Source: Stella humosa (lineage in GTDB: Bacteria > Pseudomonadota > Alphaproteobacteria > ATCC43930 > Allostellaceae). From it: a stretch of 64,000 bases of DNA. Each line of letters starts with the position of its first letter. Position 1 is the first letter of the stretch. The translations under genes were made by a program, and so were the position numbers. The notes under the pieces were generated by a model. It was not told the origin of the DNA and ran no database searches. It saw only the letters and a list, made by a program, of their open reading frames with translations. Below, piece by piece: positions 1-64,000 of the stretch. The stretch is from positions 1,252,001 through 1,316,000 of the forward strand of contig NZ_AP019700.1 of NCBI RefSeq assembly GCF_006738645.1, given 5' to 3'.

Positions 1-608
1 ATCCCTGCATCGGCAACCGCACCCTGAAGGCCGAGCGCAGCCGCGGCTGGGACGTCGGCTTCGACCAGTACCTGGCCGGCGACCGCGTGACGGTCAGCGG
101 CACCTGGTTCGATTCGCGCATCGACGACCAGATCCGCTTCGATTTCGCCCGTGCGGCCCCCGCCGGCTGCCCCTTCGCGTTTGGCGGCTATCTCAACGTC
201 GACAAGGTCCGCTCCCGCGGGCTGGAGGGCGAGGTGCGGGCCCGGCTCGACGACACGCTGACCATGCGGGCCCAGTACACCTACCAGAATGCCGAGGACG
301 CACGGACCGGCACCCGGCTGAAGGACGTGCCGATCCATCAGGGTGCCATCGCGCTGGACTGGCGCTTCGTCGAGCGGGCCAGCGTCGGCGCCACGGTGCG
401 CATGCGGGGCACCAGCGACAGCGGCTTCGGTGCCGGGACCCAGGCGGGCGGATTCGTCACCGCCGACCTGCGGCTCGACTACCGGCTGGACGACGGCGTA
501 GCCGTCTATGGCCGGGTGGTGAACCTGTTCGATGCCAACTTCGAGGAGACCTACGGCTTCGCCACGCCCGGCCGGTCGGGTTATGTGGGCCTGCGTGTCG
601 CCTTCTAG
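1..608 (+). CDS. TonB-dependent outer-membrane receptor, C-terminal part (partial)
   Basis: The reading frame is open from base 3, so the gene starts before the window and about 201 residues remain. The fragment reads as the last strands of a TonB-dependent beta-barrel: alternating polar/hydrophobic strands, an N-R-T-L-K-A-E-R-S-x-G-W-D stretch typical of the late barrel (usually LKPE..), a VNLFD strand, and a terminal Phe in G-L-R-V-A-F, the BAM recognition signature. The next gene overlaps its end and encodes the matching periplasmic binding protein, so the receptor probably imports the same ligand, cobalamin or a ferric chelate. The plug domain and TonB box lie outside the window, so the ligand cannot be read from sequence. 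Confidence 0.88.
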   Translation, partial: PCIGNRTLKAERSRGWDVGFDQYLAGDRVTVSGTWFDSRIDDQIRFDFARAAPAGCPFAFGGYLNVDKVRSRGLEGEVRARLDDTLTMRAQYTYQNAEDARTGTRLKDVPIHQGAIALDWRFVERASVGATVRMRGTSDSGFGAGTQAGGFVTADLRLDYRLDDGVAVYGRVVNLFDANFEETYGFATPGRSGYVGLRVAF

Positions 609-1407
609 GGCAGCGGCCCTCCTGCTGGCGCTGGGGTGGTCGGTGGCGGCGGCCGCCGCGCCCACCGTCGTCAGCATCAACCTTTGCGCCGACCAGTTGA
701 CCCTGGCGCTGGCCGACCGCGCGCAGATCCTGGCGCTGGGGCCGCTGGCGGCCGACCCGGCCCTGTCGGTGATGGCGCCGGAGGCCGCCGGCATCCCCAT
801 CCTGCGCGGCACGGCCGAGGAGGTGATGCGCCTCCGGCCCGATCTCGTCCTGTCGGGCGCCTTCCAGCAGCGGCGCACCAACCTGCTGCTGGAGCGCATG
901 GGGTTCCGCGTCCTGGCCCTGCCCAGCCCGGACGATGTGGCGGGCGTGGCCGCCATGATCGATTCGGTCGGCCAGGCGCTGGGCCAGGGGCAGCGGGGGC
1001 GGGACCTGGCGGCGACGTTCCGGGCGATCTTCGCCCCGCCCGCCGCTTCGCCGACCATGACGGCGCTGGTCTGGCGCCCGAACGGCTTCGTCTCCGGCCG
1101 TGGCACGCTGGTCGACGCGGCGCTGGCGGCGGCCGGGCTCGACAATGCGGCCGCCCTGGCCGGCATCGGCGCCTGGGGCACCATGCCGCTGGAGCGGCTG
1201 GTCGCCCGCCCGCCCGGCCTGCTGGTGGTGGACGACCACATGGCGGTGAAGTCCTCGCGCGCCCAGGCGGTGCTGGTGCATCCGGCCCTGGCCCGGCTGT
1301 CGCCGCCGATGCGCGTGGGGGCGGTCGCGACCGCCACCTGGCTCTGTCCCGGCCCATGGATGCGGGGCGCCGTCGACCAACTGCGCCGGTTGGCGGCGGC
1401 GCCATGA
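583..1407 (+). CDS. Periplasmic binding protein of a cobalamin/iron-complex ABC importer (BtuF-like)
   Basis: A 274-residue protein of the TroA/BtuF fold. The ATG at 583 overlaps the receptor's end by 26 bases and gives a short signal peptide (hydrophobic A/L-rich core ending in AAAAAP). The mature start V-V-S-I-N-L-C-A-D-Q is the conserved first strand of this class, followed by the L-R-P-D-L-V-L-S segment that ends lobe 1. It would bind the ligand delivered by the receptor and pass it to the permease. Its stop overlaps the permease start (ATGA at 1404). A BtuF-like or hydroxamate/heme role fits equally; cobalamin is slightly favoured by the N-L-C-A-D-Q start. Confidence 0.82.
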   Translation: MWACVSPSRAAALLLALGWSVAAAAAPTVVSINLCADQLTLALADRAQILALGPLAADPALSVMAPEAAGIPILRGTAEEVMRLRPDLVLSGAFQQRRTNLLLERMGFRVLALPSPDDVAGVAAMIDSVGQALGQGQRGRDLAATFRAIFAPPAASPTMTALVWRPNGFVSGRGTLVDAALAAAGLDNAAALAGIGAWGTMPLERLVARPPGLLVVDDHMAVKSSRAQAVLVHPALARLSPPMRVGAVATATWLCPGPWMRGAVDQLRRLAAAP

Positions 1408-2376
1408 AAGGCACCCCGACCCTCGCCCTGGCGACCCTGCTGGCCGTCGCGGCCAGCGCCAGCCTGGCCATCGGCTATGTGCCCTTGCCGCTGTCCGACC
1501 TGGTGGCGGGCCTGTTCGGCCATGGGCAGGCGGCGCCGCTGGTGCAGGAGATCCGCCTGCCGCGGGCCGTGCTGGGCCTGGCCGTCGGTGCCTCGCTCGG
1601 CCTTGCGGGGGCGGCCCTGCAAGGGCTGCTGCGCAACCCGCTGGCCGAACCGGGGGTGGTCGGCATCTCGGCCAGTGCCGGGCTGGGTGCGGTGATCGCG
1701 CTCTATTTCGGGCTGGCGGCCGCCTGGCCGCCGGCCTGCCGCTGCTCGGCATGGCGGGGGCAGGGGTGGCGGCGATCCTGGTGCTGGCGCTGGCCGGCCG
1801 GGCGGCGGGGTGCTGGCGCTGGTCCTGGCCGGGGTCGCGGTATCGAGCTTCGCCGTGGCGCTGACGGCCCTCGCGCTCAATCTCGCGCCCAACCCCTATG
1901 CCCTGTCGGAGATGCTGTTCTGGCTGCTGGGCTCGGTGCGCGACCGCAGCAATGCCGACGTGCTGCATGCGCTGCCCTTCATGGCGATCGGGGCGGCGAT
2001 GCTGCTGGCCAGCGGCCGCGGGCTGGACGCGCTGACGCTGGGGGAGGAGACGGCCGCCAGCCTCGGCGTGCGGGTTGGCCGCCTGCGCTGGCTGGTGGTG
2101 TCGGGCACGGCACTGGCCGTGGGGGCGGCGGTTTCGGTCGCGGGCTCGATCGGCTTCGTCGGGCTGGTGGTGCCGCACCTGCTGCGGCCGCTCTGCGGTC
2201 ATCGCCCGGCGCGGCTGCTGCTGCCGAGCGCGCTGGGCGGGGCGCTGCTGGTGACCGTCGCGGACATCCTGGTGCGGCTGGTGCCGACGGCGACCGAACT
2301 GCATCTGGGGGTGGTGACGTCGCTGGCCGGCGCGCCCTTCTTCCTCGTCCTGCTGCTGTCGCTGGGCCGGCAATGA
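1404..2376 (+). pseudogene. FecCD/BtuC-type ABC permease, interrupted by two single-base frame changes
   Basis: The frame starting at the ATG at 1404 encodes the first helices and the L-R-N-P-L-A-E-P motif of FecCD permeases (R-N-P-L-A-x-P). Near 1725-1735 the homologous reading moves to a second frame (L-L-G-M-A-G-A-G-V-A-A-I-L helix), and near 1800-1810 to a third, which runs to the stop at 2376 and contains G-S-I-G-F-V-G-L-V-V-P-H, the conserved ATPase-coupling region. Both moves are repaired by adding one base, and both are beside GC-rich runs. All pieces align in order with a normal permease of about 325 residues and both neighbours are intact, so sequence error is at least as likely as a true pseudogene. 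Confidence 0.8.
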
Positions 2377-3146
2377 CGGCCGCCCTTGTCCTCGACCGGG
2401 TCTCGGTCGCGCTCGACCGCCGCCCCGTCGTGGTCGACGCCAGCCTGGCCGTCCCCCCCGGCTGCCTGCTGGCGCTGGTCGGGCCGAACGGCGCCGGCAA
2501 GACGACGCTGCTGCGGGCGGTCGCCGGTGCCATCGCCTGGCAGGGCCGGATCATGGCCGCCGGGCAGGATCTGGCGGCGGTGCCGCCGCGTGTTCGCGCG
2601 CAGATGGTGGCCTACCTGCCGCAGCAGCGCGACATCGCCTGGGGCCTGCCCGTGCGCGAGGTGGTGGCCCTGGGCCGGCTGCCTCATATCGGCTTCGCGG
2701 CGGGCGAGGGGGCCGGCGACCGCGCCGCCATAGACCGGGCGATGACGGCAGCCGGGGTCGAGGGTCTGGCCGCACGGCCGGTCGACCGCCTGTCGGGTGG
2801 CGAACGTGCCCGCGTGCTGCTGGCCCGCGCACTGGCACAGGCGGCACCACTCCTGCTGGTCGACGAACCCACGGCGGCGCTGGATCCCCACCATCAGCTC
2901 CAGGTGATGGAGGTCCTGCGGGGGGAGGCCGATGCCGGCCGCACCGTGGTGGCGGTCCTGCACGACTTGGCGCTGGCCGCGCGCTTCGCCCATCGGATCG
3001 CCCTGATGGATGGCGGCCGCATCCTGGCCGAGGGGCCGCCGGACGCGGTGCTGACGCCGGACTGGCTGGCCCGCGCCTATCGGGTCGAGGCGCTGGCCGG
3101 CACGCACGAGGGCGCCATGTGGGTGCTGCCCTGGCGCCGGCGCTGA
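2373..3146 (+). CDS. ABC importer ATPase (FecE/BtuD/HmuV family)
   Basis: A 257-residue cytoplasmic ATPase that drives the importer. Walker A G-P-N-G-A-G-K-T at residues 37-44, a Q-loop (Y-L-P-Q-Q), signature L-S-G-G-E-R-A, Walker B L-L-L-V-D-E-P and a V-L-H-D switch histidine are all present. The ATG at 2373 overlaps the permease stop by four bases, so the two are translationally coupled. It is the last gene of the rightward import operon and converges on the ParA-like gene ending 10 bases away. The substrate is inferred only from the receptor and binding protein. Confidence 0.9.
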   Translation: MTAALVLDRVSVALDRRPVVVDASLAVPPGCLLALVGPNGAGKTTLLRAVAGAIAWQGRIMAAGQDLAAVPPRVRAQMVAYLPQQRDIAWGLPVREVVALGRLPHIGFAAGEGAGDRAAIDRAMTAAGVEGLAARPVDRLSGGERARVLLARALAQAAPLLLVDEPTAALDPHHQLQVMEVLRGEADAGRTVVAVLHDLALAARFAHRIALMDGGRILAEGPPDAVLTPDWLARAYRVEALAGTHEGAMWVLPWRRR

Positions 3147-3156
3147 CGGCCCGCGG

Positions 3157-3819
3157 CTACTTCTTCTTTTCGTTCTTCTCGTCGGCGCGCAGCAAAGCCA
3201 GGACCTCGCGGGCGACGGCATTGGCCTCCTGCGCCGCCCGGCTACCGGGGGCGGTCTCGACGGCGGTGGCACCTTCGCCGAAAGCAGCCGCGAAGGCGAC
3301 GCGGCTGCCGAGCCCGGCCTTGGCCAGCCGCGCGCCCTCGGCCAGGATGGCCTCGCGCATCGGCAGGGTCAGGGCGGCCCGCGCCGGCACCCGGTTCAGC
3401 ACCACCAGCACGGGCCGGCCCTCGGCCTTGGCCAGCGCCAGGGTCGGCCTGGTCGCCCAGACATCGAGCGGGGTCGGCTGCACCGGCACGACCACCAGGC
3501 GCGCCGCCCGTACGACCGAGCGGGTGTCGATCTCGCCATGGGGCGGGGTGTCGACCAGGACCAGGTCGTACCGCCCGGCCAGTTTCCCCGCCACCGTGTC
3601 TGCCCGCCAGCCGCTGGCGGCCTCGACCGGAATGGCCGGCCAGCGGCCGCCCTGGCTCTCGCGCAACGCACCCCAGGCGGTCAGGCTGCCCTGGGGGTCG
3701 GCGTCCACCAGGGCCACCTTGTGCCCGGCGGCGGCCCAGGCGGCGGCCAGGTGCGCGGTGAAGGTGGTCTTGCCCGCCCCACCCTTCTGCTGGGCGACGG
3801 CGACGATCATGCCGGTCAT
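3157..3819 (-). CDS. ParA/MinD-like partition ATPase (orphan)
   Basis: A 220-residue deviant-Walker ATPase. K-G-G-A-G-K-T-T at residues 12-19 is the ParA/MinD Walker A with the signature lysine, followed by A-L-V-D-A-D-P-Q-G-S (switch I) and L-V-D-T-P-P (Walker B). It is short, with no N-terminal HTH and no adjacent parB, so it resembles orphan ParA proteins that position a cargo rather than plasmid ParA. The ATG at 3819 sits in an ATGA overlap with the preceding glycosyltransferase-like gene; an in-frame ATG at 3810 would also keep the ATPase core. The tail is unusually charged (D-E-K-N-E-K-K-K). Cargo unknown. Confidence 0.85.
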   Translation of the reverse strand: MTGMIVAVAQQKGGAGKTTFTAHLAAAWAAAGHKVALVDADPQGSLTAWGALRESQGGRWPAIPVEAASGWRADTVAGKLAGRYDLVLVDTPPHGEIDTRSVVRAARLVVVPVQPTPLDVWATRPTLALAKAEGRPVLVVLNRVPARAALTLPMREAILAEGARLAKAGLGSRVAFAAAFGEGATAVETAPGSRAAQEANAVAREVLALLRADEKNEKKK

Positions 3820-4814
3820 GCCTCGACCTCCTCATCCTCGTCTGCCGCGGTTTCCGCCGGCTGCTGGTCGGCCGGGGCCGGCTCCACCTGCAGCGGGTAT
3901 CGAAGCGAAGTGGTGAAATAGCCGCCGCTCCGGCCGGGCAGCAGCGGCGGCTTGGTTTTCGCCGATCCGGACAGATGCACGATCCGCACCGGTTCGTACG
4001 GAGGGGCGGGTGCCACCAAGTGGCCGGCTTCGGCATCCCACATCGGCGGCGCCAGGTGGCAGAGCCAGTTGAAGCTGGCGGGCAGCAGGGCGACCGGCAG
4101 CCGGTGGTGGTGGACGGCGACGTTCAAGGACAACTGGTCGGTCATGAAGATGGACGCTTCCTGGCCAAGTTGCTGCGCCTGCAGGCCGGAGCGATAGCGC
4201 CATTCCCACACCGACCAGTGCGGCGCCCAGGCGGCGATGCCGTAGACGCCGACGTTCAGCATCGGCTTCAGGTACATGTCGGCGGCGATCTCGGGCCCGA
4301 AGGCCTCGCCGTACCAGTCGCGGTACTTGGACCAGATGACCCGGCCGATGCGGCCGGTCAGGTAGGCGCGATCCAGTTCGTATGCGGCGACCAACCCGGT
4401 CCGGGCCGCCTCCTCGACGATGACCGGCAGTGCGCCCGGGTCCTGGACCCAGGTATCGGCATCGAGCCAGACATAGATGTCGTAGCCGGGAAAGAGCTCG
4501 CGCATGCGCAGCTTGCCGTAGAGCGCGCAGAGGCCGGGTGCGATCCGCTCCAGATGGCTGCGGGTGGGGAAGTCGAAGTCCCAGCCGGCCCGGGCGATGG
4601 CGATGCCATCCTGCGGCAGCCCGCGGCGCTGGGTCTCCGTCAGCCCGGCATCGATGAATCCCAGCGCATGGCGCCGGTGCAGTCCATTGCGCGTCAGCGA
4701 TCGCAGCAGACCCCAGGCCAGGCTGAACTGGCGCTGGTCGCAACCGGTGACGATGATGGTGCGCGGGGTCAGGGGGGCGGCTCCGCCAATGGCTCGAAGG
4801 TCGGCGGAAAGCAC
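3816..4814 (-). CDS. Glycosyltransferase-like protein with intact DxD motif (tandem copy 2)
   Basis: About 332 residues from a GTG at 4814. No ATG lies near the homologous start; a CTG at 4771 overlapping the upstream stop is an alternative. The protein has a GT-A-like layout: an N-terminal I-I-V-T-G-C strand, then V-W-L-D-A-D-T-W-V-Q with the metal/nucleotide-sugar DxD at about residues 118-120, as in GT8-like enzymes. The C-terminal half shares N-W-L-C-H-L, P-A-P-P-Y and H-L-S-G with its upstream neighbour, so the two are tandem paralogues. The stop overlaps the ParA-like start. It probably transfers a sugar to a cell-surface or soluble acceptor; donor and acceptor unknown. Confidence 0.72.
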   Translation of the reverse strand: MLSADLRAIGGAAPLTPRTIIVTGCDQRQFSLAWGLLRSLTRNGLHRRHALGFIDAGLTETQRRGLPQDGIAIARAGWDFDFPTRSHLERIAPGLCALYGKLRMRELFPGYDIYVWLDADTWVQDPGALPVIVEEAARTGLVAAYELDRAYLTGRIGRVIWSKYRDWYGEAFGPEIAADMYLKPMLNVGVYGIAAWAPHWSVWEWRYRSGLQAQQLGQEASIFMTDQLSLNVAVHHHRLPVALLPASFNWLCHLAPPMWDAEAGHLVAPAPPYEPVRIVHLSGSAKTKPPLLPGRSGGYFTTSLRYPLQVEPAPADQQPAETAADEDEEVEA

Positions 4815-5628
4815 AGGTTCGTCTTGTACAGTCGGCCGGCCCGGTCGCGTATCGCGGCCGGACGCCCCGGTTCCGGCCCGGACAGGTGCAGGATGGCGAT
4901 GGGATCGTAGGGCGGAGCCGGCTCGACCAGCCGCCGGCCGTTGCGCATGGGCCGGCCCAGATGGCAGAGCCAGTTCCAGCGCGCCGGCAGCGGTGCCAGC
5001 GGCAGTTGGTGGCGCCAGATGGCCATATGCAGCGTGACGGCCGACAGGCTGAAAAGGCCGGGTCCCGGCGTCACGCCGCGTTGCACCGCCTCGTCGCGGA
5101 CCGCCTGCCAGAATTGCCAGTGGCGGGCGTCGCCGCGCAGCGTGAAGACGCCGATCTCGACCGCCGGCCGCGTCCAGGTATGCTCGGCCATCTTCGGCCC
5201 ATAGGCGCGGTGGATGGCGGCGCGATGCACATGCCAAGGCGAAGTGTCGGACGCCATCGACCGGTAGCCGCGGTCGATCGGAAAGGCTGCCACCAGCGCA
5301 CCCCCGGCCGCGCCCTCCTGCATCGGCGCGATCGCGCCCGCTTCCTGCACCCAGGTGCCGGGATCGAGCCAGGTGACCGGGCCGCCGTCGCTGCCGACCA
5401 GTTGGGGCAGGCGCGGCATCAACCCGTCATAGGCGAGCTTGCCCGGCTGGTCGACGAAGTCCGCGACGATCGCGGTGGTGTCGGCGGGGGCCGTGAACCG
5501 GCCCACCCGCTCTGCCGCCGCCGCATCGGGGACGAGGACCCGTACCGGCCCTGCCTCTCCCACCGCCGCCAGCGATCCCAGCAGGCCCGCCAGCAGGCGA
5601 CCGGCCGGTCGATCCCACGCGGTGACGA

Positions 5629-5632
<4 letters not shown>
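4769..5632 (-). CDS. Glycosyltransferase-like protein with degenerate DxD (tandem copy 1)
   Basis: A 287-residue paralogue of the next gene, with the same order of blocks (M-I-V-T-A-W start, T-W-L-D-P-G-T-W-V-Q, N-W-L-C-H-L, P-A-P-P-Y, H-L-S-G). Where the sister has D-A-D this copy has D-P-G at residues 90-92, so the second metal-binding aspartate is lost. It may be inactive, metal-independent, or a regulatory partner of the active copy. The ATG at 5632 overlaps the cysQ stop (ATGA). The weak resemblance outside the shared blocks indicates an old duplication. Confidence 0.68.
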
Positions 5633-6468
<836 letters not shown>

Positions 6469-8762
6469 AGCCGCTGCGGGGTGGCGGGCATGTCGATATG
6501 GTTCACGCCCAGGTGACGCAGCGCGTCGACGATGGCGTTGATCACCGCCGGCGGCGCGCCGATGGCACCGGCCTCGCCGGACCCCTTCACGCCGAGCGGG
6601 TTGTTGCGGCAGGGCACGACGTTCCAGGCGAACTGCACCATCGGCAGGTTGTCGGCACGCGGCAGGGCATAGTCCATCAGCGACCCGGTGACGAGCTGGC
6701 CCGAGCCGCCGTCATAGACCGTCGATTCGTAGAGCGCCTGGCCCACGCCCTGGGCGATGCCGCCGTGCACCTGGCCCGCCAGCATCATCGGGTTCACCAC
6801 CCGGCCGAAATCGTCGACCACGGTGTAGCGCACGATCTCGACATTGCCGGTCTCGGGATCGACCTCCAGCTCGCAGACATGGCAGCCGTTGGGGAAGGTC
6901 GCGCCGGCCGGGGTGAAGTGCGCCACTTCCGACAGGCCGGGCTCGACATCGCCCAGCGCCCCGGGATTGAAGGCGGTCTGCACCACCTCCTGGATGCCGA
7001 CCTTGCGGTCGGTGCCGGCGATCTGGAACACCCCGTCCTTGAACTCGATGTCGGCGGTGGCCGTCTCCATCATGTGAGCGGCGACCTTCTTGGCCTTCTC
7101 GACGATCTTCTCGACCGCGCGCTGCACCGCCGAACCGCCGACCGGCAGGGCCCGCGAGCCGCCGGTGCCGCGGCCGAAATAGACCACGTCGGAATCGCCC
7201 TGCAGCACGCGCACGCTCTCGAACGGCACCGACAGGGCGTCGGCGACGATCTGGGCATAGGCGGTCTCGTGGCCTTGGCCGTTCGACTGGTTGCCGACCA
7301 GCACGGTGACCGAGCCCGAGGGGTCGAAGCGCACCGTGGCCGCCTCGTCCTCGCCGCCGCCGCACTGCTCGATATAGGTGGCAAGCCCGATGCCGCGCAG
7401 CTTGCCCTTGGTCGCGGCCGCCGCACGGCGCGCCTCGAAGCCGTCCCAGTCGCCGAGCTTGAGGGCGTCTTCCATGTTCTGCTGGAACTCGCCGGAGTCA
7501 TAGGTGATGCCGAGCGCGGTGCGGAACGGCATCAGGGCGCCCGGAATGAAGTTGCGCCGCCGGATCTCGGCCGGGCTGATGCCCATGGCATCGGCCGCCA
7601 CGTCGGCCAGCCGCTCGACGAGGTAGGCCGCTTCCGGCCGGCCGGCGCCGCGATAGGCATCGACGGGGGTGGTGTGGGTGAACAGCCCCTTCACCCGCAC
7701 ATGGATGATGGGCGTGCTGTAGACGCCGGCCAGCATGCCGGTGCCGGCATAGGTGGGGATGTAGGGGGCGAAGTTCGACAAATGGGCGCCGAGGTTGGCC
7801 CGCGTCTCGACCTTGAGCGCGAGGAACCGCCCCTCGGCATCGAGCGCCATGTCGGCGCGGGTGACGTTGTCGCGGCCCTGCGTGTCCGACAGGAACGCCT
7901 CCTGGCGCTCGCTGATCCACTTCACCGGCCGCCCGACCTTCTTGGCCGCCCAGGTGACCAGCACATGCTCGGGGTAGAGGAAGATCTTCATGCCGAAGCC
8001 GCCGCCCACATCCTGGGTGACGACGCGCACCCGGTGGTCCGGCACCTTGAAGATGGCGCCGGCCAGCTGCGAGCGGATCAGGTGCGGCCCCTGCGACGAG
8101 GTATGCAGGACGTAGCGGCCGTCGCCCTTCTGGAAGTCGCCGATGGCGCCGCGCGGCTCCATCGAATTGACGACCAAGCGGTTGTTCACGACCTCGACAG
8201 ACACCGTCTTGTGGGCCTTGGCGAAGGCCTGGGCCACGCCCTCCTCGTCGCCCTGGGCCCAGTCGAAGCAGAGGTTGCCGGGGGCCTGGTCCCACACCTG
8301 CGGCTGGTCGGCGTCACCGGCCGAGCCGGTGTCGGTGGCGGCCGGAAGCTGGTCGTAGTCGATCTCGACCAGCTCGGCCGCGTCGCGCGCCTGGGCCATC
8401 GTCTCGGCCACGATCAGGACGACGGCGTCGCCGACATGGCGCACCCGGCCGTCCGCCAGCGCCGGCCGCGGCGGCGAAACCGAGGGCGTGCCGTCGATGC
8501 TGGTCAGCGGTGCCAGGCAGGGCAGGTCGCCCACGCCATCGGCGCGCAGGTCGGCGCAGGTGAAGACGCCCAGCACGCCCGGGGCCGCCTTGGCCGCGGT
8601 CGTGTCGATCGAATTGATGACGGCGTGGGCATGCGGGCTGCGCAGGATGTGGGCGACCGTCTGGCGCGGCAGGCTGATATCGTCGGTGTAGCGGCCGTTG
8701 CCCGTCAGCAGGCGCAAGTCCTCGACGCGCCGAACCGCCTGTCCCATGCCGAACTGACCCAT

Positions 8763-9038
8763 GGTGCCGCTCCCTCATTCGCCCAGAACCGGTGCCGGCC
8801 GCACTTGCCGCGGCGCGATCTTGAATTGCGATGATAGGGCCGGCCCGCGCGACCGCCAACCGCTTCCAGCGGTTCCCCGCATCGCGCTTCCCATGAGGGT
8901 CGAAGTCGTGCCGGCGCGCCGTCCGCCGATTGCACGGCTCGTCGCGAATCGGTATTAAGTGGCTTCACCAAGCGGGCGGGCGGCCTGCGGATCGCGGTAT
9001 CGTGGGGGGCGTCGACCGTCTTTTTGGGGGAAGACGCC
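8763..9038. other. Divergent intergenic region with a 7-bp hairpin
   Basis: This 276-base spacer separates the leftward hydroxylase operon from the rightward fusion gene and must hold both promoters. It contains a perfect inverted repeat of 7 bases (AACCGCT / AGCGGTT) at 8858-8874 with a 3-base loop, and a small AT-richer patch near 8953-8960. A G-rich Shine-Dalgarno-like run (about 9025-9032) precedes the ATG at 9039. No coding frame in it looks real. Confidence 0.45.
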
Positions 9039-10238
9039 ATGGCTACAGCACCAATACCTGAACGTAGGCTGCGGCCGGGGGACCCGGCACCGTGGTTTGC
9101 CGGAAAGACGCATTCCAATCCCAGCTTCAACTTCGATACGGTCGCCGGCCGTTTCGTGGTGGTCAGCCTGTTCGGCAGCGCGTCGACGCCGGAAGGGCGC
9201 GCGCTCGTCGATTTCGTGCATCGCCATCGCGACCGCTTCGACGACAGCAACATCACCTTCTTCGGCGTCTCCGCCGATCCGGCCGACTTTGCCTCGGGTC
9301 GCCTTGTCGAGCGCACGCCGGGCATCCGCTGGTTCCACGATTTCTCGGGCGACATCGCCCGCCTGTTCCGCGCCGACAGCGGCGGCCAGCCGACCGACGT
9401 CGTGCCGCAGACCATCATCTTCGACCCCATGCTGCGCGGCATGGGCTGGATCGCGCTGGCGGACACCGCCCAGCACGAGGCCTCGCTGGCGACTATCCTC
9501 GACCGGCTGCCGCGGATCGACGAGGACAAGTGGGCCTCGGGGCCGGCACCCGTGCTGATCGTGCCGCGGGTGTTCGAGACCGCCTTCTGCCGCCAGCTCA
9601 TCGACTATTACGACGAGAAGGGCGGCTTCGCGTCCGGCCACATGACCTCGCAGGACGGCCGCTCGGTCGGCGTGCTCGACCGGTCGCGCAAGCGGCGGAC
9701 CGACTGCATGATCACCGACAAGCAGATCATGCTGCAGATCCAGCACCGGCTGCATCGGCGCCTGGTGCCGATGATCGACCGCGCCTTCCAGTTCCGGGCG
9801 ACACGGATCGAGCGCTACATCGTGGCGCGCTATGACGGGGCCGACCGCGGCTTTTTCTTTCCACACCGCGACAATACCTCGCCGGCCACCAAGCACCGCC
9901 GCTTCGCGGTCACGATCAACCTCAACGCCGACGCCTACAAGGGCGGCGACCTGCGCTTCCCGGAGTTCGGGCGGCGGACCTACCGCGCGCCGACCGGCGG
10001 CGCAGTCGTGTTCTCCTGTTCGCTGGTCCACGAGGCGCTGCCGGTGACCGAGGGCGTGCGCTACGCGACCCTGCCGTTCCTCTATGACGACGAGGCCGCC
10101 AAGATCCGCGACGCCACCCGCCACCTCGTCGTCCCGGTCGCGCGCAGCGAGGATGCCGACGACGACGCGAAGGATGCCGAAGGGGCGGAAGCGGGGGGGA
10201 CGGAAGCGGGCACCGGGCAGGCAGCGACGGGGAACTGA
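9039..10238 (+). CDS. Thioredoxin-fold domain fused to 2OG-Fe(II) prolyl-hydroxylase-like dioxygenase
   Basis: A 399-residue two-domain protein. Residues about 10-160 read as an AhpC/peroxiredoxin-type thioredoxin fold, but where the peroxidatic Cys should be (T-P-x-C) the sequence is S-T-P-E-G-R, so there is no catalytic cysteine. Residues about 170-350 are a P4H-like oxygenase: H276-R-D278, distal H331 and R341 form the expected iron and 2-oxoglutarate site. It probably hydroxylates a protein or small molecule. The C-terminal 40 residues are acidic and low-complexity (D/E/A/G). The ATG at 9039 with a G-rich ribosome site is preferred over an in-frame TTG at 9024. Confidence 0.8.
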   Translation: MATAPIPERRLRPGDPAPWFAGKTHSNPSFNFDTVAGRFVVVSLFGSASTPEGRALVDFVHRHRDRFDDSNITFFGVSADPADFASGRLVERTPGIRWFHDFSGDIARLFRADSGGQPTDVVPQTIIFDPMLRGMGWIALADTAQHEASLATILDRLPRIDEDKWASGPAPVLIVPRVFETAFCRQLIDYYDEKGGFASGHMTSQDGRSVGVLDRSRKRRTDCMITDKQIMLQIQHRLHRRLVPMIDRAFQFRATRIERYIVARYDGADRGFFFPHRDNTSPATKHRRFAVTINLNADAYKGGDLRFPEFGRRTYRAPTGGAVVFSCSLVHEALPVTEGVRYATLPFLYDDEAAKIRDATRHLVVPVARSEDADDDAKDAEGAEAGGTEAGTGQAATGN

Positions 10239-10245
10239 ATCGGGC

Positions 10246-11970
10246 TCAGGCGGGCGGCCGGCTGATCGTCAGCAGGTCACGCTTGGCCAGGAACAGCAAG
10301 GTGCGCAATGCCTCGGTGCGGTGGGGCTGCGGCAACGACAGCATCAGGCCCTCGACGCTGATCCCGGGGGTCTGCGCGATCCGCTCGATCACCGTCTCGA
10401 CCCGCTCGCGGCCCGGCAGGTTGGCAAAGGCATAGCGGAAGGAGCCTGTGGCGCGAGCCCGCTCGACCAGGGCTGGCGCGTCCGGCGCCGTCAGGTGCAG
10501 CCGGTCGTGACGATTCAGCAGCCGGGTCGGGAAGGTCCGGAACAGCGCCATCGGCTCCGGGATCGTCGCCGGCGGCACGCCCGGGGGCGGGGCTGATGGC
10601 GCGGCGGTGTCGGCGGGTGGGCTGGGCGGTCGCGGCCGACGAACCATCGGTGCCTCGGCACGGAGCCGGGCCAGGCCGGTCCACAGGCGGCGCCACTGCC
10701 CCATCACCGCCGGCCAGTCGAAGATCGCCCGTACCCGGGCCACCCCGGCTGCCCCCATCAGCCGGCGCCGGGCGGGGTCGCTCGCCAGCGTGTGGATGGC
10801 ATCGGCGGCGACGCGGATGTCGACCGCCACCATCTGGCCCATGACCGCGCAGAAGCGGTCATATTCGATGGTGTTGTCGAGGTACTGGCGCAGGGCCAGC
10901 GCGCCCGCCGGCGACGGTGCCATCACGGTCGGCACGCGGAAACCCTCGACGCCATGGCGGATCGTGTCGCGATAGCCGTCCCAATCGGTCACCACCACCG
11001 GCAGGCCGGCGGCCATGGCCTCGACCGGGGCCAGGCCAAAGGTCTCCTGGACGCTGTCGGCCAGCGACAGGAAAATGTCGGCGCCCGACAGGGCCGCGCG
11101 CCGCTCCTCGTTGTCCGGGCTCTCGATGATGGTGGTCCGGAACAGGCCGGCGCGCTCGGCCGCCAGCCCGTGGAACGCCTCGCGGATCGGCGGGGTCGCG
11201 AACTGGCCCGCCAGCACGAAGTGCAGCGGCACCGAAAGGCGCCGTGCCGCCTCTTCCACCGCCCGGAACATGGCAAAGGGATGCGCCTTGGCGTGCATGC
11301 TGAGCCGGCCAAAGAATAGGACCACCACCGCGTCGGCGGCGATGCCATGCCTTGCCCGCCAGTCGGCACGGCGCACGGGGCAGGCAGCCAGCCCAGCGCC
11401 GTCGATGCCGAGCGGGATGATCGGCCGGCTGGGGCGCGGCCGGGGGGTGCGGATACCCACCTGCGCCATGCTCTCGTCGGCGGCGTCGAGCAGCGTGTCG
11501 ATGACGTCGCGGGCGACGCGCGAGGTGCAGACGATCGCATCCCAGGGCTGCAAAGGGGCTGCGGTGTAGCGGGAGATCTCGCGCCAGGATTCGCGGCTCG
11601 ACAGGCTGTGCGTCAGCCCGATCAGGCTGTAGCCGCGGGGATCGCGGCGCGCGCGGGCCTCGCGCTCCAGGGCGGGGTCCAGCATCAGCACCGCCCCCGC
11701 CCGCGCAAGCTCGTCGCGGTTGTCGGGCGTGACGAAGCCGACCTGCGCGGGGTCGCCCCCCAGCTCGGCGACATGCGCGCGCATGTCGTCCACGGAGGCC
11801 TCGTCGCGCACGTAGCCGACGATCGGCTGGCCGGGGTTGGCTCGCACATAGGCGTCGAAGAAGGTCTGCGTCGCCACCGTCAGTCCGACGATCAGCGGCC
11901 GCGCCGCCATGACGGCGCGCGGGGAATAGCGGATCGCCGGGATTGGGCAGTCGATCGGCTCGGACGGCAT
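10246..11970 (-). CDS. GT4-family glycosyltransferase with C-terminal extension
   Basis: A 574-residue protein. The middle holds the GT-B/GT4 core: F-F-G-R-L-S strand near residue 220, and E-T-F-G-L-A-P-V-E-A-M-A-A-G-L-P-V-V-V-T-D with the E-x7-E nucleotide-sugar motif, then W-D-G-Y-R-D. The N-terminal Rossmann half is shorter than usual and begins after about 20 non-conserved residues, so an internal ATG at 11910 is possible. After about residue 420 a Pro/Ala-rich linker leads to a roughly 110-residue unrecognised domain. A probable retaining transferase acting on surface glycans. It lies just left of the phage-like block and ends 7 bases from the rightward fusion gene. Confidence 0.8.
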   Translation of the reverse strand: MPSEPIDCPIPAIRYSPRAVMAARPLIVGLTVATQTFFDAYVRANPGQPIVGYVRDEASVDDMRAHVAELGGDPAQVGFVTPDNRDELARAGAVLMLDPALEREARARRDPRGYSLIGLTHSLSSRESWREISRYTAAPLQPWDAIVCTSRVARDVIDTLLDAADESMAQVGIRTPRPRPSRPIIPLGIDGAGLAACPVRRADWRARHGIAADAVVVLFFGRLSMHAKAHPFAMFRAVEEAARRLSVPLHFVLAGQFATPPIREAFHGLAAERAGLFRTTIIESPDNEERRAALSGADIFLSLADSVQETFGLAPVEAMAAGLPVVVTDWDGYRDTIRHGVEGFRVPTVMAPSPAGALALRQYLDNTIEYDRFCAVMGQMVAVDIRVAADAIHTLASDPARRRLMGAAGVARVRAIFDWPAVMGQWRRLWTGLARLRAEAPMVRRPRPPSPPADTAAPSAPPPGVPPATIPEPMALFRTFPTRLLNRHDRLHLTAPDAPALVERARATGSFRYAFANLPGRERVETVIERIAQTPGISVEGLMLSLPQPHRTEALRTLLFLAKRDLLTISRPPA

Positions 11971-11985
11971 GACGTCTCCGGACTA

Positions 11986-12012
11986 GCGCCTCCGGCTGGT
12001 CCGGGGAGGCGC
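11986..12012 (-). terminator. GC hairpin downstream of the repressor gene
   Basis: An inverted repeat of 8 bases (GCGCCTCC / GGAGGCGC) with an 11-base loop sits in the 101-base spacer between the repressor stop and the GT4 gene start. There is no T-run after it on either strand, so it could be a weak or Rho-assisted terminator marking the left edge of the phage-like block, or a leader structure of the GT4 gene. Confidence 0.3.
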
Positions 12013-12071
12013 CCGGAAACTAGGGAGGCGGGCGGGGCGGGGTCAAGGCCGTGGCGGCGGGGCGGTTGCCG

Positions 12072-12806
12072 CTACCGCCCGTCCATCGAGCCCATGACGA
12101 GGTAGAGCGCCTTCACCTGGTCGCGCGGGATGACGTATTCGCAGGCCGGGTTGTACTGCCGCACGACGACGGCGTCGGCTTCCGCCCGCACCAGGCGCTT
12201 CACCAGCGCCGTGCCGTCCGTCTTGACGATGACGACATGGCTCAGGCGTCGCGGCACCCGCGTCGGATGGACGTAGAGCATGTCGCCCTGCTCGTACTTG
12301 GGCTCCATGCTGTCGTTCACGACATACATGGCGAAGGCGCCGTTCACCTCGCGCAGGGCCTCCGGCCGGTCGATCCACTCGATGGGGTCGAAATCGATGC
12401 GCTGGCCGTCCGGCCCGGCCTGGGCGCTGCCATAGACGGGCAGGCGGCGGGCGCGGTCGAAATGCACGACGGTCGGCCCGGCCGACCGCAGGTCGGCGGT
12501 GGGAGGACGGGCGGCAATCGTGGGCTGGGCGGGCACGGAACCGGGCGGTGCGGGCTCGATGCCGACCAGGTCGGGCGTAGTGCCGGCCAGTTCCATCGCG
12601 CGGTCGGCGGCGATGCCGCGCTCGGCCAAGATGCCGGCCACCCGACGCATCAGGTCGACCGGCAGAAACGGCTTCTTGAAGCGGTCCTCGTAATGCTGGT
12701 AGCCGGTCAGCGACATGCCGAGCGCGTCGGCGGTCTGTCGCATGGACAGGCCGGCCTCCTCGCGCAGGACCTTCAGGCCCCGGGCCGCTTGCGATGCCTC
12801 GACCAT
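12072..12806 (-). CDS. LexA/CI-type phage repressor with S24 autoprotease domain
   Basis: A 244-residue repressor. Residues 8-60 form an XRE helix-turn-helix (L-S-M-R-Q-T-A-D-A-L-G-M-S). Residues about 120-240 are an S24 peptidase: Ala130-Gly131 cleavage site, nucleophile Ser166 in V-N-D-S-M-E-P, and general base Lys203 in A-L-V-K-R-L. The residues for RecA-stimulated self-cleavage are intact, so SOS-type induction is expected. It is the only leftward gene of the block and diverges from all head and tail genes. The ATG at 12806 is the last one before the HTH; starts further upstream run into the operator region. Confidence 0.9.
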   Translation of the reverse strand: MVEASQAARGLKVLREEAGLSMRQTADALGMSLTGYQHYEDRFKKPFLPVDLMRRVAGILAERGIAADRAMELAGTTPDLVGIEPAPPGSVPAQPTIAARPPTADLRSAGPTVVHFDRARRLPVYGSAQAGPDGQRIDFDPIEWIDRPEALREVNGAFAMYVVNDSMEPKYEQGDMLYVHPTRVPRRLSHVVIVKTDGTALVKRLVRAEADAVVVRQYNPACEYVIPRDQVKALYLVMGSMDGR

Positions 12807-12853
12807 GGCCCACCATACCGCAAAGTTGCATTGAACGACACCCCCGCCTTGTC

Positions 12854-12892
12854 CGCATAACGCATAATACGTAGCGTTGTTCCTGTTATGTT
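12854..12892. promoter_or_regulatory. Putative operator region between repressor and late genes
   Basis: An AT-rich island in otherwise GC-rich DNA. The 7-base unit CGCATAA occurs twice in tandem (12854-12860, 12861-12867), and the reverse-oriented related unit TTATGTT lies at 12886-12892. A separate dyad AACGC / GCGTT is at 12859-12863 and 12874-12878 with a 10-base spacer. This is where a repressor would bind to control its own promoter and the rightward one. The half-site assignment is inference. Confidence 0.5.
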
Positions 12893-12910
12893 CCATGACG
12901 GGAGGGCGGA

Positions 12911-13474
12911 ATGACCGCAGAGATCGAAGAGGGGCGCGCGAATCCTTCCTGGCCGCCGACGAGGGATGCCCTGGCGGAGGCACTCGCGGCCGGCCAGACC
13001 CTGGCGGTGATCGGCCGCCGGCTCGGCCGTTCGCCGGCATCGGTCTCGCTGCTGGCCGCGCGCTACGGGCTGCGTTCGGCGCGGGCGGCCGGGCGGTTGC
13101 CGCCGTCGGTGCCGCCCGGGCGGTCGCGCGCGCCGGCGGCCGGTGCCAGGCCTTGGCCGCCGAGCGACGACGCGATGGCCGAACTGGCCGCGGCCGGCGT
13201 CGGCGACGGGCGGGCGGCGGCCCTGTTCGGGGTGCATCCTTCGACCTATCGGGCGTGGCGTCGGCGGCTGCGCGACCGCAACGGCCCGGCGGCGGGCGGC
13301 GACGGGCCGGCGGCCGACGCGGCCGACTATGGCTATCGTGCCGGTCTCGACTGGCCGGCCTGGGCCCGCTTCGGCGACGATCCGCAGGCCGTCCGCGGCG
13401 ACCGCATCGGCCGCATCCTTCGCCCGATGACCGTGGTCGAAGGGACCAGTTCGCTTGCCTTGCTGGCGGGTTGA
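12911..13474 (+). CDS. Phage early protein with HTH-like segments, function unknown
   Basis: A 187-residue basic, Ala/Arg-rich protein, first rightward gene after the repressor. Two stretches look like helix-turn-helix units: L-A-V-I-G-R-R-L-G-R-S-P-A-S-V near residues 31-45, and a second near 92-115 (A-A-A-L-F-G-V-H-P-S-T-Y-R-A-W). Its position suggests a DNA-binding regulator, or a packaging helper that marks the DNA. No catalytic motif is visible. Confidence 0.55.
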   Translation: MTAEIEEGRANPSWPPTRDALAEALAAGQTLAVIGRRLGRSPASVSLLAARYGLRSARAAGRLPPSVPPGRSRAPAAGARPWPPSDDAMAELAAAGVGDGRAAALFGVHPSTYRAWRRRLRDRNGPAAGGDGPAADAADYGYRAGLDWPAWARFGDDPQAVRGDRIGRILRPMTVVEGTSSLALLAG

Positions 13475-13479
13475 CGGCC

Positions 13480-14025
13480 ATGGCAAGGCCGGGCCGACCG
13501 AGCGATCCTGACGCCAAGCGGCGCCGCCGCACCACCCGGGCCCAGCGCCTGGCGGATGTGGACGGGCCCACGCCCGAACTGCTGGCCCAGCGCCGGCGGG
13601 TGGCCGGCGACGAGCGGGTGGCGATCGACTTCCCGCTCGACGTGCTGGCGGCGCGCCATGCCAAGGACCCGGCGGCGGGGCTGCGGCCGGCGGCCGTCCA
13701 GGCGGGCTGGCGCTTCGCCCGCCTGGCCTGGCGGCTGTCGCGGGCGCCGGTGGCCTTGCCCCCGCTCTTCTGGGCCGCCCGGCTGGAGCGGGCGGGGCCG
13801 ACGTCCCCGCCCGCCGACATCGTCGCGCAGGAAGAGGCCGAGCGCCGGGCGCTCCATCGCTACCGGGCGGCGCGGGCCGCGCTGGGCCTGGCTGGCCCGG
13901 CGGCGGTGCGCGCGGTCGATGCAGCCGTGGTGGCGCTGGAACTGCCGGGCTGCCCCGCCCGGCTGTCCGACCTGCGCCTGGGGCTGGCGGCGCTGGCGGC
14001 GCATTTCGAGCGGCCGGCTAACTAA
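13480..14025 (+). CDS. Phage-block hypothetical protein
   Basis: A 181-residue protein starting 5 bases after the previous stop. It begins with a very basic segment (K-R-R-R-R-T-T-R) and is otherwise helical and Ala/Arg-rich, with no motif I recognise. It lies between the early HTH protein and the terminase genes, so a DNA-binding or packaging role is possible but unproven. Frame use matches its neighbours. Confidence 0.5.
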   Translation: MARPGRPSDPDAKRRRRTTRAQRLADVDGPTPELLAQRRRVAGDERVAIDFPLDVLAARHAKDPAAGLRPAAVQAGWRFARLAWRLSRAPVALPPLFWAARLERAGPTSPPADIVAQEEAERRALHRYRAARAALGLAGPAAVRAVDAAVVALELPGCPARLSDLRLGLAALAAHFERPAN

Positions 14026-14028
14026 AAA

Positions 14029-14049
14029 TGCGGTAACCCCTCTACCGCA
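14029..14049. repeat. Perfect 7-bp hairpin just upstream of small terminase
   Basis: TGCGGTA / TACCGCA with a 7-base loop, preceded by AAAAA, lies in the only spacer (115 bases) within the early part of the block. No T-run follows, so it is not a standard terminator. Because it lies directly before the terminase genes it may be a packaging-recognition or regulatory site. Confidence 0.35.
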
Positions 14050-14140
14050 AGAACGGTGGGCGGTGTACCAAAAAGCACGATCGGCGCGGTGCCCTGGCGA
14101 GGGGCCCCGCGCCGAATGCGTTTCAGGGGGAGGGCCGGCG

Positions 14141-14674
14141 ATGGAGGCAACGGATCGGGGTGCCGAGCGCCGCGCCGCCGCCCGCCGCCGGGCCGAGGCA
14201 CTGGCCCTGCGCACCGCCGGGCTGGACTATGGCCGGATTGCCGCCAGCCCCGACGGCGAGGGCCCGGCGACCTTGTTCCCCTCTGCCACCGCCGCCCGCC
14301 GCGCCGTCGCCCGGGCGCTGCGCGAGGCCGGTGACGAGCCGGATGTGGAGCGTCGCCTTCAGGCCCGCCGGCTCGACCGAGCGCTGGCCGGCGCCTGGAC
14401 CAAGGCCGATGGCGGCGACGGCCCGGCGATCGACCGCATCCTGGCGATCGAGACCAGGCGCGCCCGCCTGCTGGCGCTGGACCTGCCGGAGGATGCAGCG
14501 GTCGACGACGGCGCGGCGGTGCAACAGGCCGCGGCGGAGGTCGCCCGCCGGCTGCAACGCCTGGCCGACCTGCTGAATGCCCGGGCGCCGCGGCCGCCGG
14601 CAGCGGCGGTCGCACGCTGCACGGCCTGCGCGGACGATCGGGAAACGTCCGTGGCGGCGGGGGCGTCGGCATGA
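14141..14674 (+). CDS. Putative terminase small subunit
   Basis: A 177-residue protein whose stop overlaps the large terminase start (ATGA). Its N-terminal half resembles a recognition HTH (A-L-A-L-R-T-A-G-L-D-Y-G-R-I-A), followed by the segment R-R-L-D-R-A-L-A-G-A-W near residue 80, then D-G-P-A-I-D-R-I-L and R-R-A-R-L-L-A-L-D. This is the order of small-terminase-like proteins that end in a helical oligomerisation domain. It would select the DNA to be packaged and regulate the large subunit. Identification rests mainly on position and this pattern. Confidence 0.6.
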   Translation: MEATDRGAERRAAARRRAEALALRTAGLDYGRIAASPDGEGPATLFPSATAARRAVARALREAGDEPDVERRLQARRLDRALAGAWTKADGGDGPAIDRILAIETRRARLLALDLPEDAAVDDGAAVQQAAAEVARRLQRLADLLNARAPRPPAAAVARCTACADDRETSVAAGASA

Positions 14675-16020
14675 ACCAGTCGGTCGCCGCACGCCTGGCC
14701 GCCCGTCCGGATTTGGGCTCGGCCTTCCTGGCCTCGTTGTCACCGGCCGCCCGCGCCCACCTGCTGCACGAATGGCGGTTCTGGGCCCGGCCGATGCAGC
14801 TACCGCCGCCGCCGCCTTGGCGGGTCTGGTTCATCCAGGCCGGCCGCGGCGCCGGCAAGACCCGGGCGGCGGCCGAATTCATCCGCGCCGAGGTGACGGA
14901 GGGCCGGGCGCGCCGCATCGCCATCGTCGGCGAGACGGCGGCCGACGTGCGCGACGTGATGGTCGAGGGGCCGTCCGGCATCCTGGCCGTGTCGCCGCCC
15001 TGGGCGCGGCCGCGCTGGCAGCCCTCGCTGCGCCGGCTCACCTGGGCCAACGGCGCCGTCGCCACGACCTTCGCGGCCGTCGACCCCGAGCAGCTCCGCG
15101 GGCCCGAGCACGACCTGGCCTGGGCCGACGAGGTCGCCAAATGGCCGGACGAGGAGGCCTGGCACAACCTGATGATGGGGCTGCGGCGGGGCGAGGCGCG
15201 CTGCATCGCCACCTCGACGCCGCGCCCGCGCGCCTGGCTGAAGCGCCTGCTGGCCGATCCCGGCACCGTGGTGACCCGCGGCACGACCGAGGACAATGCC
15301 GCCAACCTGGCGCCGGCCGCCCTGGCCGACCTGGCGCGCCGCTATGGCGGGACCCGCCTTGGCCGTCAGGAGCTGGCGGGCGAGTTCCTGGAGGATGTGC
15401 CGGGCGCGCTCTGGCAGCGCGCGTTGTTCGAGCGGCCGGGCTTCCGCGCCGCGCCGGCCGAGCCGCCGGTGCGGGTCGTGGTCGCGGTCGACCCGGCGGC
15501 CACGGCGGGCGAGGACAGCGCCGAGACCGGCATCGTGGCGGCCGCCCGCGACCGGGCCGGGCGCTTCTACGTCCTGGCCGATGCCAGCGCCCGCCTGTCG
15601 CCGGCCGGCTGGGCCAGGCGGGCGGTCGCGACCTTCGATCGCCACGGCGCCGACCGCCTGATCGGCGAGGCCAACAATGGCGGCGACATGGTGGAGGCGG
15701 TGCTGCGCCGCGCCGCCGAGGCGATGGCGGCGGACGGGCTGCGGCCATCGCCGGATCTGGCCTACCGCAAGGTGACGGCCAGCCGCGGCAAGCAGGCACG
15801 GGCCGAGCCGGTGGCCGCCCTCTACGAGCAGGGCCGGGTCCACCATGCCGGCCGCTTCGATGCATTGGAGGATCAGATGTGTGCCTACCTTCCGGGCAGC
15901 GACGGCCCGTCGCCCGACCGCGTCGACGCGCTGGTCTGGGCGCTGACGGCCCTTTCCGACGGGCCGGCGGTGCCGGTCGTGGCCCCCTTCTTCTTCGGGG
16001 GCGGCGATGGCCGGCGCTGA
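14671..16020 (+). CDS. Terminase large subunit
   Basis: A 449-residue DNA-packaging motor with nuclease. Walker A G-R-G-A-G-K-T at residues 58-64 and a Walker B-like D-L-A-W-A-D-E at about 149-155 form the ATPase. The nuclease half has V-A-V-D-P-A-A-T, then G-E-A-N-N-G-G-D-M and D-A-L-V-W-A-L, the three acidic clusters of the RNase H-like fold. Length and motifs fit the alphaproteobacterial prophage/GTA-type terminases (DNA-packaging protein family) better than lambda gpA. It ends overlapping the portal start by 14 bases. Confidence 0.93.
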   Translation: MNQSVAARLAARPDLGSAFLASLSPAARAHLLHEWRFWARPMQLPPPPPWRVWFIQAGRGAGKTRAAAEFIRAEVTEGRARRIAIVGETAADVRDVMVEGPSGILAVSPPWARPRWQPSLRRLTWANGAVATTFAAVDPEQLRGPEHDLAWADEVAKWPDEEAWHNLMMGLRRGEARCIATSTPRPRAWLKRLLADPGTVVTRGTTEDNAANLAPAALADLARRYGGTRLGRQELAGEFLEDVPGALWQRALFERPGFRAAPAEPPVRVVVAVDPAATAGEDSAETGIVAAARDRAGRFYVLADASARLSPAGWARRAVATFDRHGADRLIGEANNGGDMVEAVLRRAAEAMAADGLRPSPDLAYRKVTASRGKQARAEPVAALYEQGRVHHAGRFDALEDQMCAYLPGSDGPSPDRVDALVWALTALSDGPAVPVVAPFFFGGGDGRR

Positions 16021-17260
16021 ACCCGACCTGGCGGAACTGGGCCGGTCCGGCCTGCGCGCCTGGTCCGGCCTGGTGCGCGAGGAGTTCCTGCCCGAGCTGC
16101 AGGGTCGCCGTGGCGTCGCCGTCTATCGCGAAATGGCGGCCAACGACCCGGTCGTGGGGGCGGTCCTCTTCGCGGTCGAGATGACCCTGCGCGGCGTGCC
16201 CTGGTCGGTCGAGCCGGCCGGCGGTGATGCCGCGGCGCGGGATGGTGCGCGTTTCCTGGAAAGCGTGCGCGACGACATGAGCCACGGCTTCGACGACTTC
16301 CTGGTCGAGGTGCTGGGCATGCTGGTGCATGGCTGGGCCTGGTTCGAGATCGTCTGGAAGCGGCGCCCGGCGGATGGCCGCATCGGCCTGCGCAAGCTGG
16401 CGCTGCGCGGGCAGGAGACGCTGCTGCGGTGGGAGTTCGATCCGGCGGGCGGCGTGCGCGGCCTGTGGCAGGCAGCCTCGCCCGAGATGCCGCAGCCGGT
16501 CTTCGTGCCGATCGAGAAGTCGCTGCTGTTCCGCACGACCACGGCCAAGGGCAATCCCGAGGGCCGCTCGATCCTGCGCAATGCCTATCGCCCCTGGTAC
16601 TTCAAGAAGCGCCTGGAGGAGGGGGAGGCGATCGGCTACTGGCGCGCGCTGGGCGGCCTGCCGGTCGCCCGCATCCCGGCCCGCTTCATGGCGGCCGGTG
16701 CGGCCCCCGAAGAGCGTGCGCTGTTCGAGGACTTCCAGCGCATCGTCCGCGACACCCAGGTGGACGAGCGCGCCGGGCTGGTGCTGCCGTCCGACCGCGA
16801 CGAGCACGGCCACCCCTATTTCGAGTTCGGGCTGCTGGGGGCGCCATCCGGCCAGTCGGTGCCGATCCGCGAGGCGATCGTCGACCGCAGCCGCGAGATC
16901 GCGATGACGGCGCTGGCCGATTTCATCCTGCTCGGCCGCGACGGCAATGGCTCCTACGCGCTGGCCCGCGACAAGGGCGACCGCTTCGAGACGGCCTTGA
17001 CCGCCTGGCTCGGCACCATCGCGGCCGTCCTCAACCGCCATCTCGTGCCGCGCCTGTGGCGCATCAACGCCCTGCCGCCCGCCACCATGCCGCGCTTCGT
17101 GCCGGGCCGGGTCGGCCGGGTCGATGCCGCCACCCTGGCCGGCCTGGTGGAGCGGCTGGCGGCGGCGGGCGTGCCGCTTTTCCCCGACGACGGGCTCGCC
17201 CGCTTCCTGCGCACGGCGGCCGGCCTGCCGCTGCCCGATCCCAACCCGGAGCAATCGTGA
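16007..17260 (+). CDS. Portal protein, DUF935 (Mu gp29-like) family
   Basis: A 417-residue portal protein forming the dodecameric ring at the capsid vertex through which DNA enters and leaves. It shows features of the DUF935 class: E-M-A-A-N-D-P-V-V-G-A-V near residue 42, a W-F-E-I-V-W strand, a basic K-K-R-L-E-E-G segment, and a C-terminal helix leading to the tail face. DUF935 portals are best known from Mu-like phages, but no Mu transposition genes are present. The stop overlaps the protease start at 17260. Confidence 0.85.
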   Translation: MAGAEPDLAELGRSGLRAWSGLVREEFLPELQGRRGVAVYREMAANDPVVGAVLFAVEMTLRGVPWSVEPAGGDAAARDGARFLESVRDDMSHGFDDFLVEVLGMLVHGWAWFEIVWKRRPADGRIGLRKLALRGQETLLRWEFDPAGGVRGLWQAASPEMPQPVFVPIEKSLLFRTTTAKGNPEGRSILRNAYRPWYFKKRLEEGEAIGYWRALGGLPVARIPARFMAAGAAPEERALFEDFQRIVRDTQVDERAGLVLPSDRDEHGHPYFEFGLLGAPSGQSVPIREAIVDRSREIAMTALADFILLGRDGNGSYALARDKGDRFETALTAWLGTIAAVLNRHLVPRLWRINALPPATMPRFVPGRVGRVDAATLAGLVERLAAAGVPLFPDDGLARFLRTAAGLPLPDPNPEQS

Positions 17261-17673
17261 TGACCGAGCATTCCTTCGCCCTCACCGTGCCGATCGCCAA
17301 GGCCGACGCGACGCTCCGCACCGTCTGGGGCTGGGCCAGCGTGTCGGTCGAGGCCGGCCAGCCCCTGGTCGATGCCGAGGGCGACGTGATCGCGACCGAC
17401 GAGCTTGTCCGCGCCGCCCACGCTTTCATGGCGCAATCCCGCCGCGGGGCGGCCGGACATGCCGACGGCGGGGATCAGACCCCCGCCGTCGGCACTGTCG
17501 TCGAAAGCCTGGTCGTCAGCCCGGCGATCCAGGCCGTGTTGGGCATGCCGCCCGGCCGCGAGGGCTGGTTCGTCGGCATCCGCATCGACGACCCCGACGC
17601 CTGGGCCGAGGTGCTGGCGGGCGAACTGACCGCGCTGTCGATTGGCGGCCGCGCCCGCCGCCTGCCGGCCTGA
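17260..17673 (+). CDS. XkdF-like prohead serine protease
   Basis: A 137-residue protein with the XkdF layout: V-W-G-W-A-S-V, then D-x-E-G-D-V-I, A-H-A-F-M, W-F-V-G-I-R-I and the closing A-L-S-I-G-G-R-A-R-R. His at about residue 68 in A-G-H-A-D and Ser at about 128 in L-S-I-G-G are candidates for the catalytic pair. It would trim scaffold during head maturation. It begins at the last base of the portal gene and is followed, after 30 bases, by the scaffold-like gene. Confidence 0.75.
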   Translation: MTEHSFALTVPIAKADATLRTVWGWASVSVEAGQPLVDAEGDVIATDELVRAAHAFMAQSRRGAAGHADGGDQTPAVGTVVESLVVSPAIQAVLGMPPGREGWFVGIRIDDPDAWAEVLAGELTALSIGGRARRLPA

Positions 17674-17703
17674 AGGGGGGCCGGCCTGAACGGAGATACG
17701 CCA

Positions 17704-18123
17704 ATGACCCATCGCCTCGTCGACTTGTCGGTGACCGAGATCAGCCTCTGCCGCCAGGGCCTCAACCCCGGTGCCCGCATCCTGCTGGTGAAGGGGACGG
17801 ATGCCGGCCCCGATCCGGTGGCGGCCGCCGTCGCCAAGGCAGTCGCGGCCAAGGAAGCCGAGATCGCCGCCCTGAAGGCCGAGCGCGAGCGCCACGATCG
17901 CCTCGCCAAGGCCGCGCGCTGGTCGGCGATCGGCATCGACCCCACGGCCTATGCCGAGCATGCCGGCCAGGTGTCGCCCGCAACCTGCGGCTGGCTCGAC
18001 GCCATCTTCGACCGGGCCGCCGCCGCCCTGGCCGAGGCCGATCTCTATGGCGAGCGCGGCCGGGCGGCCGTCCACAAGGCCGAGTCCGCCATCGTCCGCC
18101 GGGCGCGCGCCGCCCGCGGCTGA
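17704..18123 (+). CDS. Scaffold-like protein (C-terminal partner of XkdF protease)
   Basis: A 139-residue protein. It opens with V-T-E-I-S-L-C-R-Q-G-L-N-P-G-A, matching the E-I-S-L-V-x-x-x-A-N-P-G-A strand usually found at the end of XkdF-type proteases, followed by a coiled-coil (K-A-V-A-A-K-E-A-E-I-A-A-L-K). It seems that a protease-scaffold protein has been split into two genes here. It would direct capsid assembly and then be degraded. GGAGA precedes its start. Confidence 0.62.
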   Translation: MTHRLVDLSVTEISLCRQGLNPGARILLVKGTDAGPDPVAAAVAKAVAAKEAEIAALKAERERHDRLAKAARWSAIGIDPTAYAEHAGQVSPATCGWLDAIFDRAAAALAEADLYGERGRAAVHKAESAIVRRARAARG

Positions 18124-18161
18124 TCCGGCCGGCTGTCCCATCACCCTCGAAAGGAGTTCCC

Positions 18162-18833
18162 ATGACGGCGAAGACGTTGCCGGCCGCGGCCGGCGACTGG
18201 CTCAAGCACGAGTCCGATCCGCGCTTCACCCGCGAGCGGGTGGTGCTGCTGTCGAGCGGCAGCGCGCGCACCATCCCGTCCGGCACCGTGCTGGGCCGCA
18301 TCGCCACGGCCACGCCCGCGACCGCTGCGGCGGTCGGCGGCAATACCGGCAACGGCGCGATGGGTGCCGTCGCAGTGGGGGCGGGGGCCGAGCCCGGAAC
18401 CTATCGGCTGCGGATCTTTGCCGCCGCCACCGATGGCGGCACCTATGCCGTCACCGCGCCGGATGGCCGGCTGGTCGGCATCGGCCGGGTCGGCTCGGCC
18501 TTCGCCGGCGGCGGTCTCGCCTTCACGCTGGCGGACGGGGCGACCGACTTCGCGCTCGGCGACAGCTTCACCATCGCGGTGGCCGCCGGCTCCGGCAAGC
18601 TGGTCGAGCTGGACCCAGCCGGGACCCAGGGCACCGCCCGGCCGGCCGCCATCCTGGTCGATCCGGTGCTGGTGCCGGCCGCAGGCGACGCCGCCGGCCT
18701 GGCGCTGGTGCGCGGGCCGGCGCTGGTCCGCGCCGACGGCCTCTCCTGGCCGGACGACCATGAGCCGGGCGAGGTCGCGGCCGGGCTGGCCGACCTCGAG
18801 CGGCTCGGCATCGTCGCCCGCCCCGGCGCCTGA
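18162..18833 (+). CDS. Head decoration protein (lambda gpD-like)
   Basis: A 223-residue protein. A gpD-type segment occurs early (F-T-R-E-R-V-V-L-L-S-S-G, I-P-S-G-T-V-L-G-R-I), and A-A-I-L-V-D-P-V near the C-terminus with a G-A-G-A-E-P-G-T-Y-R-L insertion between. It is larger than lambda gpD (110 residues) because of this central beta-rich insertion. AAGGAG lies 8 bases before the ATG. Its place directly before the major capsid gene is the usual one. It would stabilise the expanded head after packaging. Confidence 0.82.
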   Translation: MTAKTLPAAAGDWLKHESDPRFTRERVVLLSSGSARTIPSGTVLGRIATATPATAAAVGGNTGNGAMGAVAVGAGAEPGTYRLRIFAAATDGGTYAVTAPDGRLVGIGRVGSAFAGGGLAFTLADGATDFALGDSFTIAVAAGSGKLVELDPAGTQGTARPAAILVDPVLVPAAGDAAGLALVRGPALVRADGLSWPDDHEPGEVAAGLADLERLGIVARPGA

Positions 18834-18865
18834 GCCATCTCCCTTCCCCGACCGGAGACATCGAC

Positions 18866-19888
18866 ATGACCGTCATCACCAATCCGTTCGACGCCGGTGG
18901 CTTCTCGCTGGCCGAGCTGACCGAGGCCATCAACCTGCTGCCCAACCGCTACGGCCGGGTGGGCCAGCTCGGCATCTTCCGCGAGGAGGGGGTGACCCAG
19001 CGCCAGATCGTGCTGGAGGAGGCCGACGGCACGCTGAACCTGCTACCCTCCGTGCCGCCCGGCGGCCCGCCGACGCTGGCCAACCGCACGCAGCGCCGCC
19101 AGCGCGGCTTCGTCGTGCCGCACATCCCCCATGACGACGTGATCCTGCCGCAGGACGTGCAGGGGGTGCGGGCCTTTGGCGCCAGCGATGCCGCCGACCC
19201 GCTGGCCCAGCTCATGGAGCGCCGGCTGGCCCGCATGCGCATGAAGCATGCGCAGACGCTGGAGTTCATGCGCGTCAACGCGCTGCGCGGCCAGCTTCGC
19301 GACGGGGCGGGGACCGTCCTCTACGACTGGCATGCGGAGTTCGGCATCATCCAGAAGACGGTCGACTTCGCGCTCGGCACCTCGGGCACGGAAGTGGCCG
19401 AGAAGTGCCGCGAGGTGCTGCGCCACATGGAGACCAACCTCCGCGGCGAGAGCATGACTGGCGTCCATGTCCTGGTCAGCCCGGAATTCTGGGACAAGCT
19501 GGTGAAGCACGCCTCGGTGAAGGAGGCCTACCGCTACTTCGCGGCCACCGGCGGCCAGCCGCTGCGCGAGGACATGCGCCGCGGCTTCCCCTTCGCCGGC
19601 CTGGTGTTCGAGGAGTATGGCGGCACCGTCACCCTGTCCGGCAACGGCAGCGAGCCGCTGCTGCCGGCCAATGACGGGCTGGCCGTGCCGCTCGGCACGG
19701 CGGACGCCTTCGTCACCTACTTCGCGCCGGCCAACCTGATCGAGGCGGCCAACACCATCGGCCTGCCGCTCTATGCCCGCCAGGTCGGCCGCCCGGATGG
19801 CCGCGGCATCGACCTGATGACCGAGAGCAACCCGCTGCCCGTCGTCCGCCGCCCGGCGCTCGCCGTGCGCATCCACAGCTCGAACTGA
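18866..19888 (+). CDS. Major capsid protein (lambda gpE family)
   Basis: A 340-residue head protein of the HK97 fold, gpE subgroup. Telling segments are N-P-F-D-A-G-G-F-S-L-A-E-L-T, the R-x-x-R-G-F-V-V-P-H-I-P-H block near residue 85, Q-D-V-Q-G-V-R-A-F-G, and the C-terminal R-Q-V-G-R-P-D-G-R-G-I-D-L-M-T-E-S-N-P-L. CCGGAGA lies before the ATG. About 420 copies of such a protein would form the shell in a T=7 head. Confidence 0.93.
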   Translation: MTVITNPFDAGGFSLAELTEAINLLPNRYGRVGQLGIFREEGVTQRQIVLEEADGTLNLLPSVPPGGPPTLANRTQRRQRGFVVPHIPHDDVILPQDVQGVRAFGASDAADPLAQLMERRLARMRMKHAQTLEFMRVNALRGQLRDGAGTVLYDWHAEFGIIQKTVDFALGTSGTEVAEKCREVLRHMETNLRGESMTGVHVLVSPEFWDKLVKHASVKEAYRYFAATGGQPLREDMRRGFPFAGLVFEEYGGTVTLSGNGSEPLLPANDGLAVPLGTADAFVTYFAPANLIEAANTIGLPLYARQVGRPDGRGIDLMTESNPLPVVRRPALAVRIHSSN

Positions 19889-19891
19889 GCC

Positions 19892-20446
19892 ATGGCCCTC
19901 ATGGTGGAGACCGGTGCCGGCGTCGCCGGCGCCGACAGCTATCTGGCGCTGGCCGCAGCCGACGCCCATCACGCCGCCATGGGGGCCCTGGCCTGGCCGG
20001 AAGCATCGGATCCCGTCCGAGAGTCGGCCTTACGCCGGGCGACGGCGGCGGTCGACGGGCTGTTCGCCGACCGCTGGAAGGGGACGAAGGCCGTGCCCTG
20101 GTCGGTCAACGGGCTGGCCTGGCCGCGCCGCGACGTTCGCGACGCGGCCGACCAGCCGATCGTATCGGCCGATACCCTGCCGGCGGCGCTCCTGGTGGCG
20201 GTCGCCGAGGCGGCGCGCCTGGAACTGGAGCAGCCTGGGTGCCTGGCCGAGGCCGCGCGCGCGGTGCGCCGCTTCGCGCTGGGGCCGCTGTCGGTCGAGA
20301 TGGCAGCGGGCGATCCGCTGCCGCCCGCGGTGAGCCTAGCCCTCGCACCGCTGCTGCGGCCGCCGGCGCCGGTGCCGCGGTTGGCCGTGCCGGCGGCGGC
20401 GCCGCCGCCGTTCCGCGCGGGCATGCATGACGGAGGGCAGCGATGA
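19892..20446 (+). CDS. Head-tail connector protein (DnaT-like/gp6-type)
   Basis: A 184-residue protein. Its start V-E-T-G-A-G-V-A-G-A-D-S-Y and L-A-W-P-R-R-D motif are typical of the phage family often labelled DnaT-like, which occupies the connector position just after the capsid gene. The C-terminal 40 residues are Pro/Ala-rich and probably disordered. It begins 3 bases after the capsid stop and overlaps the next gene by 4 bases. Confidence 0.75.
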   Translation: MALMVETGAGVAGADSYLALAAADAHHAAMGALAWPEASDPVRESALRRATAAVDGLFADRWKGTKAVPWSVNGLAWPRRDVRDAADQPIVSADTLPAALLVAVAEAARLELEQPGCLAEAARAVRRFALGPLSVEMAAGDPLPPAVSLALAPLLRPPAPVPRLAVPAAAPPPFRAGMHDGGQR

Positions 20447-20808
20447 ACCCGCTGGCAGGTCTCGTGCGCGGCCACGCGGCCGACATCATCGCGCGCTTCG
20501 GGACGCCGGTGGAACTGACGCGGGCGACCGGCGCGTTCGACGCCGCTGCCCAGGCGTCGACGCCGGGTGCGGCCACCGGCCGGGTGCCGGCGCTCTTGCA
20601 TCGCCGCTCGACGCGCGAAGGGGGACGAACGGTGAGCGTGATGGAGGTCTATGTCGCTGCCCGCGCGCTCGATGCCGCCGGTTTCCCCGCGCCGCCGCGC
20701 CCGGGCGACATGCTGACGGTGAACGGGGCGAGCCATCCGGTCGTCACGGTCGAGACCTCTTCGGTCGGTGCCGGCGCCGCCCTTTACATGCTGCAGGTCG
20801 GGCGATGA
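20443..20808 (+). CDS. Head closure/head-tail joining protein
   Basis: A 121-residue small beta-rich protein in the stopper position. It contains P-P-R-P-G-D-M-L-T-V-N-G and V-V-T-V-E-T, typical of head-closure proteins (lambda FII/SPP1 gp16-type). It overlaps both neighbours by 4 bases. It would plug the connector after packaging. Confidence 0.65.
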   Translation: MNPLAGLVRGHAADIIARFGTPVELTRATGAFDAAAQASTPGAATGRVPALLHRRSTREGGRTVSVMEVYVAARALDAAGFPAPPRPGDMLTVNGASHPVVTVETSSVGAGAALYMLQVGR

Positions 20809-21119
20809 GCGCGGGCTTCACGGACGTGCTCGACGGTTTCGCCCGTCGGCTGGAGCGGCTGGCGCCCGATGTGGCGCTGGCCGCGGCGAACGCCGTCCGC
20901 GATGCGGCCGCCGATCGCAGCCCGGTGCGCACCGGCCGGCTGCGCGATGGCTGGACGGTCGAGGCTGGCGGCGACGGTCCGGTCCGCGTCTTCAACGTCG
21001 TCCCCTATGCCGCGGCCATCGAGTATGGCAATCGCGGACGTCCCGCCCGGCCGATGGCGCGCCCGGCGGTGCTGGCGGTCGCCGTCGCCCTGCCGCGACC
21101 GGATGGAGGCGGGCCATGA
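20805..21119 (+). CDS. HK97 gp10-like tail completion protein
   Basis: A 104-residue protein with the gp10 pattern: an N-terminal amphipathic helix, then D-R-S-P-V-R-T-G-R-L-R-D-G-W and N-V-V-P-Y-A-A-A-I-E-Y-G. It joins the neck and tail. It overlaps the previous and next genes by 4 bases each. Confidence 0.82.
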   Translation: MSAGFTDVLDGFARRLERLAPDVALAAANAVRDAAADRSPVRTGRLRDGWTVEAGGDGPVRVFNVVPYAAAIEYGNRGRPARPMARPAVLAVAVALPRPDGGGP

Positions 21120-21526
21120 GCTGGCGCGCTGAGCTGCTGGCGCTCTCGGCCCGTTTTGCCGGGCAATGGGCGCTGGCCGAGCCGGCCGTGCCGGTCCGCT
21201 GGCCTAACGATCCGACCCCGCCGCCCGACGCTGCCCCCTGGCTGCGCTTCGCGGTCGTGCCGGTCGATGCCCGCGCGGTCGGCCTGGCTGTCGACGGGCA
21301 GCGTCTCTACCGCCATGCCGGCCTGGTGACGCTCGACGTCTTTGCCCCACCGGGGCAGGGCCGGGCGCGCCTGCTGGAACTGGCCGACCGGGCGGCCGCC
21401 ATATTGCGCGGCTGGTCGGCGCCCGGCCTGCGCTGTGCTGCCCCCCGCCTGGCGCTGGGCGAGGACGACCAGGGCTGGTCGCGCGCCACCGTCACCGTGC
21501 CGTTCGCCCGCGACAGCCTGTTCTGA
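21116..21526 (+). CDS. Tail terminator protein (DUF4128/gpU-like)
   Basis: A 136-residue protein in the tail-terminator position. It begins with an amphipathic helix, has V-R-W-P-N near residue 27, and strands W-L-R-F-A-V-V-P and L-V-T-L-D-V-F-A-P-P-G-Q-G, as in tail-terminator proteins. It ends with R-A-T-V-T-V-P-F. It would stop tail-tube polymerisation and dock the tail to the head. Confidence 0.72.
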   Translation: MSWRAELLALSARFAGQWALAEPAVPVRWPNDPTPPPDAAPWLRFAVVPVDARAVGLAVDGQRLYRHAGLVTLDVFAPPGQGRARLLELADRAAAILRGWSAPGLRCAAPRLALGEDDQGWSRATVTVPFARDSLF

Positions 21527-21554
21527 ACCCTTCCGCCACATCCGGAGACCCGAC

Positions 21555-22967
21555 ATGACCATCGGCGATACCAGCCGCGTGGCCCTGCGCCTCGTCGAGG
21601 AGACGAGCTGGGGCGAGACGCCGGCCCTGCCCATGCGCGCCCTGCGCGCCAAGTCCCAGAGCCTGGACTTCAACCTGCGCCACGTCGCCTCGGAGGAATT
21701 CCGCGCCGACCGCCAGGTGGCCGACGTCGCCACCGTCGATGCCGGTGCCGCCGGCGCGATCGGCGTCGAACTCAGCTTCGGCGCCGCCGACCCGCTGTTC
21801 GAGGCGGGGCTGTTCGGGCGCTTCGCGGCCGTAGCGCATCTGTCCGGTGCCGCCGCGACCTCCACCTCGGCCTATGGCGTGGCGTCCGGCGGTGGCGCCT
21901 TCGCCGAAGGGCACCTGCTGCGCGGCGCCGGCTTCGCCGCTGCCGGCAACAACGGGCTGCATCGCGTCGCGTCTGCGACAGGTACGGCGGTAACGGTCGC
22001 CGGCACGCCCCTGGCGGTCGAGGCGACGGCCGCCGGCCAAAGCATCCGCGCGGTCGGCTTCGAGGGCGAGGCGGGCGACATCGCCGCCGTGACGGGCGGG
22101 CTGGAATCGACCGATCTGGACTTCACCACGCTGGGGCTCGCGGTCGGCCAGTGGATCGCCATCGGCGGGGCGGCATCCGGCCAGCGTTTCGTCACGGCGG
22201 CCGACAATGGCTGGGCGCGGATCGCCGGCATCGCCGCCCATGCCCTGGCCCTCGACCATCGGCCCGAAGGCTGGATGGCCGACCCCGGCACCGGGCGGAC
22301 GATCCGCGTCTTCTTCGGCGACGTGCTGCACAACGGGATCGAGGAGATCTCCCACTCGATCGAGCGTGCGCATGACGACATCGGCCAGGTGTTGCTGTTC
22401 CGCGGCCAGATGGTGCGGGTGCTGCGCCTGACCCTGGCGACGGGCCGGATCCTGGAGGCCAGCTTCGACCTCGTGGGCCGCGACGCCCGGCGCGGCACCG
22501 CCAGCTTCGGCACCGGCGAGCCGGTGCCGGCCGGGACGGCGCCGGTGATGAACGCGGTCGGCGACGTGCTGCTGGTGCGCGAGGGCGGGGCCGGCGCCGG
22601 CATCGTCCGCCAGATGACGGTCGAACTCGACAACAACCTGCGCGAGGTGAAGGCGGTGGGGGCGCTGGGCAACGTCGCCATCGGCGTCGGCGACGCCGCG
22701 GTCGGCGGCACGCTGGAGGCCTATTTCCAGGACGGCGCCCTCTACGACAAGTACCTGGGCGGCACCGAGACCTCGTTCGCCTTCGTGGCTGCCGCGGCCG
22801 GCCAAGCCTATGTCGTCACCCTGCCGCGCGTGAAGCTGGCCGGCGGGCGCATCGAGGCCGGCAGCCGCAATGCCGACTGCGTCCTGCGCTTCGACCTGAT
22901 GGGCCTGCGCGACCCGGTCACCGGCTGCTCGATCCAGATCGACCGCCTGCCCGAATTCGCGGCCTGA
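21555..22967 (+). CDS. Major tail tube protein
   Basis: A 470-residue protein in the tail-tube position, longer than most (150-330). R-V-A-L-R-L-V-E-E-T-S-W-G-E-T-P is the usual start of this class, followed by a core L-D-F-N-L-R-H-V-A-S-E-E-F. A G/A-rich beta insertion fills the middle, and a second domain R-Q-M-T-V-E-L-D-N-N-L-R leads to V-T-G-C-S-I-Q-I-D-R. The ATG at 21555 follows a CCGGAGA ribosome site. Confidence 0.85.
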   Translation: MTIGDTSRVALRLVEETSWGETPALPMRALRAKSQSLDFNLRHVASEEFRADRQVADVATVDAGAAGAIGVELSFGAADPLFEAGLFGRFAAVAHLSGAAATSTSAYGVASGGGAFAEGHLLRGAGFAAAGNNGLHRVASATGTAVTVAGTPLAVEATAAGQSIRAVGFEGEAGDIAAVTGGLESTDLDFTTLGLAVGQWIAIGGAASGQRFVTAADNGWARIAGIAAHALALDHRPEGWMADPGTGRTIRVFFGDVLHNGIEEISHSIERAHDDIGQVLLFRGQMVRVLRLTLATGRILEASFDLVGRDARRGTASFGTGEPVPAGTAPVMNAVGDVLLVREGGAGAGIVRQMTVELDNNLREVKAVGALGNVAIGVGDAAVGGTLEAYFQDGALYDKYLGGTETSFAFVAAAAGQAYVVTLPRVKLAGGRIEAGSRNADCVLRFDLMGLRDPVTGCSIQIDRLPEFAA

Positions 22968-22980
22968 GGAGGACCGTCCC

Positions 22981-23385
22981 ATGAAGCTGAGCGACCTCGC
23001 CACCGATCCGGTGGCCGAGCAGGCGGGCGTGCCGGTGGAAATCCTGCCGGGGCTCGTCGTCACCGTGCGGTCGACCGCGACACCCGCCTATCGCAACGCC
23101 CAGGCCCGCCTGTTGCGGCCGCTGGCGCGCCTCGTCGGCGCCGGCCTCGCCATCCCGGCCGAGAAGCAGGACGAGATCGCCGCTCGCCTGCTGGCCGAGG
23201 AGGTGCTGTGCGGCTGGCAGGGCCTGGCCGACGAGGGCGGCCAGGCCATCGCCTTCTCGCGCGAGCGGGCGACGGCGATCTTCCTCGACCCGGCCCATCG
23301 CCGCTTCCGCGACCTCGTCTTCGAGGCGGCCAACACGGCCGAGACCTTCCGCCGGCAGTTCGTGGCGGACGTCGCAAAAAACTGA
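22981..23385 (+). CDS. Tail assembly chaperone G
   Basis: A 134-residue chaperone for the tape-measure protein. It has a compact N-terminal beta part (V-E-I-L-P-G-L-V-V-T-V) and a helical part. Its end, G-C-A-A-A-A-A-A-C-T-G-A in DNA, is a slippery site directly before the stop. Most ribosomes stop here, making G; some slip back one base and continue into the T frame. It lies immediately before the tape-measure gene, as in lambda. Confidence 0.85.
   Translation: MKLSDLATDPVAEQAGVPVEILPGLVVTVRSTATPAYRNAQARLLRPLARLVGAGLAIPAEKQDEIAARLLAEEVLCGWQGLADEGGQAIAFSRERATAIFLDPAHRRFRDLVFEAANTAETFRRQFVADVAKN
23376..23382 (+). promoter_or_regulatory. Programmed -1 ribosomal frameshift slippery heptamer A AAA AAC
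   Basis: In the G frame the codons are GCA AAA AAC TGA, so bases 23376-23382 form X XXY YYZ exactly in phase, with the stop codon immediately after it. Slipping back one base puts the ribosome into the frame starting CTG at 23382, which is open for 111 more codons to 23717. This site, position and sign match the G/GT frameshift of lambda and many other tailed phages. No downstream pseudoknot was modelled. Confidence 0.85.
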
Positions 23386-23717
23386 CGGCGGCCCTGGGCT
23401 GGGTGCTGGAGTGGGGCGCGCGGGCCGATCTCCTGGAGGCCCGGGCGGCCGGCACCGGCATCGTCCCGCCGGCGCTGGCAAGCCGGCCGGAGATCGCCCC
23501 CTGGGCCGATCCCTATTGGCGCGCCTTCCTAGACCTGTCGCGGGAGCGGTTACCGGCGGGTGCCATCCCGCTCGCTGCCATCCGTACCTGGCTCGACGAG
23601 GAGCAGGTCCGTGACCCGGTCCTGCGGGGCGAATTCCGCGAACTCGTCGTCGCGCTCGACCAGCAATGGCTGGCCGCTTCCCGTCCAGCAGATGCCGGCA
23701 CCGTCCAGGGGGAATGA
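23382..23717 (+). CDS. T extension of the GT tail chaperone fusion (read by -1 frameshift)
   Basis: The -1 frame after the slippery site encodes about 111 residues (L-T-A-A-L-G-W-V-L-E-W-G-A-R start), which join G to make a GT protein of about 245 residues. In lambda the T domain binds the tail-tube subunit while G coats the tape measure. The T frame has no plausible start of its own near the slippery site, which supports expression only as a fusion. Its stop lies 6 bases before the tape-measure ATG. Confidence 0.8.
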   Translation: MTAALGWVLEWGARADLLEARAAGTGIVPPALASRPEIAPWADPYWRAFLDLSRERLPAGAIPLAAIRTWLDEEQVRDPVLRGEFRELVVALDQQWLAASRPADAGTVQGE

Positions 23718-23723
23718 CCGACC

Positions 23724-26585
23724 ATGACCGACGTGGTGCTGGAAATCCTGATCGACCCGACCGGGGCGGAGGCCGGGGCCGCGCGGGCGGTCCGGGCGCT
23801 GGACGACATCCGCGCCGGGGCACTGGCGGCCGAGGGCGGGGTGGGCGACCTTGGCCGCAGCCTGGGCGAGGGCGGCGACGGCATCGCCCGCTCGCTGGAT
23901 GCTGCCGCCCGAAGCCTTTCGGCGTTCGAGCGGGCGGCGGCGGTGCCGGGCGGTGCCGGCCTGCTCGACGGGCTGCTGGTGGGCGGCAACCGGGCCGCCA
24001 GCGGCTTCCTCGGCATCCTCAACCGCCTGGCCGGCGATGTCGGCCGGATGTTCGGGGCGGGCGGCTCGCTCGACTTCACGCGCCTGTTCGACGATGTCGG
24101 GCGGGCGGCCGCTACGGGCCTGGCCGCCATCCTGCCGGCCGGCCTTGGCTTCCTGTCGCCGATCGCCAGTCTGGCCGGCGGGGCGCTGGGCGGGTTCCTG
24201 GGATCGCTGTTCAAGAAGAAGCCCAAGGTGCCGCAGGGCGAGTACTCCGTCTGGCTGTCCGACCCCGATACGGCGCAGCACGCCAGCACCGCCTTCCCGA
24301 CCGTCACCGATGCGGCCCAGGGCGTCACCACCGACTTGACGCGGATGGTGCTGGCGCTGGAACAGCAGTTCGCCGTCCGCCGCTCGACCGATCCCGGGGC
24401 GGCGATCGGCGCCACCCTGAACCAGAAGGAGGGGCTGCGCCTCTTCTACGACGCCGGTGCCGGCGACGGCCCGGATGCCGCAGGTCGTGCCTGGTTCCAG
24501 GCCGATCCGGAGAATGCGGCGGCGGTCGAGGCGGCTCGGCAAGGCTTCGCCGTCGCCCTGCTGAAGGATTCCGACTGGTCGGCCTGGGGCCAGGATCTGG
24601 GCCGTCGCATCGCCACCCACCTGGCCGGGTCGACCGCCGAGACCGTCGACGAACTGATGGCCGATGCCGGCTTCATCGCCGGCTTCGAGGATGCGGTGGC
24701 GCGCCTCAACCTCGGCATCGGCGACTTCGCACAGTCCATGGCGACGGCGGCGGAGGCAGCCGGCCGCGCCGATGCCCAGGCGCTGGCGACCCGGATCGGC
24801 GGCTTCCTCGACAAGACCCAGGAACTGGGCCTGCCGCTCGACCGGGCGACCGACGGCATGCGGGCAATGGTCGAGACCATGGCCGGCCTGCGCGATGCCG
24901 CGGCCGACGAGCCCCTGTCGCGGCTGGAGGAGGGCACGCGCCGCCTGACCGCCGAATGGCAGGCGATGGCGCCGATCCTGGAACGGCTCGGCTATGGTGC
25001 GGCCGAGGCGGCGGGCCTGATCGAGACCGGCCTTGCCCGCGCCATCGCCGACCTGGCGGCCGACCTGCCCGGCGAGCGCGCGGCCTTCGTCGACCGGACG
25101 GCCGCCACGCTCGGCGGGCGCGACTATGTGCCGACCGGCGATGCCCTGTTTGCGGCGCTCGGCCTCGACCCGGCGGCCACGCCCGATTTCTTCGCCGCCA
25201 TCCGCTCGGCGCTGGCGGCCGGCGCCACCGGCGGACTGAGCCGTTCGGACGCCGAAGCGCTGATGCCGCGCTTCGCCAACCAGTATGACCGCCGGCTGAT
25301 CGGGCCGGATGCGCTGGAGGCGATCGCGGCCGCGATCGACGCCGCGGTGACGGATGCCGCCCCGGCGCGGGCCGTGGGCGTCGTCGACGATGGCGCGCGG
25401 CGGGCAGCGGAAGATGCGATCCTGGCGCTGGGCGCCCTGGAGGCGGAGCAGCGCGAGGCTGCCCGCGCGGCGGCCCGTCTGGCCGATGCGCTGGGCACGG
25501 CGGCAGCCGGCCTCGGCCGCTTTCGCGCCGGCCTGCTGACCGGCCCGGCGTCGCCGCTGGCACCGGGCGACCAGTTGGCCGAGGCCCGGCGGCAGGAGGC
25601 CGATGCCCTGCGCCGCCTGCTGGCCGGCGGCGAGGATGCGCCCCAGGCCGCACGCGACCTGCAGCAGGTGGCCACCCGGGTCCAGGAACTGGCGCGCACC
25701 GTCCATGGCTCGTCGGCCCAGTCGGTCGCGATCTTCGCTGCCAGCCTCCAGCGACTGCAAGCCGGCGAGGGTGCTGCGGCCGCGGCCGCCGGGGTCGAGG
25801 CCGGCCTGGCGCGCGCCGCCAATGCCGAGCTGACCCGCATCGCCGAGGAGGTGGCGGGCCTGCGCGCCGACCTGCGCCAGCCGGCCGGGCAGCCGGCGGC
25901 GGCACCGACCTTCGGCGTCGCCCATCTCGGCCGCGCTGCGGACGAGGCCACGGGGACCTTCATGGCCCGGCGCTTTCCCGACTATCAGGGGGCAGTGACC
26001 GATGCCGGGGCGCTCGCCTGGCTCGACGCGCCGCACGCCTCGGGCCTGGGGCTGACGCGGCGGCAGTACTTCGCCTCGGCCACGGCGGCCGGCTATGGCG
26101 GCGCCTTTGGTGGTGGCGGGCACGAAGCCTTCCTGTCGCCGGGCGGCAACCCCGACATGAACCGCTGGATCGCCTTCATCGACCAGTTGCGCCGCCAGGC
26201 GACCGTGCCCTTCGGCCATTTCGGCATTCCCTATGCCGCGGGCGGCCTGGTCACGGGCGGCATCCCCGGCCGCGACAGCGTGCCCATCCTGGCGATGCCG
26301 GGCGAGCGGGTGCTGTCGGTGGAGCAGGCGCGCCTGGTCGAGGGCCTGGCCGCCAACCAGAACCATGCCGGCATGGCGTCCAGCCTCGAGGCGCTGCGCG
26401 CCACCGCTGCGCGCGCCGATGCCAGCCAGCGGCAGGAGGCGGCCCGCCTGGAAGCGCGCTTCGCCATGCTCGAACGCGGGCTGGCGGCGATGGCGCGCGA
26501 ACTGGGCGGCCTGCGCACCGACCTGCGCATCGCGGTCGCCGACCGCCCGGCGGTGGGTGCTGCCACCGGCAGCGGCCGGCGCTGA
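23724..26585 (+). CDS. Tail tape-measure protein
   Basis: A 953-residue, mostly alpha-helical, Ala/Leu/Asp-rich protein. By the usual 1.5 angstrom per residue rule its length predicts a tail near 140 nm, in the siphophage range. Near residues 730-830 a globular segment (G-G-G-G-H-E-A-F-L-S-P-G-G-N-P-D-M) precedes the tail-measure end motif G-G-L-V-T-G-G-I-P-G-R-D-S-V-P-I-L-A-M-P-G-E, whose last part is near-universal in tape measures. It follows the G/GT chaperone as expected. The ATG at 23724 is 6 bases after the T stop. Confidence 0.92.
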   Translation: MTDVVLEILIDPTGAEAGAARAVRALDDIRAGALAAEGGVGDLGRSLGEGGDGIARSLDAAARSLSAFERAAAVPGGAGLLDGLLVGGNRAASGFLGILNRLAGDVGRMFGAGGSLDFTRLFDDVGRAAATGLAAILPAGLGFLSPIASLAGGALGGFLGSLFKKKPKVPQGEYSVWLSDPDTAQHASTAFPTVTDAAQGVTTDLTRMVLALEQQFAVRRSTDPGAAIGATLNQKEGLRLFYDAGAGDGPDAAGRAWFQADPENAAAVEAARQGFAVALLKDSDWSAWGQDLGRRIATHLAGSTAETVDELMADAGFIAGFEDAVARLNLGIGDFAQSMATAAEAAGRADAQALATRIGGFLDKTQELGLPLDRATDGMRAMVETMAGLRDAAADEPLSRLEEGTRRLTAEWQAMAPILERLGYGAAEAAGLIETGLARAIADLAADLPGERAAFVDRTAATLGGRDYVPTGDALFAALGLDPAATPDFFAAIRSALAAGATGGLSRSDAEALMPRFANQYDRRLIGPDALEAIAAAIDAAVTDAAPARAVGVVDDGARRAAEDAILALGALEAEQREAARAAARLADALGTAAAGLGRFRAGLLTGPASPLAPGDQLAEARRQEADALRRLLAGGEDAPQAARDLQQVATRVQELARTVHGSSAQSVAIFAASLQRLQAGEGAAAAAAGVEAGLARAANAELTRIAEEVAGLRADLRQPAGQPAAAPTFGVAHLGRAADEATGTFMARRFPDYQGAVTDAGALAWLDAPHASGLGLTRRQYFASATAAGYGGAFGGGGHEAFLSPGGNPDMNRWIAFIDQLRRQATVPFGHFGIPYAAGGLVTGGIPGRDSVPILAMPGERVLSVEQARLVEGLAANQNHAGMASSLEALRATAARADASQRQEAARLEARFAMLERGLAAMARELGGLRTDLRIAVADRPAVGAATGSGRR

Positions 26586-26626
26586 ACCTTTCCATCCACT
26601 CCCTTTTCACCAGCAGGAGCGATCCC

Positions 26627-27067
26627 ATGGCGGCAGGCACCTTCACCCTCTACGGCGCGGCGATCGAGCGGATCGCCAAGGGCGAGATCGACCTGGACGG
26701 GCACAGCTTCAAGGCGCTGCTCGCCACCGCATCCCACACGCCCGACGCGGCCACCCATGACGACCTGGCCGACGTCAGCAACGAGGTGGCGGGCGGTGGC
26801 GACTATGCCCGCGCGACGCTGGGCTCGGTCGCGGTGACCCGGTCGGGCACGACGGTCAAGTTCACCTCGTCTCCGGTCAACTTCGGCAGCGACGTGACGA
26901 TCACCGCCAAGTGGCTGGTGATCTTCGACGACAGCCATGCGAGCGACGCGCTGCTGGGCTATGTCGACCTCAACACCGGCGGCGGCTCGGCCGCGTCTTC
27001 GGACGGACCGTTCGTGGTGTCGCCCGACGGCACCAACGGCTGGTTCACCTTGGCACCCGCCGCCTGA
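26627..27067 (+). CDS. Phage minor virion protein, small beta-rich family
   Basis: A 146-residue protein beginning A-G-T-F-T-L-Y-G-A-A. It matches a common phage protein pattern: I-D-L-D-G-H-S-F-K-A-L-L near residue 22, then H-T-P-D-A-A-T-H-D-D-L-A-D-V, and A-K-W-L-V-I-F-D-D-S-H-A near 88. Such proteins occur near tail-tip genes but have no proven role. AGGAG lies before the ATG. It probably is a structural or adhesion component. Confidence 0.7.
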   Translation: MAAGTFTLYGAAIERIAKGEIDLDGHSFKALLATASHTPDAATHDDLADVSNEVAGGGDYARATLGSVAVTRSGTTVKFTSSPVNFGSDVTITAKWLVIFDDSHASDALLGYVDLNTGGGSAASSDGPFVVSPDGTNGWFTLAPAA

Positions 27068-27080
27068 CGGGGCTGCCACG

Positions 27081-30000
27081 ATGCCGGCCCAGCCCCTCTG
27101 GAACGCAGCCGACAAGGATGCGGACCTCACCCTCTCCAACGCCAATCGCACCTGGCAGGCGGCGTCCGGCCTGGTCGGCGCCGTGCGTTCGACGATCGGG
27201 CTGTCGGCCGGCAAGTGGCATGTCCAGCTTTCCCACGTCTCGTCCGCGGGCAGTGCCGCACGCCATGGCTTCGCCACGGCGGGCCACGCCATCGGCACGC
27301 CGCCCGGCGACACCGCCCAGAGCTGGGTGATCAACGGCCAGGGCACGATCCGCGCCGGCGGCAGCAACGGCGCCGACTACGACAACTTTGCCAATGGCGA
27401 TGCGGTCGACCTGTTCGTCGATCTCGACGCCGGGCGCATCTGGTACGGCCGGGGTGGCACCGTCCATGCCGGCAATCCCGCCGCCGGCACCGGCGCCATG
27501 CACAGCTTCACCGGCGGCACGACGCTGTTCCTGGCGGGTGGCATGGATGGCGGCGGCACCACCCGTGGCGGCACCCTGCGGCTGCTGGCGGACTATGTCG
27601 GCACCACGCCGGCCGGCTTCAGTCGCGGCTGGGGATCGGCCGGGGACGGCGTCGAACTGACGATCGGCGCCGCCGCACTGGCGGTGCAGGGCCGCGGGGC
27701 GACGCTGGTGTCCGGCACGGGCCAGGGCCTGGCGGTTGCGACCAGCGGGCTCGCTGCCGGCGGTGCCGCGGTCGGCCTTTCGGTCGGCATGCTGGGCCAG
27801 GCCGCGGCCGGGGCTGCGGCGGCAACTGGCGCATTGGCGTCCGTCCAGGCCGGCGTGGGCGCGTTCGCGACTGCGATCGGCGGCGAGGTCGTCCTCGCCG
27901 GCGGTTCCGCCGAAGCCGCGATCAGCGGCGGCATCGCGCTGGCGGCAGCCGCCGGCCGTTGCATCACCACGGGTGCGGCCGGTGCGCTGGTCGCGGGCCA
28001 GATGCTGATGGCCGCGGCAGCCGTGCCCATGGCGACCGGCCACCCCGGCTTGCTGCAAGCCGGCACTGGCCAGCTCTGCGAGGCAGGCGCGGCAACGATC
28101 GAGGCCACCGGGTCGCCCGTCGTCATTGGTGCCGGCGCCGGTGTCGATTGCATCTCCGTGCCGGGCGCCGTGGCGTGGGCAGGTTCGCCGATCGCCCTCT
28201 CGGCCGGCCAGTTGCTGCATGGCGGGCCGGGCGGCGTCCAGGCCAGCCCCGGGGCGGCGGACCTGCTGGCTGGGGCGGGGCAGAGCCTGGCTTCGGCGAC
28301 AGCGAGCGTCGTCCTCTCCGGCGCGGTCCCGTCCGTCATCGGCGGCGCGGGTGTCGCGCTGGATGCGATGGCGGGCGAATGGTTCGCGAACGGCCATTCA
28401 GTCGGGCTGGCTGTCGGCACTGGCGCCGTATTGGCTGTCGCGCGCGGCGAAGTCGTGCTGGCGGAGGGCCTCGCCAGCGTTTCGATCGCCTGGGATTTCG
28501 CGGGCACGGTCGCGGCCGGCGGGGCAACCATCGTCGGCGGCGCCTGCGTCGTGGCGGCCGGCACGCCGGTGCTGAACCCGGTGCCGATGCCGGGCGACCT
28601 GGCGGCATTGCTGGCACCGGCGGCCGGCACCCTCGAATGGGTCGTGACCATCGATGCCTGGGATGCCGAAACGGCGACTCTCGTGCCGCTGCGCTGGTCG
28701 GCCGGCGACTACATCACGCGGGCCGCCGACGACCCGGCCAGCACGCGCTTCCCCGGCCGGCTGGCGGACTTCCAACTGCGCCGGCAGCTCTGGTCCGGAA
28801 TGGCCGTGTTTGGTCGGTCCGAGCCGGCGCGTGGCGTGGTCGTGCTGGAGAATGCCGATGGCGCACTCGACCACCTGGCCACCGCCGTCACCACGACCGG
28901 CGGCCGGCGCTGGCATTTCCGCTGGCGCCGCGTCCAGGTCATGGTCGGCCATCCGGCCTGGCCATGGGCCGCCTTCCGCCCGGTCTTCACCGGCCTGGTC
29001 GAGGAGCCGGCCTTCGACGACGGCCGCGCGACCTTCCTGGTGCGCGACCGGCTGCGCCGCCTCGACCGGCCGCTGCAAGATGCGACCTTCCGTGGCGACC
29101 GCGTCCTGCTGGCCTCGGCCTCGTCGGTCGCGGTGGGTTTCGGCGCGCGGACCTTCGTGCTGCCCGACCTCGTCGCCAATGGCGGCTTCGCCACGTCGCT
29201 CGCCGGCTGGGATGCCGGCGCCGACTGGATAGGCGGGTCGGCCAGGGCGACCAAGTCGCCCGGCGTTTCCGCGGCGCTGGAGCAGAACCTGGCGACGGCC
29301 GCCGACAACCTCTATCGCGTCCGCCTCGACGTGGTGCGCACGGCCGGCAGCCTGCAGCCGATGGCGGGGGGCGAGCCCGTGGGCGACCCGATCGCGGCCA
29401 CCGGCACCTACCGCCCGACCTTCCTCGCCGTGGGGTCGACGACCCGGCTGTCCTTCCGGGCCGACGCCGATTTCGCCGGCACGGTCGACGCGGTCTCGGT
29501 GCGCCAGGAGCCGCTGGCGGTGGCCGGCGACGGCGTGCGCATCGCTCGCACCGGCGACCTGACCGGCACCTGGATGGCGGGGACGGTCGCTGGCTGGACC
29601 GAAGCCACCGGGGAACTGGCGGTCGAGGCGACGGACTGTGCCGGCACCGGCACCCATGCCGACTGGTCGATCTGGCTGCGTCCCCATGCCGGCACGGCGG
29701 AGCTGGCGGGCAAGAACCTGCCGGCGGTGCTGGGCACCGTGCGGCATGCCCAGCCGCCCGAACTGGGCTCGGTGCAGGGGCTGTGGCTCTATCGCCTGGC
29801 GGACGGGCCGGTCCGGGTGGAGCCGGCCCTTGGGCATGGCATCCATGATGGCGGGGTCCTGCTCGATCCCGCGGAGTCCTTTCCGCCCGCCCCGGGACAG
29901 GCGTTCGTCGATGCCGCGGAAGGTGCCCTCTGGGTCGCCTCGCGGCCGCAATACCCGTTGACCGCGACGCTGGACGGCGGGCTTGGCGCGACCGCCGGGC

Positions 30001-31777
30001 GGCGGGTCTTCGCCGTGCCCGGTGGCTACAGCTTTCGCGTGCCGGCCGGCGTCACCGCGCTCCGGGCCAAGCTGTGGGGCAGCAGGGGCGGCCATGGCGG
30101 GGTCGGCACGACCGGCTTTCCGGGTGGCGGTGGGGGCTTCGTCGATGGCGTGCTGGCCGTGGCGCCGGGCGACCTGCTGACGGTCGTGGTCCCCGGTGGC
30201 GGCGGGGCCGGCAATGGCGGGGTGACGGCCGGCGCCGGCGGCATGTCGCCCGGCTCTCCGAAGGCGGCCGTGGCGGCCTGGGCTCGGCTGGCTCGGGCGG
30301 CGGTGGCGGCGGTGCGGCGGGGATCATCCAGGGGCTGACGGCGGTCCTCCAGGCGCCGGGCGGTGGCGGCGGCTCGGCCGAGGCTGCCGGCGGGCCCGGT
30401 GGTGGTGCCACGGGCAGCGACGGTGGCGATGGCGGCGCCCGTCACGGCAACGGCGGCACGACGGCCGCGGGCGGCGGCGGTGGCAGCGGCCAGTCCGGCG
30501 GATCGGCGGGCAGCGCCGGCACGGCCAGCAAGGGGGGCAATGGCGGCGACGGCAGCAGCTCCGGCGGCGGTGGCGGCGGTGGCGGCGGCCGCGCCGGCGG
30601 CGGTGGCGGTGCCGGGCCGACGGCGGGTGCCGGCGGCGGTGGTGCCGCCCTGGCGCCGGGCGGCTCGACCCTGGCCGGTGCCGGCACCGTTCCCGGCGGG
30701 GTCGACGATGCGGACCATGCCGCTGGTGTCGGCACCGGCGGCGACGACGGGGCATCGGGCGGAGCCGGCCGCGTCGTGCTGGCCTGGACGCCCGATGCCG
30801 CGGCGACCGCCACGGCGGCCGGCATGTTGATGGCCGTGCTGCGCGACCGGCTGGGCTTTCGCCATGTCGAGGCCGGGCCGGCGGTCCTGGTGTCGATCGC
30901 GGCCGATGCCGCCAGCCGCACCTTCACGGCCGGCGGTGGCAGCTTTGCCGCACTTGGCATCCAGCCGGGCGACCAGGTCAGCTTCGCCGGCCTGTCGCAG
31001 AATGCCAGCACCAATTTTACGGCGCGCCTGGTCGGGACCACCAGTCTCGTCGTGCAGGAGGCGGTCGCCGACTGCGCCGCCGAGACCGGCTTCAGCCTGG
31101 CGAGCGGCGAGCTGGATGCGCCCGCCCTGGCGGCGCTGGCAGCCGCCTGTCCACAGCCGCTGGGCGCCTGGCTCGGCGAGGAGACCCCGACCGGCCGCGA
31201 CCTGGTGGACCGTATCGCGGCTACGGTCGGCGCCTGGATCGACACCGACCCGGCCGGCCTGCTGACGGTCGGTCGCCATGACGGTCCGGCCGTCGTGGCC
31301 GACCATGCGCTCGGGCCACGCCAGTTCACCGCCGTCCGCCGGGTAGCGGTCGGGCCGGCGCTGTGGCGGCGCCGGATCGGCGCACGCCGCTGCTGGCGCG
31401 TCCACGGCCCGGCTGAGATCGCGCCGGCCGCGGCCGAGGCCACCCGCCGCTTCCTGCTGGCCGAATGGCGCGAGGGGGTGGCCGAGGACGCGATCGTCCT
31501 CACCGACGATCTGGGTGCCGAGGAAGCGTTCGCCGCCGGCCTGTTCGACCGGGTCGCGGACGCCACGCAGGAGGCCGCCCGCCAGCTCGCCCTGCATTCG
31601 CCAGCGGTGCTTGCCTTCGAGGTCGAGGCCACGCTGGTGGCACTCGACTGGCGGCCCGGCCGGACCGTGGCGCTGACCGCGCCCGAGGTCGGCCTGCACG
31701 CCCCGCGAAACCTGGTCCTCGTCGGCAAGGCCCTGCGGCTGGAGGCCGACGCCGTGACGTTGACCCTGCTGGGATAG
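27081..31777 (+). pseudogene. Tail-tip/host-specificity protein, one frame change near 30260
   Basis: The frame from the ATG at 27081 stays open to 30338, but near 30255-30265 the homologous reading moves to the frame ending at 31777; one missing base explains it. Rejoined, the product is about 1,565 residues. In order: an SPRY/B30.2-like lectin fold (residues 1-190), about 320 residues of degenerate A/G/V-rich repeats, a beta-rich tail module, a Gly-rich segment (after about 1,020), and a C-terminal tail-hub-like domain ending V-T-L-T-L-L-G. It probably contacts the host surface. No slippery heptamer is seen at the switch, so sequence error or mutation is more likely than programmed shifting. 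Confidence 0.75.
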
Positions 31778-31783
31778 GAAAAG

Positions 31784-32626
31784 ATGGCCAACTGCCTCAT
31801 CGCGCCGCTCAATTGGGCTTGGCTCCAGGGGGTCGCCTTCTCCGGTGGCAACTGGCTGGAGAGCCTGCCGCTGACCCGGCTGGCGACCGCCGACCCGCTG
31901 GACTATGCCCGGTCGGCTTCCGCCGACCCGGCGGATACCTGCTTCACCGTGACCCTCGGCGGCCAGCGCCTGGTCGATGTCGTGGCCTTGTTCCACGCCA
32001 ACTTCACGCCGGCCGCCCGCATCCGCCTCACCAGCGACGAAGGGTGGGACAGCGGCTGGCAGGATGCCTGGCCGGTGACCCATCGGCCCGAAGGCGGCTA
32101 CCTGCCGTTCGGCCGGCCCTCGGCCGACGGGCGCATGCCGGCCGACGAGGCCGACCCGCGCGGCGTCAACTTCCTGCTGGTGCTGGATGGTCCGATCACC
32201 GCCGGCAGCCTGACGGTGGAGATCGACGACGCCGACAATTCCGACGGCCATCTCCAGGCCTCGATCCTGTTCGTGGCCAAGGGCGAGCGACCGGCCGTCG
32301 ACATCTCGCCCGGCCTGTCGCTGGGGCTGGTGGAGGAGGCGACGGTGCGCCGCAGCCGCGCCGGCACGCTGGTCGGCCGGCGGCTGTGGCAGCGCCGGCG
32401 CCTTGCCGGGGCCCTGCGCTGGCAGGATCGCGACCGGGCGCTGGCCCATTGGTTCGAGGCCCAGCGGATGGCCGGCCGCACGCGGCCGATCCTGCTGTCG
32501 GTGGCGCCGGAGCCCGGCATCCACCGCGACCGGCTGACGATGCTGGGCCATCTCGACGAGCCGACCCCGGTCGAGCACGCGCAATGGCGCTACTGGGGCT
32601 GGCCTTTCGCCCTGACGGAGGTGTGA
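31784..32626 (+). CDS. Tail-tip associated phage protein
   Basis: A 280-residue protein starting 6 bases after the tail-tip stop. It has mostly beta-strand character, with V-N-F-L-L-V-L-D-G-P-I in the middle and R-R-S-R-A-G-T-L-V-G-R-R-L-W-Q-R near residue 185. The position and the W-R-Y-W-G-W-P end suggest a distal tail or fibre-associated protein. I do not recognise a named family. Confidence 0.6.
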   Translation: MANCLIAPLNWAWLQGVAFSGGNWLESLPLTRLATADPLDYARSASADPADTCFTVTLGGQRLVDVVALFHANFTPAARIRLTSDEGWDSGWQDAWPVTHRPEGGYLPFGRPSADGRMPADEADPRGVNFLLVLDGPITAGSLTVEIDDADNSDGHLQASILFVAKGERPAVDISPGLSLGLVEEATVRRSRAGTLVGRRLWQRRRLAGALRWQDRDRALAHWFEAQRMAGRTRPILLSVAPEPGIHRDRLTMLGHLDEPTPVEHAQWRYWGWPFALTEV

Positions 32627-32632
32627 GCCGCC

Positions 32633-32914
32633 ATGCAGATCGAACGCACGCGTGCCGGCCGCGAGCCGGAGGTGACCCATGCCGACCTGCTGGCCCGCAT
32701 CGCGGTGCTGGAAATCCAGATCGGCCATCTGCGCGAGACGATCCAGGCCGGTGCCGCCGAGCGCGCCCGCATCCTGGCCGAGTTGACCGAGCTGAAGCTG
32801 CTGGTGGCGCAGATCCGCGGCGCCTGGCGCGTGGTCGGTGCCGCCTGCGGCGCCGTCGGCATGGTCATGGGCGCCCTGCTGCCGACCCTCTTCCGCACCA
32901 TCATCGGAGGCTGA
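32633..32914 (+). CDS. Small coiled-coil membrane protein (holin-like)
   Basis: A 93-residue protein: residues about 18-60 form a coiled-coil (L-L-A-R-I-A-V-L-E-I-Q-I-G-H-L) and residues 66-88 one hydrophobic helix (V-V-G-A-A-C-G-A-V-G-M-V-M-G-A-L-L). It is placed directly before the endolysin-like gene, in the lysis region. It could be a holin or an accessory tail/lysis protein; a single helix does not decide this. Confidence 0.55.
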   Translation: MQIERTRAGREPEVTHADLLARIAVLEIQIGHLRETIQAGAAERARILAELTELKLLVAQIRGAWRVVGAACGAVGMVMGALLPTLFRTIIGG

Positions 32915-32915
32915 G

Positions 32916-33347
32916 ATGAGCCGAATGCCGCGGGGTATCCGCAACCACAATCCCGGCAACATCGACCGCGGCCGCGACCGCTGGCAGGGCATGGCAGCCG
33001 ACCAGTCGGGGGACCCGCGCTTCGTGGTGTTTGAGGCGCCGGAATGGGGCGTCCGCGCCATCGTGCGGGTGCTGCGCTCCTATCGCGACCGCCACGGCCT
33101 GTCGACCGTGCGGGCCATCATCGCGCGCTGGGCACCGCCGGCCGAGAATCGCACGGACCTCTATGTCGGGTTCGTCTGCGACCGGCTGGGCGTGGGGCCG
33201 GACGAGACGGTCGACATCGACCGGCCGGAGGTTCTGCGCACGCTGGTGCGCGCGATCATCCAGAAGGAGTGTGGTCCGGGCCCGTTGCCGGGCGGCGACT
33301 GGTACGACCAGGACACGCTGGATGCAGGAATCCGGCGTGCCGGGTGA
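32916..33347 (+). CDS. Endolysin-like muramidase/structural protein P5 family
   Basis: A 143-residue protein starting G-I-R-N-H-N-P-G-N-I, the mark of the P5/virion muralytic family, followed by W-Q-G-M near residue 25, F-E-A-P-E-W-G-V-R-A, and R-W-A-P-P-A-E-N-R-T-D-L-Y near 72. It lacks a signal peptide, so it would need a holin, or travel in the particle and cut the peptidoglycan of the target cell. Start at 32916, 1 base after the previous stop. Confidence 0.78.
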   Translation: MSRMPRGIRNHNPGNIDRGRDRWQGMAADQSGDPRFVVFEAPEWGVRAIVRVLRSYRDRHGLSTVRAIIARWAPPAENRTDLYVGFVCDRLGVGPDETVDIDRPEVLRTLVRAIIQKECGPGPLPGGDWYDQDTLDAGIRRAG

Positions 33348-33672
33348 GCCTGTCGAGCGTCATCCCGGCGACGACCCCCGCCTGGCCGGGCTGGAGACGA
33401 GCTGGGTCTGGCGCCGTCGCGCGGTGTGGCTGACGCTGCTGTTCTGCATGGGTGGCCTGTTCTGGCTCATGGGCTGGGGCCGGCACGACAGCCGCCTGCA
33501 CGAGACGATCGCCTCGGCACTCGCCCTGCTGCTGGGCTCGGTCGTCATGGCCTACATCGCCGGCGCCACCTACGACGACCGCTCGCGCCGCCAGACCTGG
33601 GCCGGGTGGGAGGCAAGCCGCCTGGCGACGGCGGCCCAGCGCCGCGACGACCAGGGCGCGGCCGCCGGCTGA
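33322..33672 (+). CDS. Two-helix membrane protein, probable holin
   Basis: A 116-residue protein with two membrane helices, at about residues 34-52 (V-W-L-T-L-L-F-C-M-G-G-L-F-W-L-M-G-W) and 62-84, and a charged C-terminus (Q-R-R-D-D-Q). The ATG at 33322 lies 26 bases inside the endolysin-like gene. The topology and place between endolysin and spanins fit a class II holin. No family is named with certainty. Confidence 0.62.
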   Translation: MQESGVPGEPVERHPGDDPRLAGLETSWVWRRRAVWLTLLFCMGGLFWLMGWGRHDSRLHETIASALALLLGSVVMAYIAGATYDDRSRRQTWAGWEASRLATAAQRRDDQGAAAG

Positions 33673-33701
33673 GCTCGACCAGAAGGGAGGAAGGAGGTCC
33701 G

Positions 33702-34211
33702 ATGCTGTTCAGCGCATTGGCGGCCGTCGCCGGCCGCGTTCCGATCCTGGCATGGGCGATGGCGGCTGCCATCGCGGCGGCGGCGTTGTGGATCTGGGTG
33801 GAGCGGGATGCCGCCGCCGGGTGGCGCCATCGTGCGGCGGCGGCCGAGGCGCGGGCGGCGTTGCTTGGAACGCAGCTCGACGAGGCGACCGCTATCAACG
33901 CCGGCAACCTGGCCGAACTGGACCGTCTGCGCCGCGCCCATGCCCGCGACCTGGCCGACATGGCGGCCGACCTCGCCCGGTCGCGCAAGGCCGGCACCCG
34001 CCTGACCGTCGTCCGACAGGAGATTGCCCGTGACCCTGATGCATCCCAACCGCTGGCCGATCGCTGCCCTGCTGTCGATCGCCTGTTCGACCGCCTGCTC
34101 GCCCGACCCGGAGTTGCGGCTGATGACCCGGATCGAGCCGGTGGCGATGCGGCACCCGGCCGCCCTGCTGGACTGCCAGCCGGAGCCACCGCTGCCGCCG
34201 CCACCCCGTAG
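33702..34211 (+). CDS. Rz-like inner-membrane spanin
   Basis: A 169-residue protein with one N-terminal membrane helix (residues 14-32) and a coiled-coil (A-L-L-G-T-Q-L-D-E-A-T-A-I-N-A-G-N-L-A-E) in the periplasm, the layout of i-spanins. AAGGAGG is 8 bases before the ATG. A second gene, the outer-membrane partner, starts inside it in another frame, as in lambda Rz/Rz1. Together they fuse the inner and outer membranes at lysis. Its Pro/Ala-rich tail is where the two frames overlap. Confidence 0.75.
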   Translation: MLFSALAAVAGRVPILAWAMAAAIAAAALWIWVERDAAAGWRHRAAAAEARAALLGTQLDEATAINAGNLAELDRLRRAHARDLADMAADLARSRKAGTRLTVVRQEIARDPDASQPLADRCPAVDRLFDRLLARPGVAADDPDRAGGDAAPGRPAGLPAGATAAAATP

Positions 34212-34326
34212 CGTCGCGGCGGCGCTGGCCTGGATCATTGAGAGTCGGGCTGCCGGCGCCGACTGCCGGGCACGCCTGGCCTGCATCCGGGCGCGACAGG
34301 ACGGCGCCGGCTGCGCGCAGGACTAG
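34039..34326 (+). CDS. Rz1-like outer-membrane lipoprotein spanin, nested in Rz gene
   Basis: About 95 residues in a different frame from Rz. The ATG at 34039 (or GTG at 34030) opens a lipoprotein signal (W-P-I-A-A-L-L-S-I-A-C-S-T-A-C-S) with Cys16 or Cys20 as the lipid site. The mature part has a proline run (P-P-L-P-P-P-P), typical of Rz1. It extends 115 bases past the end of Rz, so it is overlapping rather than fully embedded. The nested position next to an i-spanin is strong support. Confidence 0.72.
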   Translation: MHPNRWPIAALLSIACSTACSPDPELRLMTRIEPVAMRHPAALLDCQPEPPLPPPPRSVAAALAWIIESRAAGADCRARLACIRARQDGAGCAQD

Positions 34327-34333
34327 AGTCGCG

Positions 34334-34361
34334 AAAAAGGCCGCCCGTCGCCGGGCGGCCT
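34334..34361 (-). terminator. Rho-independent terminator for the leftward stress-protein gene
   Basis: A perfect 10-bp stem (AGGCCGCCCG / CGGGCGGCCT) with a TCGC loop, followed on the minus strand by five T. It lies between the end of the phage-like block and the end of the leftward general-stress gene, and would also slow rightward read-through from the lysis genes. Confidence 0.75.
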
Positions 34362-34390
34362 CCATCGCTGGCCGTCGGGCGAGTGGTCGA

Positions 34391-35011
34391 TCAGACGATC
34401 GGGCCGCGCTCGTACAGCCGGCGCTCGCGGGCGATCTGCTCGGTCGTGTAGGGATCGGCCTTGTCGTCGAAGCGATCCCAGCCGGTCTCGCGGTAGGCCC
34501 GGCCGCGTGCGTCCGGATCGATGGCGCCGTGGCGATCGAGGATCGAGTTGGCGACGCCCAGGCGGTCGTCGTCGACGCGCGCCGTCACCAGCGCACCGCC
34601 GCGGCGCACGCCCTCGGCATAGACGTGGGCATGTTCCTCGCTGACGCCCGAACCCGTCAGGGCGCCGACGATGCCGCCGGTGACGGCACCGGCCGCCACG
34701 CCTGCGACTGCGCCGGCCGCCGTCGCTGCCAGCCAGCCGGCCGCGACCACCGGCCCCAGGCCCGGAATGGCCAGCATGCCGAGGCCTGCCAGCAGGCCGG
34801 CACCGCCGCCGACCAGGCCGCCGATGCCGGCACCCGTGCCGGCGCCCGTGCCGGCCTCGGTCGTCTCGACCACGGTCGGGACCGAGCGGCCGTCGGCATT
34901 GCTGGCGACGATGCTGATGTCCTCGTGCGGCACGCCCGCATCGACCAGGCCGTTCACGGCGTTGGCGGCGGCGTCATAGCTGTCATAGAGGCGGGAGATG
35001 GTCGTCTTCAT
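34391..35011 (-). CDS. General stress protein (YflT-like N-terminus, glycine-zipper)
   Basis: A 206-residue protein. The start Y-D-S-Y-D-A-A-A-N-A-V with H-E-D-I-S-I-V-A-S-N is the general-stress 17M-like domain. Residues about 60-120 are a long Gly/Ala-rich hydrophobic stretch of GxxxG-type zippers. The end (D-R-F-D-D-K-A-D-P-Y) is charged. ATG at 35011 with AAGGACC upstream. It probably acts in envelope or osmotic stress. The neighbouring secreted PepSY-like gene is in the same direction. Confidence 0.75.
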   Translation of the reverse strand: MKTTISRLYDSYDAAANAVNGLVDAGVPHEDISIVASNADGRSVPTVVETTEAGTGAGTGAGIGGLVGGGAGLLAGLGMLAIPGLGPVVAAGWLAATAAGAVAGVAAGAVTGGIVGALTGSGVSEEHAHVYAEGVRRGGALVTARVDDDRLGVANSILDRHGAIDPDARGRAYRETGWDRFDDKADPYTTEQIARERRLYERGPIV

Positions 35012-35067
35012 GATGAAGGGTCCTTTATGCGGTGTCGGGGATCGGATCGGGCGAGGCCTGGCCGGCC

Positions 35068-35421
35068 TCAGCGCGCGACGATGTTCCCCTGATAGTCGAC
35101 GGCGACCTCGACCGACTGGCCGTTGCGCGTGGCATTGCCGCGCCAGACTCCGTCCTTGTCCTTGGCCAGCGTGCCGACGCCGGAATAGCCGTTGGCTTCC
35201 AGCCGCGACTTGGCCTGGGCCTCGGTGAAGGAGTTCGCACCGGCCGCGGGCGCGCCCGGATTGTTCGGCCCGCTGGAATTGACCGCGGGGTTGGTGGGGG
35301 CCGTCTGGTTGGCGGGCGGCGTGGCTGCCGGGGGCGTGGTGGGCGCCGGCATCGTCGTCTGGGCGAGCGCGGAGCCCACCATCATTCCGAAGGCGGCGGC
35401 TGCGATGACGATCTTGGACAT
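35068..35421 (-). CDS. Secreted PepSY-like protein
   Basis: A 117-residue protein. It has a signal peptide (I-V-I-A-A-A-A-F-G-M-M-V-G-S-A-L-A cut after ALA), a Pro/Thr/Asn-rich linker (residues 22-62) and a C-terminal small domain resembling PepSY: F-T-E-A-Q-A-K-S-R-L-E, G-Y-S-G-V, then V-D-Y-Q-G-N-I. It would be periplasmic. Function unknown. Confidence 0.72.
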   Translation of the reverse strand: MSKIVIAAAAFGMMVGSALAQTTMPAPTTPPAATPPANQTAPTNPAVNSSGPNNPGAPAAGANSFTEAQAKSRLEANGYSGVGTLAKDKDGVWRGNATRNGQSVEVAVDYQGNIVAR

Positions 35422-35721
35422 GGTGGGGGTTCCCGGTAGCAGTTGGTGTCGGCAAGTGAACCCGCGCCTCGCGACAGAGTTCCGTCCGCCGGCCGCAAGG
35501 AATTTCTGTGTTCGCCTGGAACTTCGACTGGCCATCGCCAGTTCACCTGCTATCGGACGCCTGACACCCCCAGCGCCCGCTGGCGTCCGGAAGACTTCGG
35601 GATCCGGCTGCCATTCAAGGAACCGGGTGCCGACGCGGCGCGGTTGGACGAACGTCCGGCCGCGCCGCTTCTCTGTCGTCCCATGTTTCTTCCCGCCGTT
35701 CTCGCCCGCTGGAGCCCGGTC
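35422..35721. other. Divergent intergenic region
   Basis: Three hundred bases between the leftward PepSY-like gene and the rightward iron permease. A frame continues upstream from the permease to 35443 but shows no conserved sequence, so I do not extend the gene. No convincing repeat or operator is visible. Confidence 0.4.
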
Positions 35722-36114
35722 ATGCGCCGCAAGAGCCTGTTCAGCCGCTTCGCGGCTCGTGCTGCCGCCATCATGGGACGCCCGGCCGTGTTCGGGCTGG
35801 CCTTCGCGCTGGTCGTGGTGTGGGCGATCTCCGGCCCGTTCCTCGGCTTCTCGGAGATTTGGCAGCTGACCATCAATACCGGCACCACCATCATCACCTT
35901 CCTGATGGTGTTCCTGATCCAGAATTCCCAGAACCGCGACGCCGAGACGGTCCAGATCAAGCTGGACGCCCTCCTGCACGCCATCGAGCGCGCGGACAAC
36001 CGCCTGCTCGACCTCGAGGAGATGTCCGAGAAGGAGATCCTCAAGCTGCGCAAGAAGTACGAGGCGGTCGCCGCCGCGGCCCGCGCCGGAGACGAGGCGC
36101 CGGGGGCGGCATAG
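35722..36114 (+). CDS. Low-affinity iron permease family protein
   Basis: A 130-residue membrane protein with two helices, at about residues 21-38 and 46-64, with the family signature T-G-T-T-I-I-T-F-L-M-V-F-L-I-Q-N-S-Q-N-R-D inside (written here as part of helix 2), and the following A-E-T-V-Q-I-K-L-D-A-L. The C-terminal half is a coiled-coil with E-E-M-S-E-K-E-I. An ATG at 35683 would add 13 residues. The role in iron uptake is a family name, not proven. Confidence 0.85.
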   Translation: MRRKSLFSRFAARAAAIMGRPAVFGLAFALVVVWAISGPFLGFSEIWQLTINTGTTIITFLMVFLIQNSQNRDAETVQIKLDALLHAIERADNRLLDLEEMSEKEILKLRKKYEAVAAAARAGDEAPGAA

Positions 36115-36157
36115 CGTTGTCTGGCGGTCAGACTGCTGGCGGTCGGCTCGCTGGCGT

Positions 36158-36702
36158 TCAGCCCGTCTGGCGCTGGCGCGTGGCCGGCTTGGCCGGCGGC
36201 GGCTTCGGCCACATGCCGCGGCCGGCCGCGCGGGCCGATGCTTCCTCGATGACGTAGCTGTCGCCGTAGCGCTGCAACGCGCGGGCCCAGCCGCGGCGCA
36301 CCAGTTCCTGGGCGATGTCGACGCCGCCGGCGACGCAGCGGCCGATCCAGCCCTGCCGCCCCTTGGGCGCGGGCGGTTCCAGTTCCACCAGGTCGCAGCG
36401 GACAGGCTCGCGGCCGATGATGCGTTTCAGCTCGATCAGCGCCCGCTTGCCCTGTGCGGTCTTGGCATCCGGCGCGTCCACGGCCTGCAGGCGCACCCGC
36501 TGGCCTTCGATTTCCAGCACGTCGCCTTCCAGCACCGTGGCGCGGCCATTGACCTGATCGGCCGGCGGCGGCGGCGGGGCGGGGCGGCCGCCGGGGCGGT
36601 GGCGACCGGCGTGCCGCCGTCCATCTGGGTGCAGGCGCCAGACACCAGCGCCAGGATGCACAGCGCCGCATGAAGCCACGGGCGGGATCGATGTGGGGTC
36701 AT
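36158..36702 (-). pseudogene. Thermonuclease-like (SNase) lipoprotein, one frame change near 36565-36600
   Basis: From the ATG at 36702 a lipoprotein signal (A-L-C-I-L-A-L-V-S-G-A-C) and short linker are encoded; the nuclease-like part (G-D-V-L-E-I-E-G-Q-R-V-R-L, A-P-D-A, W-A-R-A, ending before 36158) lies in another frame. One missing base in the GC run at 36563-36599 rejoins them. The domain has the OB-fold R-L-x-x-V-D-A-P-D motif but lacks the full catalytic set of active nucleases, so it may be a non-cutting member. Frameshift may be a sequence error. Confidence 0.65.
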
Positions 36703-36872
36703 CGGCTAACGGCGGGGCGGGGCGGCCAGGCGGACCAGTCCGGCGATATCGGGGGCGGGGTGCGGCATGGCGGCTCCAGCGGGCGAACGGGTCGCAGGGC
36801 GCGATCCTAGCAGGTCGCGGGTAGCCGGTGCAGGGTGGGATGTCGCAGGAACGCCGCGGAACTCTGCGACGA

Positions 36873-36953
36873 TCACTTGCCGCGGGTGACGATCACCAGG
36901 ATGGCCAGCGCGCCGGCCACCAGCGCTGCCGGGATCAGCAGCATCCAATCCAT
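36873..36953 (-). CDS. Small single-helix membrane peptide
   Basis: Twenty-six residues from the ATG at 36953, nearly all hydrophobic (L-L-I-P-A-A-L-V-A-G-A-L-A-I-L-V-I-V) with a basic end. GAGGAGA lies 8 bases before the start, good for a real ribosome site. It resembles many unstudied membrane micropeptides. Function unknown. Confidence 0.4.
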   Translation of the reverse strand: MDWMLLIPAALVAGALAILVIVTRGK

Positions 36954-37238
36954 CACGTCGTCTCCTCGATCGACCGCTCGGGTCGGGGCCATGAGCAGGT
37001 CGCTCGATGGCCTACCGGCACGCAAGGAGGATGCCAAGCCACTGAAGGGGTTGTGTTTCCCGCCTTGTCCGAGTCGACGGGCGATGGGACCGACGTTCAG
37101 CGCCAATCCGCCTGAGCCGGTTCCCAGAATGCGCGGCCGGCTCGCGAAATGCAGCGGAACGGCGCGATCGCCGCTGGCAACCCGGCGGATGGCGGGGCTA
37201 TACATCCGCCCCGCCTGTCGGGGCGAGCCGGGGGATGG
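36954..37238. other. Intergenic region upstream of two small membrane proteins
   Basis: The 285 bases between the two divergently oriented small membrane genes. I see no gene, hairpin with T-run, or clear operator. It must contain the promoters of both. Confidence 0.35.
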
Positions 37239-37421
37239 ATGGGGGACATTGTCGAGACCGTTCTGGCGATCACGGCCGTCCTGGGGGTGGTCGGCGCGAT
37301 CCTGCTCTTCATGCTGTCGCGGGTGCCGTCCGCGCGCGTGACCGCGCTCGGCCTGCTGGTGCTGTCCGGCGTTCTGGGGTGGATCGCCTGGAGCGACGTG
37401 TGGACGGCGGGGGTGCGATAG
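37239..37421 (+). CDS. Small two-helix membrane protein
   Basis: Sixty residues from the ATG at 37239, with helices at about 5-23 and 32-50 (V-T-A-L-G-L-L-V-L-S-G-V-L-G-W-I). It ends 14 bases from the convergent acyl-CoA dehydrogenase gene. No family recognised. Confidence 0.5.
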   Translation: MGDIVETVLAITAVLGVVGAILLFMLSRVPSARVTALGLLVLSGVLGWIAWSDVWTAGVR

Positions 37422-37435
37422 GCGCCCGTCGCGCG

Positions 37436-39169
37436 TCAGCCCAGGATCGTTGCCGCGTCGCCTGGCGCGACCGGGGTCTCGTCCAGCAGTAGCCCGGCGA
37501 TTGCCGCCTCGGCCGATCCGCCGCCGGCGAGCGGATCGCGGGGGACCAGGCGATGGTCCAGCGCCAGGCGCGCCAGCAGCAGGCGCCGGGCGTCCGGCCG
37601 GGCAGATCCCGACTGCGACAGGCGGCTACCCTCCTCGGCCATGAAGATGGCGGCGGCGGCATAGTAGAGCCCGGTCGCCACCTGGCGGGCGGGATGCTCG
37701 TCGCTGCCGGCCGCGACAGCCTGGGCGAAGGCGAGGGCCCGGTCGAGCGCCGTCGCCAGGGCGCCCGCGAGCGGCGCCGGCACCGCGCACAGGCGTTGCC
37801 GCAGATCGACCGCCAATGCGCTCGCCGCATCGCTGCGGCGGATCGCGCGGATCACGTCTAGCGCCACGACGTTGCTGGTGCCCTCCCAGATCGAGCCCAG
37901 ATGGGCATCGCGCAGCAGGCGGGCGTCGGACCATTCCTCGACATAGCCGCAGCCGCCGCGCACCTCCATGGCGTCGCCGGTGACCCGGCGGGCATCGCGG
38001 CAGGCCCGGAATTTCAGCAGCGGCGTCAGGATGCGCAGCCGGCGCACGGCCTCGCCATCGCCGGCATCGGCTGCGGCCATGGCGGCGGCGGTCGCGAACA
38101 CCATGCTGCGCGCGGCCTCTGTCGGCAGCATCATCTTCAGCAGTTGGCGGCGCATCAGCGGCAGTTCGACCACCGGGCGGCCGAAGGCGATGCGGTGGCG
38201 GGCGACGTGCAGCGCCTCGTGCAGCGCACGGCGCATCAGGCCGGCCGCGCGCACGCCGTTCGACAGGCGCGACAGGTTGATCATGTCGGCCATCTGCACG
38301 AAGCCGCGGCCGGGCTGGCCGACCAGATGCGCTTCGGCCCCCTCCAGCCGGATCTCGCCCGAGGGCATGGCGCGGGTGCCGAGCTTCTCCTTCAGGCGGA
38401 CGATGCGGAAGCGGTTGGCGCTGCCGTCGGCGGTGACCCGCGGCATCAGGAACAACGACAGGCCGCGCAGCCCCGGCTCGCCGTCCTCCGTCCGGGCCAA
38501 CACCATGGCCAGGCCGGCATCGGCGTTGGAGCAGAACCACTTCTCGCCCCACAGGCGCCAGCCGTCGCCGTCGCGGCGCGCCACCGTCTCGATCCGGCCG
38601 ACGTCCGACCCGCCGGCCTGCTCGGTCATGAACATCGCCCCCTGCGTCAGGTGGTCGAGGTCGGTCGCGGTCAGGCCGGGCAGGTAGCGGGCGACCAGCG
38701 CCGGATCGCCATGGCGGACCAAGGTCGCGGTCAGGCTGTCGGTCATGCTGACCGGGCAGCAGAGCCCGAACTCCGCCTGCACGAAGAGATAGGTCAGCGC
38801 GTACTTGGCGATGGGCGGCAGCGGTTCCGGCCAGTCCAGCACCCCCGGCCGGTGCGTCATCGCCGCCAGCCCGTATTCGGCAAAGGCCAGCCGCTCCATT
38901 TCCTGGTAGGTGGGGTGCTTCTCGATCCATTGCCGATCGCGGCCCTGGCGGTCGCGGTGGTGCAGCAGGGGCGGGTTGCGGTCGGCCGTGGCCGCCAGCC
39001 CGTCCAGCCCGTCGCCGGCCAGCCCGCCGAGCCGATCGAGATGGGGAGCCAGGTGGGCCAGCAGCGGCCCCGGCAGGTGCAGGCCGAGCAACTGGCCCAG
39101 CGTCGGGTCGCAGCGCCACAGGTTGGCGCCGCGCGCATCCGGCACCGCGGCCGGGGCCGCCATGCTCAT
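37436..39169 (-). CDS. AidB/isovaleryl-type acyl-CoA dehydrogenase
   Basis: A 577-residue flavoprotein of the AidB subfamily, longer than ordinary acyl-CoA dehydrogenases (about 380). It has E-K-H-P-T-Y-Q-E-M-E and A-M-T-H-R-P-G near residues 83-110, C-C-P-V-S-M-T, the FAD-binding M-T-E-Q-A-G-G-S-D-V-G, K-E-K-L-G-T-R-A-M-P-S-G-E, and the late G-G-x-G-Y-V-E-E-W. AidB in E. coli belongs to the alkylation response and binds DNA; here a catabolic role is equally possible. The ATG at 39169 overlaps the desulfhydrase stop, giving a two-gene operon. Confidence 0.88.
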   Translation of the reverse strand: MSMAAPAAVPDARGANLWRCDPTLGQLLGLHLPGPLLAHLAPHLDRLGGLAGDGLDGLAATADRNPPLLHHRDRQGRDRQWIEKHPTYQEMERLAFAEYGLAAMTHRPGVLDWPEPLPPIAKYALTYLFVQAEFGLCCPVSMTDSLTATLVRHGDPALVARYLPGLTATDLDHLTQGAMFMTEQAGGSDVGRIETVARRDGDGWRLWGEKWFCSNADAGLAMVLARTEDGEPGLRGLSLFLMPRVTADGSANRFRIVRLKEKLGTRAMPSGEIRLEGAEAHLVGQPGRGFVQMADMINLSRLSNGVRAAGLMRRALHEALHVARHRIAFGRPVVELPLMRRQLLKMMLPTEAARSMVFATAAAMAAADAGDGEAVRRLRILTPLLKFRACRDARRVTGDAMEVRGGCGYVEEWSDARLLRDAHLGSIWEGTSNVVALDVIRAIRRSDAASALAVDLRQRLCAVPAPLAGALATALDRALAFAQAVAAGSDEHPARQVATGLYYAAAAIFMAEEGSRLSQSGSARPDARRLLLARLALDHRLVPRDPLAGGGSAEAAIAGLLLDETPVAPGDAATILG

Positions 39170-40176
39170 GGGGCGTTGGCCCGGTCGAGCGCCCCGCGAT
39201 AGGCGAAGAGCGCCGGCTGCCCGCCGGTATGGAGGAAAAGGATGTTCTGGTCGGGCGTATAGGCGCCGCGCCGCACCAGGTCGATCAGCCCGGCCATGGC
39301 CTTTCCGGAATAGACCGGGTCCAGCAGGATGCTTTCCTCCCGCGCCAGGGTCCGCACGGCCTCCAGCATGCCGGGCGTCGGCACGCCATAGCCGCCGCCG
39401 ACATAGTCCGAATTGGCGACGATGGCGCCGCGCGGCACCGCACCCTTCACCCCGACGAAATCGGCGGTGGCCTCGACCAGCGCCAGGACCTGTTCCTCCT
39501 GGCTTTCGCGCGTGCGTCGCACGGTGATGCCCAGCACGGGCAGGCCCGCGCGCAGCCCCTCCAGCCCGACCACGAGCCCGGCCTGGGTACCGGAGCTGCC
39601 GGTCGCGTGGATCAGCTGGTCGAAGACGATGCCGCGCTCGGTCGCCTGGGCCAGCAGTTCGACGGCGAAATTGACATAGCCCAGCGCCCCCACCGGATTG
39701 GAGCCGCCGCCGGGAATGACGTAGGGCGTGCCGCCCCGACGCTTTACCCCGTCGGCCACCTCGGCCATGGCGCCGGCCATCTCGGTTCCGGCGGGATATT
39801 CGTGCAGGCGCGCGCCGAAGAGCCGATCGAGCAGGATGTTGCCGGAATGGCGATAGTCCTCGTCGGCCTCGCTCACCCTGGCTTCCAGCACGAGGTCGCA
39901 GGCAAGCCCCAGGCGGGCGGCGGCGGCGGCCGTCTGGCGGGCATGGTTGGACTGCACGGCCCCCACCGTCAGGACCGTGTCGGCGCCGCGGGCGATGGCA
40001 TCGGCCATCAGGTATTCCAGCTTGCGCGTCTTGTTGCCGCCCAGGCCGAGGCCGGTGCAATCGTCGCGCTTGATCCAGATGGAGGGGCCGCCGAGCAGGC
40101 GTGACAGGCGGTCGAGCCGCTCCAGCGGGGTCGGCAGGTGGGCGAAGCGCTGGCGGGGGAAGCGGGATAGCTGCAT
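39166..40176 (-). CDS. dcyD: D-cysteine desulfhydrase (PLP)
   Basis: A 336-residue fold-type II PLP enzyme that cleaves D-cysteine to pyruvate, ammonia and sulfide. G-G-N-K-T-R-K-L-E-Y carries the Schiff-base lysine (about residue 49), followed by V-G-A-V-Q-S-N-H-A-R-Q, T-G-S-S-G-T-Q-A-G phosphate loop and L-H-T-G-G-Q-P-A-L near the end. It could also be an ACC deaminase relative, but the S-N-H-A-R-Q loop and C-terminus favour DcyD. It lies upstream of, and overlapping, the acyl-CoA dehydrogenase gene. Confidence 0.85.
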   Translation of the reverse strand: MQLSRFPRQRFAHLPTPLERLDRLSRLLGGPSIWIKRDDCTGLGLGGNKTRKLEYLMADAIARGADTVLTVGAVQSNHARQTAAAAARLGLACDLVLEARVSEADEDYRHSGNILLDRLFGARLHEYPAGTEMAGAMAEVADGVKRRGGTPYVIPGGGSNPVGALGYVNFAVELLAQATERGIVFDQLIHATGSSGTQAGLVVGLEGLRAGLPVLGITVRRTRESQEEQVLALVEATADFVGVKGAVPRGAIVANSDYVGGGYGVPTPGMLEAVRTLAREESILLDPVYSGKAMAGLIDLVRRGAYTPDQNILFLHTGGQPALFAYRGALDRANAP

Positions 40177-40322
40177 CGGTCGCGGGGCCTCGAATGGCGG
40201 CAGGAGGGTTGGCGGGGTCGCCTGTCGACATTACCTCAAATCGGATTTGTCGGATGAGAGGCGTTCCACGGCAAGCCGGCCTCGGCTATCGTACCGGCCG
40301 CCCACGCTGGATGAGGATAAGG

Positions 40323-41318
40323 ATGCCCTTCTGCCTCCGGGGCCTGTCGGCCTCGGCCGCACTCCTGGCCATGCTGCTCGCACCGCCCCTGGCGGCGGCG
40401 AAACAGATCGGATTCGCCCGCCAGGTGGACAAGGGCACGGTCGAATACAGCTACAGCTTCAACGATGCCGAGGGGCGGCTGCAGCGCCTGACCTTCCGCC
40501 TGCCCGAGGCGGCGGTGACGCGCGGCCACCGGGAGTATCGCCCGATCGACAGCCCCGAGGTCGCGACCTCGCTGAAGCGCCGGGTGGAACAGTCGCTCGA
40601 CGAATTCGTCCGGCCGCTCGGCGGCACGATCACGGTGAACGTGGAGCGCAAGAAGGGCAGCCTGTCGGTCCACTACGAGGTGAAGCTGCCGCCCAATCGG
40701 GCGACCGCCTCGGTCGAGGCGGAGGTGGAGCGCCGGGCCGAGACGGCGACCTCGGAAACCTACGCCGCCTTCTACAATGTCCGCGACGCCTCGGGCGTGG
40801 AGGTGCGACCGGATTTCGCCCGCATCGTGCCGCGCGCCATGGCCGACCTGAAGCCGATCGCCGACGCGATCGCCGCCCAGACGACGGACGAGCGTCAGCG
40901 CATCGCGCTGGCCCTGGCCTTCGTCCAGTCCATCCCCTATGCCGTTCCGGACCGCCGCACCCAGGGCGGCTTCGTCATGCCGGCGGCCTTCTTCGACCTC
41001 AATCGCGGCGATTGCGACGTGAAGTCGGCCGCCCTGGCGGCGATCCTGATGACGCTGCTGCCGAACCGGTCGATCGTCATGGTGCTGCCGCCCGAGCATG
41101 CGCTGCTGGCGATCGACATTCCGTCCGCCGGGGATGAGGCCAAGATCGTCGTCAACGGTCGCAGCTATGTCCTGCTGGAGCCGACGGGGCCGGCCCTGTG
41201 GCCGATCGGCCGGGTGGCGGAGGAGACGGGGCGCAAGATGACGGGCACCACGTCGGAGACGGTGGTGTTGCCGCGTCTGCCCGCCGACGAGGCCCAGGCA
41301 GCCCCGCGCAAGAAGTAG
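40323..41318 (+). CDS. Secreted transglutaminase-like protein
   Basis: A 331-residue exported protein (signal peptide ending P-L-A-A-A). The second half has the transglutaminase-like set: N-R-G-D-C-D-V-K-S-A-A (nucleophile Cys), P-E-H-A-L-L-A-I-D (His) and L-L-E-P-T (acidic residue). Such bacterial proteins usually are peptidases or peptidoglycan-linked enzymes rather than crosslinkers. The AGGATAAGG ribosome site favours the ATG at 40323 over one at 40311. A strong terminator follows. Confidence 0.72.
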   Translation: MPFCLRGLSASAALLAMLLAPPLAAAKQIGFARQVDKGTVEYSYSFNDAEGRLQRLTFRLPEAAVTRGHREYRPIDSPEVATSLKRRVEQSLDEFVRPLGGTITVNVERKKGSLSVHYEVKLPPNRATASVEAEVERRAETATSETYAAFYNVRDASGVEVRPDFARIVPRAMADLKPIADAIAAQTTDERQRIALALAFVQSIPYAVPDRRTQGGFVMPAAFFDLNRGDCDVKSAALAAILMTLLPNRSIVMVLPPEHALLAIDIPSAGDEAKIVVNGRSYVLLEPTGPALWPIGRVAEETGRKMTGTTSETVVLPRLPADEAQAAPRKK

Positions 41319-41465
41319 CGGTCGCGCAAGCTGTAGCGTGGCGGCGTGCCGCGACCCACCAACCTTACGTCGAATTCATCTGCCGTTCATGGAATGGCAA
41401 GGGCCGAGACCCTATCTTCCCTATCAGACCTGACGTGCTTTGCCCCCCAGACGCGTCAGATCGCG

Positions 41466-41510
41466 GCCCCGCCGGTCCCAGCCTCCTGGTCCGGCGGGGC
41501 TATTCCTTTT
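41466..41510 (+). terminator. Rho-independent terminator after the transglutaminase-like gene
   Basis: A perfect 10-bp stem (GCCCCGCCGG / CCGGCGGGGC) with a 15-base loop, followed by TATTCCTTTT. It lies in the 206-base convergent spacer, which holds no other visible feature. Confidence 0.75.
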
Positions 41511-41524
41511 GGGGCCACCCGCCG

Positions 41525-42163
41525 TCATAGCTGACACAGCTTCCACTCTCCCAGGTCCATGTGGAGGTGGTCGTGGTGGTCGGCGTCCGCCCCCGGCCCC
41601 AGCACGACATGGAACAGCTCGCAGGATTTCTGCCCGACCTCCTGCAGGAAGCGGGAGCGCGCGCCGGCACCGCGCCAATGGTCGCGGATGATGGCCTTGG
41701 TGCCGTTGGCCATCTCGAATCCCCAGATGTCGATCGCCCGTCCGCGCGCGTGCTCGCTGAGCTTGCCGCCGCGCGTGTTGCGGCAGACGAAGCCGCCGGC
41801 CGGGTGCAGCGTCGATACCCGCGTGCCGAGGTGGCGGCGCGCCGCGGGCTGCACGACCTCGTCCATCCAGCGATCGACCATCCGCGCCGTCGGGCACGAG
41901 ATGGTGACCGGCCGGATGAAGGCGGCCGACATGCCCTCCACGCTGACGCCGTCGCGCAGCGTGCAGCCGCCGACCGAGACCGGCTGCGGCAGTGCCTTGA
42001 AAATGACGCCGCGGGCCGTCAGGTCGCGCATGCAGGCCTCGCCCGGGGCCGGTGCCGGCGGTGTCGCCCGGACCGCGCGCGGCCGATCGGGCGGCGCCGT
42101 GCTGCCGCAGGCGGCCAGCACCAGCGCTGCCAGCAGCAGCGACAGCCAGCCGGCTAGTGGCAT
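41525..42163 (-). CDS. Extensin-like/M15-type lipoprotein
   Basis: A 212-residue lipoprotein (lipobox L-V-L-A-A-C at residue 19). The C-terminal domain of the extensin-like family is clear: C-R-N-T-R-G-G-K-L-S-E-H-A-R-G-R-A-I-D-I, then H-H-D-H-L-H-M-D near the end; these are the H-x6-D and H-x-H metal-binding groups of LAS peptidases. It probably trims peptidoglycan at the outer membrane face. Start: ATG at 42163 begins the signal peptide; a TTG at 42217 adds only non-conserved residues. Confidence 0.82.
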   Translation of the reverse strand: MPLAGWLSLLLAALVLAACGSTAPPDRPRAVRATPPAPAPGEACMRDLTARGVIFKALPQPVSVGGCTLRDGVSVEGMSAAFIRPVTISCPTARMVDRWMDEVVQPAARRHLGTRVSTLHPAGGFVCRNTRGGKLSEHARGRAIDIWGFEMANGTKAIIRDHWRGAGARSRFLQEVGQKSCELFHVVLGPGADADHHDHLHMDLGEWKLCQL

Positions 42164-42275
42164 ACGGGCTGGGCGCGTTCGGGAAAGTGCCAAAATCACG
42201 CGAAGAACGTCGCTCAACGCATTGATTCAGGCAACCAATTCTTTCCCCTTCGACTGCGTGGCCGGGGTTGCTGCG

Positions 42276-43517
42276 TCAATGCAGCGCGGGCGTGTCCTTG
42301 TACACGGTGCCACCCTTCATGATCATCAGCAGGCGCTTCTCCGGCTGGGTCAGCACGCCGATGTCGGCCATCGGGTCGCCGTCGACGACCAGCAGGTCGG
42401 CCAGGGCGCCCGACGAGACGCGGCCCAGTTCCTTGGGGCGCATCAGGATCTCGGCATTGATGCGGGTGGCCGATGCCAGCAGCTCGGCCGACGACAGCAC
42501 CTCGCGGCGGATGGTGAACTCGGTCAACTGGTGGACATGCATGGCCCCGAGCAGGTCGCTGCCATGGCCGATCTGGACGCCGGCCGCCTTGGCGATCTCG
42601 ATCGAGCGCAGGCCGGCCGCCTGTACCTCGGTCAGCTTCATCAGGCTGACCTCGGGGAAGCCCAGCTCGCGGCCATAGCGGCCGAGCGCGTCGTAGGTGG
42701 CCAGCGTCGGCACCAGGAAGGCCTTCTTCTCGGCCATCAGTGCGGCCGCCTCGGCGTCGATCAGGTTGCCGTGCTCGATCGTGCGGATGCCGGCGCCGAC
42801 CGCGCGCTTGATCGCCGCCCCGGTATAGGCGTGGGCCATGACATAGGTGTGCCAGGCCTCCGCCTCCTCGACGATGATGCGCATCTCCTCGGCGGAATAC
42901 TGCGTGTTCTGGATCGGGTCGGTGGGCGAGGCGACGCCGCCGCCGGCCATGATCTTGATCTGGGTCGCCCCCTTGCGCAGCTCGTCGCGGGCGGCCCGGC
43001 GGACCTCGGTGGCACCGTCGGCGATGCGGCCGAGCGACGGGAAGCCCTGGCCGCAGGCGCAGCCGTCGGCCATGAAGGTGCGCGGGCGGAAGTCGCCATG
43101 GCCGCCGGTCTGGCTCAGCGCCTGGCCGGCGAAGAAGAGGCGCGGGCCGTGGAACAGGCCCGTCTCGATCGCCTCGGCATGGCCCCAGTCGGCCCCGGCG
43201 GCATCGCGCACGGTGGTGAAGCCGCGCATCAGCATCTCGTAGGCGATGCGCGCCGAGCCCGCCGCGATCAGGCTGGGCGGGTGGCCCTGCAGCGTGCCGA
43301 GGTTGGTGACGGTGGCGGTGATGTGGACATGGGCGTCGATCATGCCCGGCATCAGCGTGCGGCCATCGACCTTCACGCGCTGGGCCGAGGCCGACTTGAT
43401 CGGCCGGTCCGACACCTCGGCGATTCGGGTGCCCTCGGTCAGGACATGCATGCCGGCCCGCATCTGGTCGCCCAGGCCGTCATAGAGGTTGCAGTTCTCG
43501 AACAGGAACGAGGGCAC
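42276..43517 (-). CDS. Amidohydrolase-family metal-dependent hydrolase
   Basis: A 413-residue TIM-barrel amidohydrolase. D-A-H-V-H-I (HxH, about residue 62-67), I-K-I-M-A-G-G-G-V-A-S (carboxylated-Lys strand), V-M-A-H-A-Y, T-I-E-H-G-N, and H-G-S-D (metal/catalytic Asp) mark the active site, with the C-terminal L-A-D-L-L-V-V-D-G-D-P. This is the subgroup that includes Xaa-Pro dipeptidases and related arginine-carboxypeptidases; the actual substrate is unknown. It lies beside a sulfatase-fold phosphonate hydrolase, in opposite orientation. Confidence 0.88.
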   Translation of the reverse strand: MPSFLFENCNLYDGLGDQMRAGMHVLTEGTRIAEVSDRPIKSASAQRVKVDGRTLMPGMIDAHVHITATVTNLGTLQGHPPSLIAAGSARIAYEMLMRGFTTVRDAAGADWGHAEAIETGLFHGPRLFFAGQALSQTGGHGDFRPRTFMADGCACGQGFPSLGRIADGATEVRRAARDELRKGATQIKIMAGGGVASPTDPIQNTQYSAEEMRIIVEEAEAWHTYVMAHAYTGAAIKRAVGAGIRTIEHGNLIDAEAAALMAEKKAFLVPTLATYDALGRYGRELGFPEVSLMKLTEVQAAGLRSIEIAKAAGVQIGHGSDLLGAMHVHQLTEFTIRREVLSSAELLASATRINAEILMRPKELGRVSSGALADLLVVDGDPMADIGVLTQPEKRLLMIMKGGTVYKDTPALH

Positions 43518-43629
43518 GGGTCCGGACCTCCCCAGGTTGGCAGGAATCTCTCGTCCGAGACTACGCCGCCGGGGTGCCCTTGTGCTACGTCGCAGGCTGG
43601 CTTGGTTTCAGCTTGGGAGGGCCGGACGC

Positions 43630-45174
43630 ATGGCCGCGGGCAACATTCTTCTCGTGACCTTCGACCAGTGGCGGGCTGACTGCATCCAGGCGGTGGGCCA
43701 CCCTTGCGTGCGCACGCCCACCGTCGACGCGCTGGCGGCCGACGGGGTGCTGTTCCGCAACCATTTCACCCAGGCGGCCCCCTGCGGCCCGGCCCGTGCC
43801 TCGCTGCTGACCGGCCTCTACATGCACAACCACCGGTCGCTGCGGAATGGCACGCCGCTCGACGCCCGCCACGCCAACCTGGCGCTGGAGGCGCGCAAGG
43901 CCGGCTATGCGCCCAAGCTCTTCGGCTATACCGACACCAGTGCCGACCCGCGCGACCACGACCCGAACGACCCGGTGCTCGCCACCTACGAGGGGGTGCT
44001 GCCCGGCTTCGACGCTGAGCTGCTGCTGACCGAATCGTTGGAGCCGTGGGCGGCCTGGCTGAAGGCGCGCGGCCACGACGTGCCGGCGCGGCCGACCGAC
44101 CTCTATCTGCCCGATCGCTCCGGGGCCCAACCGGGGGACGGCCCGACGCGGGCGCCGATGCACATGGTGGCCGAGGACGAGATCACCTTCTTCCTGGCCG
44201 ACCGGGTGCGCGACTGGCTGGCGGTGAATGGCGGCAAGCCGTGGTTCCTCCACCTCTCCTTCATCCGCCCGCACCCGCCCTATATCGCCCCGGCGCCGTA
44301 CGACCGGCTGGTCGACCCGGCCGACGTGCCGCCCGCGCTGCGCGCCGCCGACCGGACGGCGCAGGCCGCACAGCATCCCTGGCTGGCCGCCCACATCGCC
44401 CGGCAATGGGCGGGCAAGCTGCCGGTGGCGGACGCAGTGCCGATGGCGGCCATGGACGAGGCCGCACTCGCCCAGCTTCGTGCCACCTACTACGGGCTGG
44501 TGTCGCTGGCCGATGCGGCGCTGGGCCGGGTCATCGCTGACCTGAAGGCGAGCGGGGCCTATGACGACACGCTGATCGTGCTGACCGCCGACCATGGCGA
44601 GCATTTGGGCGACCACTGGCTGCTGGGCAAGGACGGCTATCACGACCAGGCCTTCCATATCCCGCTGCTGGTCCGCGATCCGCGACGCTCGGCCGATGCC
44701 GGGCGCGGAAGGGTGGTGGAGGCATTCACCGAGGCCGTTGACGTGATGCCGACGGTGCTGGGCTGGCTCGGCCGGCCGGTGCCGCCCGCCTGCGACGGCG
44801 CCGACCTGGCGCCCTTCCTGGCCGGCGGCACGCCCGACCGCTGGCGCGACGCCGTCCACTGGGGCTACGACTTCCGCGACGTGCGCGGCGGCCATTTCGA
44901 GAAGACCCTGGGCCTGTCGCCCGAGGAATGCGGCCTGCTGGTGCGGCGCGACGCCCAGGGCAAGTACGTCCACTTCGCCGGCCTGCCGCCGCTCTTCTTC
45001 GACCTGGCCGCCGACCCGGGCGAACTCAACGACCTGTCGCGCGACCCGGCCCGGCAGGGGCAGATGTTCGACTATGCGCGGCGGCTGCTGTCCTGGCGCA
45101 TGGCGCATGAGGACAAGACGCTCAGCCACTATCACCTGGGGGCGGGCGGGGCGGCGTCGAATCGCGCCGTCTGA
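43630..45174 (+). CDS. Phosphonate monoester hydrolase / type I sulfatase-family enzyme
   Basis: A 514-residue alkaline-phosphatase-superfamily enzyme. C-G-P-A-R at residues 52-56 is the formylglycine motif (C-x-P-x-R), followed by A-S-L-L-T-G-L-Y-M-H-N-H-R. Metal ligands are in V-T-F-D-Q-W-R and T-A-D-H-G-E-H-L-G. The surrounding pattern (N-H-R...P-L-D-A-R-H near residues 69-80, F-G-Y-T-D-T near 98) resembles the phosphonate monoester hydrolases of rhizobia and Burkholderia. It needs a formylglycine-generating step. The context with phnWAY 2 kb on supports organophosphonate use. Confidence 0.82.
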   Translation: MAAGNILLVTFDQWRADCIQAVGHPCVRTPTVDALAADGVLFRNHFTQAAPCGPARASLLTGLYMHNHRSLRNGTPLDARHANLALEARKAGYAPKLFGYTDTSADPRDHDPNDPVLATYEGVLPGFDAELLLTESLEPWAAWLKARGHDVPARPTDLYLPDRSGAQPGDGPTRAPMHMVAEDEITFFLADRVRDWLAVNGGKPWFLHLSFIRPHPPYIAPAPYDRLVDPADVPPALRAADRTAQAAQHPWLAAHIARQWAGKLPVADAVPMAAMDEAALAQLRATYYGLVSLADAALGRVIADLKASGAYDDTLIVLTADHGEHLGDHWLLGKDGYHDQAFHIPLLVRDPRRSADAGRGRVVEAFTEAVDVMPTVLGWLGRPVPPACDGADLAPFLAGGTPDRWRDAVHWGYDFRDVRGGHFEKTLGLSPEECGLLVRRDAQGKYVHFAGLPPLFFDLAADPGELNDLSRDPARQGQMFDYARRLLSWRMAHEDKTLSHYHLGAGGAASNRAV

Positions 45175-45241
45175 GGGCCACATTGACGGCGGCCGTGGCT
45201 GCTCGCCATATTTCCACCAGCCCTTGCAGGGGAATCCGGGT

Positions 45242-45943
45242 TTGAACCTCCTGTTGCCGCAGAAGTCACTTGTCGGCATCGGCCTGTACACGCCGGCCGA
45301 GGCCGCGCGCCTGAGCGACGTGCCGGCGTCCAGGCTCGTCCGCTGGCTGAAGGGGCATCGGATCGGGGCGCGGTTCTACGAGCCGCTGTGGCGGCCGCAG
45401 GTCGATCTGGGCGACGGGTCGACCCACCTCGGCTTCCGCGACCTGCTGCAGGTCAAGATGGCCGATGCCTTCATCGGCTGGGGGCTGCCGCCTCAGCGCG
45501 TCCGTCTCGTCATCGAGCGGGCCCGCGAGTGGCTGGGCGATGAACATCCACTTGCCACGAACCGGTTCAAGACCGATGGCCGAACCATTTTCATGGAAGT
45601 GGTCGAGGACAGCGGCGACGCCAGGCTGATCGACCTCGCGCGCAATCAGTGGACCATGCGCGACATCGTCGCCCCGTTCATGAAGCAGGTCGATTTCGGC
45701 GACGGCGGTGTACCCCTTCGCTGGTGGCCGGCCGGGCGGTCGGGGGGCGTGTTTCTCGACCCAAGCCACTCCTTCGGTCAGCCGATCGAGGCGGACAGTC
45801 ACGTTCCGGCGGCAATCCTGGCGGCTGCGTCGCTGGCTGAAGGCTCGGTCGAGGCGGCCGCGCGGGCATGGGGCGTCAAGGTCTCGTCCGTGCGGCGGGC
45901 GGTGGCGTTCGAGCAGATTCTGGACCAGCCAAGCGCCGCGTGA
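45242..45943 (+). CDS. Antitoxin: HTH plus DUF433-like protein
   Basis: A 233-residue protein. The start is a TTG at 45242, with AGGGGAA about 9 bases before. An N-terminal MerR-type HTH (Y-T-P-A-E-A-A-R-L-S-D-V-P-A) precedes a DUF433-like C-terminal part (A-A-I-L-A-A-A-S-L-A-E-G-S-V-E-A-A-A-R-A). Its stop overlaps the GTG start of the PIN-like toxin. It would bind and inactivate the toxin and repress the promoter. Confidence 0.75.
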   Translation: MNLLLPQKSLVGIGLYTPAEAARLSDVPASRLVRWLKGHRIGARFYEPLWRPQVDLGDGSTHLGFRDLLQVKMADAFIGWGLPPQRVRLVIERAREWLGDEHPLATNRFKTDGRTIFMEVVEDSGDARLIDLARNQWTMRDIVAPFMKQVDFGDGGVPLRWWPAGRSGGVFLDPSHSFGQPIEADSHVPAAILAAASLAEGSVEAAARAWGVKVSSVRRAVAFEQILDQPSAA

Positions 45944-46350
45944 AGGTCTTCTTCGATAACTGCACGTCCCCGGTACTGGCCGCGACACTTTGCGGCTACA
46001 TCGCCCATCTCGGTCACGAGGCGATCCATATCAAGGACTTGCCGTGCGGCCGCCATGCGAGCGATATCGAGTGGATCGCTCTACTTGGCGCCGATGCGGA
46101 TGAATGGCTGGTCGTGACCGGGGACGGCCGCATTGTTCGCAACAAGGCCGAGCGTGCCGCCTATCGGGCCGCCGGCCTTCGCGGCTTCGTGCTGGAGCCG
46201 GGTTTCCAGAAGACGCCGCTGAACCAAGTGGCTTCGGCTCTGCTGTGGCGTTGGCCGGACATGGCCAAGATCGCTAGCCTCGTCGGCGGGCCGGCGCTCT
46301 ACAGTCTGCCCGTTCGCCGTGGCAGCCGGATCACCACACTGCCGCTGTAG
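45940..46350 (+). CDS. Toxin: VapC45/PIN-like (DUF5615-type) ribonuclease
   Basis: A 136-residue protein from a GTG at 45940. The start V-K-V-F-F-D-N-C-T-S-P carries the first acidic residue, H-I-K-D-L-P follows near residue 31, and W-L-V-V-T-G-D-G-R-I near residue 62-71 the second acidic cluster. This PIN-like family is used as VapC45 toxin. The GTGA overlap with the antitoxin couples translation so the antitoxin is made first. TTG and GTG starts may limit the amount. Convergent with phnY. Confidence 0.78.
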   Translation: MKVFFDNCTSPVLAATLCGYIAHLGHEAIHIKDLPCGRHASDIEWIALLGADADEWLVVTGDGRIVRNKAERAAYRAAGLRGFVLEPGFQKTPLNQVASALLWRWPDMAKIASLVGGPALYSLPVRRGSRITTLPL

Positions 46351-46392
46351 CGGGACGGGCAGGGCTCGGTCGAACCCCGCCCGCCCTCATCC

Positions 46393-47847
46393 TCACCCCC
46401 AGGGCAGGGAGTAGGTCTTCACGTTGGTGAAGGCCTTCATCGCCTCCAGCACGCCTTCCTTGTAGCCCAGGCCCGAATCCTTGATGCCGCCGAAGGGCGA
46501 GGATTCGATGCGGTAGCCGGGGACCTCGCGGACGTTGACCGTGCCGACGTTCAGCTCCTGGACGAAGCGGGTGATGTAGTCCAGCCGGTTGGTGACGATG
46601 CCCGACGACAGGCCGTAGGCCGTGCCGTTGGAAATCCGGATCGCCTCGTCGATATCGCGGAAGCGCAGGATCGGCGAGACGGGGCCGAACGTCTCCTCCA
46701 TCACCAGCGGCGCGTCGACCGGGACATGGTCGACCACCGTCGGCGCGTAGAGCGCGCCCCGGCGCTCGTGCCCGTGCAGCAGGCGGGCGCCTCTGGCGAT
46801 GGCATCGGTCACGCGGCCCTCGATGCGGGTCGCCGATTCCTCGTCGATGACCGTGCCCATGTCGGTCGCCGGGTCCATCGGATCGCCGTACTTCAGCGCC
46901 TTGGTCTTCTCCACCAGGCGGGCCGCGAAGGCGTCGGCCAGGCTCTCATGCACCAGCATGCGCTTGACGGCCGTGCAGCGCTGGCCGGAGTTCTTGTAGG
47001 AACCGGCGGCGGCCAGCGTCGTGGCCTCCTCCAGGTCGGCGTCCTCCATCACGATCAGCGGGTCGTTGCCGCCCAGTTCCAGCACGCAGCGGCGATAGCC
47101 CAGGTTGTCGGCGATCCACTTGCCGACGCCGACGCCGCCCGTGAAGGTGACGAGGTCTATCTCCGGGCACTTGATGAGCGCCAGGCCGATCTCGCGCGGG
47201 TCGCCGGTCACCACCTGGAACATCGCCGGCGGCAGGCCCGCCTCGTAGAGGATGTCGGCCAGCAGGAAGGCCGTCAGCGGCGTCTTCTCGGACGGCTTCA
47301 GGACCATCTTGTTGTTGGTGGCGATCGACGGCGCGATCTTGTGCGCCACCTGGTTCAGCGGATGGTTGAAGGGCGTGATGGCCGAGATCGCGCGCAGGGG
47401 GTCGCGCTGGGTGTAGATGCGCCGCTTCTTGCCGTGCGGGCTGATGTCGCACGAGAAGATCTGCCCGTCGTCGTTGAGCGCGGCTTGGCCCGCCAGCATG
47501 AAGACGTCGTGGGCGCGGCCGACCTCGTAGACGGAATCCTTCTTCGACAGCCCGGATTCCAGCGTGATCAGGTCGCTCACCTCGGCCGTGCGCTCGACCA
47601 GGATGCGGGCGGTGCGCTGCAGGATGGCCCCGCGCTCGTGCCGCGACAGCGGCGAGCGGAAGGCGGCGGCCACCTCGAAGGCGCGGGCCACGTCGGCCTC
47701 GGTCGCCTTGGGCACCGAGCCGATGACGCGGTTGTCCCAGGGGTAGTGGACGTCGATCCGGCGCGGGTTGTCGACCCGCTCGCCCGCGATGCGCAGCGTC
47801 TCGTGGCGGAGGCCGTCGGCCTCGAAGTTCTTCGGAAGTGCGGTCAT
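46393..47847 (-). CDS. phnY: Phosphonoacetaldehyde dehydrogenase PhnY
   Basis: A 484-residue aldehyde dehydrogenase. N-H-P-L-N (oxyanion Asn), [10 protein letters not shown] (NAD loop), L-E-L-G-G-N-D-P (Glu) and N-S-G-Q-R-C-T-A (catalytic Cys) are all present. It sits 6 bases after phnA and would oxidise phosphonoacetaldehyde to phosphonoacetate for it. The T-I-N/V-R-E-V-P-G segment and context favour PhnY over general aldehyde dehydrogenases. Last gene of the operon. Confidence 0.9.
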
Positions 47848-47853
47848 GACGCC

Positions 47854-50255
<2,402 letters not shown>

Positions 50256-50328
50256 CGAGGGGGGGCTCCGGATCGGGGATTTGGTTGGAGGATGGCGAGC
50301 CTTCTTGTATAAGTCCAATCCCGATCCT

Positions 50329-50343
50329 CTATGTGAAGCATAG
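50329..50343. promoter_or_regulatory. LysR-type T-N11-A operator between phnW and the regulator
   Basis: CTATG-TGAAG-CATAG is a perfect 5-bp dyad and contains the LysR T-N11-A core at 50330-50342. It lies 9 bases before the LysR ATG and 73 bases before phnW, in an AT-rich patch. It could be the recognition or autoregulatory site. Confidence 0.7.
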
Positions 50344-50352
50344 AAGAAATCT

Positions 50353-51210
50353 ATGTTTCAGACCCAGCTCCGCGCCTTCCACGCCGTCGCCGTCGAGGGC
50401 AGCTTCACCCGCGCGGCCGCGCGCCTGGGCGTCACCCAGCCGACGCTGTCGGCCCAGGTGAAAGCGATCGAGGAACATTGCGGGGCGGCCCTGTTCGATC
50501 GCCTCGGCCGGCGCGTGGTGCTGACCGATTTCGGCCGCCGCCTGCTCGACGTCACGCAGCGCCTGGCCGACGCGGAGGCCGCCGCGGCCGAACTGATCGG
50601 CGACGCGCGCACGCTGCGCACCGGCCGCCTGCGGGTGGCGGCCGACAGCCCCTATCACGTGGCGCCGCTGTTGGCGGCCTTCCATGGACGCTATCCGGGC
50701 GTGCAGGCGATCCTGTCGATCGGCAATGCCGGCGCCGTGCTGGACGACCTGCTGCATTTCGCGGCCGATGTCGCGATCCTGGCCGACGTGCCCGACGACC
50801 CGCGCCTGCACGCGGTGCCCTGCGGCCGCCACCGGGTGGTGATCGTCGTACCCCGCGAGCATCCCTGGGCCGCCCGGCCGATGGTGGCCCCGGCGGAACT
50901 CGCCGGCCAGCCCATGGTCCTGCGCGAGGCAGGCTCCGTCACCCGCCGCCTGTTCGAGGCGCGCCTGGCCGTAGCCGGCATCCGCCCCCGCATCGTCATG
51001 GAGATCGAAAGCCGCGAGGCGGTGCGCGAGGCCGTCGCCGCCGGCATCGGCCTGGCGGTGGTGTCGGAGGCGGAGTTCGGCGCCGACGCGCGCCTGGCTA
51101 TGGTGCCGGTCGACGACCCCCTGCTGGTCACCCGCGAGTTCGTCGTCTGCCGCACCGACCGGCGGCGGGTGGCGGTGGTGCGGGCGTTCCTGGAACTGGT
51201 GCCGGGGTAG
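50353..51210 (+). CDS. LysR-family regulator of the phnWAY operon
   Basis: A 285-residue LysR regulator. The N-terminal winged HTH is clear (F-H-A-V-A-V-E-G-S-F-T-R-A-A, L-G-V-T-Q-P-T-L-S near residues 25-33), followed by the two-lobed effector domain. It is divergent from phnW with the operator between, so it most likely activates phnWAY in response to 2-aminoethylphosphonate or a product. Similar regulators beside phnWAY are known in other proteobacteria. Confidence 0.9.
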   Translation: MFQTQLRAFHAVAVEGSFTRAAARLGVTQPTLSAQVKAIEEHCGAALFDRLGRRVVLTDFGRRLLDVTQRLADAEAAAAELIGDARTLRTGRLRVAADSPYHVAPLLAAFHGRYPGVQAILSIGNAGAVLDDLLHFAADVAILADVPDDPRLHAVPCGRHRVVIVVPREHPWAARPMVAPAELAGQPMVLREAGSVTRRLFEARLAVAGIRPRIVMEIESREAVREAVAAGIGLAVVSEAEFGADARLAMVPVDDPLLVTREFVVCRTDRRRVAVVRAFLELVPG

Positions 51211-51212
51211 GG

Positions 51213-51239
51213 GGGCGGGAACCGCGCAGGTTCCCGCCC
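51213..51239. terminator. Bidirectional-type hairpin between convergent genes
   Basis: A perfect 11-bp stem (GGGCGGGAACC / GGTTCCCGCCC) with a 5-base loop fills the 34-base gap between the LysR stop and the binding-protein stop. No T-run, but the position between convergent genes fits a terminator. Confidence 0.65.
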
Positions 51240-51244
51240 GCCTG

Positions 51245-52270
51245 CTACTTGCGCGCCTTGTCCGCGACCTCGTTCGTGTAGACCTTGCTCACGTCCTCGC
51301 CGTACTTCTCTTCCGAGAAGTTGTTGAGGAAGCGCACGACGTTCTCCAGGTGCGGGCGCTCGATCGCGACCGACTTGGGGAAGGCCGGGTTCAGGGCGGC
51401 CCAGGCGGCGTCGAAGATCGGCTTCTCGGTCTGGGCGAAGTGCTGGGGGTGGATGGCGTCGCGCGCCTTCGGCCCCTCGACCGGGTCGTGCATGGTATCG
51501 AGCGCCTGCTGGAAGGCACGCACCGTGCGCACCGCCTTCTCGGGGTTCTTCGCGAGCCAGCGGCGCGAGGTGATGAGGGTGACGTAGAGGAAGCCGTTCA
51601 GTTCCTCGAGCTGCCCGGCCGCGCCGTCTATCAAGAGGAAGCCGCCATGCTTCTGGACGGCCAGGTCGCTGGCGGGGTTGGAGAAGGCGGCCGCGTCGAT
51701 GCGCTTGGCCAGGAACGCCGCCAGCACGTCCGACCCGCCGCCCAGGAAGGCGATGGTGGCGTCGCGCTCGGGGTTCAGGCCGGCGCGGGCCAGCATGTAC
51801 TGCATGATCTGGTGGGTGCCGCTGCCCGCACCGCTGACGCCGATGCGCAGGCCCTTCAACGCCTTCAGCCGCTCGGCCTCGGTGCTGGCGGGTGTCAGCC
51901 CGCGTTCCTTGGCGATGTCGCCGCGGATCACGGCATTGATCGAGAACTGGGTCATCAGCGAGGCGATGACGACCGCGTCCGTGCCCTTGTCGACCGCGCG
52001 CAGCGCGCTGGAGGCCGCGCCCACATAGATGTCGACATTGCCGCCCAGGACTGCCGCCAAGGCGGCACTGCCGCCCGCCTTGAAGTGGACGATCTCGGAT
52101 TCCAGGCCCTGCTGCTTGAAGAAGCCCATCGTGTCCGCGACGTAGACCGGGGCATAGAGCATGCTGGCGGCGGTGAAGGAGAAGCGGACCTTCTCCTGCG
52201 CGGCGGCGGGGGCGGCAAGGCCGATGCCGACCGCCACCAGGGCAGCGGCGATCCAGGACGGCGAACGCAT
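51245..52270 (-). CDS. NitT/TauT-type ABC substrate-binding protein
   Basis: A 341-residue exported protein of the NMT1/SsuA fold. Signal peptide ends A-A-P-A-A-A-Q; the mature part starts V-R-F-S-F-T-A-A-S and has Y-V-A-D-T-M-G-F-F-K-Q-Q-G-L, G-S-A-A-L-A-A-V and G-V-S-G-A-G-S-G-T-H. GGAGGAAAC is directly before ATG 52270. Last of the leftward ABC operon. Ligand unknown: sulfonate, phosphonate, pyrimidine or other. Confidence 0.85.
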   Translation of the reverse strand: MRSPSWIAAALVAVGIGLAAPAAAQEKVRFSFTAASMLYAPVYVADTMGFFKQQGLESEIVHFKAGGSAALAAVLGGNVDIYVGAASSALRAVDKGTDAVVIASLMTQFSINAVIRGDIAKERGLTPASTEAERLKALKGLRIGVSGAGSGTHQIMQYMLARAGLNPERDATIAFLGGGSDVLAAFLAKRIDAAAFSNPASDLAVQKHGGFLLIDGAAGQLEELNGFLYVTLITSRRWLAKNPEKAVRTVRAFQQALDTMHDPVEGPKARDAIHPQHFAQTEKPIFDAAWAALNPAFPKSVAIERPHLENVVRFLNNFSEEKYGEDVSKVYTNEVADKARK

Positions 52271-52290
52271 GTTTCCTCCGGGGGGTGTCT

Positions 52291-53079
52291 TCATATGGAC
52301 ATTTCGCGCACCGCCTGGCCGCGCTGCCAGGGCATGGCGCGATATTCGAACAGCTTGACCGCCAGGTTGAGGCAGAGCGCCAGCAGCACGATCGCCAGCA
52401 AGGCGGCGAACACGCCGGCCGTGTTGAACTGCCCGGCGGCGTCGGCCAGCAGGTAGCCCAGCCCCTGGTTGGCGGCGATCAGCTCGCCGACGATGGCGCC
52501 GATCAGCGCGTAGGGCACCGACAGGCGCAACCCCGCGAAGACCCAGGTGACGGCCGACGGCAGCACCACCTTGGTCAGCACGTGGCGCTCGTTCGCCCCC
52601 ATCAATCGCAGGATGGCGATGAGCTCGCGGCTGACGTTGCGCACGCCCGTGTAGGTGTTGAGGAAGACCAGGAAGAAGACGACCGTCGCCGTCAGAATGA
52701 TCTTCATGTCCATGCCGATGCCGAACCACAGCACGAACAAGGGCGCCAGCGCGATCTTCGGCAGGCTGTAGAACATGGTGATGAACGGGTCGAGCACGTC
52801 GGCCAGCAGTTGCAGCCGGCCCAGCAGGATGCCGGCCGTCATTCCGGCCAGCCCGCCCAGCGCGAAGCCGGCCACCGCCTCGGTGATGGTGATGCCGGCG
52901 TGATAGAAGAGCCGGCCGCTCTTCACCCAGCTCCAGGCAACCGCACCGATCGCCGACGGGCGGCTGACGAAGAACTCCTCGAACAGGCGGCCGGACGCCA
53001 GCTCCCACCCGCCCAGCACCGCCGCCAGCAGCAGCGCGCGCAAGGCCCAGATGGCGGGGCGGCCCAGGGTGGACTTCAT
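52291..53079 (-). CDS. NitT/TauT-type ABC permease
   Basis: A 262-residue permease with six hydrophobic helices and the E-A-A-like loop (L-I-A-I-L-R-L-M-G-A-N-E-R-H-V-L). It starts at ATG 53079, 10 bases after the ATPase stop. The SsuC/TauC type. It forms the channel of the importer. Confidence 0.88.
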   Translation of the reverse strand: MKSTLGRPAIWALRALLLAAVLGGWELASGRLFEEFFVSRPSAIGAVAWSWVKSGRLFYHAGITITEAVAGFALGGLAGMTAGILLGRLQLLADVLDPFITMFYSLPKIALAPLFVLWFGIGMDMKIILTATVVFFLVFLNTYTGVRNVSRELIAILRLMGANERHVLTKVVLPSAVTWVFAGLRLSVPYALIGAIVGELIAANQGLGYLLADAAGQFNTAGVFAALLAIVLLALCLNLAVKLFEYRAMPWQRGQAVREMSI

Positions 53080-53089
53080 CGGCTGGTCT

Positions 53090-53938
53090 TCATCGGGTGG
53101 GCTCCATGTCGGCATGGGTGGCGATGCTGGGTGCCAGCAGGTCCCATAGCTCGGCCGTCAGCTCGACATAGCGGCGGTCGTGGCGCAGCCGCAGCAGGTC
53201 GCGGTCGCGCGGCAGCGGCACGTCGACGATGCGCCGGATGGTACCGGGGCGCGGGCTGAAGACGGCGCAGCGGTCGGCCAGCGCCACGGCCTCGTCCAGG
53301 TCGTGGGTGACGAACAGCACGGTCTTGCCGAGGTCGCGGCAGAGCTTGCGGATCTCGATCTGCATGCCGAGGCGAAGTTGGGCGTCGAGCGCGCCGAACG
53401 GCTCGTCCATCAGCAAGGTCTCGGGGTCGTAGGCCAGCAGGCGGGCCAGCGCGCAGCGCTTGCGCATGCCGCCCGAAAGCTGGGTCGGATAGGATTTCTC
53501 GAACCCCGTCAGCCCGACCAGGCCGACCAGTGCCTGCACCCGCTCGCGGATCTCGGCCCGCGACCGGCCCTGGATCTCCAGCGGCACGGCGATGTTGCCG
53601 GCGACGTCGCGCCAGGGCAGCAGGTGGTCGCTCTGCGTCATGTAGCCGACCGAGCGGTTGTAGCCGTCGACCGGCTGGCCGCGATAGCGCACGGTCCCGG
53701 CGCTGGCGGGGAAGAGGCCGGCGACCGCATTCAGCAAGGTCGACTTGCCGCAGCCGGACGGCCCGACGAGCGTCACGAACTCGCCTTCGTCGACGGTCAG
53801 GTTCACGTCGCGCGCGGCATGCACGGTGCCGCCCGGCACCTCGAACGACTTGCCGAACCCCTCGAAGGAGATCAGCCCAGCCGCGGGCCCGGGCATGGAT
53901 GCCGGAGCCTGTCGGCCAAGGCCGGCCGTGATCGCCAT
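53090..53938 (-). CDS. NitT/TauT-type ABC ATPase
   Basis: A 282-residue ATPase: Walker A G-P-S-G-C-G-K-S-T, signature L-S-G-G-M-R-K-R, Walker B L-L-M-D-E-P-F-G-A-L-D and V-T-H-D-L-D-E-A. The order of the class (SsuB/TauB). First gene of the leftward operon, divergent from the GntR regulator with a 73-base spacer that holds an AT-rich repeat. Confidence 0.9.
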   Translation of the reverse strand: MAITAGLGRQAPASMPGPAAGLISFEGFGKSFEVPGGTVHAARDVNLTVDEGEFVTLVGPSGCGKSTLLNAVAGLFPASAGTVRYRGQPVDGYNRSVGYMTQSDHLLPWRDVAGNIAVPLEIQGRSRAEIRERVQALVGLVGLTGFEKSYPTQLSGGMRKRCALARLLAYDPETLLMDEPFGALDAQLRLGMQIEIRKLCRDLGKTVLFVTHDLDEAVALADRCAVFSPRPGTIRRIVDVPLPRDRDLLRLRHDRRYVELTAELWDLLAPSIATHADMEPTR

Positions 53939-53964
53939 TGCGTTTCCCCCGCCCCGGTGCTTAG

Positions 53965-53984
53965 GTTATCTTGTTATAAAGTTA
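53965..53984. promoter_or_regulatory. Three GTTA half-sites at 8-bp steps, putative GntR operator
   Basis: GTTA occurs at 53965, 53973 and 53981 inside the only AT-rich patch between the ABC operon and the divergent GntR gene. The 8-base steps are regular. It is the natural place for the GntR operator and the promoters. The assignment is inference from position and pattern. Confidence 0.45.
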
Positions 53985-54011
53985 GTACATCCTGCTGTGG
54001 CGGAGCGTCGA

Positions 54012-54848
54012 GTGTCAAGCACGGTGCCAGCGATCGCCGGTCTGGAGATGCCGGCCGCCACGATGCCGGAGGCCGGCCTGGTGCGGTCGGTCGGGGCCGC
54101 CCTCCATCGCCAGGTGTTCGTCGTCCTCAAGGACTGGATCGTGTCGGGGCGCTATGCCGCCGGCCGCGCCCTGCTGCCGGAAGAGGCGCTGGCGCGGGCC
54201 TTCGGCGTGTCGCGGATCACCGTGCGCCGCGCCCTGGCCGACCTGGAGCAGGCGGGCCTGGTGGAGCGTCGGCACGGCCGCGGCACCTTCGTGCGCCCGC
54301 CGCCCGCGGCCGAGCCCCTGCAGCACGCCGTGGCCGACGTCGAGGCGGCGATCGCCCGCACCGGCCAGCTTCGCGCCCGGGTGCTGGAGTTCGACCATGT
54401 CGTGCCGCCGCCCGACGTGCGTGCGGCGCTGGAACTGGCGGTGGGGGAGAAGGCCCAGCGCGCCGTGCGCGTCCGCCACCGCGACGGGCTGCCGATCATG
54501 CATCTGACGACCTATGTGCCGGATGCGATTGGCCGAACCTACGACCGCGCCGACATGGAGACGACGCCGCTCTACGAGCTGCTGCGCCGGGCGGGCCGCG
54601 GCTATCGCCGGGCCGAGCAGCGGATCGGGGCGGCACTGGCCGACCCCCACATCGCCGGCCTGCTGCAACTGGATGCCGGCGCGCCGCTCTTGCATATCCG
54701 TCGCCGGCTGCTGGATGGCGACGGCCGCCCGGTCGAGGACCTGACCATGCTGGCCTCGCCGCAGCGCTACCAGCTTCGCACCGTCCATAACTGGGAAGAC
54801 CCGGCCGCCGGGCCCATCGTGTCCTACGAGACCACGCTCGCCGAGTGA
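54012..54848 (+). CDS. GntR/HutC-family regulator with UTRA domain
   Basis: A 278-residue regulator. The GntR winged HTH is at residues about 35-98 (L-L-P-E-E-A-L-A-R-A-F-G-V-S-R-I-T-V-R-R-A-L, R-R-H-G-R-G-T-F-V), and the UTRA ligand domain follows (V-P-P-P-D-V, Y-V-P-D-A-I, L-H-I-R-R-R-L). GTG at 54012 is preferred as it follows a GGAG; ATG at 54048 is also possible. It probably controls both the divergent ABC operon and the downstream lyase gene. Confidence 0.88.
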   Translation: MSSTVPAIAGLEMPAATMPEAGLVRSVGAALHRQVFVVLKDWIVSGRYAAGRALLPEEALARAFGVSRITVRRALADLEQAGLVERRHGRGTFVRPPPAAEPLQHAVADVEAAIARTGQLRARVLEFDHVVPPPDVRAALELAVGEKAQRAVRVRHRDGLPIMHLTTYVPDAIGRTYDRADMETTPLYELLRRAGRGYRRAEQRIGAALADPHIAGLLQLDAGAPLLHIRRRLLDGDGRPVEDLTMLASPQRYQLRTVHNWEDPAAGPIVSYETTLAE

Positions 54849-54887
54849 GCGTGCGCCGCCAACCGACCACCAGGGGAGAGAACGCTC

Positions 54888-55790
54888 ATGACATCCGGTG
54901 CTACCAAGCTGCGCGCCCAGCTTCACCAGGACGGCTTCGTCCTGGCGCCCGGCGCCTATGACTGCATTACCGCCCGCATGATCCGCCATGCCGGCTTCCA
55001 GGCCGTCTACATGACGGGCGCCGGCACCTCGGCCTCGCTGGGCTATCCCGACTATGGCCTCGTGACCATGTCCGAGATGGCCGACAATGCCGGCCGCATC
55101 GCCAACGCCGTCGGCATCCCGGTCATCGCCGACGCCGACACCGGCTACGGAAACGAGCTCAACACCGTGCGCACCGTCCACGAGTACGAGCGCCGCGGCG
55201 TCGCCGGCTTCCACATCGAGGACCAGGAGATGCCCAAGCGCTGCGGCCACCTGGAAGACAAGGTGCTGGTGCCGCTCGACGACTACCTGGCCAAGATCCG
55301 GGCGGCCGTGGGCGCCCGCCGCAACCCCGACTTCCTGGTCATCGCGCGCACCGATTCGCGCGCCGTCATGGGCTTCGACGAAGCGATCCGCCGCGCCAAC
55401 GCCGCCCTGGCCGCCGGCGCCGACATGGCCTTCGTCGAGGCGCCGCAGACGATGGAGGAGGTGGCGGCCGTGCCCAAGCTGGTGCACGGGCCCTGCCTGC
55501 TGAACATGGTGTTCCGCGGCAAGACGCCCCTGTCGCCGGTGAAGGATGTCCAGGCCATGGGCTATCGCATGGCGATCATGCCCAGCGTGCTGTTCCGCTC
55601 GGTCATCGGCATGTGCGAGACGGTGCTGGACGAACTGCGCGAGACCGGCGTCCATCCCGAGCTGAAGACCAAGTTCTCGGTCGCCGAGGGCTTCCGCCGC
55701 ATGGGCGGGGACTATTGGGACCCGCTGCGCACCAAGTTCCGCGTGCCGCAGGAAGCCGAACTGGGGCAGGCCAAGGCCGCAGCGGAGTAG
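54888..55790 (+). CDS. Isocitrate lyase/PEP mutase-family enzyme
   Basis: A 300-residue TIM-barrel enzyme. D-A-D-T-G-Y-G-N (Mg loop), H-I-E-D-Q and K-R-C-G-H (active-site Cys loop) identify the superfamily; this combination is found in 2-methylisocitrate lyases, carboxyphosphonoenolpyruvate mutase-like proteins and oxaloacetate decarboxylases. The active-site Cys favours a lyase over PEP mutase. GGGGAG is before the ATG. It lies in the same direction as the GntR gene, 39 bases on, and probably breaks down the compound the importer brings in. Confidence 0.85.
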   Translation: MTSGATKLRAQLHQDGFVLAPGAYDCITARMIRHAGFQAVYMTGAGTSASLGYPDYGLVTMSEMADNAGRIANAVGIPVIADADTGYGNELNTVRTVHEYERRGVAGFHIEDQEMPKRCGHLEDKVLVPLDDYLAKIRAAVGARRNPDFLVIARTDSRAVMGFDEAIRRANAALAAGADMAFVEAPQTMEEVAAVPKLVHGPCLLNMVFRGKTPLSPVKDVQAMGYRMAIMPSVLFRSVIGMCETVLDELRETGVHPELKTKFSVAEGFRRMGGDYWDPLRTKFRVPQEAELGQAKAAAE

Positions 55791-55921
55791 CCGGATCGGT
55801 CGGCGCGCGGCGGACGGTTGCCGCGCGCCGGACCAGCACGTTCCAGCCCATGCTGCGGATCGCGGGATGTGGCAGCCTGCGCTATGCTCCGCGCCAACGG
55901 TCGAGCAGCGGGGTGGAACGC

Positions 55922-56515
55922 ATGGACATCAATGTTGGGATCGTTCTTTTCGAGGACGCCGAGGAGCTGGATTTCGTCGGCCCGTGGGAAGTCTTCGGCA
56001 TGGCCGCCCACGAGCGCCGGGAGCTGAAGCCCTTCTTCGTGGCCGAGCGCGCCGGCGTCATCCGCTGCGCCAAGGGCATGCGGGTGGTGGCCGACCACAG
56101 CTTCGACGACGCGCCGCGCATCGACGTGCTGCTGGTGCCGGGCGGGCAGGGGACCCGGCGCGAGGTTTCCAACCGCGCCATGATCGACTGGATCGCGCGG
56201 GTGGCGCCTGGTTGCCGCTGGGTCACCAGCGTGTGCACCGGATCGCTGCTGCTGGTGGAGGCCGGGCCCGGCCGCGGCAAGCAGGTGACGACCCACTGGG
56301 GTTTCGTCGAGACCCTGCGCCGGCGCGAGGACGCCACCGTGCTGGACGACGTCCGCTTCGTGCGCGACGGCAACCTCGTCACGTCGGCCGGGGTGTCGGC
56401 CGGCATCGACATGTCGCTGTGGCTGATCGGGCAGCTCTACGACCCCGCCTTCGCACGCCACGTCCAGCGCCGGATGGAGTACGATCCCGCCCCGCCCTAT
56501 ACAGCGGCGGCGTGA
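55922..56515 (+). CDS. DJ-1/PfpI-family protein (isonitrile hydratase-like)
   Basis: A 197-residue protein of the class I glutaminase-like fold. V-T-S-V-C-T-G-S-L-L-L carries the nucleophile at Cys105; a Glu/Asp at residues 14-17 and D-F-V-G-P-W-E-V-F are typical of the isonitrile-hydratase/ThiJ group rather than deglycases. The function may be a hydratase or a ligand-sensing protein. It starts 131 bases after the lyase gene. Confidence 0.85.
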   Translation: MDINVGIVLFEDAEELDFVGPWEVFGMAAHERRELKPFFVAERAGVIRCAKGMRVVADHSFDDAPRIDVLLVPGGQGTRREVSNRAMIDWIARVAPGCRWVTSVCTGSLLLVEAGPGRGKQVTTHWGFVETLRRREDATVLDDVRFVRDGNLVTSAGVSAGIDMSLWLIGQLYDPAFARHVQRRMEYDPAPPYTAAA

Positions 56516-56549
56516 ACCGATTTTCGTTCCCAGAGAGAGGCCAAGTTCC

Positions 56550-56897
56550 ATGAGCATCAAGCGCATCAAGTCCGGCCCCCGCATGAGCGCGGGCGTGGTC
56601 CATGGCGGCGTCGTCTATGTCGCGGGCCAGGTGGCCGACGACACCAGCGTCGGCGTGGGCGCGCAGACCGAGCAGGTGCTGAAGAAGATCGACGCGATCC
56701 TGGCCGAGGCCGGGACCGACAAGTCGAAGCTGCTGTCGGCCAACATCTGGCTGCCCGACATCGCCACCTTCAACGAGATGAACAAGGCGTGGGACGCCTG
56801 GGTGTCGGCCGGCAACACGCCGGCCCGCGCCACGGTCGAGGCCAAGCTGGCCGCCCCGCAGTACCGGGTCGAGATCGCGGTCATCGCGGCCGCGTGA
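56550..56897 (+). CDS. RidA-family imine/enamine deaminase
   Basis: A 115-residue protein of the RidA/YjgF family. G-G-V-V-Y-V-A-G-Q-V-A near residue 19, N-T-P-A-R-A-T-V near 89 (the Arg that holds the carboxylate) and V-E-I-A-V-I-A-A near the end. It clears reactive enamines such as those from PLP enzymes. It follows the DJ-1-like gene by 34 bases and is likely in the same operon. The R-A-T-V motif fits an active-type RidA. Confidence 0.9.
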   Translation: MSIKRIKSGPRMSAGVVHGGVVYVAGQVADDTSVGVGAQTEQVLKKIDAILAEAGTDKSKLLSANIWLPDIATFNEMNKAWDAWVSAGNTPARATVEAKLAAPQYRVEIAVIAAA

Positions 56898-56909
56898 CCC
56901 ACAGGCTTC

Positions 56910-56941
56910 GGCCGCCGGCCCGATCGCGGGGCGGCGGCCGC
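56910..56941. terminator. GC-rich hairpin between RidA and the signalling operon
   Basis: CGGCCGCC / GGCGGCCG, 8 bp, with a partly paired 16-base inside. It lies in the 134-base convergent spacer. No good T-run, so a weak or Rho-helped terminator. Confidence 0.35.
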
Positions 56942-57031
56942 GGCCCCCGCCGGGGCGGGCTCTTACCGGATCAGATAGCCCGACACCGATACGACCGGCG
57001 GCTGGCCCGCTCGTATGTTTCCGGCCTTGGC

Positions 57032-57955
57032 TCAGCCCGCCGCGGACGCGGTATCGAAGATGCCGCCCACGACCCGGTCCCGGCCGGCAGACTTGCTCAG
57101 ATAGAGCTGGTGGTCGGCTTGCTTGATCCACAGTTCCGGCGCCATGCCGGGCAGGCATCGCGCCGTTGCCACGCCGACGCTCACGGTCACATAGGAACTG
57201 ATGGCGGATGCCGTGTGGGGAATGCCCAGCGAGCGGACCTGGGCCTGGATATCCCGTGCCACCGCCATCGCCGCGTCGAGCTCCGCCTCGGGCAGGACGC
57301 AGGCGAATTCCTCGCCGCCATAGCGCGCCGTCAGGTCCGAGGCACGGCGCACCGCGCGGTTGAGCACCGAGGCCACCATGGCGATGCAGCGGTCGCCGAC
57401 GGGATGGCCGTAGGTGTCGTTGAAGAGCTTGAAGAAGTCGATGTCGATCATGATGACCGACAGCCAGTCGCCGGAGCGCGCGAGCCTCGCCGTCTCGGCG
57501 TCCAGCGTCTGCTGCAGGCGCCGGCGATTGCTGAGCCCCGTCAGGGAATCGGTCACCGCCATTTCGGCCAGTTGATCGCGCAGGCGTTTCAGTTCGATGT
57601 GGTTGCGTACGCGCGCGGACAGCAGGCGCGGCGCGATCGGCTTGGTGACGTAGTCGATCGCGCCCAGCGACAATCCCCGCGCTTCGGCGTCGAGGCCGTC
57701 GAGGCCGGTGGTGAAGATGATCGGCACGTCGGCGAGCAGCCGGTCGTCCTTGAGCGTCCGGCACACTTCGTAGCCATCCATGCCAGGCATCAGCACGTCC
57801 AGCAGGATCAGGTCGGGCAGCACGGTCCGCGCCAGCTTGATCGCCTCCTCGCCCGACGTGGCAAAGCAGATCTCGTAGCTGTCCTCGAGGGCGGCGTTGA
57901 TGATCTCGATATTCGAGATCTCGTCGTCGACGATCAGAATCGTGGCCCGATCCAT
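57032..57955 (-). CDS. Response regulator with diguanylate cyclase (REC-GGDEF)
   Basis: A 307-residue protein. REC at 1-120 with V-D-D-E and phosphoacceptor Asp53 in [12 protein letters not shown] at about 133-295 with G-G-E-E-F at 213-217 and an R-A-S-D inhibitory I-site at 204-207, correctly 5 residues before, so it should make c-di-GMP and be product-inhibited. PleD/WspR-like. It overlaps the histidine-kinase end by 22 bases and is likely its output. Confidence 0.92.
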
Positions 57956-60771
57956 AGCGTTTCTGTCCTTGGAACCGTTGAATCGTCTGCGTGCGGGATC
58001 TCGTCGAGCAACTGCAAGGCGCGATCATAGTCGAGCCGGTCGAGGGCCGCCTTCATCGGATGCTGCGCTGCCGCCTCGGCCGTCATGCCCAATGCCTGGG
58101 CCAGGCGGTCGAACCCGGCGCGGGCGCCAAGGCTGCGTCGCCCGAGCATCGTGCGGAGCGCCACGGTCGCCCTCGCCACGGCGGCGGCGTCGACCGCTGC
58201 GCCGGTCGGCGCGGCACTGGTCGGCCCGCCGGGAAGGAGGCTCCGCGCCGCTACGATGGCGGGCGCCATCAGGCCATCCAGTGCGTCGAGCTTGGCGTCC
58301 ATCCCGTCGAGGTCGTCATCGGCCAGGGCCGTCTCTATGCCCGCGGCCACCGCCGCGACCTCTCGGATCTCCAACGATGCGGCGACGCCCTTCAGCGTGT
58401 GGGCAAGACGCCGCGCATCGCCCAGCGCCGCCCGGGCGACATGCGCCCGCAGGTTCGGCGCGGCGTCGGCAAAATTGGCGCCGAAGTTGACGATCAGCCG
58501 GCGCAGCAATGCGTGCTTGCCGTTGACCCGGCGGAGGGCGGCCGGCAAATCGAAGGGCGGAAGGCTGTCCGGCAGCGTGTCGGTCGGCGATGCCGCCGGC
58601 GGGGCGGCCGACGCCGCCTCCTCGGCCAGCGACGTCGCATCGCGGGCGACAAGCCAGCGATCCAGCGTGCGGATCAGCAAGGCCGGGTCGACCGGCTTGG
58701 CGATATGGTCGTTCATGCCGGCCGCGAAGCAGCGCTGCCGTTCGACTTCGTAGGCGTGCGCGGTCATGGCGATGATCGGCAGGCGGTCGGCCGGCCAGTC
58801 CTGTCGGATGCGCATAGTCGCCTCGATGCCGTCCATCTCCGGCATCTGGACGTCCATCAGCACGGCGGCATAGCGCCCGCCGGCCGCCTGCATGCGATCG
58901 CAGGCGATCCGGCCGTTCTCGGCCGTATCCACCTTCAGCCCGGCGCCGGTCAGCAGTTCGATCGCGATTTCCCGATTGATGGGGTTGTCCTCCGCCAGCA
59001 GCACGCGAAGCCCGCGCCGGGCCGGCGCCACCATCGGGATCGCGCCGGCATTGCGGTCGTCGTCCGCGGCTGTCGCCGTCCCGGTCTGGCTGGCATGCAG
59101 GCGGGTGATGGCCGCGAGCAAGGCCCGGGGATCGACCGGCTTGGTCAGGACGGCGGCGACATCCATCGCTTCGGCGTCGGCCCGAACCTCGTCGTCCCCG
59201 TACGCCGTCACCAGCAGCACGGACGGCATCCGGCCGGCGCCGGTGCTGGCGCGCATCGCTGCGATGGTTTCGATGCCGTCCAGCCCCGGCATCTTCCAGT
59301 CCAGCAGGACGAGGTCGTAGGGCGTGGCTGCCGATGCGGCCATGTCGATCGCCCCCAGCACCTCGGGTCCCGATGCCACGAGGTCGACCGGCATCGACCA
59401 GGACGCAAAGATCTGCTGCAGGATCTTGCGCGACGCCGGGTTGTCGTCGGCGACCAGCACGCGAAGCCGCGCGATGTCCGGCGTCGGCACGGGCTCGGTG
59501 GGCATGGCCGCGGCGGCGCCCACCTCCATCACGACGGTGAAGACGAACGTGCTGCCCGCACCTGGGCTGCTTTCCGCCCGGATGGTGCCGCCCATCAGCT
59601 CGACGATCTGCTTGCAGATCGCCAGCCCCAGCCCGGTGCCGCCGAAGCGGCGGGTCGTCGAACTGTCGGCCTGGCTGAAGCTGCGGAACAGCGACGCCAG
59701 TTGCTGTTCCGTCATGCCGATGCCCGTGTCCTGGACGGACACTTCCAGCGTGACCGTGTCGGCTTCCCGCTTTGCGACCTTTGCCGACACGGTGACGGTG
59801 CCGTTGCCGGTGAACTTCACGGCATTGGTGACCAGGTTCAGCACCACCTGGCTGAAGCGCAGTTCGTCGCCGATCAGCACCTCCGGCACCGTCTTGTCGA
59901 TCACGGCGCGAAGGGCGACGCCCTTGGCCTCGGCAGCGGTGGCGGCGATGTGGAGCTGGTTGTCGATCGCGGCCTGGACGGCAAAGGGGTGGCGCTCCAG
60001 CGACAGCTTGCCGGCCTCGTTCTTCGAGAAATCCAGGATGTCGTTGATGAGGCGAAGCAGGGAGTTGCCGGCGCGGTCGATCTTGGTGACGTAGTCGCGC
60101 TGCCGGGGCGTCAGGTCCGTGCGCAGAGCCAGATGCGCGAAGCCGAGGATGGCGTTCATCGGCGTCCGGATCTCATGGCTCATGTTGGCCAGGAACATGC
60201 TCTTGGCCCGATTGGCGTTCTCGGCCTCCTGCGTCTCGGCGCTCATCGTGCCGATCTGGCCGAACTTCTCGACCAGGGTGTCGCTCAGCCAGACCAGGAC
60301 GGCGGTCTGGAATGCGACGATGCCCGCATGCAGAAGAACCCGCGAGAGATCGCCGCCGCTGGGGAACACCGCCAGGGGCAGCAGGTAGCTCAGCGCCAGG
60401 TGATGGATCGCGATGGCCGTAGCCGCCACCACCACGGCCCGCTTGTCGCACCAGGCGATGGTGAGCGCCAGCGTGGCGAAGAAGTACATGTGCATGTCCA
60501 TCTGCCAGGCCTTGCCCGAGAACAGGTAGACAAGCAGGACGGGCTCGCCCATCAGGGCGATGGCCGACAGATAGCGCGTGGAGGGCGCGCTGCCACGCCG
60601 CCACCATGCCAGGTGATAGGCCGCGGCCAGCACGGTGCTGGCCAGTGCCGCCCCGACCGGCGACCGGTCCACGGCCACGGCCGTCGCGGCGAGGATCGGC
60701 ACATGCAGCCAGAACAGGACGACCAGGAACTGCCCGAAGTGATGGCGAACCTTGTCGAGTTCGTTCGTCAT
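57934..60771 (-). CDS. Hybrid sensor histidine kinase with two receivers and Hpt
   Basis: A 945-residue membrane kinase. Residues 1-165 have about six hydrophobic helices, with several His (H-H-L-A-L-S-Y-L-L near 123-131). HisKA has H199 in S-H-E-I-R-T-P; HATPase follows at about 300-415 (N315-region N-box, D-T-G-I-G, G-T-G-L-G-L). REC1 phosphoacceptor Asp491, REC2 Asp640, and Hpt His791 in H-T-L-K-G. This is a full phosphorelay in one chain. Its ATG overlaps the upstream small protein's stop. Confidence 0.92.
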
Positions 60772-61139
60772 CCGCCGTCCCCCTGGGCTGTCCGTCGATC
60801 CCCGATACAGCCCCGCTCCCGGATCGGATCAATCACCGCCCAGGCGCCCGCCCGATAGAGGGCGCCGACGAAACCGGGACTGTCGGAATGGGCGACGACG
60901 ATGTTGGCGAGGCCGCCCGTGCCGGAGACCAGGCCATCGGCTGCCTGGACGAGGGCCATCGTCTGCCGCAGGTCGTACCAGGGCGGCGCCACCACCGCAT
61001 ACTGCCCGCCATTGCCCGACGGGGCCAGCATGGCCATGCCGAGCCCGGCGAGGCCGAAGACCAGCAGGGCCGCGGCGGGGATGAAATCCCGCCAGCCGCC
61101 GCACCCGTCGCCGCCACGCCCTTCGTTGGGTCTATCCAT
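60768..61139 (-). CDS. Small membrane-anchored protein coupled to the kinase
   Basis: A 123-residue protein from ATG 61139, with one membrane helix at about residues 19-40 ([14 protein letters not shown]) and a periplasmic part of about 80 residues ([11 protein letters not shown]). ATGA overlap with the kinase gene suggests equal output and perhaps a sensor partner. No family recognised. Confidence 0.6.
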
Positions 61140-61302
61140 GTTGCGGCCGGGGCTGCCAGCGGTTGGGATCAAAAGGCGACCTGCCGGATCGTCGATCGTC
61201 CGGTGGCTGGTTGCAGAACGTGCCGACCCCGTAGAATATGCGGGTTGCCGCGTCAATACGGTGTCGGATGCGGCCGGGTCGCGGGCGGTCCGGCCGCTTC
61301 GA

Positions 61303-62280
61303 TCAGTGGCGCGGAGCTGCCTGCAGGACGAGCCTCAGCAGGCGGCCGAACTGGGCGCCCGTGACCACGCGGCCGGGCTGGTCGGTGTCGACGCGATGGA
61401 CGAGGACGGCGTCGAGTGCCGGCATCACCAGCACGACATGGCCGCCGGCGCCGCGCGCGGCATAGGTGCCCTCGGGCACGCGGACATGGGGGTAGAAGAT
61501 GCTCTGCCGCGCCACCCACCACATATAGCCGTAGGCACCCTGGTGGCCGGCGTCGGAGACGGGCGCGGTGCTGGCCTCGACCCAGCCTTCGGGCAACAGC
61601 CGCCGGCCGTCGCGGCAGCCATCCTCCAGGAATAGCTGGCCGAAGCGGGCGAGGTCGCGGGCCGTCATGCGGAAGGGGTAGGCCGGGTGCCGGGAATCCG
61701 GGAGGTCGATGTAGCGACCATCCTCGGCGGGCCGGAAGTCCTCCATCCCGGTCGGCCCGGCGATACGGGCCTGGAAGTCGGCGAAGATGTCGGCCCCGGT
61801 CGATTGCCGGAAGATCGTCCCCAGCGCGTTGAAGTCCCAGTTGTTGTAGCACCAGACGGTGCCCGGGCCGGCGCTGTGGCGGGCCGGCTTGATCGAGACC
61901 ATCCAGGGCGATTCATACCCGCTCGGATGATAGACGCCCGACCGCGCGCAGAGCAGGTCCAGCACCTTCGCCAGCTTCTCGCGGTCGGTCAGGCCAAGCC
62001 GGTCGTCGATCCCGAGCCCGCCCAGCGAGGCATCCAGGTCGATCCGCCCCTCGGCCTCGTGGATGCCGATCAGGGCCGAGAGGATGCTCTTGCGGATGGA
62101 ATGGGTGTTGAAGCGGTCGGCGACGCGGCCGTGGGACAGCACCACCCGGCCGCGCACCACCAGCAGCAGGGCGGCCGTGTCGATGCCGTCGGCAAAAGCG
62201 GTGGCCGCCGACAACTTGTCCGCGCACCAGCCGGCGTCGGCCGGGCCGGCCCAGGCGGGCCAGCTTCCGATATCGGTCAT
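61303..62280 (-). CDS. Beta-lactamase-fold serine hydrolase
   Basis: A 325-residue protein of the class C/esterase group. S61-I-R-K64 gives the S-x-x-K pair, Y-N-N near residue 144-146 the Y-x-N motif, and A-R-G-A-G-G-H in the C-terminal part stands where the third box would be. No signal peptide, so cytoplasmic. It is probably an esterase or peptidase. It is 10 bases downstream of the ABC gene. Confidence 0.82.
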   Translation of the reverse strand: MTDIGSWPAWAGPADAGWCADKLSAATAFADGIDTAALLLVVRGRVVLSHGRVADRFNTHSIRKSILSALIGIHEAEGRIDLDASLGGLGIDDRLGLTDREKLAKVLDLLCARSGVYHPSGYESPWMVSIKPARHSAGPGTVWCYNNWDFNALGTIFRQSTGADIFADFQARIAGPTGMEDFRPAEDGRYIDLPDSRHPAYPFRMTARDLARFGQLFLEDGCRDGRRLLPEGWVEASTAPVSDAGHQGAYGYMWWVARQSIFYPHVRVPEGTYAARGAGGHVVLVMPALDAVLVHRVDTDQPGRVVTGAQFGRLLRLVLQAAPRH

Positions 62281-62290
62281 GGTTGCCGGC

Positions 62291-64000
<1,710 letters not shown>

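Follow-up and report, generated by a model that had tools for sequence, protein, structure and literature searches.

A prophage-derived particle cluster kept across the genus Stella, possibly a gene transfer agent under SOS control

In the star-shaped soil bacterium Stella humosa ATCC 43930, a cluster of phage-particle genes occupies positions 12072-34326 of the 64,000-nt stretch of DNA that was analysed (the window), and comprises one leftward S24 repressor followed by about 25 rightward genes for packaging, head, siphophage tail and lysis. This layout is the one described in the initial annotation, which had put the rightward genes at about 22; the present count of 25 takes the tail-tip gene at 27081-31777 as one. 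Gene families were assigned by Pfam and PHROG matches, with NCBIfam also tried for orphan proteins, and the terminase, portal, capsid, tail tube and endolysin families recognised in this way identify the particle proteins as caudoviricete-derived. Comparisons within the genus covered four genomes representing all known species, three of them complete (S. humosa, S. vacuolata and ATCC 35155) and one a draft MAG (G002). No published account of the cluster was found among titles and abstracts of open-licence PMC articles on Stella together with gene transfer agents (GTAs) or prophages, or on GTAs generally.

The operon, read throughout on the forward strand, opens with an HTH DNA-binding protein that is a possible regulator (12911-13474; PF13384, E 4.6e-9; 57-64% amino acid identity in the three relatives) and a protein without family match in the Pfam, PHROG and NCBIfam scans (13558-14025; 65-75% in the same relatives). 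The next gene, a probable small terminase subunit or TerS (14141-14674; phrog_645), precedes the large subunit; its AlphaFold model (pLDDT 79) has terminase small subunits as best BFVD matches (E 1.1e-4 and 1.3e-4) at low TM-scores of 0.28-0.34, while Foldseek against the PDB gave nothing significant, with the small terminase of phage G20c ranked second at E 1.8, and a profile search of PDB sequences found nothing better than a designed helical repeat protein (E 0.003), all other hits being weaker. The large terminase TerL (14671-16020; PF03237 and PF17289) carries what we take to be its ATPase and nuclease motifs, invariant in all four species. The head genes encode a DUF935/Portal_Mu portal (16007-17260; PF06074, E 2.3e-32, the sole match in the genome), an XkdF/S78_2 head maturation protease (17260-17673; PF14550, E 1.8e-13), a head-region protein that is a scaffold candidate by position (17704-18123; no Pfam or PHROG family, NCBIfam matches far below cut-off; 70-78% amino acid identity in three relatives), a gpD-type decoration protein (18162-18833; PF02924, E 2e-20), a gpE-type major capsid protein (18866-19888; PF03864, Phage_cap_E, E 8.1e-113; 91-94% in three relatives), head-tail adaptor Ad1 (19892-20446; phrog_477, E 1.9e-29) and head closure protein Hc1 (20443-20808; phrog_161, E 3.2e-8).

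Tail genes follow in order: an HK97-gp10-like tail completion protein (20805-21119; PF04883, phrog_5), a tail terminator (21116-21526; PF13554), the tail tube protein (21555-22967; PF18906, E 3.1e-36), tail assembly chaperones 1 (22981-23385; phrog_313) and 2 (23403-23717; PF23812, phrog_3817), and a tape measure protein of 953 aa, assigned by size and position (23724-26585), which shows partial similarity to very long proteins encoded by two Stella prophages. Beyond a tail-region protein (26627-27067; phrog_644, E 8.5e-22) lies the large tail-tip and putative receptor-binding gene with a glycine-rich tract (27081-31777; phrog_8917 in both parts), its N part at 27081-30338 and its C part in another frame that is open from 30074 to 31777, followed by a further tail-tip protein (31784-32626; phrog_8610, E 4.6e-34). 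The lysis region holds a small holin or membrane protein candidate, proposed by position and a C-terminal hydrophobic stretch (32633-32914; 76-83% in two relatives), an endolysin (32925-33347; phrog_873, E 3.4e-54), a membrane protein that is a second holin candidate (33322-33672; phrog_14936, E 5.1e-10), a weakly matched Rz-like i-spanin (33702-34211; phrog_214, E 0.0046; 36-39% in two relatives) and a small lipoprotein-like ORF that is a candidate o-spanin by position alone (34024-34326).

The S24/LexA-like repressor (12072-12806, reverse strand; PF00717, E 3.3e-13; phrog_4) combines an HTH with an autopeptidase and matched no PDB sequence. Its motifs QAG, NDSMEPKY and LVKRL are invariant across the four Stella species, and all of the Ala-Gly pair, Ser and Lys that we take to be the scissile bond and the other cleavage residues are kept. 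The gap between repressor and operon contains, at 12879-12893 on the forward strand, a perfect GTTC-N7-GTTC motif, presumably the alphaproteobacterial LexA site or SOS box, and this is the sole perfect match within the 64 kb, where 0.87 would be expected. Two of the three relatives have a perfect box in the same gap, bringing the count to three of the four species, and none was found in the G002 gap. The motif also precedes recA, and its reading as a LexA site draws on that occurrence and on a GTTC consensus mentioned in PMC6473078. SOS-type control, as first suggested, has thus acquired direct sequence support from the boxes in the gap and before recA and from the invariant repressor residues.

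Pfam and PHROG scans of the locus recovered no integrase, transposase core or replication gene, and a genome-wide search placed no gene of the tyrosine integrase family near the cluster, the closest being at about 300 kb in S. humosa and at 112 kb and 1.7 Mb in the other two complete genomes. No direct repeat of at least 18 bp joins the cluster ends, in a search that would miss shorter att cores, and no tRNA was found in the window. Of ten flanking proteins scanned, seven fall into host-type families and the other three gave no match; four further proteins, nearer to the cluster, are a glycosyltransferase, YflT, a weak PepSY match and an iron permease. An integrase or replication module was thus found neither within the cluster, in line with the initial annotation, nor just outside it, and no attachment repeat turned up down to the length searched. 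Mu-like transposition, considered on account of the Mu-type portal, was rejected, as the similarity of the protein at 12911 to transposase models is confined to short HTH segments and includes no catalytic domain. Nor does the locus qualify as an intact temperate prophage, since integrase or transposase, att sites of this length and a replication module were all not found.

The cluster is present in all four Stella genomes and stands beside the same left-flank genes in each, and its right flank is shared with one of the two relatives in which that side is assembled. The complete copies measure 22.3, 22.4 and 22.0 kb, and differ by zero gene gains or losses up to the Rz-like gene; nucleotide identity is 72-81%, with flanks that diverge similarly. 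In G002, the most divergent member, an in-frame stop interrupts the tape measure gene, and the contig breaks off within the tail-tip region; the distal part was not found, gene 31784 being absent from the rest of the 570 contigs. Sharing one chromosomal site in four of four species, with neither a nearby tyrosine integrase nor att repeats of at least 18 bp, the cluster is fully endogenized. The synteny comparison proposed at the outset accordingly excludes a one-strain oddity, and the long residence then read from composition rests more securely on synteny in four species than on composition. In four-taxon trees built for the flank and for the early, head and tail genes, cluster and flank disagree, with support values of 0.61-0.89 that are too weak to establish congruence.

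Beyond the genus, none of 39 sister-family genomes has the cluster capsid, and no locus found through the capsid or portal (88 capsid and 87 portal loci, many incomplete) shares more than three cluster genes. Relatives of TerL occur in 17 of the 39; the six TerL neighbourhoods inspected hold other genes, with at most weak similarity to the repressor (32-39%) or protease (26-31%). Unlike the cluster, further prophages of the Stella strains are not shared in this way: a second gpE-type capsid is encoded in S. humosa and in none of the other three genomes, and a prophage copy of gene 31784 is peculiar to S. vacuolata (see below).

Cluster genes evolve under purifying selection, as an early suggestion to measure dN/dS had anticipated: medians against the three relatives are 0.286, 0.304 and 0.333 (25, 25 and 19 of 26 entries), in the range 0.29-0.33 and like those of flanking host genes (0.206, 0.298 and 0.382; n = 7, 11 and 3), and all 25 entries fall below 0.52 against S. 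vacuolata and below 0.48 against ATCC 35155. The values for capsid (0.12-0.17), portal (0.11-0.19) and TerL (0.14-0.28) are among the lowest, and this constraint, together with the presence of head and packaging genes, sets the locus apart from a tailocin. The initially reported host-like GC did not survive closer inspection: the cluster has a GC of 0.744 against 0.720 and 0.701 in the flanks, with the excess at codon positions 1 and 2 (median 0.668 in 24 cluster genes versus 0.598 in 39 flank genes, p 5e-5) and no significant difference at position 3 (p 0.065). Over the S. vacuolata prophage, the excess at positions 1 and 2 is not significant (p 0.08). Raised GC at these positions with normal GC3 is likewise reported for RcGTA-like clusters in an excerpt of PMC7360931.

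Inheritance of the tail-tip and lysis module is not purely vertical. In S. vacuolata the tail-tip module of the cluster shares 90-95% identity with its counterpart in a resident prophage, which points to recent exchange, and a second close copy of gene 31784 sits in that prophage, with no close counterpart in the other Stella genomes. In each of the three complete assemblies the reading frame of the tail-tip gene switches within the glycine-rich tract, at a position that differs between species. Programmed frameshifting was rejected, given that different 1-2 nt indels occur at different places per genome; indel errors are likely in this GC-rich tract, as the assemblies combined Nanopore reads with Nextera/Illumina polishing (PMC6687932), and slippage is possible.

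The 2022 classification (PMC9662315) treats three GTA groups of known genetic basis as having been exapted independently, and both alphaproteobacterial groups among them are built on HK97-MCP heads. Like RcGTA and CcGTA (type I, Rhodogtaviriformidae), which are described as vertically inherited, the Stella locus is a compact alphaproteobacterial packaging-head-tail cluster held at one site in four of four species. In Caulobacter the LexA-like repressor RogA restrains GTA activators, and the Stella cluster also has a LexA-like repressor; this one, however, adjoins the cluster and keeps the cleavage residues that RogA lacks. Further differences are the gpE capsid family, gpD decoration and DUF935 portal in place of the HK97-MCP head described for RcGTA, and the 953-aa tape measure. 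The RcGTA marker PF13547 is absent from the three complete Stella genomes and missing in 42 of 43 genomes of the order. A type I GTA, prompted by the RcGTA-like TerL, was rejected on the Phage_cap_E capsid, the absence of PF13547 and the TerL relatives lying among other genes, and the original claim of a lineage distinct from the Rhodobacter GTA is upheld by the other head families and the missing marker. BaGTA (type II, Bartogtaviriformidae) is similarly alphaproteobacterial, independently domesticated and co-evolved with its host, although it is described as having an HK97-MCP and 29 genes that span ~79 kb, with a replication origin of phage descent close by, whereas the Stella cluster has a gpE-family capsid and no replication gene was found in it; on that description, the Phage_cap_E capsid sets it apart from type II.

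Other known systems offer further comparisons. Comparing the capsid only, the closest in the phage collection belongs to the 59-kb Acidithiobacillus phage AcaML1 (61%), and WO phage capsids are ~49% identical. PBSX of Bacillus subtilis is a domesticated, SOS-induced, myovirus-like killing particle; it shares the XkdF-type protease family with the Stella cluster, which is of siphophage type. An extract of PMC10299305 cites PBSX as a GTA-like element without DNA transfer, and describes WOStri, a putative Wolbachia GTA, as a small WO-derived head-tail element without regulatory or eukaryotic module, proposed as a GTA from particle DNA in one strain.

Taken together, these data somewhat favour a vertically kept, domesticated prophage that acts as an SOS-induced GTA independent of RcGTA and BaGTA. 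The six GTA features listed in PMC9662315 are caudoviricete-derived particle proteins, packaging of mostly random host DNA, full endogenization, a particle too small for its own genome, vertical co-diversification and delivery to cells. A GTA is defined by packaging random host DNA and delivering it, as the cluster would do on this reading; of the domesticated GTA-like system first proposed, domestication (from synteny in four of four genomes and purifying selection), SOS control and a non-RcGTA lineage have gained support. On the favoured reading, a prophage would have been domesticated before the known Stella species split, losing its integration, excision and replication genes, while selection on the host retained a complete DNA-packaging siphophage particle and its lysis genes. 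DNA damage would activate RecA, remove LexA from the SOS box and lead the S24 repressor to cleave itself, switching on the rightward operon in some cells. TerS and TerL might then fill gpE-type heads with any chromosomal DNA at hand, a proposal that draws on the intact TerL motifs and on an element unable to amplify itself; endolysin and spanins would lyse the cell, and the tail tip would bring the particle to another Stella cell. The ComEC and DprA families, encoded in all four Stella genomes, are weak evidence for DNA delivery, because 10 and 11 of 14 control genomes encode them too. Lambda-type phage gpE heads hold 40-50 kb. By analogy, the head of the Stella cluster may hold the whole 22-kb cluster, unlike that of a typical GTA, and this counts against the favoured reading. 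More tentatively still, the cluster could represent a third alphaproteobacterial GTA lineage, with a lambda-like gpE/gpD head and Mu-type portal, genus-wide occurrence, direct LexA/SOS control plus a cleavable repressor, and a receptor-binding tail tip refreshed through resident prophages to match the current Stella surface.

The strongest competitor, though an unlikely one, is a domesticated killer comparable to PBSX, in which SOS-induced phage-like particles may carry host DNA and kill competitors rather than give them genes. The evidence for domestication would be identical, the SOS box, S24 repressor and XkdF-type protease fit equally, and tail-tip exchange with a prophage is expected if target recognition is the selected trait; yet a killer needs no DNA-filled head, whereas constraint in the cluster is among its strongest on capsid, portal and TerL, and no toxin- or immunity-type gene was recognised, seven proteins having no match in PADLOC. 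A slightly poorer prospect is a defective prophage that became fixed by chance, or is retained for a single gene's benefit (immunity through the repressor, or lysis), while the rest slowly decays, which would suit the missing integrase and replication genes, the stop and absent distal part in the G002 draft and the tail-tip frame switches, but sits badly with uniformly low dN/dS at 72-81% nucleotide identity and with the unchanged gene complement of the complete genomes. Improbable altogether is a phage or prophage that can still move, with genes for integration and replication that went unrecognised or lie elsewhere in the genome: two short proteins (13558 and 17704) without assigned function and the module common to a true S. 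vacuolata prophage would allow it, and against it stand the same site in four species, the similar divergence of flank and cluster and, among the capsid and portal loci surveyed, many incomplete, the absence of any free relative sharing more than three genes.

If the favoured reading is true, an independent gpE-head lineage, in a genus that can be cultured and has three complete genomes, would make it possible to ask which domestication steps recur, candidates being the disappearance of integration and replication functions, economy in amino acids and the capture of a repressor. Under SOS control, cells would release DNA in response to DNA damage, which bears on the role in repair that PMC9632790 proposes for the Caulobacter GTA. 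A screen for genus-wide, same-site prophage-like clusters with low dN/dS and without integrase is suggested. As to amino acid economy, side-chain carbon per gene is not significantly lower in the cluster (p 0.12, 0.10 and 0.45); Stella capsids are low in side-chain carbon, with four of 88 homologs at or under the highest Stella value, the corresponding figure for portals being nine of 81.

The Stella cluster is very probably domesticated, and it is predicted, as the likelier reading of its role, to function as a gene transfer agent (GTA). Of the six features in the GTA definition of PMC9662315, two were found in it, and for a third the evidence was mixed. It is a member of neither the type I (Rhodobacter, RcGTA) nor the type II (Bartonella, BaGTA) families, and the proposal that its lineage differs from the Rhodobacter GTA is borne out by its position outside the type I family, a gpE capsid, gpD decoration protein and DUF935 portal being present.

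The genome of S. humosa ATCC 43930 (AP019700; PMC6687932) is a single contig of 5,832,650 bp and was compared with three genus-mates, Stella vacuolata ATCC 43931, Stella sp. ATCC 35155 and the draft MAG SJ646. With genes called from codon usage and identities taken from family searches, the cluster (window 12072-34326) comprises a single S24 repressor gene pointing left and a series of rightward genes encoding, in order, an HTH protein, an unknown protein, a TerS candidate, TerL, the DUF935 portal, an XkdF-type protease, an unknown protein, gpD decoration, gpE capsid, Ad1, Hc1, a gp10-like protein, tail terminator, tube, two chaperones, tape measure and tail tip, followed by endolysin, small membrane-type proteins and spanin candidates. 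This content suggests a complete particle of siphophage type, packaging and lysis included. In agreement with the initial annotation, no integrase, primase, helicase or methylase, nor any transposase core, was matched at the thresholds used among the cluster proteins encoded ahead of the last small ORF (34024-34326). The protease gene does match one PHROG that bears the label DNA methyltransferase (phrog_1530), over profile positions 237-351 out of 379, a stretch taken here to be the protease portion of a fused family.

The absence of an integrase just outside the cluster was likewise upheld, for the tyrosine-integrase family, in a genome-wide search. The S. humosa genome holds five such genes, the nearest to the cluster (1264-1286 kb) lying at 960 kb, about 300 kb away and near a different prophage; the corresponding distances are about 112 kb in S. 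vacuolata, where the integrase adjoins another prophage, and about 1.7 Mb in ATCC 35155. Of ten flanking proteins scanned, seven had host-type family matches and three had none, and four flanking proteins closer to the cluster matched a glycosyltransferase, YflT, PepSY (weakly) and an iron permease. No direct repeat of at least 18 bp joins the cluster ends, as expected from the reported lack of an attachment repeat.

Presence in only one strain, which had been named as evidence against a GTA-like system, is not what was found, the capsid occurring in all four Stella genomes at 91-94% identity. Among 61 genomes searched in all, it was found in none of the 39 of the sister family, and relatives at 28-34% occur in two of 18 further class members; the portal turned up in nine of 387 class genomes, of which two are Stella and the others have it at 27-47%. 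With the capsid as bait, genome contigs gave 11 loci (three from Stella) and viral contigs 247, of which the best 80 were taken; no locus among the 88 from outside Stella went beyond two shared cluster genes, those for capsid and decoration. With the portal as bait, the 87 non-Stella loci (seven short ones plus the best 80 of the 236 viral ones) shared three at most. In both sets many loci are cut off at a contig end or at the limit of the 10-kb flank, where distal genes could be missed. The tail-tip protein 31784 had no relative among viral contigs in a pattern-based scan and one weak match among 50,697 phage records.

Synteny across related genomes, put forward as a check, was observed: by blastp all 26 cluster entries are present in the same order in S. 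vacuolata and ATCC 35155, and each of the four genomes has left-flank genes 9156 and 10246 next to the cluster. In SJ646 every entry through the tail-region gene 26627 is present; there the contig stops in the tail-tip region, and gene 31784 was not found elsewhere in its 570 contigs. The cluster measures 22.3, 22.4 and 22.0 kb in the three complete genomes, and its pieces are about as similar between species (72-81% nucleotide identity) as flank pieces (75-84%). Homology between the last small ORF of S. humosa and the ORFs at that place in the two complete relatives is not clear. On the right, S. humosa and ATCC 35155 share YflT-like, PepSY-like and iron permease genes, whereas the S. vacuolata flank is unlike that of S. 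humosa, and the cluster end there appears to be a rearrangement breakpoint. By reading, glycosyltransferase- and methyltransferase-like genes replace the YflT/iron permease neighbours in that species.

The suggested purifying selection on the structural genes is supported by Nei-Gojobori estimates of S. humosa entries against each relative, counting the tail-tip halves as two entries and leaving out the Rz-like gene (too divergent) and the 34024 ORF. Median dN/dS was 0.286 against S. vacuolata (25 of 26 entries), 0.304 against ATCC 35155 (25 of 26) and 0.333 against SJ646 (19 of 26), with a maximum of 0.70, and flanking host genes gave medians of 0.206 (n=7), 0.298 (n=11) and 0.382 (n=3), respectively. 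Since GC3 is about 0.9, dS is probably underestimated, so that the true ratios are probably lower. The simplest reading of this constraint is that selection acts on the host, because the element has no recognised means of self-movement.

In base composition, GC1+2 is 0.665-0.680 in the clusters of the four species versus 0.595-0.652 in the flanks, with GC3 about equal. In per-gene tests in S. humosa, leaving out the glycine-rich gene, GC1+2 of the cluster (24 genes) exceeded that of the flanks (39 genes, p 5e-5) and of the S. humosa prophage (32 genes, p 0.007), and was not significantly higher than that of the S. vacuolata prophage (37 genes, p 0.08); GC3 did not differ from the flanks (p 0.065) and lay a little below that of both prophages (p 0.002, 0.0002). 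Side-chain carbon content was lower, but not significantly. Kogay et al. (PMC7360931) describe the same combination, elevated GC1 and GC2 at normal GC3, for RcGTA-like clusters of 212 genomes.

With regard to regulation, the repressor/operon gap of S. humosa holds GTTCCTGTTATGTTC (window 12879-12893), the sole GTTC-N7-GTTC in the window, where chance predicts 0.87 in 64 kb and about 0.0014 in this gap of 105 bp; the motif also lies upstream of S. humosa recA. The same gap carries GTTCGTGATTTGTTC in S. vacuolata and, on the other strand, GTTCCGCATTTGTTC in ATCC 35155. No perfect site occurs in the 20 kb of SJ646, nor did a scan of 90 bp that allowed up to two mismatches give one. Each of the four species retains the Ala-Gly cleavage site of the repressor together with the serine and the lysine, residues that act in cleavage in LexA/CI. 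In Caulobacter, according to PMC9632790, GTA activators are likewise controlled by a LexA-like repressor; this protein, RogA, is without the key cleavage residues that the Stella repressor retains. Shortly before the SOS box, a block GCATAATNCGTA (window 12862-12873) is conserved in three of four species and is possibly a promoter -10 or repressor operator.

The cluster was also contrasted with two other prophages. The second gpE-type prophage of S. humosa (about 970-1006 kb, integrase near 960 kb) has a primase-like gene by reading of the sequence and a capsid 33% identical to that of the cluster; S. vacuolata, ATCC 35155 and SJ646 have no second match to a gpE-type capsid. The S. vacuolata prophage (about 4.396-4.435 Mb, integrase at 4.4366 Mb, primase-like genes by reading) has no head gene matching those of the cluster; common to both are parts of the tape measure, 26627, tail tip, 31784, endolysin and the holin candidate 33322. 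In the tail-tip region it matches the S. vacuolata cluster (about 4.398-4.404 and 4.303-4.308 Mb, respectively) over 2239 bp (95% nucleotide identity) and 1882 bp (90%). Since its identity to the S. humosa cluster is only 75-76%, the putative receptor-binding module has been exchanged between prophage and domesticated cluster in S. vacuolata, recently relative to the species split. The cluster tail tip is thus that of a Stella phage, consistent with particles aimed at Stella cells.

Further observations concern SJ646 and blemishes of the tail genes. A 4374-bp contig of SJ646 (G002:C132) carries GTA_TIM (PF13547), the only match of this kind across the order's 43 genomes, beside ORFs that we take to resemble RcGTA tail genes, and may be contamination. 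The tape measure gene of SJ646 has an in-frame TAA at the site of S. humosa codon 464. The tail-tip gene (window 27081-31777) switches frame within a GGC/GGT-rich, glycine-rich tract of about 200 codons (window 30074-30780) in all three complete genomes and the S. vacuolata prophage, through different 1-2 nt indels in each genome that leave the N and C halves in different frames, which would reflect either sequencing error or slippage; both halves match one PHROG and are constrained (dN/dS 0.33-0.46).
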